From positions 7,938,701 through 8,002,700 of the forward strand of contig OZ038450.1 of assembly GCA_964036195.1 (NCBI GenBank): a stretch of DNA of 64,000 nt, written 5' to 3'. Below, one piece after another: positions 1-64,000 of this stretch. A program made the translations under genes and the position numbers. The notes below the pieces were generated by a model. That model did no database searches, was not told the origin of the DNA, and worked only from the letters and a program-made list of their open reading frames with translations. The stretch's first letter is position 1; each line of letters opens with the position of its first letter. This DNA comes from Sphaerolaimus hirsutus (taxonomy: Eukaryota > Nematoda > Chromadorea > Monhysterida > Sphaerolaimidae).

Positions 1-7
1 TGGGAAT

Positions 8-689
8 AGGGTTGGAAAAAAAACGTTTTTTTTTAACTCGATGTTTTTTTTTTTAAAAAAACGTTTTTTTTAATAAAAAAACGTTTTTTTTTAAAAGCTC
101 CCAGATATGACCTAGTGTCAACATATATAGGTATATCAGACACTGGCAATACTCTGTGATGTTAAATATGACCATATAATGGCTGTGGAGCCATGGGATA
201 GCATTATAAGTGGTGATTTGTGTCAAAAATATCCATTTTTCGTCGACATATCGTTCGTATATCGCCTTATAGTCGAATGTTCGTGACTTCAGGTAAAGTT
301 TGGCACGGAATGGTGATCAAACAAGGTTATAAAAGGAGGTTGTTACTTTGGGAGTGAAGTTACACACTGTGGAGGTACATGGAAGCACATTACCTCAATA
401 TTATATATTACAGCAACATATGTCGGCTTATTCACCCATGGTAGCACATAGAAATGGATGTTTTGATACTAAAAATGCAACAAAACCAATGAAAACAACC
501 ACCAATGTCAATTTGTGTGTGAAATTGCGCGCTTGCGCGCAAAAATTTTGCAAAATACCTAGTGCTTAGTACTAAAAATTTCGGCCGATGTTTTTTTTTT
601 TAAAAAAACATTTCGGACGTCATGTTTTTTTTTAAAAAAAAACGTTTTTTTTTTTAAAAAACGTTTTAAAAAAAACATCGGCCAACCCT
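8..689 (+). mobile_element. hAT-like MITE, ACGT-armed, copy 1
   Basis: TAGGGTTGG...CCAACCCTA ends. The duplicated target GGTGGGAA follows at 691-698 and its last six bases open the window (1-6). Arms are A/T runs joined by ACGT and ATG words. The body holds GCGCGCTTGCGCGC at 527-540. The 73-codon frame in it is not a gene. Confidence 0.85.
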
Positions 690-1355
690 AGGTGGGAAAG
701 TCTGCAAAATCCCAAGGAACTAAGTACTAAAAAATTCGCTGTGGATTAAAAAAAACGGTGAAAGAATGTCCAGTAAGACTGATATTTACATAAAGGAGCT
801 TACGGTAACAGTATCAGTGTATAAAGCCCAGCATTCCCCCCTGAATTTCCCTGACATCTCATTACATCCCTAACACGTGTAATTGTTCGACCCCCGTGGG
901 GGGGGGGATATTTCAAGCACAACATTTTAATAACCTGACGTGGTCAGCCGAAGGCTGTGTTCCGCTATCAGTTGTAGACTCGACCAATTCCGACCCATGG
1001 CCATTGTTCCGGCCCACCAAGGGCAAGCGATCGGTTACCGAACGGCGCGCAGATGCGATCCATGTGAAAAAACCGCCCGCCATGACTAATGCGGCGGCTG
1101 GCGAACGTTGCGGTGTTTCTTTTTTGGTGTGAACGTCTTTTGTGGGAAGAATCTCATTCTCGCCACGTTATTTGGTGGACTGATGGTGATTTTAAATAGT
1201 GAAAATTTAAAATGTTCTAAAGAAGGCGGTGTCAACGCATCAACATCCTCTAATATGTTGGGCATGGTGCCAAATGCGCACGCGCCTGTCATGTGAATTC
1301 CGGTAAATATTTACGTTTGATTTTTTTGTGTTGAAAGAATTCAATCCAACTGAAA

Positions 1356-4300
1356 ATGCCGGCCGAAAATGCACCGCGCAATGTGCTGCTGCGTAAAGTT
1401 GCTGTTATGGGCTACCCCATGGTCGGTAAGTGATGCAGCCAGGTCGACATGTCTAGTTTGAATCGAGACATAAATAGCAGTGTCATTCACTTTCTACGTA
1501 GGAAAGTCATCATGTGTGCTGCGGTTTGTGCAAGGCATGTTCCCAGAAGCTTACGACACAACCATCGAAGATTGTGAGTTTTTTTGCAGTTTTATCGTCA
1601 CTGGTCTGCATTTTGCCAAATTAATTGCTATTTCAGCGCATAGAAAAGTGGTGAATTTCAATGATAGGACGTACGAGCTCCAGATTATCGACACCGCTGG
1701 CCAGGTCTGTTTATGTGTTTGAGTTTTGTTGCACGGAACGTATTGTTTCCGCGAGTGATATTTCAAAAAATTTTAAGTTATTTAAAATTATTATAGGTTG
1801 AATTTTTTTGAAAAATAATTAAGTTTTTTTGGGACTCATATCTTTCAAAGTCAGACAAGGACGTAGCCAGGGGGGGCGGGGGGGCGGCCGCCCCCCCCCC
1901 CCCCTTCCCGGGCCGGACCAAAAATGTGCCAGAAATAACACTTTCAGACGACGATTTTGTCGACAGTTTGAAAAATTTTTGCGCGCGAGCGCGCATTCTC
2001 CCTTCACAACATATATTTTTGGCTGACCAGTCTCCGCGGCCTAAAAGCCAGTGAAAATGGACTCAATTTCTGTCCATGTCACTGTATATGCCTGTAAAAT
2101 ACAGACGTATACTGCTGTTTTGGCGCCAATGCCAACGCCAGTGGCGCCATTCCCCTACAACAGGGGTAAACTTTTAGGGGGGGGGGGGGCGCCGCCCCCC
2201 CCGTTCGCCGGGCTCCGTATACAATCCGCCCCCCCCCGCTCAAAAATCCTGGCTACGTCCCTGAAGTCAGACACCATGTTTTTTGCCATCGCGGATTCTC
2301 GTTTTCCCTTACTTACGGGTAGGGTCCAAACGGGAGTGACTTTTCGGGATCGGGATTGGGGTTTCGGGATCGGGATTGGTTTTTTGAGATTTCGGGATCG
2401 GGATTGGCCGGGATTGGGGTCACGGGATCGGGATTGGGATAGGCATTTTACTGGGATCGGGATTGGGTTTTAGGGATAGAGATTTTGACCATTTTTCTGG
2501 CATTCACAGTTGTTCCTAAAGGTCTCAAAACACTGTTGGATGCCAGAAAAGTGGCATAAAATTGACGCTGGGGGTTTCCGTCCACATTTTTGCATGCAAA
2601 AACATCATTATTTAACTTTTTTATAATTTCCACTAATTTTTCCGGGATCGGGATCCCGGACTTGGGAGTTTCTCGGGATCGGGATTTGAAAATTTTCGGG
2701 ATCGGGATCGGGATTGGTATTTTTGGATTTCGGGATCGGAATTGGGGTTTCGGGATCGGGATCGGGACTGGTAAATCCCGGAATTTCACGGGATCCGGAA
2801 TCGGGATCTCGTTTGAACCCTATTGGCAAGTAACATTGCAATTTTTAATACGCAGCAAGAGTACTCGCTCTTCCCTAGATCGTGCTCCGGCGACACAGAT
2901 GGATACATTCTCGTGTATGCAATCAACAACAGAAAATCGTGAGTACCGCAATATCGTTTTTTTGCACCGATAAGTAATAAAAGCGGGTTTTTTCAGCTAT
3001 GACATGGTGCAAACAATTCGCGAAAAGATCATCGACAACGTAGGGGAAGTGCAGTGAGTTTCTGGGGAGAAAATTCACAGTTATTTGTGTAACTGGTCAA
3101 AGATACCGTAAATCCTCGATCAACTCCCCCTCGTAAAACTCCCCATCTGATGGGTGGGAAAAAATCCATGTAAACACCTTCCCGATCAAGTCCGGCCCCC
3201 TATTTTTATTTTCACTTTGCACGCCCTATCTCTGGTTGTGGGTGGGGTGGAAAGCTAATACTTGTGGGGTATATAGGTGCAACCCCCCACTACCCCTCAT
3301 GAATAAATGGGGCAGCGGCGACTAACTATATAGGGGGTCGCCGTATATGTGAAAAAAATTTGCGGCGTTTTCACTGTCCCGCACAGGTCCGGCCCCCAGT
3401 TTATTTCTTACGCTATGGCTTGAAAAAGGGGCATCAGGAATCAATAACGCCACAGGAAATAGGTGCCATGGCGTGGCACCACTTGGCTACCTCAAATGGC
3501 GCCAGTGCCATGGCCCTAAGCAACAAACATTCCACAAACACCCACCCCCTAAGCAGCAGACAAGAAAAAGAACTAGGCAAATTTAAAAATTCACCTTTTG
3601 CTTTTATTGTTTTACACACTTCACAAGCTGGTTTAGGATGTTTTTAAGAGTGGAGTATAAGGTTCCAAGCTGAGTAAAGAACTTTAACTCTAAAATGCCT
3701 CAATTATAAAATTTACTTGGGGTGAACGTTATGATGTCAAAATTACACCATTACAGGAACAAAAATTGTCAAAATTTTCTATTTTGAATTAACCCCAAGT
3801 AAATTTTCTAATGGAGGCATTTTTGGGGTATAGTTCTTTACGCAACTTGGAAACTTCAACTTTCCTCTATAAAACACCCTAAACCAGCGGGTCAAGTTTG
3901 TCACAAAATAAAAGCGAAAAAAGCCTTTTAAAATTTAAGGTTTGGGATTGGGAAAAAATATTGAGGCATCTGGATTAGTGATATAATGGCGCCATGGCAC
4001 TGGCACCATTTGAGAAGGTCATTAGCACTTAGCACCATTTTCCTGTGGCGTTATTGGCATCTGACGCCCCTTTTTCAAGCCGTAGCGTAAGAAATAAACT
4101 GGGGGCCGGACCTGTGCGGGACAGTTAAAACGCCGCAAATTTTTTTACATATACGGCAACCCCCTCTATAATGAGTTGCCGCTGCCCCATTTATTCATGA
4201 GGGGTAGTGGGGGGTTGCACCTATATACCCCACAAGTATTAGCTTTCCACCCCTCACACAACCGGAGATAGAGCATGCGAAGTGAAAACAAAAATAGGGG

Positions 4301-5407
4301 GCTGGACTTGATCGGGAAGGTGTTTATAATAAACGTATTTTTATGCATGTGTTCTTCATATGAATGTTTTTTATGATGTTGATGCTCACTAGCATTTATT
4401 TCATTGCATGATAATGGAATTTGTATTCTTCTGACATTCATGATTATGTAACTAATTTAACCCCATTGGTACACAATATTGATCATGCATTTTATATGAT
4501 ATTCTGACGAAAAAACTCCCCTCGAATAATTTCTACTTAAATAACAAATACCCCCCAGTCAAAAAATCTGATGAAAGTATTATACTTCCCCTGGGGACTT
4601 ATACGAGGAAATACGGTAATTATACTTTAAAACGCGTTTCCAGCATTCCAATGGTATTGGTTGGCAACAAGCTTGACCTCCAGCACACTGACAGGTATGT
4701 GAACGCATTCACCACTTATTCATTGTCGTTCCTTTTTAAATATGCCTCATTAAGACATGGTTCATTTGCCATGCAGAGACGTTTCAACAGAAGAAGGGAA
4801 GCAGCTAGCAAAAGAATGGTCGTCTGCTTTTCTGGAGACATCGGCCAAAGAGAACAACGTGAGTTTCCTTTTAGGGGTCCTTTAAACGGTCTCGTGTGCC
4901 GACAAAAAATTTGTGACAAAGTTCCATAATTCTGGAAGAAAGTTCCATATCTGCGAGAAAAGGCAGTGAGGTATAGTCGCTAGTTAAGTTTACAAACATG
5001 CCAATTTGCAGATAATTTGAGCCAGTCGTTCAAGACTTATATCCATTTGAAAACGAATTTAGTTGTTTATTCTGAATTTTTCTATTTTCCGAACCGACAA
5101 CTGAAATTTGTTTTCAAATGCCTTCAAAGTCTTCATCTACAAATTCGCATGTGTGCCTTCACTGTTCTTTCTTGCAGATAAGGAACTTTGTGCCGGAATT
5201 TTGGAACTTTCTCACTTGATTTTTCTCTCGCCACACTAGACCATCTAAACGCTGCTTAAAGTTTTCCTATGATGCAACGTGTGCAATTATCTGCATTCCT
5301 TCGCGCAGCAAGTTGAGAAAATCTTCATGACAATGCTGCACGAGATCGAGCGGGCGCGCGGCAATATTGTCGAGAAGAAGAAAAAATCCGACTGCGTTGT
5401 GTCATAA
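1356..5407 (+). CDS. Rheb: Rheb small GTPase, eight exons
   Basis: Ras-family GTPase that activates mTORC1 at lysosomal membranes when GTP-bound. Exons 1356-1425, 1502-1573, 1637-1704, 2856-2938, 2997-3053, 4644-4694, 4777-4858 and 5309-5407 join in consistent phase to 193 residues (human about 184). Visible motifs: P-loop [10 protein letters not shown], switch I AYDTTIED, switch [27 protein letters not shown], a lysine-rich tail and a CVVS farnesylation box. All introns are GT-AG. Oddities: the Rheb-typical Arg in the P-loop (GYRSVGKSS) is Pro, and the first residue after DTAGQ is Gln instead of Asp. Intron 3 carries two MITEs and intron 5 a 1.5-kb foldback. Identity is firm; splice sites are by eye. 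Confidence 0.95.
1856..2263 (+). mobile_element. hAT-like MITE family B, copy 1 (Rheb intron 3)
   Basis: Ends CAAGGACGTAGCCAGG and CCTGGCTACGTCCCTG, exact 8-bp flanking duplication AAGTCAGA. G/C homopolymer runs sit near each end and GCGCGCGAGCGCGC at 1981-1994. Confidence 0.88.
2331..2821 (+). mobile_element. GGGATC-armed element, copy 1 (Rheb intron 3)
   Basis: Begins AGGGTCCAAACGGGA and ends CTCGTTTGAACCCT. Both arms are tandem CGGGATCGGGATT words; the central 200 bp is homologous to the copies at 20.8 and 25.2 kb. Confidence 0.8.
3104..4618. mobile_element. Large foldback element in Rheb intron 5
   Basis: TACCGTAAATCCTCGA at the left and its complement at the right. Inside, a second inverted pair (AACACCTTCCCGATCAAG near 3175 and its complement near 4310) and a third (CCGGCCCCCAGTTTATTTC near 3390 and 4100). 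Arms of about 700 bp, diverged. Confidence 0.8.
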
Positions 5408-5910
5408 GTTGCGCAGATTTCGATGGAAAGAGCATTTCAAATTACCTAAATTGATCTGTGTTTGCCAACAATCGGTTTGTGTTCTTCTCATACCGGTAAA
5501 ACTGGTGTTTTCCTCAAATTTGTTGAATTTTTACACCTATTTTAGCTGAGATATTTTAGTGTATGTGCATGCAGCATTTTCAATGGAAAGTTACGGTGGT
5601 GCCAGAATTGATATCGGTTTAAATTCCCTTTTAGTTATAATTTTATTCGTTGGAAAGTTTCAATCAAAGACGTTCGCTTGAGTATACTGCACACATCTAG
5701 CTGCTAGATTCTAATTACCCGTAATCTAAACAAATAGTTTCATAAATTTATCGTTTCAATCAGTGCCAGACTTTTATGGATGAGTGATTTAAGTTTGAGT
5801 CGAGTGCCCTATGAGTTCTGCTTTCTGTTAATGGGCCACAACCTCTATTATTGCATATAAATTTTTAATGATAGTTTGTCTGATACAAGTACATGGTGCT
5901 GTAATTTAGT

Positions 5911-6815
5911 GCCCCCTCTAGATTTCGAATAAGTTGTCACTGGGTGGTTGGATTAACGTCAAATTTTAGGTCAACATTAACAACTAAATAGGAAAGGAGC
6001 CCTGAAAATATGGCTGCGAGCTCCACTCGTTCACAGATTATTCATGCAAACGCGTAATTGTCAGTTTTCCACCACCTAGCTTTACGACCAATTCCGCAAG
6101 TGCCCACCGATTTCCTTATGGGCATGGCGAATTGGTGGCAGGCGTGCAGACATTCAGGCATGCCGCTGCGGAAAGAAAATCAGGAAACACCCCTGAAAAA
6201 AACAATTAGATCCCGGTCCCGAAAAGTCAATCCCGTTTGAACGATATCACACCGGGGCAGGCCTGATACGCACATCTGCCCGATACGCACATTTGCTCGT
6301 TTTTTTCACTTGACACTTTTTCAAGTGATTTTCAGATATGAGTAAAGTGAAAAAAAGTTGCGCAATGACATTAGTGAACTTTTTTCACGTCACTCAGATC
6401 TGAAAATCACTTGAAAATGTGTCAAGTGAAAAAAAAACAGTGAATAATAGCCATTTTTCACTGTTTTTCACTTGACACATTTTCAAGTGATTTTCAGATA
6501 TGAGTGAAGTGAAAAAAGTTCACTAATGTCATTGCGCAACGTTTTTCACTTCACTCAAATCTGAAAATCACTTAAAAAGTGTCAAGTGAAAAAAACAGGC
6601 AAATGTGCGTATCGGGCAGATGTGCGTATCAGCGCACCCCCATCACACCGTGGTGGAAAAGTGACAATTACGCGTTTGCATGAATAACTTGTGAACGAGT
6701 GGAGCTATCGCAGCCATATTTTCAGGGATCCTTTCATTAGTTGTTAATGTTGACCTAAAATTTGACGTTAATCCGACCACCCAGTGACAGGTTATTAGAA
6801 ATCTAGAGGGGGGCG
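5911..6815. mobile_element. Nested foldback element
   Basis: Arms starting GCCCCCTCTAGATTTCGAA repeat in inverted order up to 6815, including GCGAGCTCCACTCGTTCA. A second foldback occupies the centre. Confidence 0.75.
6268..6635. mobile_element. Inner foldback, TGATACGCACATCTGCC ends
   Basis: Outer word TGATACGCACATCTGCC and its complement; inside, four inverted blocks of TTTTTCACTTGACAC, so alternative hairpins are possible. Confidence 0.75.
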
Positions 6816-7288
6816 TTTAAATTGCCGCACCCTGTATTTACTTTTATGGTTTGAAAATGCCTTTTTTGTGTTGTATTCTGTACATAATATAAATGTATCA
6901 TATATTTGCATTTTCTCTGTTCCCAGTTCTATGCTGGTGATTGCATTCCCCGCCTGTGAACATTGTAAAGAGAAGCTAACTGCTCTTCCTTAGTTTCACC
7001 GTTGAAGATTTACGTACATATTTAGGGTCAGTGCAAGAATAATGAAGCTAATATTGTCATTCGATTGGATCAATTTCGGTGTGGAACTAAATTACCCCGA
7101 CGTTTTCATCGGGCAGCCCGAAATCTCAAGTCGTGTAGTTGAGAATTTTACGAACATAATTTTTTTGTGGGGACGTTTACTTTTTCTCTGAACCTCCCGG
7201 GACTGTTCAAACTTTGTTCAAATTTGGTTTGAAATTTAGACACCAGATTCCAGATTGTAACTTTGTATTCTCTAGAGTGTTTCAATGG

Positions 7289-7447
7289 GCCCACACACGC
7301 TAGTTGACATCGACACCAAATGTCAACTGGTGCCGATCCCGATTCAAAGCTTGCTGACGAGCCGACGAACGACGTTCAGACGCAAGCTTTGAATTGGGAA
7401 CGGAACCAGTTGACATTTGGTGTCGATGTCAACTAGCGTGTGTGGAT
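7289..7447. mobile_element. CACACACGCTAGTTGACATC palindromic element
   Basis: About 158 bp that read nearly the same on both strands, from GCCCACACACGCTAGTTGAC to its complement. A close copy is at 27678-27838. Confidence 0.8.
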
Positions 7448-8319
7448 CCATTAGATAGATAAGTTCCCGCCTGATGCGGCGCATCAGCAAATATGGGTGT
7501 CCTCAATTTCACTGTAAGGTTCTTGGCCGGTAGATGTTACAAAAATATTTACCGCAGTCCGTTTTCAGTACAAATTCAAAAATCGCTCTAGCTAGTCGTT
7601 GTGCCACATAAAATACGAATACACATGAATATTTTACATTCACCCGAGCACGTGTAGCAAGCGGCAAGGGCAGCTAGGGCATCATCGTATAACGAAGTGA
7701 CGCGGCGGCGGCAGTTTTCGCCGCTGCTTAGCACGCCATGAGAAATTGAATGAAAGCAGTGCGCCGCGCGTAGCTCGCCGCCCTAGATGGGCGTGTTCCG
7801 TCCATTTTGACTGCCGCTGCCCGGCCGCATGTATCATGCATGTGCCGGAATTCACATGCTGCCATTCGCCGCCGGCCCGGCCGGCGCTCGGCAAACAGTC
7901 GCGTGCGATCAGCTCGCTTGTTTTCTGTCTTCTTTTCGCATCTTTTCGCATTCCCGGCCGGTTTTGATGCTGAGGCTCGTTTGTTCCATCTTTGACATTT
8001 TTGATGTTACCGCTCGTCAGTTTTGTTGGCTTACTTTTTTCACTAATCATTTTCACACATTTTTCATTTGAACAGTAGCGTTTTAGTGAAAAATGAACAA
8101 CATTTGAAAAACGGAGCATTAATTCAAACAGAACCAAATGTGAAAACGACCCCGAAGGATAGTTCTGAAAACCTTGAATGTATTCACCAATAATTCAAAA
8201 CTATTTTTGTGCTTTGGTTGCAAATCCAACGTGATTTCTACCTGCCATAATATTGTAGGCATACCGTTCTATTAAAAGAAATACGGTATACATGCAAACC
8301 TGTGACCAGAGCGGCTACT

Positions 8320-11300
8320 ATGAACGACGTATCGTCCAACCAAGTGAATGCGAGCAACAACAACAACGTGCTGCTTGCTGGGCACCACCGCCCCGCAGTG
8401 GCAGCCTCGCAGGCCATCCGCCATGTCGCTCCTATAGCTCGGATCGTCCGCGACGCGCTCGCCCTGAGCGCCTACTTCGCGTGCGTGTGCGGCGCCGTTT
8501 TCGGTCCCCTGGCCACTTACGTGCCGCTGGTGCCAGTCCCAGACCTTGTGAAAGATCATGTTAAATGTCAAGTTCCCTGTAAAACGTAGAAAGTCGTGTA
8601 AAAGGGCATTCAAAATGTCAAAAGTGATGCAAAATTTCAAAAGTAATGTAAAATTCCCTGGAAAATGGCAAACGTATGTACATTTGCCATTTTGTAGGGC
8701 ATTTTACATGATTTTCGACACTTTGCATGACATTTTACATTTTACAGGCTCTATTACATTGCTTTCGACATTTTACAGAACCTTCAATTTGACATTTCCC
8801 AGGGCATTTTACAGGGTCTGGGACTGCCCCCAGGACGACCGGCTGCAGGCGGCCGGCCCCCTGCTCATGGCGCTGCTGCACGGCTGCGGCGCCGCGTCAT
8901 TCGTCTACGGGCCGACGGTGGCGCGCAAGTACACCTATAGGCGGGTGCTGGCGGCCGCGTGCGCGCCTTACGCCCTGCTGGCGCTATTGGCTGGCGCCCA
9001 CGGCACTGGGTTGGTGCTGCTGCTGCCGGTGGTCGCCGTGGGCTTGACGCAGGTGCGCCGGTGTGGATCGAGTGTGGCGCCAGCCAGCATGGCGCCGGGT
9101 TAAGTGTGGCGTCATCTCGAAACTATTTACCTAAAAATGCTTCAGATGACGGTTGAAATCACCGTTAAAAATATCAGGAAATTTCAAATGGTACCATATT
9201 TTGATGAATTAAGTCATGTTAAAAATTGTGCACCAAATTAACCAAAAGTGGGAGCAATGTGAGGTGAGAAAATTTTGAATGTCTGTTCGTTTATTCAGAT
9301 GGGATATGGTAGATTTAATTGTAAGCCGTGCCATATCACTAGACCAGGTATATGACACATTTTATATGATTAAGCACCTCTGATTGTAGCCGCATTTGCG
9401 TCAGTTCCAGCCGCAGCCGCACACTTGCAGGGTCCCCTGTGGTGCTCGTCTACCGCGTACATCATGAACCGGTCGGCCCAATTCGTCTACTTCACCGACC
9501 GGCCCACGAAGCGGCTGGTGCCGCGCCTGTTCGCCACCTTCCACGGACTCCGCGCGCTCGGCTCCGCCCTCGGCCATTTCGTCACCGCCGGCTCGTTTCT
9601 CGCGTTGAAATTGTCGGCGGCGAAACTAGAGGGGCGCGACAATCGCACAGTTGGAAAAGGGCCGATTGGCTCGAGCTCCAGCGCCGCGATGGTCGCCACC
9701 AGCACGAAGCACTTTCTCTACGAGGACGACCTGAACAAGTACACGCACTGCGGGTACGTGTCGCTTTGTCAACCAGTGCAGATTTGTTAAAAGTAACAAA
9801 AAAAATTTAAAGTATACGTAAACGTTAAGTATTTATTTTTCACTCACCCCTTGAGTACAGTAAACGTAATTTAATTTTTTTATTTTTACTCGTGAGTAAA
9901 CGTACTTATTCCCCTAGAAAAAGTATACGTGAGTATTTTTGAGAAATGTCACCCCAATTTTCGCTGAAATCCACTAATTTTCATAGCTTTCCTTTACCCC
10001 TGTTTTTAGCATATCCTCATCTTTTTTCCTTATATGCCTTCAAAAATCGAAAAAAGACTATCCGAAATACGTTTTCTGTACTTGAGTACTTTCAAAAAGT
10101 ATACGTAAAAGCGAGTACGGAATTTTTTCAAAGGAAACGTAAACGTATTTACTCTGTACTCGAGTATACGTATTTATCGAGTAAAAGTAAATACGTTTTA
10201 ATAACTATGAACCAGTGTGAGCACAATCAAAGCGCGTGCGCCAACCGCAGCCGCGGCTACTGCAACAGCGACAGGTTGAACAGTTTGCCGAGCGCGTCGT
10301 ACAGCGACAGCGTGCAGCGCAACGGCACCGGGCTGCTGGCGGGCTGGCTCAATCTGGACAGGAGCGTGCACCAGCCGTCCATCGTGCCCTTGTACGCGCT
10401 CAGCGTGTCGCTGTGCTTGGTCGCCGCGGGTGCGTTTTTGAGAGTGAGCACATGCGGCAATGTTGAAAAATAGATATTACGGCAAGTGCATTGGAAGATC
10501 GCCGTGCGACACGTGAAGCCGAAATCTGAGTTGACAGTAACCAGTTGACACACATGTGTCAACTAATGTGTGGGCCGCCAATGTCAACACCAGAAAATCA
10601 AATTGGGGGTTATCTGGCGGTAATCAACACGTGCGCTGTTTCGCGCATAAAAACAACGACGAAAAAACAAACCCCGCAGGCTTGCTATCTCTTTTCGTCG
10701 CAATGGGAAAGCTGAATGTGCACGTGGGCGCGGCTGCAAATCGGCCGGCCGGCGTCAGAAAGTCACTCAAGCAGTTTGCTAAACTTTTCAAGGTGGGTAC
10801 AAAAAAACTTCTGGAGTTTTGTTATTGTACGAACGCTATTTGAATTCGCGATATGGCGGATTTTAAGAGCGTCGGAGTCACAGTGGTTCCATGGTGTAGT
10901 GGTTATCACGTCTGTCTAACACACAGAAGGTCCCCGGTTCGAGCCCGGGTGGAGCCAGCACTGCTTTTTTGCACTTTTTCGAGGGAATTCTAAATTGAAG
11001 GCCCTCAGAGATGTTTTCTTATTTTCTCCAGAGAGATCAAATTATATTTTAATTAAGCGAAGAAAATATCCGATAAATTTTTTAGAGAGATTTAATTGTA
11101 GGTACCTATTTTATATTTAAGAGATTTTATCTTCTCAAAATCCCCAATTTTTTCATTATAACCACGTAACAACATCCCCATGCTTAGGTGGACAGCCCCT
11201 TCCTGATGCTGGCACCCACTTTGATGGCGCGCGGCTTCAGCGAAGCCTTCATCAGCTACGAAGTCATGAAGGTAAAATAAACACATGCTCACACCGCCTG

Positions 11301-12513
11301 AGACAAATCTTCACGCGCAACGCGCACAATCTCTGCCGCATCTCGCCGCGCAGTCCTACGTGCTGTGCATGTCGGGCCGGTGGACGGTGGGTTACGTGCT
11401 GACGGCGTCGTCGCTGGTGGCGGCCGGCCTGCGCTTCGGCCTGCCCACGGCCATCGATCAGATGAGCAGGGCCGCGTTCGTGTGCGCCGCAGCCGCCATA
11501 CAGACCGGTGCGACCGTTGGGTGGCGTGGTAGTGCACATGGTTGAAGTGTTGGTGAACCCTGTCGCAGGCGCCCTGTCCGTGCAGTGGATGTGGCCGCCG
11601 CGGCCGGACGACCTGCCCGTGGCGTACGTGATCGCGGGCGCCTCTCTCATGGCGGACACCATCGCGCTGGCACTATGCCACTGTAAGCATGATCCTGACT
11701 AGCATTGAAAAATTGGTGATTTGAAGAAATAAAATAAAATATATAATTTCGGAAATCCATGAAAAATATAATATTATTAATTCTTTCTAAAAAATGCAGA
11801 ATCTTAATAAAAAAATGAAATATTCCTTTAATTTTCTCAAAAATAAAATATGATAAAATCTCTGGAAAAACCCAGAGAAAATTAAATTTTTTTAATCCCT
11901 GATATTTTTAAAAACAAATCTCTCGCGATTTTTCAATGCTAATCATGACAAAAAAACCGCAAGAAAAAGGTGTCTCGCAACCGAACTACCCCACGTGCGC
12001 ACAGCGTTCATAATCTCGCACTACTGGGACGTGTGGGAGTACTCGATGGCGGCTATGTACGGCACCTACATGCTCGGCGTTGCCGCGGGCTACGCCACCT
12101 GCGCCATGGGCTGCACGCAGCCGAAGCTGCTCGCGCAGGTTGTTTGGAATTGGTTACATTACCAGATCATGTAAAATGTCAAGTCATGTAAAATGCCGTG
12201 GAAAATGAAAAACTCGATTGCCATTTTACAGGGCATTTTACACGACGTTTGACACATTGTATGATATTTGACATTTTACATGCTCTGGGAGTGCCCCCAA
12301 AGTGGACCAGTAGACGAGATGAGTGCTGCAATGAGCGCTTTGCATCGTGCTCAATTAAGAGTTTACATGCACTGAGAGTTCCCCCCCCCCCCACATGCTC
12401 AGGCGGTGTTCTGCACGGCCAGCCTGATCCCGCTGGCGCTGCTCGAATACCGGCTGCACATCGGCGCCATGGTCAAACCAGTGCGCACAATACGCATCAG
12501 GGGATTCATGTGA
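8320..12513 (+). CDS. UNC93-like multi-pass membrane protein, ten exons
   Basis: Member of the UNC93 branch of the major facilitator superfamily. Exons 8320-8529, 8834-9052, 9431-9757 (3' end inferred from phase), 10216-10429, 10680-10792, 11188-11271, 11354-11507, 11569-11682, 12005-12138, 12403-12513; about 559 residues. Family signs: GPLWCSSTAYI after a hydrophobic stretch (compare APLWSAQCTYL in UNC93A), WPPRPDDLPVAYVIAG followed by MADTIALALCH, and SHYWDVWEYS. About ten hydrophobic segments; Asn-rich N-terminus; N-x-S/T sites in exon 4. UNC93B1 chaperones Toll-like receptors; whether this paralogue does so cannot be told. Intron 1 is an introner, intron 5 holds a tRNA-Val, intron 9 a decayed introner. 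The next gene, TRMT6, converges with a 206-bp gap. Confidence 0.85.
8530..8833 (+). mobile_element. Introner: intron 1 of UNC93-like gene
   Basis: The 304-bp intron starts GTGCCAGTCCCAGACC at the donor (CTG^GT) and ends GGTCTGGGACTGCCCCCAG at the acceptor. The two ends are inverted repeats and the interior is made of TGTAAAATGTC-type words and their complements, so it can fold into a long hairpin. Flanking exons are in frame (VPL^DDR). Confidence 0.92.
9795..10200. repeat. GTATACGTA-rich repeat, UNC93-like intron 3
   Basis: Words such as AAGTATACGTAAACG and CGAGTATACGTATTTA recur on both sides of an AT-rich centre; similar sequence is at 45.36-45.45 kb. Probably another word-armed MITE but the ends are unclear. 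Confidence 0.55.
10885..10957 (+). tRNA. tRNA-Val (anticodon AAC)
   Basis: Complete cloverleaf of 73 nt: acceptor stem GGTTCCA pairs with TGGAGCC plus discriminator A; anticodon stem TCTGT/ACAGA encloses CTAACAC with AAC; T-arm CCCGG-TTCGAGC-CCGGG supplies the B box; the A box lies in TGGTGTAGTGG. No encoded CCA and no intron. It sits in sense orientation inside intron 5 of the UNC93-like gene. Confidence 0.96.
10965..10970 (+). terminator. Pol III terminator of tRNA-Val
   Basis: Run of six T eight bases after the tRNA 3' end, the usual Pol III stop signal. Confidence 0.75.
12164..12299 (+). mobile_element. Decayed introner inside UNC93-like intron 9
   Basis: CCAGATCATGTAAAATGTC on the left and CTCTGGGAGTGCCCCC on the right with the usual inverted interior, sense orientation. 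The splice sites used by this intron (12139 and 12402) lie outside the element, so the copy no longer defines the intron ends. Confidence 0.75.
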
Positions 12514-12719
12514 TACATTCTTTAAAGGTTTTATTTACTATGTAAATACGTTGTGTGTCGAATGTTTACTATGTAAATACGTCGTTTATTCATATTCAGC
12601 AATATCGCATATATAGGTACTTAATTTTTGGGTGATTATGTAAATATCAACCAAGAGCCACGTTGCGCACACCAAAAAACAACAACAAAACAAAACCATG
12701 TAAATAACACAAACAGCCC

Positions 12720-15700
12720 CTACAACAAAATGGCGCTCAACAAATATCCGCCCGACACGCACTGCTGCATCTGCGGATGCGTCCGTTCGTGCAGCACTTG
12801 CAGCCGGCGGCACATGTTCTCCGATAGCCGCACGTCGACAGCCATTTCTGGCTGGCCGCAGCGCAAGTGCCGCTCCAGCGAAAGTAGGGGCTGGGTTGTG
12901 GGCGGAGCGTGAAAAGACTTTACCTACCGGTGGAAGGTGTGAAAAAACCTACCGTATTTCCTCGAAATACCCCCCCCCCTGAAAATGGCCACTGTTAATT
13001 AATCAACTCCCCCTCGTATAACCCCCCTGAAAATTTTCACAATAATTAATAAACCGGGGGGGTTCGAGGAAATACGGTAATCAAATTAGGCACCTGTATG
13101 TAGGTGGAGTAGATCGCGATCGGGGCGGCTGGCTGCAGAAACACCTTCAGTCTGTCTAAAAGCGACACGAGATCGCAGTTGCGGCTAGCCACCACCAGCG
13201 AACGCATTTCGCGCGAGTTGAGTTCTGCAGCCGCGCGAGAAAGCGACTGACGCCGAACCTGCCAAGAGTTTTCCATTTCCGATGGATTTCGTGTAATAAA
13301 ATACCATTTTTACAAATAAAAGTGAACTCAAAAAGACGTCCAAAAACTGATTTTTTGTTTTAAAAATTTCAAATAGCAGTTCGAGTGAAAATAGTTACTG
13401 ATGGTCTGTAAATCTAAAACCAAAAATTTAGAAAAAAGTAAATGGAATTGGCCACAGTCCAAAAATCTTTCAAAATAGTTCAAAGATCGTTCAAAAAATC
13501 AAATGTTCCATAAGAGAAAGTTCACCTCGCGTTTCGCTCGTCTCTCAGCTATCGTCTCACTATCGCCCTCATCTGCCTCGCTGAAAAATTCAGGGGGCGG
13601 CTCCGGCGCATCAGTGCCACCGTCCTTACCGAGCCACGAGACGGGGTACGGCAGCCAGGTTCCCATTACCTGGTACAAAAAGATTATGGAAATGTTATTA
13701 ACTAGGTCTAATCCCAAACAATGTTATGTGTAAAGTTAAGTGTCAAATGTCATGTAGAATGTCATGCAAAGTGTCAATTGTGTTGATAAATGCAAAGTAG
13801 AGTGTCAATTGTCATGACAAATGTCAAGAAAAGTATCAATTGTCATGGCAAATGTCATATAGTGTCAAATGTACCTAATGCAATGTCACATTAATGCAAA
13901 GTGTCAAATATCATGCAGTGTCAATTGTGTATCCAAATCTTATGTTTTTGTATTCAAATCTTATTATTAAACATAATATTTGGATACAAATCGCATAAGA
14001 TCCGGATACAAAACACAAGATTTGAATACACGATTAACATTTGACATTTGACACTGCACATTTGTCACGACAATTGACACTTGACATCGCATTTGTCATG
14101 ACAATTGATACTTTACATCACATTTGTCATGACAATTGACACTTTTCTTGATGCGTCATGACAATTGACACTTTGCTTGATATTTGTCATGGAAATTGAC
14201 ACCTTGCATGACATTTTACAGCTATTTTACATTTTTCATGCCATTTAACACTTTTTTCAACCTTTACCCAGTCTGGGATTACCCCCAGCAGATTTATTAA
14301 CGAGAAGCACAACGCAAAAGGCAAACCGCGTCGCCAAAGCCCATGGCGTGAATGCAGGGCACCGCCTGCGGCTGCACGCCCTCGTGCAGTGCAACGCACA
14401 GGCCGCGGCCGCCCAGCTGCTGGAGCACCGCGGCCGTGGCCAGCCCGAGGCACTGGTCGAACACGAGCACGCGTTGGTGCGCGTGCACGTTGGCGCGCGC
14501 CAGCAGCTCGGCCACGTGGTCCACTCGCAGGTGTCCGATGCGGTCGGCGTCTTTGCGTTGGTAGGATTCCGCTACGCACCTGCGGGGTGGTGCGTGATAA
14601 GATAAATTGTTGTCGATCGGGTGTGGACTAGGGTGTCAAAAAATTTTTAACGGAAAACAAGAAGGATTTTTTTCAAATGGCGGAAAACGGAAACAAGCAA
14701 GGTAATAATTTGCCGTGCGGAAAACGGAAAGTTGACACCCCGTGTGAACAGTAATTGACCCGACACGTATTTCAAACAGCCAGCTGATCCAAATAAAATT
14801 GAAGCGTGGAGTGCATAAACCCCGATAAGATCATATGAATGGGCTGTCTAAAAATTTGTTGGGTAACATAATCTGATTTTGGTGGCAATAATAGAGGGCT
14901 TCCAACTGCATATTCATTATAAATTTCATTATCGCCTTCGCACACCTAACCTCAAAGTCGGTCTTGATAGCGTAATCGTTTGCGCATGTTTAGCACTCTT
15001 CTTTCTGATATACTTGTCCTGGGAATGGCCGGAGCGTTCGCCGAAAGCAGCGTTGCCCTTGACCAACTGCTGCACTATCGATTCGGTTGAATGCTCGCCA
15101 GATTCTTTCATCTCCTAAAATGGACAAGAAACTAAACTGAATCGATCAAAAATTTACACACAATGTCACTGACCTTCAATTTGGCTTCATCGATAGTCTG
15201 TCTAGAATTTTCCAAAGCAAAACCATTCTGGTTACTACCAGAGGCAGTCGCACAATCTGCATCCATGGCGGCACTTTGCGCTGCATCATGTTCAGTCGAT
15301 TCATCATCCACCGTTTCAGCGTGCACGAAAAGGACGTCTTCACGGGGAAACATCGAAAACTTCAAGCAGTAAAATGGGCCTAAACCCAGTGCTCATGTGG
15401 CGCTACCTGGTGCTCATGTAGCGCTACCTGGTGCTACCTGGTGCTCATGTAGCGCTATCCGGTGCTCATGTAGCGTTACTCAGTGCCCAGGGACATGGCC
15501 AGTTTTGAGCGGGGGGGGGGGGGTTGTAGGTGCCACGCCATGGGGTGATTGACATTGACGGCAATGTTTAAGAACGTTTATATACCTAATGTGTGATAAT
15601 GGACATGAAATTTATTTGTAGTAGGGGTACTTACACTACTGTCTACTGAAACGTAGATACAACAAGAGAGAGGTGTGGAAATGAAAGCACCGGTTTTACA

Positions 15701-16101
15701 AGAGCACCAACACAGTGCCGCCAATAACGCGGTCAACAATGCACCCACCGCCGACACATTTGAACGTGGTGCCATAGGGCTGACCAAACGCGCCATCGGG
15801 CTTGAACTGGAGCTTCTCGATGTTCACCCTCTCGCCGCTGGCGAGCCGACTGACGCGCACATGCGACCCGCCCACTTTCTGTATGACCGCGTAGCTGCCC
15901 GGCTGCATCAAGTTGCTGCTGCCCGCTGCGGGCGCCCTGGTGCCAGTCCCAGACCGTGTAAAATGCCCATGTCAAATTTCATATGCCCTTTCAACTGGGT
16001 TGCCATTTTGCAGGGCATTTTACGCGACTTTTGACACTTGACATGACATTTTACAGGGTCTGAGACTGGCACCTGGCGTAGTCAGCCTCAGTTCCGGACA
16101 T
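12720..16101 (-). CDS. TRMT6: TRMT6, non-catalytic subunit of tRNA m1A58 methyltransferase
   Basis: Partner of TRMT61A; together they methylate A58 of tRNA. Exons (coding order) 16101-16073, 15936-15749, 15379-15174, 15114-14951, 14579-14327 (3' end least sure), 13669-13526, 13258-13094, 12890-12720 join in phase to 439 residues (human 497). Conserved blocks: PGSYAVIQ, FGQPYGTTF, ESIVQQLVKGNAAF followed by SQDKYIRKK, LLARANVHAHQRVLVFD, SLVVASRNCDLVSLLD, and DVRLSENMCRRLQVL with a terminal SGGYLLSA. Intron 1, only ten codons into the gene, is a 136-bp introner. Intron 2 has a minisatellite, intron 5 an introner relative, intron 7 a small MITE. Confidence 0.9.
12950..13079. mobile_element. TACCGTA MITE, short (TRMT6 intron 7)
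   Basis: TACCGTATTTCCTCGAA at the left and its complement at the right, C-rich and G-rich inner arms; TA at both outer edges, as in TA-target elements. Confidence 0.8.
13705..14287 (-). mobile_element. Long introner relative in TRMT6 intron 5
   Basis: About 580 bp. Ends resemble the introner (TCTGGGATTACCCCC on the right of the plus strand, GGTCTAATCCC on the left). The interior is many copies of TGTCAATTGTCATGACA-like words plus a central palindrome of TATCCAAATCTTATG units. The orientation and ends do not match the splice sites, so it is an ordinary insertion within an intron. Confidence 0.6.
14628..14744. mobile_element. GGAAAAC-word element with TAGGGTGTCAA ends
   Basis: Begins TAGGGTGTCAA and ends TTGACACCCC; interior of CGGAAAACGGAAA words; flanks GTGTGGAC and GTGTGAAC agree at 7 of 8 positions. 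Confidence 0.65.
15391..15482. repeat. Minisatellite in TRMT6 intron 2
   Basis: About four imperfect tandem copies of a 21-base unit, GGTGCTCATGTAGCGCTACCT. Confidence 0.85.
15937..16072 (-). mobile_element. Introner: intron 1 of TRMT6
   Basis: The 136-bp intron has donor CAG^GTGCCAGTCTCAGACC and acceptor GGGACTGGCACCAG^G. Both ends are of the GGTGCC type, so the element is symmetric. It interrupts codon 10, between ADYA and APAA. Confidence 0.92.
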
Positions 16102-16535
16102 TCTTTGTCAGGGTTCACGCAGCTGTTATATGGATGAATCGATACGCTTTTTTTACTTGTTTAGTCACTTATAGTGGTATTCTCGTTTGGATGTGAAATT
16201 TTTAACACAAGAATTTGTCAGAATTTTAACACAAGAGTCAGTTGATTTTTGAAAACAGGACGGTTTATTATTTTCGGCGCTATGAAACATAAATACAATA
16301 TTGCCAGTGAGCAAATGCAAAACCACACAAAACAAAAAAAAATGCAGTTTAGCTGTAGTATTTACAGACAGCGGAATGCCGCGTCAATATTGAAAATAAA
16401 ATGAAGAAGATAAATTCAAGTAGGTAAGTGAAATCAGTAAAAAATCACATTGACCAGTATGCACAGTGAGAATCCTCAAGCAATTTCTGCGGGGAGTTGT
16501 CGATTGTGCTGAATGTCAGAAAATGGCTCAAAAAG
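16102..16535. other. Spacer between TRMT6 and the Tudor gene
   Basis: About 430 bp upstream of the TRMT6 start. AT-rich, no gene or clear repeat seen. Confidence 0.5.
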
Positions 16536-19500
16536 TCATTCACGAACAGAACTGACTTTACAAACAAACTCCCTTTTCAAGCCAACGACACCGTTAAATG
16601 CGAGAATATCCTTCAGACAGATAGTACCTGAAACCATTCGCGCGGTTTGCAGGCACATAGATTTGTCCATTAAATCAGCCATATTGTACACCAGAATTTT
16701 GCGGTTATAGTAGCTGTTAGCCATAACTACACTATCCTGAGTTGTTATACGAACCAATATTTGTTGTGTTGAAGATTGTGTTGAAGGAATAGTTCACGTA
16801 AAAATGTACAATAAGTACAACTACCTTATTTGCTTGAATAATCCGCCAGGGAAATAATTATTTCGACAGACTTTTTTGAGGGGAACTACGCAAGGGGAGG
16901 GATTATTTTTTTAGTCAAAATTTTCAACCATGGTTCTATCCACGAATTCCACGCAATATGCTTTATTAACACAATATCATGCTATTTTTGTTCAACTTGG
17001 TCACAACAAATTGATCATATGTATGCCTTAATGAGGGAATTATTCAAGGGTGTGATTCATTGTTCCTCACTCATCTTACAGAGGGGGGAATTATTCAAGC
17101 AAATACGGTATTCAAAAGTACAAACAATAGTAGCACTCAGGCTTGTGTCAAATCTGAGCATTTCATTAAAAGCATTCAGACTAGATTTCGACCAGCCGTG
17201 CCCATCCGCAGGTCTGAGCGGCAAAGAACAACGCACGGCCATGCACGGCACCGCAGCAAACCTGCGAACAGCAATGCACCAAAACAGTCATTTGCAACTT
17301 GCTGCAACAGATGAAAAACGATTCATCCACGCACCTAATGGCCAGATCCAGCAAGCTACTGTAGGACATGACCAGCGTGCCGCCGGTGTCCACGAACTGC
17401 ACCATGCAGCCGTAGTTGGCTTGCAGCCGCTCCACGAAAGCCGGCTGCGGCGCTGTAAAATGAACGGTAAAAAGTGACCATTGGGCAGTGCACACGTGTA
17501 AACTAGGCAGCACTGAGCTAACCTCCTAGGTTGACATGCTGCACGTCGTCATAATCATCGACGGCTATCCAGAGGATGCGCACGCGGTGCCAGTTGCCCA
17601 GGCCGACACGCCGCCGCCACACCACGCCTGCCGCGTAACATTTTACAGATGGTACTTTGACCCATAGGCATGTTTGGGAGGTTTTGAAAAAAAAGTTGGT
17701 TTTTGAAACGTTGGAAGTCGTTAATAAACGTTTCTTCCATCCCTAGAAACGGGTTTTGCAGATGTAAATCGAGTTTTTTATTACGCATCCCGTGCATTCG
17801 AGAAAGAAACGTTAACTAGATAATGATTTCGTCCCGCACAGTGGAAATACGTTCGCCCGAAGTTTCACTGTCAAGGAGCAATAACCCCGAATAATTCCAA
17901 AAAATTACCAAAAACATCAGCTCCTTCCTGAACCAATTGTATGCAGCCTCTCGGCAGGGGTTTCCTGCAAGACAGCCTGCTATAAAAGTGGTCCAAATCG
18001 CGCTGCAGCTGCATCAACTGTTCGCTGAAGTTTTCGTTTCCCTCGGTTTCCGGTGGGTATGGCAGGGCGTAGAAATCGTCGGGTCTCGGCGGCCCACCCA
18101 GTGAACCGGTGGCAAGTGGCTGTAATCGTCATATGGCGGGAATTCGATTTACCAGTTTTGAACAGTGGACTATGTATACTCAGCGGACCGCAAAGTATGG
18201 ACATAATCATACCATGATTTTATGAATAGGATGTTGTGATAAATTTCGTTAGAATTATTCCATAGTAAAAACGAAATAATACGATGAAAATACTGTATAA
18301 TTTTTGGTTCATTTTTCAGATGGGTTATAGTCAGGGATAGGGTTGGAAAAAAATCGATTTTTTTTAACGACCCCGATTTTTTTTAAAAAAAATCGATTTT
18401 TTTAAATAAAAATCGCTGGGGTCAAAATTAGCCCCATTTCTGCCTAAAATCGCCTCTGGGGGTAATAAAAGCCATATAAATAGGTAAGGAGTGCACACTT
18501 ATGTTTTCTGTGCTAATATAAGTATTGTAGAGCTTCGGAAAAGCGTGAAAGTCAGTTATTTTTAAGTGTAAAAGTGATTAAATTGGTATATTTGTGACGT
18601 GAATCACATTTCATCAACAATTTGCAATTTTGTTTGCAGAAATAGCATGTTCTTGCTCAGAACAATATATAAATGATATTGGAAGTTGACGCGGATGCAT
18701 TTGCATAAATTTTTGATGTGACAACACAAAGCATAACTATGAATACTTCCTAAAATGATTCACAGCCTACCTTACACGCTTAAAAGCACACATAATGGGT
18801 ACTACACACCCAAAATTGGTTGTAAAAGCCATGAAAAAAAGCAACTGATGGATTGTATGCATGAAAGTGCGCGCTTGCGCGCAAAATTTTTGCATTTTAC
18901 CTAGTGCTTTAGTACAAAAATTTTTTGCCAGCGATTTTTTTTAAAAAAAATCGGTACGGGTGCTGCGATTTTTTTTAAAAAAAATCGCTTAAAAAAAATC
19001 GCTTGCCAACCCTAGTCAGGGACGTATCCAGGATTTTGGAGCGGGGGGCTGCTTGTTTACGGAGCCCCGCGAACGGAGGGGGGCTCAGCCCCCCCCCCCC
19101 AAAACTGTCCCTACATGGTGGCGGAATAGCGTCATGGCGCCGGCGCCATTCGTAGGCGCCACGCCATGGCGCCATTGGCGTTGGCGCTGGCGCCAAAAAT
19201 CGCTAATTTGTATGTAAATATACATAAAAATAGGGCTATGAACACGCCATGTAGTGTAATTTATAGTGAATTGAGTATACGATGAACCATTTTCTGATAA
19301 TAAAGCTGTGTGATCGAGAAATGCGCGCTCGCGCGCAAAATTTTTTTCATAACACCTTCAAAAGTCGTACCAAAAGTCGCATTTTCACCGACCTTTGAGG
19401 TCTCACCCGGGAAGGGGGTGGGGCTGCAGCCCCCTCCCCGCCCCCCCCTGGATACGTCCTTGGTTATAGTAGGTTTCCATGCTATGTGTGATGTCCGCCG

Positions 19501-21356
19501 AGTGTACCAAAATTTATCGTTTACTTAGATTTTGTAGAAAATTTCCCAGCTTACCTTCAAAAGTACTTTGCCACTGCCATGCTGCTTTAAATGCGGACTA
19601 GCTGGAGGCACCACTCTGGCGCTAATGGTGTCGCAAAATTCGCTGCTTAGAACGTGGTCATTATGCCCTTCGCTGTATTTAACATGGTTTTTGATTTCTT
19701 ATGATTCCACGAAAGTAAGGCATACCTTGCCGCGTTTCCATTAGTGACCACATCCAATGCGGATGGCAGTCCACAATCGTCCAAGTGCATTGATGAAGGG
19801 GTATCCTGAAGCGAAAAATCTAGTAAAATATTATCAGTTTACGAACTATCGGCATGTTTGCACGCACATTAAAACCTGGTAGTGCCTCAGACACGCCAGT
19901 CGTTTCTTTCCGCGCAAACAAACCACCGTGGCAAAGTGTCAAATATGTCGCAAAATCCCTCCACACTTCGCCGTCTCGATGAAATTCCAAACGAACCTGA
20001 AAATCAACCAGTTATCAATTTAAAGCCCGGCTAAACAGACAATTAAGCACCATCCCAATTTATCACCAGAACTTTTCTGCCATCAAATATTTCACCGTCT
20101 GCTCTCAGCGACTCAACATTTTCAACACGCCATCGCAAATCCGGTTGGCCCAGTAATTCTCTAAATTTATCGCAAGCGTTCTGGCTCCAAGAAACACCAC
20201 TCGCGTCGGTAACCTGGTGAAATGAAGCGAAACATATGAAAAACGTTTTAATATAAAATGTCCACACCTGAAAACACTAACAGACCCCGCTCAACGAAAC
20301 CGACATGGACTGCGCCGGATAACAGCGCACCAAATCGGACATAGGCCTGGGGGGCAGTCTCAGACCCTGCAAAATGTCAAACGTAATGCACAGTGTCAAA
20401 AGTCGTGTAAAATGCCCTGCAAAATTGCAAACGCTGCAGGGCATTTGTCACTTTGCATGTCATTTGAACTTTTTACAGGGTCTGGGACTGGCACCTGAGT
20501 GCGGCCACTGGAACCCACTTTGCACAGCTCCAGCCGATGTCCACATAGCGCACCAAGGCCACAGCTTCCCCTTTTGGAGATGTGTCAGTTTTATCTACCA
20601 CACTTCGCTGCCAACTGTGATGACCATTAGCGAGCTGCACAAAGCCCACATCCCTCGCAGTTACTTGGAACGGGGCAATCGCGGTGCGCTCAGACCACCA
20701 GTCATCCGAGCACCTGTAAGCGCCAAAGCAAGTGGACAATCAGTGCCATTTTTGTGGTTCAAACGGGATTGAATTTCTTGGATCGGTATTTTTTCAGAGT
20801 TTTCGGGATCGGTATTTTTTTAAGATTTCGGCTCGGGATTTCGGACATTGTTCTGATGTTAAACGCTTTTCTCTGATTTGCAACAAAAATGGTCTAAAGT
20901 ACACCTGGATGCCATAAGAGTGGCATAAATTGAACACTGGAGGTTTCTGTTCACATTTCTAAGAGCAAAAAGCTATTTTCAACTTTTTTAAATCATTTCC
21001 ACCAATTCTTCCGGGATCGGGGCTTGAAAATTTTCGGGACCGGGATTGGAATTCGTCTTTTGACATTTCAGGATCGGGATGCCAAATCCCAAAATTTCCC
21101 GAATTCAGAATCGGGATCCCATTCGAACCACAACCCTATCAAGCAAGCACTCAAGCACCCAGTCGCACCTCGCCGCATCCGCACTCGAACGTGCAATGTC
21201 CGCATCCACACTGTCCTGCACCAACTGGGCGCAATGGTTGTGCAGCCTGAGTGAAAAGTCGTGCGGCGATACGGCGAACGTGGCGCTGCAGGGCGCCAGC
21301 GACAGGCGGCCGCAAAGGCGCAGCGGTTCTAGATTACGCCGCCGCAGCTTGGACGG
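16536..21356 (-). CDS. Multi-Tudor-domain protein (TDRD-like)
   Basis: Extended Tudor domains of this type bind methyl-arginine Piwi proteins in germline granules. Exons in coding order: 21356-21169, 20713-20495, 20346-20286, 20213-20067, about 19996-19876, about 19808-19723, about 19690-19555, 18119-17909, 17627-17523, 17452-17335 and a doubtful last exon 16736-16536. Tudor signatures: GHHSWQRSVVDKTD then ALVRYVDIG then LVRCYPAQSMSVSLSG; and DLDHFYSRL then GNWHRVRILWI then GCMVQFVDTGG. Phases agree for the first five and for exons 8-10; exons 6, 7 and the last do not fit and need RNA evidence. The 5' start was not found. The intron between 20495 and 20346 is an introner. No specific orthologue is claimed. 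Confidence 0.72.
16822..17110. mobile_element. TACCGTA MITE (Tudor gene region)
   Basis: Left end CTTATTTGCTTGAATAATCC, right end ATTATTCAAGCAAATACGG; inner C-rich/G-rich arms. Confidence 0.7.
18331..19462. mobile_element. Family B MITE split by an inserted word-armed MITE
   Basis: GTTATAGT occurs just before 18331 and just after 19462 as an 8-bp duplication of the outer element. Its left end CAGGGA is interrupted at 18337 and resumes at 19014 after a copied GTCAGGGA. Holds GCGCGCTCGCGCGC at 19323-19336. Confidence 0.82.
18339..19013 (+). mobile_element. hAT-like MITE, ATCGAT-armed, copy 2
   Basis: TAGGGTTGG...CCAACCCTA ends with 8-bp duplication GTCAGGGA on both sides. Arms are A/T runs joined by ATCGAT or GCGATT words; the body is related to copy 1. 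Confidence 0.85.
20347..20494 (-). mobile_element. Introner: intron 2 of the Tudor gene
   Basis: The 148-bp intron has donor CAG^GTGCCAGTCCCAGACC and acceptor GAGACTGCCCCCCAG^G, with an inverted hairpin interior. Splicing joins two Tudor-domain blocks in frame (ALR and PMSDLV). Confidence 0.9.
20756..21137 (+). mobile_element. GGGATC-armed element, copy 2 (Tudor intron 1)
   Basis: GGTTCAAACGGGATT left, GGGATCCCATTCGAACC right; the middle (GGATGCCATAAGAGTGGCAT) is homologous to the copy in Rheb intron 3. Confidence 0.75.
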
Positions 21357-21499
21357 CTGCAGGAGTGCATGATGCTATGAAAATATTCACCAAACTTGAA
21401 GATACGAAAAACTGTAGTGGCAGTGAGAAGACACAGCGCACACCGGTCGCCATTCAGGTGGCAAGCAATGCAGTTCACAACGGGCAGAATAGAATAATC

Positions 21500-21600
21500 C
21501 AGGGGCTTAATACAGGGGGGGGGCGTTCCAGAATCAATCACAGACGTCACTCAGCTATCTAACCAGAGGCAAAACTTTTGGCTACTGAACCCCCATCCCC
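21500..21600. mobile_element. Internally deleted CAGGGG element
   Basis: CAGGGGCTT...CCATCCCCTG with CAGCTATCTAACCAGAGGC inside, a short derivative of the CTATCTATCC-bearing family. Confidence 0.55.
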
Positions 21601-21620
21601 TGTCGTCACAGCTTCGATCC

Positions 21621-21807
21621 GGTGCCAGTTCCAGACCCTGTAAAATGTCATGGAAAGTTTGAAATGTCATGCAAAGTGTGAATTAAAAGATAAGATTTTA
21701 TTGCTGAACTCCGCATCACAATAACACTTGGCACGACAAATTTGCATCACATTTCACATGATATTTGACACTCAACTTTACACTTTACAGGGCTCCAAAC
21801 TTGCACC
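21621..21807. mobile_element. Introner-type element upstream of the Tudor exons
   Basis: Plus strand begins GGTGCCAGTTCCAGACCC and ends GGGCTCCAAACTTGCACC; interior as in the introners. No exon is secure on both sides, so it may be an unrecognised 5' intron or an intergenic insertion. Confidence 0.65.
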
Positions 21808-21986
21808 AGAAACGATTCTACAGAGAACCAACCGCGCGGCCCGCATCAGCGATATGCCGCCGCCTCATGTTTGTAAACGTGAATAAAACGATACTGCGAG
21901 GGGTCGATCCAAGGTGATGTCTATTGTCTAAGACGATCTAAGTTTTTTGATGCCATGAGCTTTCTGTCAGTATCACAGTCGTGATT

Positions 21987-22592
21987 AGGGTTGGCCGATG
22001 TTTTTTTTTAAACGTTTTTTTTTTTTTTAAACATGACGTCCGAAATGTTAAACATCGGCCGAAATTTTTAGTACTAAGCACTAGGTATTTTGCAAAATTT
22101 TTGCGCGCAAGCGGGCAATTTCACACACAAATTGACATTGGTGGTTGTTTTCATTGGTTTTGTTGCATTTTTAGTATCAAAACATCCATTTCTATGTGCT
22201 ACCATGGGTGAATAAGCCGACATATGTTGCTGTAATATATAATATTGAGGTAATGTGCTTCCATGTACCTCCACAGTGTGTTACTTCACTCCCAAAGTAA
22301 CAACCTCCTTTTATAGCCTTGTTTGATCACCATTCCGTGCCAAACTTTACCTGAAGTCACGAACATTTGACTATAAGGCGATATACGAACGATATGTCGA
22401 CGAAAAATGGATTTTTTTGACACAAATCACCACTTATAATGCTATCCCATGGCTCCACAGCCATTATATGGTCATATTTAACATCACAGAGTATTGCCAG
22501 TGTCTGATATACCTATATATGTTGACACTAGGTCATATCTGGGAGCTTTTAAAAAAACATCGAGTTAAAAAAAACGTTTTTTTTCCAACCCT
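21987..22592 (-). mobile_element. hAT-like MITE, ACGT-armed, copy 4
   Basis: Inverted relative to copy 1 and almost identical to it through the body; exact duplication GTCGTGAT on both sides. Confidence 0.85.
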
Positions 22593-22958
22593 AGTCGTGA
22601 TAGCATACCGTAACATTTTTTTGCGACAGTACAATGCGAACATGTTTACGAAACGGTTACTTCATTTTCATCCAATTTTCAAGGATATGAAACCGTAAGA
22701 TTCAATGGAGTAATATCAAAGGAATTTTATTGGGAGTATGACGAGCACGAAATATTTATGATATCAAAGACACAAAATTATATGGGCGCTATTTACCAAG
22801 CGCAAATTTTTAGCCATATTACAAATCTTATTTGCTTTCAAATGGTGAAGTAAAGACAGAATAGTGAGTGCAAACAATGACCGAAACTCTCGACATTCTA
22901 TCGAACTGTAAAAATTTACACGGCGACTACTGAAGAAATATGACACAACACCAATGTC

Positions 22959-23432
22959 CAGGGGTCTCGAATGGGGGGGGGGGGTGGAAGGGGGGTTTCC
23001 CCCCAAAACCGCCCAGCTATCTATCTATCCCGGAGGCAAAATTTTGGGCTACTACCCCCTAAACCCCCCCCCCCCAAATCGCCCAGCTATCTACCTATCT
23101 GGAGCGATATTTGCGAAACTAAACCCAAATTTTCGCTCAAAATCGCTATTTTTCATACCTTTTAAAGATTTTCACTCAAGTGATGGTTCTGGTTCCTATT
23201 TGCCTATTTTCAGCTATATTTAGTATTATATGCTCTTGTATACCCATTTTGAGCCATTTTACACCTACTTTTAGCGATTTTTCTCCCTTTTCTTCCTTCT
23301 ATACCCGGAAACTGCCTATATATCGAACCACCACAACCCCCCCCCAGAAAATTTTTCAGCTATCTATCCCTCCAGAGGAGCGATTTGCTATCTATCCAAC
23401 TACTCGTAGGGTCAAAATTCAAGATACCCCTG
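22959..23432. mobile_element. CAGGGGT hAT-like MITE (CTATCTATCC family), copy 1
   Basis: Ends CAGGGGTCTCG and GATACCCCTG; exact 8-bp duplication CCAATGTC at 22951-22958 and 23433-23440. Contains C/G homopolymers and CAGCTATCTATCTATCC tetranucleotide blocks. Confidence 0.88.
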
Positions 23433-23440
23433 CCAATGTC

Positions 23441-24250
23441 TAACTGAGTTATTGCAATATGAACACAGGATTATGAATGAACCGCTTTTTAAACACCAGT
23501 GCACCAGAAAAAGCAAAACACCAGATAAAAAAATAAATAGGTAGAGTAATTGCACAAGGAAACACGGAGTAACCTGACTGTAGATTCTAGGAATTTTTGG
23601 GACTAAAGCTAAGGGCGTCACATGAGGTGTAAAGACATATCGATCTGGTAAAAATTTGTGAAGTAATTTAACTGCCTATGCAGAGAAAAAACCTACAAAA
23701 CAAACGCTTGAGTAAATAAAAACACAAACAATATTTATTGCATTTTATTGTTTCTGTCTATTATAAGTAACATTCTGACAAGATGCATAGCTTTCAAAAA
23801 AAAGAAGGAAAAAAAGTGACGGCAAGACACAATAATTTATCATCTTGCTATTAAGTCATTCATGGAGGAATGAATAAACGAAAGTGTCAGTGATTATAGG
23901 AAATTAATTCAGTAAAATCACAAACGGTTTTTATGCATGCACTTCAACAGCATGTCAAGTGCGGTATGGTCCTAGTTTAGAGTCATTTAGACAAACCACC
24001 GACTAAAAAACACAATGATTAACCTGCTGACAATTTATCTACGGAATGCAAGCTTTGTCTATGGAAAAATATTTACATGGCCAAAAAAAAAATTCAGTAA
24101 CGGCGAATGAAGCTAACACTACCTGCAGGGGACGCACAAATTAGTGTGCAGTTGCATCGACACACGTGGCCCCGTCCACCGCGCCTGCCTAAAGGTTTCT
24201 AAAGCGCGCGCGTCTCAGCCCCAGTTTCATCACAGATTTACACATTTGAT
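23441..24250. other. Gene-free AT-rich stretch
   Basis: Downstream of the LMBR1-family gene. No gene, RNA or clear repeat recognised. Confidence 0.45.
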
Positions 24251-24259
24251 TTTTCATAA

Positions 24260-24676
24260 GACCCCGTTTACACGGATTTTTTGTGACGACTCGACAAAAA
24301 TAAAACGTTCAATAAGTTCAGTAAAAATGTTCCATATTTATGAGAAAAAGTGGTCAATTATACATCTTACCTAGGAGAATATGCCTGTCAAATTGCACAA
24401 TCGTGCTTGTAGCTCATGAGTTTAAAGTCGTTTGAAAACTTTTGCAGTTGTCGGACAGTTGTCGGACTGTCTGCGACAGTCAGCGACAATAGCAAACTTT
24501 TTTCGAACGTTATAAATCTTGAGCTACAAGCACGAGTCTGCAATTTGGCCTGCATATTCGCTTAGGTAGAAGGTATACTTGACCACTTTTTCTAATGAAT
24601 ATGGAACATTTTTACTCAACTGATTGAACATTTTATTGTTGTCTCGTCGTCACAAAAAATCCGTGTAAACGGGGTC
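24260..24676. mobile_element. Foldback element with ACCCCGTTTACACGG ends
   Basis: GACCCCGTTTACACGGATTT at the left is matched by its complement at the right; arms of about 200 bp with moderate divergence. Confidence 0.8.
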
Positions 24677-24833
24677 TAAACAAAATAGAGCGAGTGCAAG
24701 CCTGACCAAAAACGCGTATTTCGAGGCACGTCGCTAGTGTGCAAATAAAAGTTGTACGCGCGTCGATAGCGGAGTGGACTGACGCACATCGAAACATGCC
24801 CGTCCCCTGTAAACACATAAATAACCTTTCACA

Positions 24834-27800
24834 CTACGCAACCTTTTTCCGCTGCTCCACCATTCCATTGTGTGCATCACCGGCGCCATTCATCTGCAGC
24901 AGATCGGGGGTGCTGCGGCGCACATTATTCACCCTGTCTTCAGCGGCAGAGTCGGAGGGGGTGCCGGCGGCGACACTTGCGTTTTTGGTGGAGTTATCTT
25001 CGCAGCTGCTGGTGGACCTGTGCCGGCGACGCAGCCGCGCGCCCGCCTCGTTGAAACTGGTAGGGTGAGGGGATTGGAGTTAAATAAGTTCTCCACGACA
25101 CGAAGTTTTGGGGAAAATGAGAATAAAATCTAGAGTATTGTCTATGCTTAACTAGGGTTCAAACAGGATCCCGATCCCGAATCCCCAACCCCGAAAAACT
25201 TCTCCAATCGGGATGCCGGTACCGGAAAATTTCGTGCAAAAGATAAAAATGGAAAAGTGAATTTTGCACTGAAAACTGTGAAGGGGAATATCCAGCGTGC
25301 TGCTCATGCCACTTCTCTAGCTTTCAAGTATGTTTTTAGACTTTTTCTTAAAAAAAGTAGAGAAAAACTTCTACACCAGAACTTTGGCCGAAATCCCGAT
25401 CCCCAAAATTCAAAATACCAATCCCGATCCCAAAAAGTCAATCCCTATGCTCAAATTCAGATTTCCAAACCCACCGTTGTCTGAGTGCCTTGGTCAAATT
25501 GCTGGTGACGTGTTTTGCGAGGCACAGCGCAGTGGCGGCGGCGAAGGCCACGTTGTACGACAGCACTAGATACAGGTTGCCGAGCCAGTCGATCTTGCCG
25601 TAGGCACCCAGGAGGTCGAATGACGAAAAGCCTGCGCAAAATCAGGTTCGTATATCACACAGGTTGAAATTATATTTACATTGACCTAATACTTAATCGG
25701 ACATTGTTATCCTCAAAAGCTTATATAGAGTATCGATGTCAAAAATTAATTCAAATCAAAGAAGTAGCAGCCGGATCGGATAGCCATTTCGTCAGTACAA
25801 AGTCTATTTACGGTATTTGCTCGAATAATTCCCCTGGGGAATTATGTTTTCATCAGACATTTTTGAGGGGGGGAATATCTATATGAGGGGAGGAATAAGT
25901 ATCTCTCGAAATTTTCAAGCATGTTTCTATAAAATCATTCCACGAAATATGCTTTATCAACACAATACCGTGCCATTTTTGTTCAAATTGGACACAACAA
26001 ATGGATCATATCCCGTTCGGGAGAATTATTCAAGGGTGAATTATTTTTCCTAACCCGTCAAACAGGTGTGAATTTTTCAAGGGCGGGATTATTCAACGGG
26101 GGATTATTCAAGCATACACGATACATAAATACCTAAAATTACAACCTCCTTATATTCAAATATCGCTCCAACCTTAAACCCCAGTTGAATCTTCCAAAAC
26201 AAACCAAGCGTATTGGTGAGCACGGGCAGTGCCGAGCTAAGTATCAGCACTGCTGAGCAGTTGCCCAGCACCTTGGTCATGCTCGTGTGGCGCCGGCGCG
26301 GCCGCAAGCGGCGTAATATCGGCACAGAGTACAGGCCGACTAGTGAAGCGGACATTACGTAGCTGTAAAGTGATTGCCGAGTTACCAGATTACCATTACC
26401 GCCGGAAGGGGGTTGGGGGTAACCCCCACAAACCGCCCAGCTATCTATCCTTCCCGGAGGCCGCTCAGCTTTTTATCTATCTATCCCTGACATCAAGGAC
26501 GTAGCCAGGGGGGGCGGGGGGGCGGCCGCCCCCCCCCCCCTTCCCGGGCCGGGCCAAAAAATGTGCCAAAAATGGCACTTCCAGAAGACGCTTTTATCAC
26601 AGTTTTAAAAAATTTTGCGCGCAAGCGCGCATTTTACCGTCACCCGACATATATTTTCATTTGACCAGTATCCGCAGCCTCAAAGCCAGTAAAAACCCCC
26701 TAAATTCCGTCCTAGTCGCTGTATATGCCTGTAAGATACAGACGTATACAGCTGTTTTGGCGCCAATGCCAGCGCCAGCGGCGCCATGGCGTCACGCCTA
26801 CGAATTGCGCCAGCGCCATGGCGCTATTCCCGTACTGCAGAGGCAAAATTTTAGGGGGGGGGGCGCCGCCCCCCCCGTTCGCCGGGCTCCGTGTACAATC
26901 CGCCCCCCCCCCGCTCAAAAATCCTGGCTACGTCCCTGCCTGACATCTATCTACTATCCCCTGAAGAGCCCTCCCAAAAACCTCAATGGGTCAGGTTGCT
27001 ATCTGTAGAGATTTCTTTCAGAACTTTTCACTCAAAATTGCCAATTAGGTAACTTTTTTAGATTTTCACTTTCAAAATAACTAGTTCATGTGTTTTATTG
27101 CTTATTTTAGCAACTTTTGTACAGTTGCTGTTACGCATATTTTCAGGCATTTTTCACATACTTTTAACGATCTTTCTCCCTTTTTACACCTTGAAAAAGC
27201 CAATAGATTGACCCCCCCTCCATAAAAAATTTTCAGCTATCTATCCAACGTCCAGAAGGGTCAGAACTCAAGGTACCCCTGCACATAGGAAAAACGTGCA
27301 ACGATAACTGACAAAATGACGGCGATCTCCATTAGAGCCCCGGCTGAGCCGAACAGAGAAAGGGACGCGTTGCCAAAGTTGCTGTTGTCTCTGCCCACCG
27401 CGTTCGGCAACGCCTTCAGCCCCACCAGCAATTGCAACACGTTGCACACCACCATCAGCAGTGATACCGCCTTTGAGATCAATTTTTGAGCATTTTAACA
27501 AACTCCACATTTTTGGACGCCCCACACACACTAGTTGACGGCCTAAATTTCGTACATCAGCTACAGAGACATTCGAGCGAAAATGTTCTAAAAAATGCGA
27601 CTGCAATAAATGTTAAAAACAGATTTTTCAAATTTCAAATGTTAGGCCGTAAACTAGTGCGTGTCCACAGGCTCAATGGCCCCACACACGCTAGTTGACA
27701 TCGACACCAAATGTCAACTGGTTCCCATCCCAATACAAAGCTCGCTGATGAGCCGACGAACGGCGTTCAAATACAAACTTTGAACTGGGCTGGGAACCAG

Positions 27801-30800
27801 TTGACATTTGGTGTCGATGTCAACTAGCGCGTGGGGGGGCAATGAGTTAGACCTGTTCAAAACCCCAACAGTCCCACTCACAGTCAACGCGAGCAAAAAC
27901 ACCATGACAACTGGATATTTCAAGTTGTGCAGCCACAGCAATTTAGTCCGCTGTCTCTCCAGCGCGATGCGCAGCCGGGTCAACTCGGCCAGCCTATCCG
28001 ACGCGCTCTTCTGCTTGTCGCCCGATAGCAAGTTGCTGTTGGCATCGTTTTTCGCCCCATTCAGAGAATAAGCGAGCTGAGGGCAGTCCCAGACCGTGTA
28101 AAGTGTACAGTAAAGTGTCAAATGTCATGTAAAATGTCAACCAAAACAAGAACGAAATTTTTTTTACTGAACTTTGCATGGCAATTTACACTTTAGTTTA
28201 CATTTGACATGACAAATCACTTTTTGCATGACATTTGACTCATTACTTTACACTTTACAGGGTTTGGGATTGGCACCAGGGGATAGCGGCGGAACTGCAG
28301 TGCACTGCCGCCGTGGCGGTTGTGCACGCAGTGTGCTGCGGGCTCTGTGGTTGAAAGAGGCAGAATTTGGTGGTAGGCTGCGCATGTGCTGGGCGCTTCG
28401 GCGCGCCGCTGCAGCGTCGATTCTTCGATCCGGGTTTTCAAGAGGTCCAATTCGAGCTCGTTGCGCCACTGCAAAGTTTCGGCGCGACTGCAAATTTTTA
28501 CACAAAATTTCAAAATAAAGATTTCGACTAACCCGTGGTTTGACCACGTAACCTCCGACGACGACAAAAATGCGCGCGAAGCCAATTGGTGTGCACGCTG
28601 CGTGGGATGCTTGTATCAGCACGAATGCTCCAATGTAAAACAAGCAGATTCAAAAACAAAAAAACTCACTTAGCAGCATGAAAACACCGAACAGTGACAC
28701 ACAGGAGTAAATGAACGGTAGTTGATAGTTCCAAATTCCTGTATAAATTGAAATTTGAAATGAAATTGCATCATGTAATTTTCAAATATATTTTTGAATG
28801 ATCAAAGGAATGAAATAAGAACGGGTTTTCAAACTAAGTTTTTACAGAAAATTTTACGAGGATTCTACAATGGTTTCCAAAAATTGTGTCTTGTGGGGTT
28901 CACATTAACAGTAAATAAATAAAATTCCCGTTAAGTAAAGTAATACATAAAGTAAACGATGCCTGACGTTTTTTAATTTAATTTTAAACAACAACTAATT
29001 AAAAATATATAAATTATAATTTTTGTGGGTGTTTTGTGATGAATTGCTTGAGATATGCGACTTCCCTTGAGATGAAAATTACCCTAGTTCGAGTGAGCAC
29101 CAAGAAACGGTCTGGCTGGTCAAAGAGGGTAGCGATAAAACGCTGACTAACGTTTGGCGGCTGTTTCATAGGGTCTGATGCCTGGATCCAACCAAATAGC
29201 CACCAGATGGGCCAAACAAAAGAAAACCGCCAGTGACAAGGCGGAAACAGAGAGCGCTTCGTAAACTCGAGGCAGAACTCCCTGAATATATTTACATAAA
29301 CATGTATGCACAAGCAAGAATAAAATGTGTATAAGCGAAAATATAATGTAAAAAACAGTAAATATGTAACCTTTTTCAAACCGCTAAAACCCTGGGACTC
29401 GATGAAGAAATAAGCGAATGGCAGCAGAAAGAACAGGCACAAATTGCTCAGCATGAATACATGGTTCCACAAACCTGAGTAATGAGTTTATGGTCAAACT
29501 GACTGTCAATAAACACCTCATTTCCTTATAAGTTACATACTTTGTATCAGTGAACTGGTCAGCCATTTGATGTACCAGCTGTTGGGGTAGTGCAAATGCA
29601 ATTCGTTTCCCACGATAGAAAACGGCAGCAACAGCACCGCGCCCAGCGACACCGCCAAAGAGAATGTCGATATCCATACTCTGCAGAGTGGTGGAATGTT
29701 GGAAAGATTTTAAGGGTAAGGTTTTGAAATGCCGTCTTTGGCATGGCACAGCATCGTGCACTGCAGGGGTATCTTGAATTTTGACCCTCCGAGTGGTTGG
29801 ATAGATAGCTGAGCAGCCTTCGGGATAGATAGATAGCTGGAAAAAATTGGGGGGAGGTTGGGGGGGTTGCGGTGGTTCGATATATAGGCTATTTCAGGGT
29901 GTAGAAGGAAAAAAATGGAGAAAAATCGCTAAAAGTAGGTGTAAATTAGCTCAAAATGGGTATACAAGAGCATATAGTACTAAAAAGAGCTGAAAATAGG
30001 TAAATATGAATAAAAACTACTATTTTGGAGGTGAACATCTATGAAAAGGTATGAAAAATAGCGATTTTGAGCGAAAATTGGGGTATAGTTTCTCAAAAAT
30101 CGCTCCAGATAGGTAGATAGCTGAGCGATTTGGGGGGGGGGGTTCAGGGGTAGTAGCCCAAAATTTTGCCTCTGCGATAGATAGATAGCTGAGCGGCCTC
30201 CGGGATAGATAGATGGGCGGTTTGGGGGGGGGGGGTAACCCATCCCCCATTCGAGACCCCTGGTGCACTGCAATTATATACATATATATCGGCCGCGAAG
30301 GCGTTTTTTCTTAAAGGCAAGCACGTAAAATGGCGGAAGTTGTAATAGTGCGGCCGCTTTAGCAAAAAACAACAGGCTAGGTTCTAGGGTTCAAACGATA
30401 TATCGTATTGAATATCGGATATCGACCATTTTTTCATATCGAATATCGATATCGAAAATTTTGAAAAAATGTCGAATATCGATATCGAAAATTTTGAAAA
30501 AATATCGAATATCGACCATTTTTTCTATATATCGAACATGTATTATGTCCCCAAATGTACTTTTCATTCTCATTTTGAGATGTTTATGGTTGATCTGATG
30601 TGCTTATAGTATTGTATTTGATGAGTAAAAGTACAGTATTTATAATGTCATTTTTTGGAGTGCTAAATTTGAAGCCAGAAAACGCTGATATGCTTTTTTT
30701 GCAACATGCCCTTAAGCAATTAGGTTATAAGGATGAACTGTAATATCTACCAATGGTTATTTGTCTGATACACTTTGATTCATCATGTTTTTCTTCTATT

Positions 30801-31475
30801 TTCTACCATTGAGTGATGTAAAGCTTGTTAAAATCACTTGTACCATTCAAATTTCAGTAAAGAGATGATTAAACATGTGTGCAACCACATGAAAATACAA
30901 TATGCCACTTGAAATATGCCTTGCTATACCAAAAGCATATCGCAATATCGAATATCGAAAATATCGAAATATCGAATATCGACCATTTTTCAATATCGAA
31001 TATCGATATCGAGGTTCCATATCGTATCTATATTGAATATCGAGTTTCAGAAAAAAATATCGAATATCGATATCGAAAATTTTGAAAAAACATCGAATAT
31101 CGATATCGAAAAGTCATATCGTTTGAACCCTACTAGGTTCACCAAAATACAAAAACTCGACACAAAAACCAACGATATTCTATACACCAAATAGTCCTCC
31201 TCATCGCCAGCGTAGAGGTCATCCTTGTCTGTTCTTGTCTTGAACGTTCGGATAACCACAAACGACACGCCGTAGAGACCAAGGAATATCAGCAGACAAA
31301 TCTGAGAAAACAAAGTGGAAAAAAACTGTTGAAAGGTAAAAAATTAGTGAAAATATTCATGATGGGAAAAGCACCAGTAGTCAAAAAATGTATCAAAAGT
31401 ACTCACAATGTACTCGCGCACAGCGCTGTGGAAAGCCGCCTCTAATTCGCTGGTTTCATCATCAAGAACGTCCAT
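24834..31475 (-). CDS. LMBR1/LIMR-family multi-pass membrane protein, thirteen exons
   Basis: Homologue of vertebrate LMBR1/LMBR1L and fly lilipod. Exons 31475-31407, 31301-31174, 29680-29541, 29474-29371, 29281-29152, 28738-28670, 28597-28533, 28468-28277, 28076-27882, 27470-27313, 26362-26205, 25631-25475, 25056-24834; all phases agree, 595 residues (human about 490). Conserved blocks: AVREYI, DKDDLYAGDEED, LAVSLGAVLLLPFS, FAYFFIESQGFSG, YSCVSLFGVFMLL, CTPIGFARI, VLSSALPV-like VLILSSALPVLTNTLG, FDLLGAYGKIDWLGNLYLV. The extra length is in the cytoplasmic loop after ESTLQRR and a polar tail. Intron 8 is a 200-bp introner; introns 2, 9, 10 and 11 hold other MITEs. It starts 288 bp from BUD23, divergently. 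Confidence 0.93.
25153..25448 (-). mobile_element. GGGATC-armed element, copy 3 (LMBR1-family intron 12)
   Basis: TAGGGTTCAAACAGGATCCC left, decayed TCAATCCCTA right; flanks TGCTTAAC and TGCTCAAA. The middle is the complement of the Rheb intron 3 copy. It ends only 27 bp from a coding exon. Confidence 0.75.
25809..26121. mobile_element. TACCGTA-type MITE (LMBR1-family intron 11)
   Basis: TACGGTATTTGCTCGAATAA left and a decayed complement right, with G-rich and C-rich arms. Confidence 0.65.
26400..27280. mobile_element. CAGGGGT-family MITE interrupted by a family B MITE
   Basis: ACCGCCCAGCTATCTATCC on the left and TCAAGGTACCCCTG on the right match the CTATCTATCC family. The copy is split at 26493/26939 and its left terminus is missing. 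Confidence 0.7.
26494..26938 (+). mobile_element. hAT-like MITE family B, copy 3
   Basis: CAAGGACGTAGCCAGG...CCTGGCTACGTCCCTG with exact 8-bp duplication CCTGACAT (26486-26493 and 26939-26946). GCGCGCAAGCGCGC at 26617-26630. Confidence 0.9.
27678..27838. mobile_element. CACACACGCTAGTTGACATC palindromic element, copy 2
   Basis: Near-perfect palindrome in LMBR1-family intron 9, closely matching 7289-7447; CAATG on both flanks. Confidence 0.8.
28077..28276 (-). mobile_element. Introner: intron 8 of the LMBR1-family gene
   Basis: The 200-bp intron has donor CTG^GTGCCAATCCCAAACC and acceptor GGGACTGCCCTCAG^C, with an interior of TGTAAAGTGTCAAATGTC and complements. Flanking codons are in phase (RRYPL^LAYSL). 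Confidence 0.92.
29764..30262. mobile_element. CAGGGGT hAT-like MITE (CTATCTATCC family), copy 2
   Basis: CAGGGGTATCTTG...GAGACCCCTG with exact duplication GTGCACTG on both sides; LMBR1-family intron 2. Confidence 0.88.
30386..31131 (+). mobile_element. ATATCG-armed element (LMBR1-family intron 2)
   Basis: TAGGGTTCAAACGATAT left and ATATCGTTTGAACCCTA right; both arms consist of AATATCGATATCGA words; exact 8-bp duplication CTAGGTTC. Confidence 0.9.
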
Positions 31476-31669
31476 CACAGTGCCTTCTGTACAAAGGTGG
31501 CATTTTCTTTTTTGCAAAATTTCCGGTACATGGTTTGCGCGAAATAGCTTGGCTTCTCTAAAACGGGGTGAATAGTGTGAGCAGAATTTTACAAACCGTT
31601 ATATGGACTGACAGCCCCGAAGCATACATATTAACAGGATATTTAACCGTTCAACGCTTTAAACTAAGA

Positions 31670-31677
31670 TGACGTCA
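31670..31677. promoter_or_regulatory. Palindromic CRE in the LMBR1-family/BUD23 divergent promoter
   Basis: TGACGTCA, the full cAMP-response/bZIP site, lies in the 288 bp between the two divergent start codons. No TATA box is evident, in keeping with a short bidirectional housekeeping promoter. Function is inferred from sequence only. Confidence 0.5.
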
Positions 31678-31763
31678 CCACGCTTCTACCGTAGTCACAG
31701 TCAGTGGTTGGTGTCACTCGTGCGGAACTCGTCACTTTGGCGGAAATAGTCCGGCGTGCCGTT

Positions 31764-34700
31764 ATGGCCAGCACTTCCCGACCGGAGCATTCTGGGCCGC
31801 CGGAACTTGTGAGTTGACATTCATGCGTTTTGATTTTAAACAGTTTCAACGTGCAATTAACGTTTGTTGTAAACTTCCTTTCAGTTTTACAACGAATCAG
31901 AAGCTGTGAAATACACGGCCAATTCGCACATTATCAAGGTGCAAGCTGAGTTGACTGAACGCGCGTTAGAGTTGCTTGTGTTGCCAGACGATACCCCGTG
32001 CTTTTTATTGGACATTGGGTAAGTGGCGTGGTGTTAATGAGTTTGCTATTTTTTTGGAACGCTGCCAACATAGTTTTGCATGGTTTACAAATTATGTATT
32101 TAGCGCAGACGCATATTGGACATTTTTAACACATTTCGTATTTCACAATAATTATGAAATACGAAATGTGTTATGGGCGACCAATATGCGTCTGCGCTGT
32201 CGCGACAATTAGTGTCAAAATTCACACAATCCGCGAATCACTGTCAACTGCGTGTGTAAAATGTTTCTAGGAAAAATAGATCTAGTGTTGGAGCATTTCT
32301 ACTAAACAAACAAAGAACAAGCGAAGTAGTGAGTCAAGAGACGTATTAAATGTCGCGTCGCAGATGCGGGTCGGGCCTGTCGGGCGAGGTTCTGTCCGAC
32401 AGCGGGCACCAATGGATCGGTTTGGACATATCCGCGCACATGCTGGCCGTGGCCGCCGACCGCGACGACGATTGCAGCGGCGACAATCTGCTGCTGCACG
32501 ACATGGGGCTGGTACCAGTCCCAGACCCTGCAAAGTGCCTTGTAAAATGTCAAATGTCATACAAAGTGTTAAAAGTAATGTAAAATCCCCTGCAAAATGG
32601 CAACCGAGTTACCATTTTGCAGGGCATTTTACATGACTTTTGACATTTTGCATGACATTTGACATTTTACAGGGCATTTTACAGGTTCTGGGACTGCCCC
32701 CTGGGCTTGCCGTTCAGGCCGGGCTGTTTTGATGGATCCATCAGCATATCGGCGTTGCAATGGCTCTGCCATGCAAACACCAATGAGCAGATGCCCAAAA
32801 AGAGACTTTATAGGTTCTTTAGCTCGCTGTATGCTGCGCTGGTGAGTTGCAGGTGCCACGATACTGTATTGGACTTTCGTGTATTTTTCGGCCATTACTT
32901 TGATGTTTTTGGCTACTTAAAATTTGTAGTGTGAGGGGTTGATAGATGGCGGATATTTGATAAAAGGGATGCAATCCAATTTTTTCACTCATTTTTCATT
33001 AATAGGTGAAGTTTAGTATCAAACTTGCGTTTTTAAATGGTTTAAAATACTAGGGCCAATTTTGTACATTTTACTCTCACTGTCACTATACAACTTTAGG
33101 ACCATTTGGAAAAATGTGAACTTAGCAAATCAAGCAGTAAAACTTATTTATCACCCCAATCTGATATATCGTCCGAACCCTGATTTACTTTCTACAATAA
33201 TATTATTTTTCTACATTTTTACGCTGTGGCTACTGTGATACTGATTTTCCATCTCTACAGAGTCGTGGCAGTCGTGCAGTTTTTCAGTTCTATCCCGAAA
33301 ATAACGCTCAGGTTTGGCGACTTGTTGTTTTTGTATTTTAATATTGTTTCCATCACATCCATAAATCCATTATCCAAAATACGAGTTCCATAATTCAAGC
33401 AATGACTGACCCACAAGGAAGGGGGGATGTTTCAAGGGGAGTGTCCAAGGGGGGCTTATTCAAGAATCTACTGTAAATATGTATAATCTGCAAGTTGGTT
33501 TATTGGTGGAGTCGTGCAGGTGCAGCTGATAACCGAACAAGCTACGCGGGCTGGTTTCACAGGCGGGCTGGTCGTCGACTATCCCAACAGCACACGCGCC
33601 AAGAAGTTTGTCTCACCGGGACATTTGTATTTACCTGGATATTTTTTGAATGTTATGATTTTTGGTTTGCACGGGGGAGCATAATTGGCTCATGCTTAAT
33701 TATTGAAGCAAAGTAATGTCATCAACCACCATATACCACATTTTATATCAACCGTCATATATATTTAAGTAGAAATATTTTGAATGAAAACAAACATGCA
33801 TTGCAATTTGCCATACGCCATCCCAAATAGTTATAAATACCACGAATCCTCGAATAAGACCCTCCCTCAAATAACTCCCCCCGTTTACAAGTCGATGAAA
33901 ACTTTCCCCTCTGGATGAAAAGGATACGATACAAAAACACAATATTAGCCACAATATTACAACAATATTAGCCTACCACAGCGACAGCAGAGACATGATG
34001 TGTATGCAGTGTATACACATCTTTTCGTTGTTGGACAGCTAAATACCTGAATTACATTAGTTGACAGACTGCATCCATACATTAAATAAAGTCTGTTTTC
34101 TGAGGAAATAATAAGTCCCCCCTCGAATAACTCCCCCTTGAATAACTCCCCCCCTAAAATATCTGACGAAAAAATAACTCCCCTGGGGTCTTATTCGAGG
34201 ATTTAGGGTATCTGCGAAACTATATGGTGCATTTCCTGATTTAACACCAAACCTTGAGGCATCATTTTTCTCTCATTTATCCGGGTTATTTTCAAATCAA
34301 ATCTACCTACTTCTGTATGTAAACACCTTCCCGGTCACGTCCGGCACCCATTTTTTGATTTTACTTCTCACATCCTATACCCAGTTCTAGGGTGCCGCAG
34401 AGGCTGAAACTTGGGGGAGATATTGGCGCAACCCCCCTCTACCTCGCATGAATTAGGGGGGTCGCCGCGACCCCCCTAATTCATGCGAGGTAGAGGGTGG
34501 TTGCGCCAATATCTCCCCCAAGTTTCAGCTTCTGGCGCGCCCTAGAACTGGAGATAGGGTGTCACTCGTACGGTCGAAAATAGGTTGCCGGACGTGACCG
34601 GGAAGGTGTTTATTACCTCGCAATTATTGTAAGTAGGGATGGAAAAAAGCGCTTTTTTTTAACGACCCCGCTTTTTTTTTTTAAAAGCGCTTTTTTTTAA

Positions 34701-35706
34701 AAAAACGCGCTTTTTTCGCTTTTTTTCAAAAAATGTCAAGACGGTACCTAAAAAGTTCCCAAATAGTGTTCTGAGTCAATATATACAGGTATATCAGACA
34801 AGTGGTAGTACTTGTGATGATATATAGCCATAGAATTGCTGTGTAATCATGAGATAGCATTATAAGTCCTAATTTCTGCCACAAAAATCCAATTTTATGT
34901 TGACTCGTTATGTATATCGCTGTTTGTGTATGTTTCATGACTTCTAGTGAAGTTAGGCATGGAAAAGTGCTTAAATAACGTTGTAAGAGAAGGCTAATGC
35001 ATGACAGTGATGTTACACTCTGTAGAAGTATGTGGGAGCACATTGGCTGGATATTATATACTAGACTGACATATCACAACTTATTATAACATGATACCAT
35101 GCAGGAAAAGAAGCAATGGCACAAAAATGCCACAAAACCAATGAAAACAACCACCAATGGCAATTTGCATGTGAAATTGCGTGCTCACGCGCGAAAAAAT
35201 TGCAAAATACCTAGTGCACAAGTACAAAAATTTTTGCCAGCGCTTTTTTTTAAAAAAAGCGCTGGGACCCTTGCGCTTTTTTTTAAAAAAAAGCGGCGTT
35301 TTTAAAAAAAAAAGCGCTTGAAAAAAAGCGCTGGCCATCCCTAATTGTAAGCACACTTCGTTTTGATTTGGTTAATTTGCATGCTATCATTATCCCACAT
35401 CAGTGTTATTTTGCACGCGCAAATGTACCACCTCGCCCAACGAATTCTTCACCCCACCACAGAGTATACCTAGTTCTATTCACCGGCGGTGCGGCTGCCC
35501 TGCCGCCAGCGCTGGGCACCGGCGCGGCAGCGCAGCAGACGTCCATACGCGTGGCGCGGCGGCAGAGAATAGCGGCTGCAGCTGGCGCGCCGGCGAAGGG
35601 CACGCGGCAGTGGGTGCTGGCCAAGAAGGAGAGGGACAGGAGGAGGAACAAGGAGGTCAGGGTGGACAGTAAATATACGGGGAGAAAGAGACATGGCAGA
35701 TTTTGA
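31764..35706 (+). CDS. BUD23: BUD23, 18S rRNA m7G methyltransferase
   Basis: SAM-dependent methyltransferase (WBSCR22) that makes m7G in 18S rRNA with TRMT112 and helps export the 40S subunit. Exons 31764-31808, 31885-32018, 32364-32511, 32704-32841, 33261-33311, 33520-33626 and 35463-35706 give 288 residues (human 281). Motifs: [24 protein letters not shown] (SAM motif I), [50 protein letters not shown] and a basic C-terminus with [13 protein letters not shown] and KYTGRKR. The intron between DMGL and GLPF is an introner whose only in-frame 3' end is TG, not AG. The donor of exon 6 was chosen to keep frame and adds about six residues relative to human. Confidence 0.93.
32102..32199. repeat. 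Palindrome in BUD23 intron 2
   Basis: GCGCAGACGCATATTGG and its complement enclose AACACATTTCGTATTTCA and its complement; about 98 bp. Confidence 0.75.
32512..32703 (+). mobile_element. Introner in BUD23 with non-canonical 3' end
   Basis: Donor CTG^GTACCAGTCCCAGACC; right end TTCTGGGACTGCCCCCTG directly before GGCTTGCCG. The conserved reading DMGL-GLPF requires removal of exactly this 192-bp block, giving GT...TG. The nearest downstream CAG (at 32717) would bring a stop in frame. Confidence 0.9.
33838..34210. mobile_element. TACCGTA-type MITE (BUD23 intron 6)
   Basis: CGAATCCTCGAATAAGACCC left, CTTATTCGAGGATTTAGGG right; CTCCCC-rich arms. Confidence 0.7.
34319..34613. mobile_element. AACACCTTCCCGGTCACG foldback (BUD23 intron 6)
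   Basis: Inverted ends AACACCTTCCCGGTCACG; the centre is an almost perfect palindrome around GGTCGCCGCGACC. The same end sequence occurs inside the Rheb intron 5 foldback. Confidence 0.78.
34635..35342 (+). mobile_element. hAT-like MITE, AGCGCT-armed, copy 3
   Basis: TAGGGATGG...CCATCCCTA with exact duplication ATTGTAAG. Arms repeat AAAAAGCGCTTTTT words; the body is alignable to copy 1. Confidence 0.88.
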
Positions 35707-37240
35707 GATTGGGGTCGTTGTGGTTGTTGTGGACTTTTTAATGTGTGTTATGTATTTTACACTTTGGTGTTCGTTGTTTGATAATTTTATAGTTGTTTTT
35801 TTTGGCAAAGTTTAACAAGGAATTCAATAATTCTCCAGAGGCCGATTTTAATTTTTGAACAGTTTAAAAGATAGTGCGCTACAATTTCTTCTACTCATGC
35901 AAAGAAGCAGCAAAATTACTACATAAATCACAAATGTTTCCATAGTTGGAGCACACAACGCATCTCAGAAGGTAACTCTTATAACAGAAATCATACGTTC
36001 AAAAGTCTGAGTCAACTTGTGGCACATAATGAAGCAGTTCTGCCTACATTTCCATAAATTCTGATACGGAGAAACACACTTGACAATAAACAACAATTTC
36101 AATTCATGTGTACATCCACACACTTCTCAGCAGATTGTCACAAGCTTTTATATCGAAAACAGAAACCACAACAATTTGAAGGCAATTCCAAACGTATCTG
36201 TAACAGCTTGTAATGGCCGAAACACTGGATTTATAAATATGTATTTCAATGTGTTCAATATATTTAGTCTGCCTACTGCACACTTTGCACTGAGCTCTCC
36301 AATTTACAGTCTGGATATTCAACCAAAAATATTAAGCGAAATTTCATAATGACACATTGCTCCCATTATGAGATAATTTACCACCGAACTTATCGCATGA
36401 CTTATGTGCAAAGCATTCAGTGCAGTCAGTAAATATACCAAAATACTAATAATTGGTTGGGACAAACTTGCAGCACCAATTGCTAAAAATTCTCTACATA
36501 GGTTTCCTTACTTTTTAGTGGGAGTGGAAAAATGGTGAAATGTCAACAAATAATAAATCCATATATTGAATCAAATATGGTTGTACAGCTTTAGGTGAAT
36601 AATTTAAATACCAACAAATGTTCGTTTTGCTATATTTTGATAGACAACCAGAAAAACACATCGAATAACAGGTGAATATACAAATGTGTGTATTTAAGAA
36701 ATATAAATAACCCATTCACTGCGTTGCCATACACAAAGCTTGCGGAACTGATGCCGATTCACAAAACTTCTTGAATAGGCCCCTGCCTTCGGTAGTTCGC
36801 AAAAGTCTTTGTGCATTGACGCCGCAAGAGCGTAGTAAGCAAAAGTTACAACAGCACCAACAGCTGCACGTGGCGCCACATTGGCGCCACACACGCTGGA
36901 TGTCAACTAAATTTTAGTACCTAAATAAGTTATGTGATTTCACCTTCCCTATCTGATAGAGCATAGTTCATTTTACATTTTTCATGACAGTTAATTTTCA
37001 TTGTTTCTGTTGTTTGATGATTCTATTAAATTTTTAGTTGACATTAATTTGCGATGTCAAATAGCGTGTGTGGGCCCAGTAGCACAGAACATCATCAAAA
37101 AAAAAAGCTGCCAGTGAAACTGCCGAAATGATCAAATTGAGTTTTTGTTTGTTTCGTCTTGCATGGTCATGGAGTGGACCCCATGATTTTTCACCACGTG
37201 TTTGTTTCTCCCGCAAGTACTACTGTTAATTAATTCACCA
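35707..37240. other. BUD23 / PTB gene convergent spacer
   Basis: Holds the 3' flanks of both genes. An AATAAA lies near 36085. No gene seen; a foldback is at 36884-37076. Confidence 0.45.
36884..37076. mobile_element. CACACACGCTGGATGTCAAC element
   Basis: GCCACACACGCTGGATGTC left, GTCAAATAGCGTGTGTGGGC right. Homologous through its length to 59370-59573; ends shared with the palindromes at 7.3 and 27.7 kb. Confidence 0.72.
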
Positions 37241-37434
37241 GGTACCAGTCCGGAGCCCTGTTAGGTAGGTGTAAAGTCAAGTGTCAAATTCCATACAGAT
37301 TTGTAAATTGTCAGGCACAGTGCCAATTATCATGCAAAGTTCAGTAATAAAACTTTTTTCTTTTGTTTTGATTGACATTTTACATGACAATTGACACTTG
37401 ACATAACACTTCACAGGGCTCGGGACTGCCCCCT
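37241..37434 (+). mobile_element. Intergenic introner-type element
   Basis: GGTACCAGTCCGGAGCCC on the left and GGGCTCGGGACTGCCCCC on the right, between the convergent BUD23 and PTB genes. No coding sequence on either side. Confidence 0.8.
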
Positions 37435-37559
37435 GATCAGAGGATGCTATTGCTGAATACATTTGATGACCTACACTAGCCACCTGTCTTCATACGAGCT
37501 CATGTTGACACATTTTGGCATGTTCACTAGCTGCTTTTATCCGGTTTACAGCCAACAGT

Positions 37560-40500
37560 TCAATACATCTGCGCGACGGCCTTCTGGCTGGTGCGCATGC
37601 GCGCCATGCCGCGGCTCAGTTCCTCCTCATCCACGTCGTAGTCGGCGGGCGGCGTGCACGGCCTGTCCACCGAGTCGGTGTCGTCGCTGGGCGGCTTGGC
37701 GCGCAGCTTGCCGTTGGCCGCCGCCGAGTGCCCGTTGGTGTGCTCGGTGCCCGACTCGCGCTGGATGGTGCCGGCGAAGGCGCGCTCGTTGAGCATCGGC
37801 TTGCGGTAGATGCCCGCCTCGAACGAGTCCCAGTACTGCGTGTCGGGCCCGTCCTGCTGGTCCAGCGCGGCGTCTTCGATGCGCCGCGACTGCGATCTCC
37901 CTTTTCCTGATTGTGACTGGCGCGGCGCTCCGCTCGGTGATCGGCTGCCCTTCTGGAAAACGATTTTACTGCGTTTAAAATGACCCATACATTGTAAACT
38001 ACCTACTTATGACTTCTATTTACATTTCATTTCCGCACAGGGTTAATAGAAACTTTTAAGTTCACTTAATAAATCTGGCAATCAAGCCGCATATTTTTAT
38101 ATCTCCCACTACCTCCACACACCTTCTTTTTCTCCACATTAGGAGAGTGTGAGCGGCGGCGGTGGTTCGCGTCGTAGTACGCTTCATAGTGCTCGTAGTT
38201 GCCGGGCGCGTAGCTGGCAGCCGGCGGCATCATGTAGGGCATGGCGCCCGGCATGTAGATGGGCTCCTCGCGGATCGACTCGATGTCCGACTGCCGCATG
38301 CCGCCGCGCCCGCCCGCGGGTCCGCGAGGGAGCGTTCCGTATTGGCTGCCGTCTGGAGCGGTTATTATTGGCGTGGGGTCGGCGTCTCTGTCGCCTGAAT
38401 GTTGAGTTTTCTTTGGATGTCGTGTCTCATTTCTGGGATACAAGCGGCTTAGCGTATGCTATTTACCTGGAGGGTAGAACATGCCGGGCGGCGGCGGGCC
38501 GGGCATCATCATGTGCGGCGGGCCCATCATCGGGTGGCCGGGAGGCGGGCCCATCATGCCTGGTCCAGGGCTCGGACCCATCATACCCGGTCCTGGACTT
38601 GGTCCCATCATGCCCGGTCCCATCATCATGCCCGGCGGCGGGCCCATCATGCCCGGGTGCGGCGGCCTGCCCGGCCCCATCATGCCCGGCGGCGGCATCA
38701 TGCCCGGGCCCATTGGCGGTCCTGGCCCGGGTGGACCCATCATTGGCGCTCGCATCATGCCTGTGTTCATTTTAAATTGCAATTTTGGTTCCATGTTTAT
38801 GATCGATGTTTAGAGATGACTGATGGAAAGGTGCCAGAAATTCCCCAAAAAACGCACTGGACACCAAAGAAAAATGCTTTCAAATTTTTAAGGAGTGTTT
38901 CTATGAACTTGAATCATAGCTTTTATTTACGTAAGTGGTCGCGTGAGTTATCACTACTATACACCGGGCACTATACATGGTGTCGGCCAAAGAGCACGCG
39001 CTGCAAAAGCTGCTAACCCGGTGGCGGCATTGGGCCGGGGCCCTGCATGAACGGCGGCGGCGGTTGCGGTGAACCCGGACCCCCAAACATCATGGGGTGC
39101 GGCCCGCCGGGTCCCATCATCATGCCCGGATGCGGCGGACCCATGCCCGGCCCCATGGGGTAGAAGGGCGGCGGCATGCCGCGCGACATGCCACCGTGCA
39201 GGTCCGAGTCGCTGCCCGCCCGCCGCATGGCCATCATGCCGCCGCCCGTGTATGGCACCACCGCGCCTGTGTTGTGTTGATACGTGGTGTAGACTTTAAG
39301 GGACATTTGGAGCTTTTTAAACTGATTGTCTAATGAGACTATGATACCCTATCATCAATTCTTCATTTGCGGTGAATGTCGCGGAAGTAGCTTCAGGTGC
39401 TGATTCCTTGTAAAGTAAGGTACCTTGTAAAGTTCTAAATAACGTTCCTTGTATTCACTGTTGCAAGTAAATGTGTAAGCGTAAAGCAAGTGTGGAGTAA
39501 TAAATAATGAATTAACCGTATATCCTCGAATAAGATCCCACGGGAGTCATTTTTTCGTCAGTAGTTTTGGAGGGGGAGTTATTCAAGGGGGGTGTTATTC
39601 AAGGAGGGGGTGTTTTTCAAGGAGGGGGGGGGGGTATTTTGTCCTCGGAACTTTCACTTTATTCATTGTGTGAATGCATTGCATCAACTCGTCTAATGTA
39701 GGTATTTAACAGTTAAACAACAACCAAAACAAGGTATTCATGCTAAGATTTATGTTCATTGGCATCTGAATCAAATACACATTGTGGATACATGTACCAA
39801 ATACCGAGAAGGGGGAGTTATTCAAGAGGGGGAGTTATTCAAGGGGAGGAGTTTTTTTTCCTCACATGGCTAACAGGGGGGAATTATTCAAGGGAGGTGT
39901 TATTCAAGAGGGGTGTTATTCAAGGGAGAGGTCTTATTCAAGGAGATACGGTATGAATGAAAGTACATATAATACCTGTCATTTTTACGTCTTGTTTGTG
40001 CCTCTAAAAATCCGTATCTCCAGATGGGAATGCAATTTCAACTGAGCTGTGCACAAAAGTTTCACACGCACTGCCTAACCAACCATATTCAGCGGGCATT
40101 TCCGATCTGCGCTGCATGGTGCCCGCGTTGCTGGCGGACTTCTCCCTACTCCTGGCGCGCGCCGCCTTGTCCTTGCCCTGCTTCTTCTTGTAGCGGTTCG
40201 CGTTTGCCATCGAGCTGGAGATGCTCTGCGCGTCTTGGTCGCCGGTTTGCTGTCTGCGCTGCCACGTTTGCGCGCCCACCGCGCGCTCCGACCACCGCAG
40301 CATGTCCGATTCCGATGACGCGCTGGATCTGTGCCAATTTTGCGTTTGTGGTTCATGGATTTTCACTTTACACTTAACACCCACTTTCGCCCACTTTACA
40401 ATGAAATCTATCATATTTCACCTGGATAGAAACGAATATCTTGATTTTTGTCATCACGGTGCTCTCAATATGGGTGAATTTTCTGCACGTGTTTTCTTTA

Positions 40501-43500
40501 AATAGACACGGTAACATTCTCAGTACACTACCATATTTTACAGAGAAGTTTACCATATGTAACAGAAAATTTTACCATATTTCACAGAATTTTTTTAACC
40601 ATATTTATCATATTGTGATGAATAAGGTCACATGATAAAATGTTCATCGATATCGCCTATTGATAGTGAAAGTTATCAATGTGATAACAACATAATTTTT
40701 TTGTTGCTTCTTCATTAACACGCAGTATAGTACATTCGACTGTAAGGTGTGCGGTCACTGAACAACGCAGACCAACTTGGCGCTGCGGCTCGACGTGTCA
40801 TCCGCCGCCTCTCCATGTTCCTTGATGGAGCTGAGCGCCTGCCCCCCGGGCAACTGCTTGACCAACTGCTCGTTCTGGTCCAAAAACGAGCAGTCAGCAT
40901 AGGAGTGGAAGCAGCTGCGCACGAGCGCGTTGGCCGCCCTCTCGTTGGTGCAGATGAACGCGTGGCACTCGAGCACGCGCACGCCCGACGTCCGTCTGAA
41001 TATGGCCGCGAACATGGGCGGGTGGCCGGCGCCCGCCACCGACGCGGCGAAGGGCGAGTCGAGCGGCAGGAACCGCTCGCCGCCGCCTTCGATCGCGTAG
41101 CCGGACACGTTCACGTAGCGCACCTGTGGTTTTGATTGGGTGCGTTTTTGGCCTGGAATGACTACTAAATACCGTGTATCATCGACACACCCCCAAGGGT
41201 GGTGTTTTGAATGCACATTTTGGAGGGGGTATTTCGAGGGGAGGCTTATTCATGGGGGTTATTATTTTGCCAACATTTTTCGTGAAGGTCGTGGTAAAGA
41301 ATAGGGTTTTACATACCAAAACTCGCAAATAAATGTGAGCAAAGAGTATATTTTAGGACGTATCAACGTGCATCGCTACACAAACCAGTCTATGTGTAGC
41401 TGCGGTGCAAATTGGTCGCAATTGGTATTTCGAGGGGGGGGGGGGTAATTTTCCATCAGCTCGCTCAGACGTGGGGGTATTTCGACGGGGCTTTGCAAGG
41501 GGGGTGAGTGTATTTCCAGGAAATACGGTAAGTGAAAGTAATCAAAGTCGCACTCACGGCGGCGCAGTAGTGCAGCGACTTGATCGGAAAGAAGGCCGCC
41601 TCCGTAGTCTCGTCGCCTTCAACATACTCCAGCAGCAATCCATTGCTCCACACGCTGAGCCACGAGTCGATGCCCTTGGCGTCGGTGGAGGCGGCGTCGA
41701 GGGCGTAGCGCTCCCTGAGCGGCTCCTGGATGCCCTGCAGGCCGTCCTTGCTGATGGTGGGCACGGCCGAGCCCAGGTAAAGCACGCGGCAGCGGCACAG
41801 CGGCGTGGCTGGCATGTCGCCGCCGCCGGACTGCGAAAGGGGTGATGTTTTAGTGGGTTTTATTTACCTTGGTTGTAGTGAATAAATTACTAGAGTGCTG
41901 AAGATCAAATGTATTTACGCACTTGCGATCGCGCTGGTGATATGCAACGAACAACCGGCATTTTTCTTAGTGTTTGGGTTCAGAAATTTGGGTTTCAAAT
42001 GAGCTCATTGTTTTGCGATTGATTTTTCAACAGGTTGGCTATGGCTATGAATATGATAGATTACCATATGTACATATGTATACCTACTCACATACTGTAC
42101 ACGAATATCTACATCAAATACTAAGTATTTATACAAACACATCCATCCCTGGACACCGCAAGTTTACAACAAATATAAAGCGTGATCGGCGTACAGATGA
42201 TAGCGGATTGTCTGGTGGGCATGCGAGAACAACTGTTGTAAAAATGCGTCGTTTGTCATATGGCTGATGATGCATTGGGGACCGGTGAAAGTAAAAGTAA
42301 AAATAACCGGCCCCAGGTGTTCTACACTACGTCATCGGCATGCCATTTCCTACACTTTTGTATTCATTCAATCGGAGGCAAAATTTTGCGTGTGGAATGC
42401 AAGTTAACAGGTATTTACATGAGCAGGTATTTACATACGCGTACGTACGTGTACAACTTACAAAAAATACCTACACATTGTATAAATAGGTAAATAGGTA
42501 CATGCGGTGCGCAGTTTTTCTACGCGTACAGTATTTAGGTACACGCAAAGATTTACCTTTCGGCGACAACCAACAACTTGAGCATTTTAGTCGCCGCGCG
42601 AACACAACAAAACGCAATCATGTCGCCCCGCGGACTGCCAATCAAAATTTACTATACATCACTGACAGATCGACAATGACGTTCACGCCTTTCGATTTTA
42701 AATGGAGTAGGTATACTGGGATGAAATACCTAGATCGGTATTTGGATAGGTCGATATGAAGTCACGCGGAATTGTCCATCATCAGAATCGTGTGAGAAAC
42801 GGCGTCTTAAATTGAAAATAACACAAGCCACGGCATCATAATTTAATTGGATACATCTATTGTGCTTTCATCCTATGGATAATATTCAAGTGGGTATATG
42901 AATCCTGTTAAAAGTCAAAACTCAAGCCACTACGATGACAACTTGTCGCCTCACCGCGCAGTTCGGTGAGGGGCGGCCTGGACCATTCTGTGCACATGCA
43001 CGTTGTCGGTCGGACGTGGGTGTGACATGCAGAGAAAGGTCATTTTGCAAGATCGACAGTTTGTAAGTGAGGTTCACGTGACCGTTTTTCACGTTAAATA
43101 GCTCTATTTAGCTCACATAACATCCGGTTCCATTTGTTCCATTTTTATGCTCTGTTTTAAGTCCATTTATGGACATTTACAACAAAAAAAACATTAAGAC
43201 ACATTCCTTAAATGTGGGATTTCATGCTTATGCATGAATTGCAAATGTAAGAAAACTTTTACAGCCCAATGTCAGTGGGTTGAAGATTTTAAGTTAGGTT
43301 ACCTACCTCATTTTGCTCAACCCTATCCTTTTGCATGGATATATAATGTGATTATTTCCTGAGAGGCATGAGAAAACAATTGCACCAGGCACAAGCAATC
43401 ACATCACACATAAATTAAAGCTTGCACAATGAAACAATCTATTTCATTGTATACCATATGTCCTAGAATGAGTCTCCTCTTGAATAATACCCCCCAATTA

Positions 43501-46500
43501 CCCCAGTTGACTTAGGAAAAAAAACTCCCCTTAAATGAGGAGTCAAGATTAGTCAGTTTTAAAGTTTTTGAGTTAAGTTTTTTTTGTCAGAATATCAAGA
43601 AAATGATCAAATAATTGTATGAAATGAGTTCCATAAATATGTAGTCAAGTCAAAATACAAAGTCCTAAAGTCAAGCAGTGAAATCAATCCATGGAAGTTT
43701 GATGCTTGGCCTATAATTTTGTTATGGTGTCATGCCAATAAAAAGTGTCATGATGCTTATGGTGTTAGCACTTTTTGGCATAGTCCAAGGAACAAAGTTA
43801 CAAAAGACCTGACACTTGGCACTAGTGCCATAGAAAAAAACACCATCGTGCTTCTTGTGCTTGGTGTCATTTTGCTCTGCCACCATTGCTGCTTGGCACT
43901 GGGTGTCAGAAAAGTGCTGCTTTTGGTACTAGAAGTCAAAGTCCACTTTTTACACCACTAAACAGGGGGAGTAATTTGGAGGGGAGCAATTCAAGGATTT
44001 TTGGTATTCAAATGCAGCAGAATTATACTTTATCACAACAATTGTTATCACAACAATGTCCTGCTGCTGCTGTCAAACTTAGTGAGAGTTTTCAATTGGG
44101 TATTTAACGGGTCAGAACATACTTTATTTGAAGAATTTCTAAAGATTGGTAGATGGCTGCAAAAAAGAGCAACTTATGCTGAAAAATTTTTCACAAAAAC
44201 TGGGACAGTTACACTTACATTTCCGACCCTCACTTGCAAATCGTCCATGCTCGATTTGTTGCAAACTGGCTAACTTGTGAGATGGTGCGGCCGTGGGCTG
44301 CAAAGAAAACTGTGGCGCGCCGATCAAATGGCAGGTAAACGCGCTGTCACACAAACACTGGGATGGGACAGTGCGCGCGCGCTCGCACAGCGGGCATTTT
44401 TCGCCGTCTTTACTATTGGAAGGGTGGAAATCTCCCATCCGCGCACACTGGCGGCACAGTTCCCATGCGCAGTATACAAATCGGTGGTAGTGTCATATTG
44501 GGTAGGTCGCAATGTGTTACTGAATCGAAAGTAGATGGTCCGTGCGGTTGACCGGCGATAAAAAAATCGACCTTGTTCCATGGTGTGTAATTGTCTCGAC
44601 CGTTTTTCCAATCAAAACGTTGCATAATGGGCGCGTCGCGACGGGTAAAAATACCTCAGAATATTTCTTACTATAGTCGGACGAAATTGAGGTGTACAAA
44701 GTGTATTTATGTATTTGTACAAAATACCTATTCAGGTAGTATTTGCAAGAGTTATAAAAGAACGCGTGCGTGTAAATATCTTATTTCTTAGGCGGGCGAG
44801 AAAACTGTTGACATTACCGCGATCAGCGAGCGCACACCACGTCAAGTATTTCATCAGTGCAGCGATCCACGACAAAACGACAGGCGAAAATTATTGGCGA
44901 TAAAGGTATGCGAGATAAGCGATCTTCAATCATAGATGCAGCGGGTGTACAAAGCTGTAAAATTGACATTGATTTATTTGCAGCATCCGTGCCATATAAT
45001 GAAACGAGCAGAATCCGATCACGCCGTCGTCTTCAAATCAATAGAACGCATGCACGTTGATTGGTGGTGACATCATAGTTGTTAAAACTGCAGTAGTATT
45101 CAAAAATGAAACATAAACGTAAAGTATAATAATTGTTTTGAATTTACATGCTGCTAAGACCGTAACAAAACAAAAATTTAGGTACTTTACGCTGATGGCA
45201 ATTGAAAGCAAGTGCGAAGGTATATTTTCAAAAATTTGATCTAGAAAATTGTAACAGTGCCTTTTATCGAGGGTTTCATGGGATTTTTTTGAACATACAT
45301 AATAATTTATGTGGCAGTGAGTTATCATCAAAAGTTACGCTGTTTGTACTCTAACAATTTTAAAAAGTATAAGTAAAACCGAGTATTCGCATTTACTCTG
45401 TATCAGTATTCAGTGCACGTGGTTTACAAGTAAAAGTAAATACGCTTTGACAACTCTGGTGCAAATTTTATAAATAGGTAAAAAAATCCTACGACAGGAT
45501 GTGCGTGACTAGAATGACATGCAATGATGGAATAACGAAAGCAAATGGTGTCCAAAAGCCAACCGATGTGTTTCACGAACTGCATGATTTTTTTGTTTGG
45601 CAGCAGAATTCTGCGGCGCGGCGCGCCAGACCCTGCGGCGACTGCGACGCCAATACGGGATATCAAAACTGCTATAAAATCGGCGGATAGGACATGACAG
45701 TTGGCAAGATTTGCGCAGCATGTAACGAAAGTCGAGTCGTGATTCTCATCGATGCAGCCGATGGCGACAAATGCGGCATGAGATCGAAATCGAATGGCGT
45801 GGGTGAGAAAACGGGAATGCTCTCATGCGTCGCCAAGCGCCGCAGCCACTGGCCGCTTTGGCGAGAGCGACGCGACGCAAATTCGACGGATTTTTTGCGC
45901 CGTCGCGCCGATAAAAGTCGTGTACATGCACGCCACCTGCAAGTTTTTTTTGCCAAGGCGATGGCGCGCGGCAGCAGCGTCATAGTGCCGAAAATTACTG
46001 AAAAAATCTAATAAATACAGGTGATACGGTGGGAAAATCACATCTGCATCTGTAAAGAGTACAGAAAACTGCCCGTTATAGTGTTCGCGCGAACGCTGGC
46101 CAACCTGCACAAGTCTACTGCGTCACTCGGAGGGATCAGCAAACAAACAGTGCCTATTTCAGGCAGACCGCAGAGTCGAACAAAACGCTGAAGCCGGCAT
46201 AAATCGCCAACCAGCAAACATGACTGTGATTGGATTGAATGTCGCGTGCCGCCCCCCCCCCCCCATTTTGAACAAACAATGCGGCGGCGGCAAACAACCA
46301 GAGCCAATTGCGGCAACCCTCACCTCAAAAATAAACAAACACATTCTCACTGGGAACAGCATAGCCGCCGCAGCGAGTATTTACGCACTACTGACCGAGT
46401 GAAAACCGGGCGTCACAAAAAGTGCCCGTCTCACCTGGACATAATTCTGGTTGCCCGGCTGCTGTTCGTCGACGCGTTCGTGCTGCTCTTCCATGGTGCG

Positions 46501-47910
46501 CGACGTAGCTCTGGGGGCAGTCCCAGACCCTGTAAAATGCCCTGTCAAATGTTAAATGTCACGCAAAGTGTCAAAAGTCATGGAAAATGCCCTGCAAAAT
46601 GGCAACCGAGTTTGCATGACATTTTACATTTTACAGGGCATTTTGCAGGGTCTGGGATTGGCACCTGGCCGGCTGCGCTTTGTGCGTGCCGCTTCCCACT
46701 GGGTGATCTTCCAGCCCGTCGATCTGCTCGTCGCGCCGCTTGTCCTCCTGCTGCTGCTCGTCCGGCTGCGACAATGAGTGAGTTTGTGGAGGTAAAAAAG
46801 TAGTGAATGTTTTGCGCGCGCGGCGGCTTATTTAGGCGGCAAAAGATGAGTCAGTGATTTGTTGCGCTGAAGCAAGTAAAGTTATAAATACTGGTAAAGG
46901 CACATACTTTTATTTCAAAGTATTGGATTTTGTTGGGGTGTATTGAAAACGTTTTATCCTATTATCCTGGGAAATCCTCCGTAACACAGTCATGGTATAT
47001 TAGAAATCGGTTGTGACTGATTAAGCATACCGCAAATCCTCGAATAAGACCCTCTTGAATAAGTCCCCCTTGAATAACCCCCTGCTCAAAATCTATGAGC
47101 AAAAAATAACTACCCTGGGGTTTTATTCGAGGATTTGGGTAGTTGTAAGTCATAAATGTTCACAGCGCTTCACTGCAAATCACAGATGCATTCTTTGCCG
47201 CGCGTTCTTTGCTACAGCGCATGGATCGACGTGATCGTCCGTAAACTAAATAGAGGAGCGGCGATATTGGAGTAATAAACGACAACGTGACCCGCATGAT
47301 ATTCGCGGGCGCTGCTCAACTCTCCCTTGCCGCGCGCGTACTTGCGCCGCACTTCTTACTGACTGCAGATAGGTGGAATGCGCACTCGCACCACTATACT
47401 TGCAGTCTACCCTGTTCGCTCGACGCAGTCGAAGGTTACGCAGACAGTTTTCACTGATGGTCGACCTATATGGTTCTCGCGTGAAGAGAAGACTACCTAG
47501 GTGTGCCTACTGGTGCAGCGCCGCCGCGGAGGCCGGCACTTTGATCGCGGATGATAAGGCACGGCGCGCCCGCCGCCCTGGCGCGCATGCGGGCCAAATC
47601 ACACAGGTAGACGGGTACGCGCGCGGCACAAAAATGTGCGGTCGATGGCAGCCGCAAAAACGACGACAAAAATGCGCCGGCCGGCCGGTAAGCCATCCGT
47701 AAAGAGCCAGGTGACACTCGCCTGTAGGAACCTGCCGTAGGCGGTGTCCATGCGACGCTGGTTCTGCCGCTGCATGGCGCCCGCCCACAGGAGCGAGGTG
47801 TCGCGCGGCGGGGGGCCGGCGCGCCGCCGGCTGCCCGTCATGCTGCCGCCGTCGGCCGCGTCCGGCGGCGCCGTGTAGAAGTCGGCCGGCACGTCGGTCA
47901 GCCCGATCAT
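37560..47910 (-). CDS. PTB/PID-domain adaptor-like protein with Met-Gly-Pro-rich region
   Basis: Exons 47910-47722, 46765-46665, 46510-46435, 41830-41558, 41123-40759, 40328-40084, 39293-39018, 38760-38467, 38394-38123, 37952-37560 are in consistent phase and give 827 residues. After an acidic/Gln-rich N-terminus comes a phosphotyrosine-binding fold: CRVLYLGSAVPTISKDGLQG, GIDSWLSVWSNGLLLEYVEG, FFPIKSLHYCAAV, RYVNVSGYAIEGG, VLECHAFICTNERAANALV. Then a basic QGKDKAARARSREKSA-type helix, a long low-complexity region of repeated MMGP units, and an acidic C-terminus. Intron 1 uses a GC donor, intron 2 is an introner, intron 3 is 4.6 kb. Likely a cytoplasmic signalling adaptor (inference from the fold); I could not name the orthologue. 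Confidence 0.85.
39513..39953. mobile_element. TACCGTA-type MITE (PTB gene intron 6)
   Basis: ACCGTATATCCTCGAATAAG left, CTTATTCAAGGAGATACGGT right, with many GTTATTCAAGGGG words between. Confidence 0.75.
41170..41530. mobile_element. TACCGTA-type MITE (PTB gene intron 4)
   Basis: TACCGTGTATCATCGA left, TTTCCAGGAAATACGGTA right, G-rich arm with TATTTCGAGGGG. Confidence 0.7.
41831..46434. other. 4.6-kb intron 3 of the PTB gene
   Basis: A TACCGTA-type remnant around 43.47-44.01 kb and a GTAAAAGTAAATACG repeat fragment near 45.36-45.45 kb. CpG-rich patches at 44.3-44.6 and 45.6-46.0 kb have open frames but no recognisable protein. Confidence 0.45.
46511..46664 (-). mobile_element. Introner: intron 2 of the PTB gene
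   Basis: The 154-bp intron has donor CAG^GTGCCAATCCCAGACC and acceptor GGGACTGCCCCCAG^A. Exons join in phase (AQPA^RATSR). Confidence 0.9.
47028..47147. mobile_element. TACCGTA-type MITE, short (PTB gene intron 1)
   Basis: ACCGCAAATCCTCGAATAAG left, TTATTCGAGGATTTGGG right. Confidence 0.7.
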
Positions 47911-48660
47911 GGTGGATTGTTAATTTATCTAGCTGCCCCGTTTGCGTGCTAAATACTACCCTGTGATTCGGTTTATAGATTGCAAGGATGATCCAATGTC
48001 ACACACAACTGATTAAAAAACAACAAACAAGGAATCGTTCAAAATGTTCACGGGAGAAAAAATATCACACAACCCAAAAATAAAACACAGCAAAACGGGT
48101 ATTTCGCACAAGACGGCCAAACCGAATTGAGTAAGTGATCAAAATATGACACGGGTGCACCGGACGGCATCGACATATTTACACTGGCGCCAACGTTAAA
48201 GGGGGGGGGGGGGGTGCGACCGCCGTTCCATCACTTGACGCGGGCGTCTCCCAATCAGCCAGAGCAAAACTTGTGATTCGACAGTCGAAACACTGCACGA
48301 ACTGCACACCAAGTTTACGATTTCTCGAGTTTTACTTGCGCGTATCCGCGTCGCTCATGGACGGGGGGTGGGGGCGACGGATCGCAGCCAAAATGTTACA
48401 GCGGCGCGACGAAATCAGAAGTCATTGCACACACTGAGAGTGTAGTCGATGCGCAAGTCAAACGAAAAAAACCTACGATTGCACCTGTAAACGTATGCCG
48501 TGAATATCGGCAAGCTAATTACATTATTTAGTCTGTCATCTGAAACGCATCGAGGCGATCTTTCTGAGACGATTCCGGGTGTGAATGACATTTATCACTG
48601 TACGGTGGTTCGATATCATTTTTTAAGTCAGAGCCATGTCTAGCGACAAGGGATACCGTT
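47911..48660. other. Upstream flank of the PTB gene
   Basis: No gene found. A G-run at about 48200-48215 and GC-rich patches may be promoter sequence. Confidence 0.4.
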
Positions 48661-49243
48661 AGGGCTCGAACTCGACTCGACTCGTGACTCGAGGGTAAAA
48701 CAGGGTACCGACTCGACTCGCCCGATTCGACCGGAAAAATATGGCCCAAACTCGAAACTCGAGGTTTTTGCCTGACTCGACTCGAAATTTTGGCAAATTT
48801 CGAGTCAGGGTTTCCATTGAATAATGTCCTATAATATCAATTTGGATATGAAATTTTTAACATATTTTCCAAAAACTTTGCGCGCAAGCGCGCATTTCCA
48901 CACCACATGCATGGTAAAATATATTGTGGATTGGCTGGCATATGTATTGAATGCAGGGTTGGTTTTATAAAAATCATTTGTATACAAATTGTATAAAAAT
49001 TGTATAAAAATGTATTTTATTTTTTTTTTATACTTGTTTCATTTTATTTTATTTTATTTTATTCCAAAATAATAATAAAATAATAAAATGGACCATTTTA
49101 CAAAAATTTTACAGAAATTTTACAAAAAATCAGAATCTTGCATGCAAAATCAGAAAAATGTGATAGTTAGACCTAAACATGAAAAACGTGTGACAAATTT
49201 TTCTATTACTTTGCAAAAGTTGCATGCAGTAGGTATTGTTAGC

Positions 49244-49560
49244 TAAACCTATGTCCATATGAGTTCGGACACTTGTAAAAAATTTATTCAATGATAAATT
49301 TTGCCGGAACGGGTTAACTCTGGAACTTTTGGGCGGTATCAAAAGAAAGCCCAAACATTTCTCTACAAATGTCTTGGGACACCCCCCAGCATAACGCCAT
49401 GTGGGCCGCACAAGCGGCCCACATGGCGTTATGCTGGGGGGTGTCCCAAGACATTTGTAGAGAAATGTTTGGGCTTTCTTTTGATACCACCCAAAAGTTC
49501 CAGAGGTCACCCGTTCCGAATTTTTTTTCAAGTGCCCGAACTCATATGGACATGGGTTTA
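49244..49560. mobile_element. 317-bp near-perfect palindrome
   Basis: TATGTCCATATGAGTTCGG at both ends in inverted order; the central 200 bp around GGCCGCACAAGCGGCC is almost mismatch-free, so both strands show the same open frame (an artefact). Confidence 0.88.
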
Positions 49561-49592
49561 GTTGCAAGTGTTAAGTTACAATTATCAATAAG

Positions 49593-50007
49593 CAAGGATG
49601 TAGCCAGGGGGGCGGGGGGGGCCGCCCCCCCCCCCCCTTCCCGGGTTGGACCAAAAAATATGCCCAAAATGGCACTTCCGTAAAGCGATTTTGTCGGCAG
49701 TTCGGAAAAATTTTGCGCGCAAGCGCGCATTTCGGCACCGCACAGTATATTCTGGTCATACTTAGGTTTAAGACCAAAAAAACACTCAAAATCTATTCCG
49801 TTCGCTGTATATGTATGTAAAATACATACATGTACAGACCCATTTGGCGCCAATGCCAACGCCAACGAATGGCGCTGGCGCCAAGGCACCATTCCCTTAC
49901 CACAGGGGTCAAATTTTAGGGGGCGCCGCCCCCCCCCCCGTTCGCCGAGCTCTGTATACAATCCGCCCCCCCCCCCCCCCCGCTCAAAAATCCTGGCTAC
50001 GTCCCTG
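49593..50007 (+). mobile_element. hAT-like MITE family B, copy 4
   Basis: CAAGGATGTAGCCAGG...CCTGGCTACGTCCCTG; flanks TCAATAAG and TCGATAAG (7 of 8). GCGCGCAAGCGCGC at 49715-49728. Confidence 0.87.
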
Positions 50008-50059
50008 TCGATAAGAATGGTTTGCATTTTCAGTAGAAGGATTACTGGAGTGTGCTGGG

Positions 50060-50477
50060 CACATTTGTAAAACATCATGCAAAGTGTCAATTGTCATGAC
50101 AAATGTAGTAAAGAGTCAATTGGCATCTCAAATGTCAAGCAAAGTATAATTGTCATGACAAATGTCGTGCAGAGTGTAAATTGTGTATCTGAATCTTATG
50201 TTTTGGTATCCAAACCTTATGTTTTGGTATCCAAACCTTATGTTTTGGTATTCAAATCTTATGTTTTTGTATCCAAATGTTCACAAAAGATTTGGTTACA
50301 AAAACAAGATTTGGACACAAAAGATAAGATTTGGATACAATTTGCTTTACAGTTTCAACTTTAATTTATATTTGTCATGACAAATGGACATTTAACTTAA
50401 CATTTTCATGAAAATTGACACTTTCCATTCCATTTCATATGAAATTTTGACACTTTACTTGGCTTGGGACTGCCCCA
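50060..50477 (+). mobile_element. Long introner relative nested in a MITE
   Basis: Right end GGCTTGGGACTGCCCC; interior of AATTGTCATGACAAATGTC-like words and a palindromic core of TATCCAAACCTTATG units, matching the relative in TRMT6 intron 5. The left end is degraded. Confidence 0.6.
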
Positions 50478-51387
50478 GCTCCGCAAATGAACAGGTTGAA
50501 CTATAAACAACAGAAAATTTTTTTTACAAAAAATATGAATTTTTATACAATTTTTACAAAAATATGAATTTGTATACAATTTTACAAAATTTTTACAAAA
50601 ATTTGAATTTTTATAAAATTTTTATTTTTATTTTGAAATTTTCCATTTTATTTTATTTTATTCTTCAATTTTCCATTTTATTTTAATTTTATTTTTATTC
50701 TTTTCTGAGATTTTGCCAACCCTGATTGAATGCTGTTTAAACTCAAATTTCTTATTACCATACAATTCTACATGATGTGCATGCACACGCTAGTTTAGCA
50801 CCAGATTTTGGTTAACGCATAAATCGGCTTTGATAAAACGCATCTGAGTTTACTGAATTGCGATATTCGTAATCCCCATCAACTGCAGTTGACAGATACA
50901 ACATTCTTGTAAACTCAAATGCATTCAAAACTGATTTATGAGTTTACCAAAATCCGGCAGTAAACTAGCGTGTTTGCGCCACATACACACACACACCACC
51001 TCAAATGCATTGCACAATGTTGGCACTGATCCAAAAAATGTTGTAAAAGATGTTGATTTTCCATCCCTAGCCGATTTTATTTTTGAAACTTTATTTGTAA
51101 CAACATGAGTGATAAAAAGTTCTATTTTTGCTTTATCTTGATACTTAAATGAACTGTTGGCGTTTAAACTTCATTAAGTGTGTGTGACAACATTGGTAGA
51201 GAAACCAGTGTCAAAAATTACTGCAAGGGTCATACCCAAAAGTAATGCATCCGACTCGACTCGAGATTTTTGCCCGACACGACTCTACTTTTCACTAGCT
51301 CGCCCGACTCGACTCGCCGACACGACCGGAAAAAATTTGGGGATGCGACTCAAACTCGAGTTTGAAACAAATCGAGTTTCGAGCCCT

Positions 51388-54093
51388 AGATACCGTGGTT
51401 GTTTAAATAGACTTGTGAAAATACTGGTATTTTTTGGAAAGAGTAAACATAAGCGTGAATAAACTTTCCATTTTTTTGTAGCTCACTCTGACCTGGGGGT
51501 GAAAAACAGGAAAAAATAACTAAGTGGGTGGAAAATTGCTAAAAATGAGGTATTTTGCTTTGGTGTAGGTGGATAAAAACTGAGGAGTGCCTGCGGTAGC
51601 TAGATAGCAGAGCATTGGGGGATCAATTCAAGGAAATACAGTAGGTTCAAACAGCAAAACTGAAAACAGGGAAACAGCCCTCAGGAGTCTTCATGCACTC
51701 CAGGATTTGTTGTCTCATGGTTCAGGCAACAAGTAAATTTTGCCAGCCCAGTACTGATTTCAGGTTTTTAATTTTTTTTACAACAAAGATTACTGTGGGT
51801 CATATTTATAGCAACAGTGATTGCCATGCAGTCACCCAGGTATTGTGCATCAGGCGCAGCAGTATCAGCAAAATAATGGACAACGAAAATTTACCAAATA
51901 ATTTATAAAAAAATTGTTTTCTTTTTCACATGACCAACCATTAAATAGAGCATAAAATTCCGTATATCATATATCCTTGAAAACACATCCCATTTGAATA
52001 ACTCCCCCCCCCCCAATGGCTTGGCGAGGGAAAAATAACTCCTCCCCTTAAATAATCCCCCCCCCCTCTGGGTATTTGATGTGTATCCACAATGTGTATT
52101 TGAATGATTCAGATGCAGATAAACACAAATTTTAGCATGAATGCTTTGGTTATTTTTTAACTGTTAAATACCCGGATTACATGACTTGGTGTAATGCATT
52201 CATGCGATGAATAAAGTGAAAGTTCAGAGGAAAAATAACTCCTCATCTTGGATAACTTCCCCTCCAAAAATTCTGATGAAATAATAACTCACCTGGGGTA
52301 TTCTTAGGAAGAAGTCTCTTTTCTAAGATTCTTTTTTATTTCTCATTTATTTTTGTACTGAGTTTTATATTTACGTAGGTATTTATAACATTTTAAAGCA
52401 TGTTGGTATCAAAAACAGCTACAACTTCATTTGTCGATACATCAAAATACATCTATAATCTACAGATTCTGTAATGTGGAAAGACCAGCTATTTATCACT
52501 TCTAACTGCAAAACAACCACCATAATTGCAATGAAAACGTAGGCAGAGAAAAAACATCTGTGACACATATACACGTGTATACAATGTAAATAATTAAAGA
52601 ATTTGTAGGAGTGCGGATAATATTTTGAACAAGAAATGCTGCACTAAACAAATACATTCGAAGTGAAAGGAAACAGAACCCTATTTATTCAAATAATCTA
52701 CAAATGAACACACAAATAAGTATGCACTCATTCACTGGGTGGTTGGTGGAATATCGAACATGTCATTTTGCGATGGAATTTACAAATTAATCCGAGCTGA
52801 AATTGCGTTTTGTGCCCGAAAATTTTCTATAATTTAACTTGTGTTGAAATACGGCCATGCTATTTTAGCTCTAGTCCGCGAGTGCAGAGTGTATAGCACT
52901 TTTTCAGCCTTTGAAAAACCAGCTATCTACTTTAAAAACGCACATCATCTCACACAAAGGTTTGTCTACGGACTCACAAGCTAAACACTTGTGAAAAGTA
53001 TACTTAATTACTAATATGCAAACCACATGGGCTCAAATGGCACTAGGTTGTCGGCGTTGCGGTTGCTCAAATGCTTTTTTATCAACAAAATTCAAAGCAC
53101 TCTTTGCCAAAATGAAACTTCAGCAGTCTCGGATAACTTTTCGGGCAATAGGATGCGAAAGCTTATAAATTCCATCGGTCATTTTAAAATATGAATCATG
53201 TCATGGGTAAATACAGATGAAACATGTATTTATGAATGGTTGAGATGAGGGTGCAATATGTCCCAGAAGCGGTCGCAACGAAAATGCCGGCGACGGCAGA
53301 TATCACCATTTTTCAACAAAAAAAGCTGTTTTCCTCAGGTACAGAACAGGGGTGAAAATTGTTGTAAACACCAGCGACAGTGTAACGAAATAAGCACGAC
53401 CAAACGTGGAATCATAACTTTACAAACGGGAATTGGGGTTAGCGTTCCAAAAATAGGCGATTTAAAAACAATCTCCGAAAATCTCTCAAAAATTATCAAA
53501 TCCCTCCTAATCAAGTCGCCATTCCTTTACCACAGGGGTAAAATTTTAGGGGGGGGGGCGCCACCCCCGTTCGCCGGGCTACGTATACACCCCCCGCTCA
53601 AAAATCTTGGCTACGCCCTTGGTACAACGTGATTCTCGTGGTTGGCACCTCATAAAACACAACAGGTAAAATGTTTAGGAGAATACCGTGTAAAACGCAC
53701 ACTTTAAAACTAGGAACTGAAAAATTTATGTTTAGGCAGTTCCGGGTCCAAAAAGCCAATATAGGGAATTTGGTATTGGCTATTAGTTGTTTTTTCATTG
53801 AGTAATTTCTGATTGTTTTTTCAAATATAAATTTCCCAGTAATTTCTGGAACGCTAATTGCAGTACAAATCAAAGCACGTCGGCATATCGGGTTCATGTG
53901 GCACGGCAGCGAGTGACTCGTAAATGATGATGAGAAAGCGGAGAATGGGGCGAGCATTGTGCATCCTACAACCCGAGCGGGACCAGAAATAATCCAGCCG
54001 GAGCTCAAACGACGTAAAAACGAAGCCACAAACTGAGCACGGTCGCACCTAACCGCCCCACTCTCCAAAAACACACAAGCACACAAGGCTGAA
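51388..54093. other. Gene-free stretch downstream of the SKP1-like gene
   Basis: A CTCCCC/TTATTC-type MITE remnant at about 51.96-52.31 kb and a family B right-end fragment at about 53.53-53.62 kb. The rest is AT-rich with no recognisable gene. Confidence 0.45.
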
Positions 54094-56587
54094 CTAAGAT
54101 GACCCGGTGCTGGCCGACGTGATGGTGGCCGACGCGCTCACCGACACCGTGCCGCAGTCCATCCTGGCGAAGGTGGTGCGCGCGGGCGGCAATGCCGGCC
54201 GGCCGCCGCCACCCGACCGCTGCAGCAAGTCGCTCGCGCCGCCCACGGTGACCGTGATGCGCGGCGGCGGCAACTCGGCCCGCTCCAGCGCGCTCATGGT
54301 GCTCAGCATGCGGCGCGTCTCGCGGCGGATCTGCGCGGCACGAAGGGCGGGATAGAAACAGCTGCATGTAATGGGTTCTTCAAAGGATTTTAGTCACTAG
54401 TCCGATCGTTTTTCTAGATAAGGTTTGCCCTTCAAATCCTCCATCAAATAAAGATAATTTTTTTCAGTTTCCCACAAGAAATTCGACATAAAATCACACT
54501 TAAAAGTGAAAATCATTGTTTTTCTCGTGATTCCGTGACTCCAGTGATTACATCACCAAAGAAGACTTCCGACTTCACAGTAGCGACGTTTGTCCACTCC
54601 ATGTTTGTAAACAGCGTTCGGATCAGGTCCGGCAGTCAGTTTCTGACCTGACTGCTGGACCTGATCCGAATGCTGTTTACATGTGAATTTGAATTATCTT
54701 CAAATCATAGATTCTTCACCATCACGAATCCAGAAGTTCTAAACTTCATTAACATACCTTCGTTTGTTCATGCGGTGTGAAATCGTTCTTTATACCAAAT
54801 GCTTTGCGCATCTCCGCGGGAGATTTGTGTCTAATCTTATCCGCAATGACTTTACAGCCAGCCTCGGTCAGCGTGCCAATCTTCAATACATATGCCGCCT
54901 GCATAAAAACAATTAATTAGCACATAAATGGCCTGACTGACTAGGGATGGCCCGGGTTAAAAAAACGTTGTTGTTTTGAAAGCCCGATCATCGAAACCGC
55001 TTTAAGATAACCTCAGCCAAAATTTTTAGTACTAAGCACTAGGTATTTTGCATTTTTTGTGCACAAGTGCGCAATTTCATATACACATTACCATCGGCGA
55101 TGGTTTTCATTGGTTTTGAGGCATTTTATTGTGAAAGCTTCCTCTGTTAACTCATAACCATATCTGGGAGCTTTTGAAAAAAAAACCTGTCGTTAAAAAA
55201 ACCTTTTTCGGCCATCCCTATGACTGACCAAACCAATCAATGTGAGACCAACATTGATAATCTCACAAATGGTGTTGTTCTCAATATCAAAGAAGTGCTC
55301 CTCAAATTCGGTCAACTGCATGTGCGGATCGGCTCTGCACCATCGTTCCGCTTCGACGGGATGCTCAGCCATTCGACGGCACCAAGCGAGTACCTGCGCA
55401 TTGGGCAAGTAATGTTGTACGGAAGGTTTTCGCTGTCATAAGTGATTTGCTGTCGTGAAGTCATTGAAGTTCATTGATTGGAGGAATGGTACTTGTAGGC
55501 GGATTACTGGTGTTTTTTTACGAGTATTGCTTGTCTGCCGCTTTGTACCACCGATATTATTTCTCTATCCACACGCCCTACCCCATTTTAAACGACTCAA
55601 AATCAGAGTAGAATGTAGCATAATCCAGATATATGCATATTGCGTCCAGGCAAATCCATTGCCAAAATTGGTTCAAAAAAATACTTTAGCCCTGGCAACA
55701 CTAGTCTCAACAATGAATGAAAATGGTGTTTGAAAATAGATATAATGCTGGTGATATAATAGTGGCAAGCATTATTAGATCTGCAAGCAACACAGCAACA
55801 GTAGGTCCAATATATACCCAAGGTGTGACATAAGCATAGATTATCAGAACATGAAAAACCTGAAGGGGCGAGAACTTGCCCTACAAACAAGGGTTACGAT
55901 AATTAATGTTGTCAATTTTGACCTGTCCCCACTGTGAACTTGTGACATCTGCAAGCAACCCCTTCAAAGAAATTGATAATCTTGAAAATCAATACTCCTC
56001 CAGGCTAGGTTTATATCACACAAAAATGCTTCTCTTGATTTTTCAACATATCTTTCACACATTTGTTTATGACCACTGCTTGAATGCGATCAGCTGATCA
56101 ACCAAAAACAACAATAATCAGAACTCGCCTTCTCGATGATGCGCGCGTGGACGTTGACGCGCAGCAGCATGGAGCCCTCGGTGTTCTCCACCAACTCAAC
56201 CACCGGCGGCTGCGGCACGGCGGCGGCGGCACCATCAGAAGTAGGTGGCGCGGGCGGCCGGCTAATAGACCCGCACGGCTCTGGTTCGTGGCCGTGCCAC
56301 CAGCTCTTGCCGCAGTTGGCAGTCGAGTCGCTGCCGCCGCACGCCAAGTGCTCGCCGCTGGAACAACACTCGGCGCCGTTAGCTGCGGAGTAACGTTTGG
56401 CACGGTGCCAACCAACTGATCAGGGTTGCCGGAAGGAACTCTCACCTGTAATTAGATCGACGAGAAATTTCGACTGATACAACAGTCCGCACTCCACATC
56501 GAATATCCGTCCGTCTGCGCTGCGGACCAGTACGATATCCAGGTCACAAAGCGGCGGCACCCGCTTCGACGTGCACTCCAGCGCCAT
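54094..56587 (-). CDS. SKP1-like protein with inserted loop and Ser/Gly-rich tail
   Basis: Divergent relative of SKP1, the adaptor joining cullin-1 to F-box proteins. Exons 56587-56446, 56382-56129, 55393-55253, 54898-54758, 54330-54094 are in phase; 304 residues against about 163 for SKP1. Matches: DGRIFDVECGLLYQS (POZ start), VNVHARIIEKVLAWC (compare VNAAILKKVIQWC), FFDIENNTICEIINAAYVL (compare FLKVDQGTLFELILAANYL), TLTEAGCKVIADKIRHKSPA and MRKAFGIKNDF. An insert of about 60 residues, rich in Ser, Pro and Ala, lies before the NVHARI block, and the SKP1 C-terminal WCEEK is replaced by a tail of about 70 residues. Intron 2 has a GC donor. Head-to-head with OGT, 605 bp between start codons. 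Confidence 0.85.
54603..54680. repeat. Small palindrome (SKP1-like intron 4)
   Basis: GTAAACAGCGTTCGGATCAG and complement; 78 bp hairpin. Confidence 0.75.
54943..55219 (-). mobile_element. hAT-like MITE, GGTT-armed, copy 5 (SKP1-like intron 3)
   Basis: TAGGGATGG...CCATCCCTA with exact duplication TGACTGAC; body (TTTTTAGTACTAAGCACTAG) shared with copies 1 and 4, arms with AACC/GGTT words. Confidence 0.83.
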
Positions 56588-57192
56588 TTGAGCCTGTTTT
56601 TCTTCTATTTTTATTTTATTTTACATTTTTTACAGTGATCTGAACTGAAGACATCAGTTTTCTCAGCTAGTTTTACAGCTTCACACGCGAATTAAAATGA
56701 TAACTATTCGAGGCCGAACATTTTTGGATATCTGATACCTCAAAATAGGTGCCTTAGAAAGTACGCATTTATTTTGTGTGTCAGGAAATCGAATCTACAT
56801 TTTGATGTCCGTTCGGTACAACACTTGCCATTACTCTAGCATTGAACAATTTTATGTTTGACCCATACATTGCAGCTTTATCACTTGTCACACTTTTTGA
56901 TATTCGATTTTTTCAAAGCGTTTGAAATTATGCGGTGAGGTTTTACTCTCGTTTTTAGGACTGTTCGAAGCAAAACGTTTTGTAAGTTGTGAGTAACAAA
57001 ATTTTACAATAGAGATGTGCACTGCGACAAGTTACGCACTTGTTGGAAACTGGCCAACATATACGTAACCTCGCCAAAACCATGCACAATGTTCTTTTTT
57101 ACAACGTTTATCGATTTTATCGATTAAGGCCGGATTACTGTAGCGGAAGCGTAAAAAGAAAGAGTTTTTAGCTTCGCCAACTTGGTGTGGCT
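56588..57192. promoter_or_regulatory. SKP1-like / OGT divergent intergenic region
   Basis: 605 bp between opposite start codons. No specific factor site identified; taken as a bidirectional promoter region from layout alone. Confidence 0.4.
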
Positions 57193-58972
<1,780 letters not shown>

Positions 58973-59369
58973 TAGCGCTGTGCACATGCACAAATTGGGC
59001 TCGTTACTGGCATGGCGGTACACTTGCGAATCAAGCACTCGCGTCACAAGAAGCGCATTGGTCGGCGGAGCATTTTTTGAGCGCCCGCGCAAGCTAGGTG
59101 GCCGGACAGCTCGCGCGAAATGCCGTTTGTCGCACCGCGCCGACCCGCCGCCGACAACTACGCCGCGCCCGCGACAATGGAGCTGCCGACGGGGTTGCCG
59201 CTGCCGGTTGCCGACGACACAATGTCTTTTCATTTGTGCATGTTATTTTTCCCCCATTGTGTTCGCCAGCGCGCTACGGTTGTACAGCGACGCGCGCGAT
59301 ATCTTGTTTGGTGGCACGTTGAGCTTCGGCACAGCTCCCATTAATTTCGTGTCAAAAATGCATTTCACT

Positions 59370-59573
59370 GGCGCCACACACGCTGGATGTCAACTAAATT
59401 AATTTCAATTTTCCTATCTGACAGCGTAGTTAATTCTACATCATGACAATTAATTTTCATTGTTTCTGTAAGTAATGCTTTTAAAATTTTTAAATTGATA
59501 TTTAGTTGACAATGACACTGATTTAGTTGACATAAATTTGCGATGTCAACTAGTGTGTGTGGGCCCAATATGT
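59370..59573. mobile_element. CACACACGCTGGATGTCAAC element, copy 2
   Basis: Same ends and interior as 36884-37076, including ATTAATTTTCATTGTTTCTG. Confidence 0.72.
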
Positions 59574-60269
59574 CAATTTTGTAGGCCAGTTTGTCAATTC
59601 CGCTGTGCCGAAGCTCCATGTACCCGAGTAAAACCGCCAACTGGTGCGCTTCGCAGCGGTGCGTTGATTCGCTTAGATCCATGCGTGTATGAAACTCTTG
59701 CCGCGGTGTTGTTCGCCGTTTACCCAGCCTTTATTTTAGGCCATACTGATTGGTGCGTTCTAGGCAAATTCCATTCATTCCTACTTTTTATCTGTATCTA
59801 GTTGGCCGTGTCGACATGCCGGGCTGGGACCGTGCCAAAAATGACCGTGACTTGAATGGCAGCTGATCGAGATGGTGGACCATTGGATGATCACGATGGG
59901 GCCGGCAAACAAGCTGCGGCCGCGCCAGGATCCAGTTCCAGGACGACCCCCAATTTGGACTTGTTTGCACTACGCTCTCAACTGTGGTGGATGGGTCTTG
60001 GCCTGTGTGATTCCTTAGCACGAAGTCCTGCTGGATAGCCTTTTGCTGAGCACGTGGGTGTGGCGAGCCGCAGCGGCTGGCGGCGCGGCTTCGGTCACTG
60101 CATGCTGCCCACGTTTGCCGTTCGCGATGGAGTCGCCGCGGACGGGCTACAATTTACTGCCGGACAAGCTGAATGACCATTTGCACCACTGCTCAGATGG
60201 TAAATGCCTTGTGTATTGCTGCGTACGGACCTGCCCGCCAAGCCCCTTTGGTATGTAGGTTATATAGCT
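59574..60269. other. Unassigned stretch downstream of OGT exon 4
   Basis: Moderately GC-rich with splice-like signals (TGGCAG^CTGATCG near 59864, AGATG^GTAAATG near 60200) but no protein I recognise. Could hold an unknown exon. Confidence 0.3.
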
Positions 60270-60784
60270 CAGGGGTATCTTGAATTTTGACCCTCCGAGT
60301 GGTTGGATAGATAGCAAATCACTCCTCCGGAGGGATAGATAGCTGAAAAATTTTCTGGGGGGGGGTTGGGGGGGGGTTTGGGGGGGGGTTGTGGTGGTTC
60401 AATATATAGGCTTTTTCGGGGCATAGAAGGAAGAAAAGGGAGAAAAATCGCTAAAAGTAGGTGTAAAATAGCTCAAAATGGGTATACAAGAGCATATAGT
60501 ACTTAAAATTGCTGAAAATAGGCAGTTAGATGCATGATTTTGGAGGTGAAAATCTATATATAGGTATGAAAAATAGCGATTTTGAGCGAAAATTGGGGTA
60601 TTGTTTCTGAAAAATCGCTCCAGATAGGTAGATAGCTGGGCGATTTGGGGGGGTTTAGGGGGTAGTAGCGCAAAATTTTGCCTCCGGGATAGATAGATAG
60701 CTGAGCGGCCTCCGGGATAGATAGATAGCTGGGCGGTTTGGGGGGGGGTAACCCCCCCCCAACCCCCCCCATTCGAGACCCCTG
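60270..60784. mobile_element. CAGGGGT hAT-like MITE (CTATCTATCC family), copy 3
   Basis: CAGGGGTATCTTG...GAGACCCCTG, exact duplication ATATAGCT at 60262-60269 and 60785-60792. Confidence 0.88.
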
Positions 60785-60792
60785 ATATAGCT

Positions 60793-61200
60793 GCGCGTTG
60801 TCCACTCGGCTCGCTTCGTCCCGGTGCCCCCGCACGCATTGCGCAGCTCGCGGCTCATGCAGCGCGCGGACGTCAGCGCAGCGCTCGCGGCCGCCGCGGC
60901 GCACATTTGGTGCGGTCGTCGGCAGCGCTCGTCTCGATCTGAACAGCCAAGGCGGCGGACGGTGTCGCCGGACGCGACGCGCGCCCGCTCCATCTGCGGC
61001 GTCCGGCCAGAGGCTCTGCACCCGTCCGCCGCCGCCCGCGCGCCCACTGCGACTGCGACGCGCCCCGCGGCCGACTGCACGCTGTGCCCTGCACGCGCCC
61101 CTCCAGCGCCCGTAACTTTCATCCGTAGTGCAGCCGCGCATGTGCCGCCCCTGTGCTGCGAGATTTTGAGCGGCGCTCACCTGTCTTGAACGTTGTCGTT
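60793..61200. other. CpG-rich island, no assigned gene
   Basis: About 400 bp open in several frames on both strands because of base composition. Possibly a promoter for the Harbinger-like gene; no protein match. Confidence 0.35.
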
Positions 61201-61708
61201 TTAGCCTAACTTACACTCGTTTATGTTGCATTTTGGGAAAAAAACGATGGGAGCATGCATGCGCAGGTTTGCTTTATCCTTAGATTTAGCAAATGCTTTT
61301 CAATTTGTTTTTAAGTGTGAAGAAAACTTTTGATGCTGATTCAGGCAGATATTTGTCTCAGATTGTATTGATCTCAGAAAAAAATTACCGCCAGGGATAG
61401 ATATTATGTAGTTCAAAAATTTCAGACCTGTTTTTAAACTGATTCCAGTTTAAAAAGTACCACCGTTAAGCTGAGATTAGAGCTCAGCGTAAAATGATGA
61501 TGCAAAATTAAGTCGTAAAAATTTATTTAAATGATTGTGGATGATGCTACGGGTCTCCAATTTTGTATGGATAATGTATGTATCAATATTTTAATTGTGA
61601 CCGATACTGAGTGTTATCAGCGACAGCTGGAGCAATTTGCAAAATTCAATTTTTTCATTTTACGCCATTATTTTACATCAGGGAACAAATTTTACATTTC
61701 ACTTCAAT

Positions 61709-62960
61709 GGGCCTCCACACGCTAGTTGACATCGCATTTTTCGCATGTAAAATGTCAACTCAGAGTCAACTGAAATTTTTCTCAGTTGACTCTAGTTGAC
61801 AACGTACGCACTAGTGATAATGTCAACTAGTAAATTTGGGCAGTACAGATATTTGTGTCACTGGCCGAGTCAACTAAAGCATACGCGTATGTTTTTTTGC
61901 GTACGCGTATGTTTTTTTGGCATACGCGAACGCAGAAAAACGTACGCGTATGCTTTTTTGCGTACTTATACAAATGTTTGCGTACGCGTACACAATTTAT
62001 GCCTTTTGAATTGCCAAAAGTGTAAAAGTGAAAAAGTGAATTATGAATGTGATATTATTAGTGTTTTTTATGTCAAATGTGATATGTTGTGATATTTATG
62101 ATTGTTATTTACTGTTGTTTTTACGTTTTTGAATGAAATTTTCCAAATTAGTTTTTTTATTACATATTTATTGAAGACACATACTAAAGTGAAAAATCAC
62201 ACAATCATCGATCTGGATCAAGTAAACGAACTTTTTTACGAAATTTTACATTTTGAAAAATTGAAATCAACGAAATTAAGTAACAGAAATTGCTGAAAAC
62301 TTTAAAAAGCAACAATTTTAGAATTGGAAACAACAAAGTAAAGCGTGTACTACTCGGGTTTATTGACAAGTTTTGAATATTTTGACAAGTTTTGAATTGT
62401 TTAAAGAAAAACGAACAACTAAGAAAAAAACAGATTTAGAAAAGAGAAAGAAAGATTCTTATCAAGTTGTAAAATGTCAACTTATCTGTGTTTACAGTTG
62501 CAGTTGACATTTTCATTTGCAATGTTCATTGAGTTGACTTTTTAGCTGTTTCAAAATTTTCAATAAAAGTGAAAATCGTGATCGAAAATGTCAACTGAGC
62601 TGAAAGTGTACGCTGCATACGCTAGTGTACGTTTTTTTCCAATTCAGTTGACATTAGTGTCATGTGTACGATGTCAAGTACCCAAAATCGTATGCAAACG
62701 TCTTAAAACGTACGCAAAAGTGCGTATTTCCGTCAGTTGACTCAGGGCTCGCCGACTTTCCAAAAGTAACTTTATTTATCCAATTTACATTGTATTTATA
62801 CGAAATTTTAGGTACACATAGAGAAAAATAATGCGCATCTTTCATAGAAGAACTTTTTGCAAAGGAACAGTTCAAAAAAGTGTGAGAATTTTTTTTCTTG
62901 AAAATTTCAAAGTCAGTTGACATCGCGTTTTTGGGGTACCATGGGTGCATACGCATACTT
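61709..62960. repeat. TACGCG-word region with CACACGCTAGTTGACATC edge
   Basis: Left part has repeated GCGTACGCGTATG words joined by T-runs, right part TACGTTTTTT and CGTACGCAAAAG words in inverted sense; an AT-rich centre lies between. Probably another word-armed element; ends not secure. Confidence 0.45.
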
Positions 62961-63067
62961 GACATCAGTTACGTAGACATTTTGTCAACTTCAAATTTTT
63001 TTCTGCACTTCATGCGTTCAGTAAAGATACATTTCAGGTAATAATTGTACCATTTGATCATGCACAG

Positions 63068-63973
63068 GCAGCGGCACGAGATATTTCAACTACAAGGGAT
63101 TTTATTCTGTGATTCTGTTCATTTCTGCGAGTGCTGATTTGCGCGTGCAGTATGTGGACGTTGGGGCGCCTGGCAGTCAGTCCGATTCGGGTGTGCTGCT
63201 CACGTCGGATTTCGGACAAGACCTGATGTTAGTTTCTGCAACTGTCTAGCTTCAGTTGACATTTGAAAACGTACTTTACTTAAATGTTATTGCAGAAATG
63301 GCAGAATGGTCATGCCGAAAAAGTGCCTACTACCTGGCACCGACCCAGCCGATAACACAAACTACATCCCAAGCTGTTTCATCGGTGACCAGGTGTCAGT
63401 CCCACGCCATGTAAAGTGTAAAGTAAAGTATGAAATGTTAAGTGAAATGGAAAATCAAACAAATCAATCAAATAAAAGGAAAAGGTCAATATTTTTCTGT
63501 ATTTTGCATAAGAATTTACAGTTTCGTTTACATTCAACTTGACATTTTACATTTTACTTTACACTTTACATGGCTTGGGACTGCCCCCCATGCATTCGCA
63601 ATGTCAAAATGGTGTCTCGTGCCATATGTGATTCAAAACAACCCGGCAAACAGGCACTTTAACACCAGGTGACTTATAACAATTACCTGTAATTTATGAA
63701 TAAATTAATATTATATTGTTTTACAGACTTTCGCGCGCTAGGAGAACGGTCGAGTGCACTTTTGGAATGCTCGCGGCTCGCTGGAGGATTCTGCTTGGCA
63801 CCATCACCATGGAGCCATCCCGCATCAGCCGAATGGTGATGGCGCTGTGCTCGTTGCATAACTGGCTGCAAGTGACGCGCGGAGCGACGATTGCAGACCA
63901 CTTCAACGCGCGGGGGGAGGAAATCGAACCGCTGCACGGCGTACCTGATCATCCAAGACTTCGCGACCGAACT
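63068..63973 (+). CDS. PIF/Harbinger (HARBI1-like) DDE nuclease gene, partial
   Basis: Exons 63068-63227, 63296-63392, 63592-63668 and 63727 to about 63973 are in phase. Translation contains TRYFNYKGFYSVILF, QYVDVGAPGSQSDSGVL, LLPGTDPADNTNYIPSCF then GDQ-AFAMSKWCLVPY, and RLSRARRTVECTFGMLAARW, the conserved order of DDE_4 nucleases of the PIF/Harbinger superfamily. The second catalytic Asp (SDSG) and the Glu (RTVE) are present; the first-Asp exon lies upstream and was not recognised. The intron between GDQ and AFAM is an introner ending in AT. Split into small introns, so either an old domesticated gene or a transposase invaded by introners. The 3' end may run past the window. Confidence 0.8.
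63393..63591 (+). mobile_element. Introner in the Harbinger-like gene with non-canonical 3' end
   Basis: Donor CAG^GTGTCAGTCCCACGCC; right end GGCTTGGGACTGCCCCCC followed by ATGCATTC. Restoring the conserved GD-x-AF frame needs a GT...AT intron (63393-63591), or GG...CA one base earlier. Confidence 0.88.
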
Positions 63974-64000
63974 GTGAGACTGCTAATTGTCTTTGTTTTC

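Follow-up and report, generated by a model that had tools for sequence, protein, structure and literature searches.

Seven introns in seven genes of a 64,000-nucleotide stretch of the Sphaerolaimus hirsutus genome (the window) were described, in a preliminary description made from the letters alone, as consisting wholly of one repeat, and were taken to be introners, that is, DNA transposons that create introns. The locus raises the questions of whether these elements act as introns and of what provides their splice sites. The answer that we consider very probable is that the family is a NuwaI-like MITE with CWG target site duplications (TSDs), which inserts at CCWGG, often in exons, and then acts as an intron. 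Contrary to the first description, it is the duplicated target and not the element that supplies the acceptor, and many coding insertions offer TG, not AG.

The repeat family and its target site

Sequence checks and searches for the element ends bore out that the seven stretches share one family of repeats, and showed that it has terminal inverted repeats (TIRs) and 3-bp CWG duplications at CCWGG. Each reported intron comprises the element and one copy of the TSD, in the sense of the gene (Table 1). The TIRs are built on CAGTCCCAGACC...GGTCTGGGACTG, and the layout of the seven stretches is [CWG][GTGC CAGTCCCAGACC ... GGTCTGGGACTG CCCC][CWG]. Four of the seven match the donor motif first proposed, GT(G/A)YCAGTCCC, exactly, whereas TRMT6, LMBR1 and 'PTB' carry one mismatch to it. 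The right end stops at the acceptor, as claimed, in the five copies providing AG; this part of the description fails for BUD23 (CCCC followed by CTG) and for the transposase copy (CCCCC followed by CAT), which have no AG, and these two of the seven window copies were counted against our best explanation. The name 'PTB' did not stand, since the gene is at best weakly PTB/PID-like (PID_2, E 0.057, on another exon); a human PTBP1 probe gave no convincing match in the window.

Table 1. Members of the repeat family located in the window.
Feature	Positions	Strand	Remarks
UNC93-like gene intron	8530..8833	+	Element at 8530-8830 with one TSD copy, CAG; CTG on the left flank; GT-AG
TRMT6 intron	15937..16072	-	Both ends GTGC; CAG/CAG TSD (gene sense); GT-AG
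Tudor-domain intron	20347..20494	-	TSD CAG; one extra C at right end; GT-AG
LMBR1-family gene intron	28077..28276	-	CTG in front, CAG behind; GT-AG
BUD23 intron	32512..32703	+	TSD CTG/CTG; GT-TG if cut exactly
Intron in gene first named 'PTB'	46511..46664	-	TSD CAG/CAG; GT-AG; weak gene identity
Element in PIF/Harbinger-like transposase gene	63393..63591	+	CAG before, CAT after (GT-AT)
Decayed copy	about 12153..12297	+	Inside UNC93 intron (by eye)
Long diverged copy	13704..14285	+	Between TRMT6 exons
Copy	21622..21806	+	Not placed in exon
Copy	37243..37432	+	CAG/CTG; not placed in exon
Long diverged copy	about 50066..50476	+	Left end ambiguous
Partial consensus match	57305..57403	+	70%

The window also holds at least six other members of the family that do not in themselves constitute introns. 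The two long diverged copies are longer and more diverged, with extra inner repeats, and are perhaps ancestors of the 189-nt form described below. Other features of the window include a 508-nt inverted repeat (positions 86-593 and 22050-22557, 99% complementary, 21 kb apart), which is another young mobile element, and tandem ATCGATATCGAAAATTTTGAAAA-type repeats at 30401-31136, also present beside element copies L037 and L079. The PIF/Harbinger-like transposase gene (63200-64000), which reaches the window edge, has an ordinary GT-AG intron too.

The whole-assembly search that had been proposed was made with 12-base ends in 348,482,957 bases (762 contigs, the window being on C1). It returned 5,824 exact matches (2,935 and 2,889), compared to 18 (7 and 11) for the reversed pattern used as a control. 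Because each element has two ends, the copy number is at least about 2,900. With up to one mismatch, the two end 12-mers gave 12 matches in the window and 0 to 1 in each of ten mononucleotide shuffles of it. The window is richer than average, with seven exact ends for 1.07 predicted from the genome mean, and seven copies in 64 kb overstates the density of the family. The proposal that the family is very active was not borne out either: median divergence from the consensus is 7.1% in CTG/CTG and CAG/CAG copies alike (20 and 16 elements). Among the contigs searched, C762 (14,754 bp; loci L069 and L070) is mitochondrial, with nad1 (minus) beside cox1, then cox3, cytb, cox2 and nad3 (by eye). Its COX1 shares 64-67% identity with named insects among the 120 matches listed and 89% with one further entry, and the partial gene order differs from that of two kinorhynchs (PMC5068742).

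From 58 elements measuring 160-200 nt, a consensus of 189 nt was built that matches its reverse complement at 182 positions; apart from the loop, the symmetry is broken only at bases 2 and 4 of each end (GTGC versus GGGG). The BUD23 stretch folds as a hairpin (-130 kcal/mol, z -16), and both fold and consensus have the ends of the element joined by a stable hairpin.

Target sites were classified in sampled loci. The first 100 genome-wide end matches listed formed 85 clusters (hand count), 71 of which were taken (L001-L068); two clusters were omitted as a tandem duplicate, and some sampled stretches hold more than one element. Two sets of 20 loci, selected by left CTG or right CAG, were added (L071-L110), so that the combined set does not give unbiased class sizes. 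A script paired 79 elements initially and 119 in all; dropping copies without a GT end or too close to the locus edge left 113 oriented rows, which include recent duplicate pairs (e.g. L017/L018, L062/L064, L081/L082 and L100/L101). The 72 oriented rows of the first sample comprised 19 CTG/CTG, 19 CAG/CAG, 4 CTG/CAG, 3 CAG/CTG and 27 mixed pairs, two symmetric elements with GT at both ends contributing one row to each matched class. With 4 CTG/CAG versus 3 CAG/CTG rows, this sample showed no excess of CTG-to-CAG change. In the 38 matched rows, CWG was preceded by C in 76% and followed by G in 79%, which identifies CCWGG as the insertion target. One sampled stretch, L030:1105-1835, holds two elements around 160 nt of a SET/MYND-like gene (named by eye); beyond the CTG/CTG element, the reading did not go on as the same protein.

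Exact removal of the elements restores coding sequence

As described initially, the exons around the seven window introns are joined in frame, without a stop in any of the seven, in gene models based on homology and on inspection by eye. The sampled loci were scored with a codon model trained on the window exons, some of which (in BUD23 and UNC93) also serve as test rows, and a junction was called coding if its score exceeded 3. Upon removal of the element and one TSD copy, the three main classes (CAG/CAG, CTG/CTG and CTG/CAG) together gave 32 coding junctions among 72 sites. Removing one, two or three extra bases gave 6, 7 and 28 of 72, respectively. In the 'other' rows, 4 of 30 scored as coding. 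In an earlier run, scores above 6 were obtained for 3/19 CAG/CAG and 6/19 CTG/CTG elements and for 3/161 and 2/154 random CWG sites. Frame coherence of the 120-nt flanks, a weak test for which about one sixth is expected, was found in 7/19 CAG and 8/19 CTG copies; for other right ends the values were 5/9 if ending in AG and 4/25 for the rest.

Homology extends across the junctions. Gapless alignments span the join in OSCP1 (Pfam, 3.2e-19), Srx (Pfam, 1.8e-6), BCKDHA (3.8e-13), ALKBH7 (1.2e-20), Na/K-ATPase (9e-23), an amino-acid permease (4.2e-6) and BUD23, the latter against the human protein. The join is also crossed, with small length differences, in SLC23 (8.7e-14), a cyclin (5.2e-7) and STAG (3.1e-11). 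E1 dehydrogenase homology (Pfam) crosses it as well, and an LRR match extends across by only three residues. TRIM/NHL homology is strong on either side (5.6e-27), but there are two surplus residues close to the join, which in some of the alignments fall at the join itself. In total, 47 joined peptides were compared to Pfam (7 from the window and 40 picked by eye, including 3 antisense); 17 matched at the cut-offs used, one probably by chance, and 30 had no match, among them the 3 antisense peptides.

For the window introns, database homology spans the join in BUD23 and in the transposase (DDE_Tnp_4, 9.1e-16). Full-length relatives of BUD23 were also found, nematode proteins ranking high with molluscs and tardigrades close behind; like the Srx and Srv matches at other loci, this ranking suggests a nematode host. 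The Tudor match (Pfam, 0.0053, below the cut-off) appears only on the joined exons and spans the join. LMBR1 has tblastn matches on either side and none across, the Gcd10p match of TRMT6 begins past the join, and the UNC93 and 'PTB' exons matched no Pfam family. A single search for an empty site (Srx, L081) returned only two copies, 99-100% alike around the join and both carrying the element.

Removal of the element with one TSD copy restores the original coding sequence exactly. Insertion of the repeat into pre-existing introns, with a chance match to exon ends, would suit the window copies at about 12153 and 13704, which lie in longer introns or between exons. At coding sites, by contrast, exon sequence abuts the TSD on both sides, an exact cut is needed to keep the frame, and the gapless alignments across joins contradict this explanation, which we regard as extremely unlikely. 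Many similar introns are alike up to both splice boundaries, with TSDs, TIRs and exon insertions whose removal restores the frame, as in introners. That initial interpretation is supported by the TSDs and TIRs, the copy number, the frame after exact removal, the homology across junctions and the Pfam matches on the GT-first strand reported below. On this support, which is good though indirect, the elements appear to act as introns.

The GT end and the duplicated target as probable splice sites

Because the element is a palindrome, its orientation amounts to which end has GT, and 105 of the 113 oriented rows have GT at one end only. Codon scores were higher in sense than in antisense for CAG/CAG (24:6), CTG/CTG (19:9, a weak bias taken alone, p 0.087) and CTG/CAG copies (9:4), that is, 52:19 for the three main classes pooled (p 1.1e-4). 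There was no sense bias in the 'other' (12:16) and CAG/CTG (1:2) rows. Antisense scores above 3 were found in 8/29 CTG/CTG versus 4/30 CAG/CAG copies. As a less selective control, Pfam (E to 0.001) was searched with flank reading frames from the 68 elements beyond the window that were matched or CTG/CAG, using for each strand the best frame that stayed open over 20 codons on either side. Nine families, Srv among them, were matched in 116 sense pieces versus none in 98 antisense pieces. The bias to the GT-first strand favours splicing that starts at the GT end. An internal GT would be needed in two reverse cases, L076 and L083:485 (by eye, no Pfam match).

The W of the target determines what stands at the other end: a CAG target leads the TSD to supply AG, and a CTG target TG. 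The family is a two-factor natural experiment, in which orientation sets GT or GG at the exon and the W of CCWGG sets AG or TG. Coding genes prefer GT to GG but accept AG and TG about equally: the coding share is alike in CTG/CTG (12/29) and CAG/CAG copies (13/30; Fisher p 1). This equality is what would be expected if the elements were precisely excised from somatic DNA, leaving one CWG and needing no splicing. However, such excision should make the GT end irrelevant, yet Pfam matches are confined to the GT-first strand of a palindrome whose strands differ only at the outer bases and in the loop. The codon-score bias, clear in CAG/CAG though weak in CTG/CTG copies, and the retention of the elements in the assembly also speak against DNA excision, which we judge very unlikely.

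Returning to splicing, the exact product from a CTG target with a GT donor requires a cut after CTG and no other. CTG/CTG insertions are found in BUD23, BCKDHA, ALKBH7, SLC23, TRIM/NHL and two Srx copies. Since CTG/CTG copies are coding as often as CAG/CAG copies, and in conserved genes, they imply GT-TG introns, and CTG copies may be spliced after TG. Working TG ends would be a step beyond elements acting as introns. We give even chances to the reading that the transposon has generated GT-TG introns in large numbers and that the spliceosome, perhaps aided by the hairpin, needs no 3' AG.

It is possible, in our estimation, that the CAG copies are the only true introns and that CTG/CTG copies are recent, harmful, polymorphic or users of cryptic sites. 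Frame-keeping AG alternatives exist in five genes besides BCKDHA, with residue changes: an AG 3 nt downstream in ALKBH7 costs one residue (the simplest alternative), another 15 nt downstream in TRIM/NHL costs five, and internal GT-AG pairs add or replace residues in BUD23, SLC23 and Srx. In BCKDHA, by contrast, the sole frame-keeping GT-AG alternative in the scanned range contains a stop. Moreover, CTG/CTG copies show no enrichment of in-frame internal site pairs (9/29, versus 9/30 for CAG/CAG copies), and the two classes have equal coding shares and equal divergence. AG is slightly commoner at right ends genome-wide (CAG 989, CTG 732; 57.5% of 1,721) than at left ends (CAG 850, CTG 722; 54.1% of 1,572; p 0.053), which speaks for the restriction to CAG copies. 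AG is somewhat favoured at the acceptor, against full indifference, yet far from a requirement.

In 78 of 105 rows, the last AG of the element, which falls mostly in TTTTACAG and is paired in the stem, precedes the element end by 16 nt and the TSD end by 19. In the mechanism that we propose, a putative enzyme would insert the element at the palindrome CCWGG, where the TSD is observed. The GTGC end would give a 5' splice site at its first base and the duplicated CWG the 3' end of the intron. U1 would read the terminal GT, as the strand bias suggests, and the cut after CWG would fall at the foot of the hairpin. By setting both exon ends at the foot of one stem, the hairpin would be a likely aid; it may pair the internal TTTTACAG and leave CWG free. 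In step one, U2AF could dock on TTTTACAG, the TSD being chosen in step two. We infer transcription, splicing and the transposase of the family from the genome sequence.

Known introners and unusual 3' splice sites

Introners of the DNA-transposon type were reportedly studied by Huff et al. in 2016, and for C. elegans, splicing in the absence of a 3' AG has reportedly been described (Aroian et al. in 1993). With a palindromic introner and a symmetric target, the requirements for donor and acceptor can be separated by counting insertions. Splicing of the TG copies would mean that the AG rule is relaxed genome-wide in an animal, with a bearing on intron gain and 3' splice site choice, and such GT-TG introns would be missed by ordinary gene annotation.

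Introners are rare in animals, a large survey reporting in the relevant passages two animal groups, including copepods, and describing families with their own 5' site and a 3' site co-opted from the TSD (Gozashti et al., 2022; PMC9860276). The present family resembles the DNA-transposon introners of these passages in its TIRs, its TSDs and its insertion without change in mRNA length. It differs from them in its 3-bp CWG TSD at CCWGG, its near-perfect palindrome with one GT end and the TG 3' end of many coding copies; the passages name rare GC and GA 5' sites and do not mention TG 3' sites (PMC9860276). The CWG duplication is shared with the NuwaI group, a part of the PHIS (PIF/Harbinger) superfamily found mainly in animals (PMC4482050). 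That group is defined via transposase genes, whereas the present family is likened to it by its CWG TSD, and the passages on NuwaI do not mention the intron role proposed here (PMC4482050). A paper on nematode introns exists (PMC9169325), and among the papers listed none dealt with nematode introners, judging by title or abstract start.

Animal introns also break the GT/AG rule on a large scale in the tunicate Fritillaria borealis, in which, according to the passages concerned, 95% of introns depart from GT/AG, with divergent copies of U2AF implicated and weak splice sites on introners discussed as a possible cause (PMC13326754). In contrast, the remaining four introns modelled in BUD23 are ordinary GT-AG introns. 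Human TG 3' sites occur, as far as the corresponding passages state, only with an AG within 28 nt, which is thought to act in step one (PMC2374985). The AG of TTTTACAG lies inside this range. The human TG is never the sole 3' site (PMC2374985), whereas here the frame requires TG alone.

Removal of the hairpin without the spliceosome, as proposed for the nonconventional introns of euglenids, deserves comparison with splicing. The present hairpin closes beside both exon ends, and the euglenid introns, as presented in the relevant passages, likewise have a hairpin joining their ends and direct repeats, with MITEs discussed as their source (PMC4770533). They lack, however, a GT-type 5' end pairing with U1 (PMC4770533). 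In the present family the GT end is strongly tied to coding hosts, the dependence being weak by codon score in CTG/CTG copies, and this strand bias points to recognition by U1 and makes removal without the spliceosome most unlikely.
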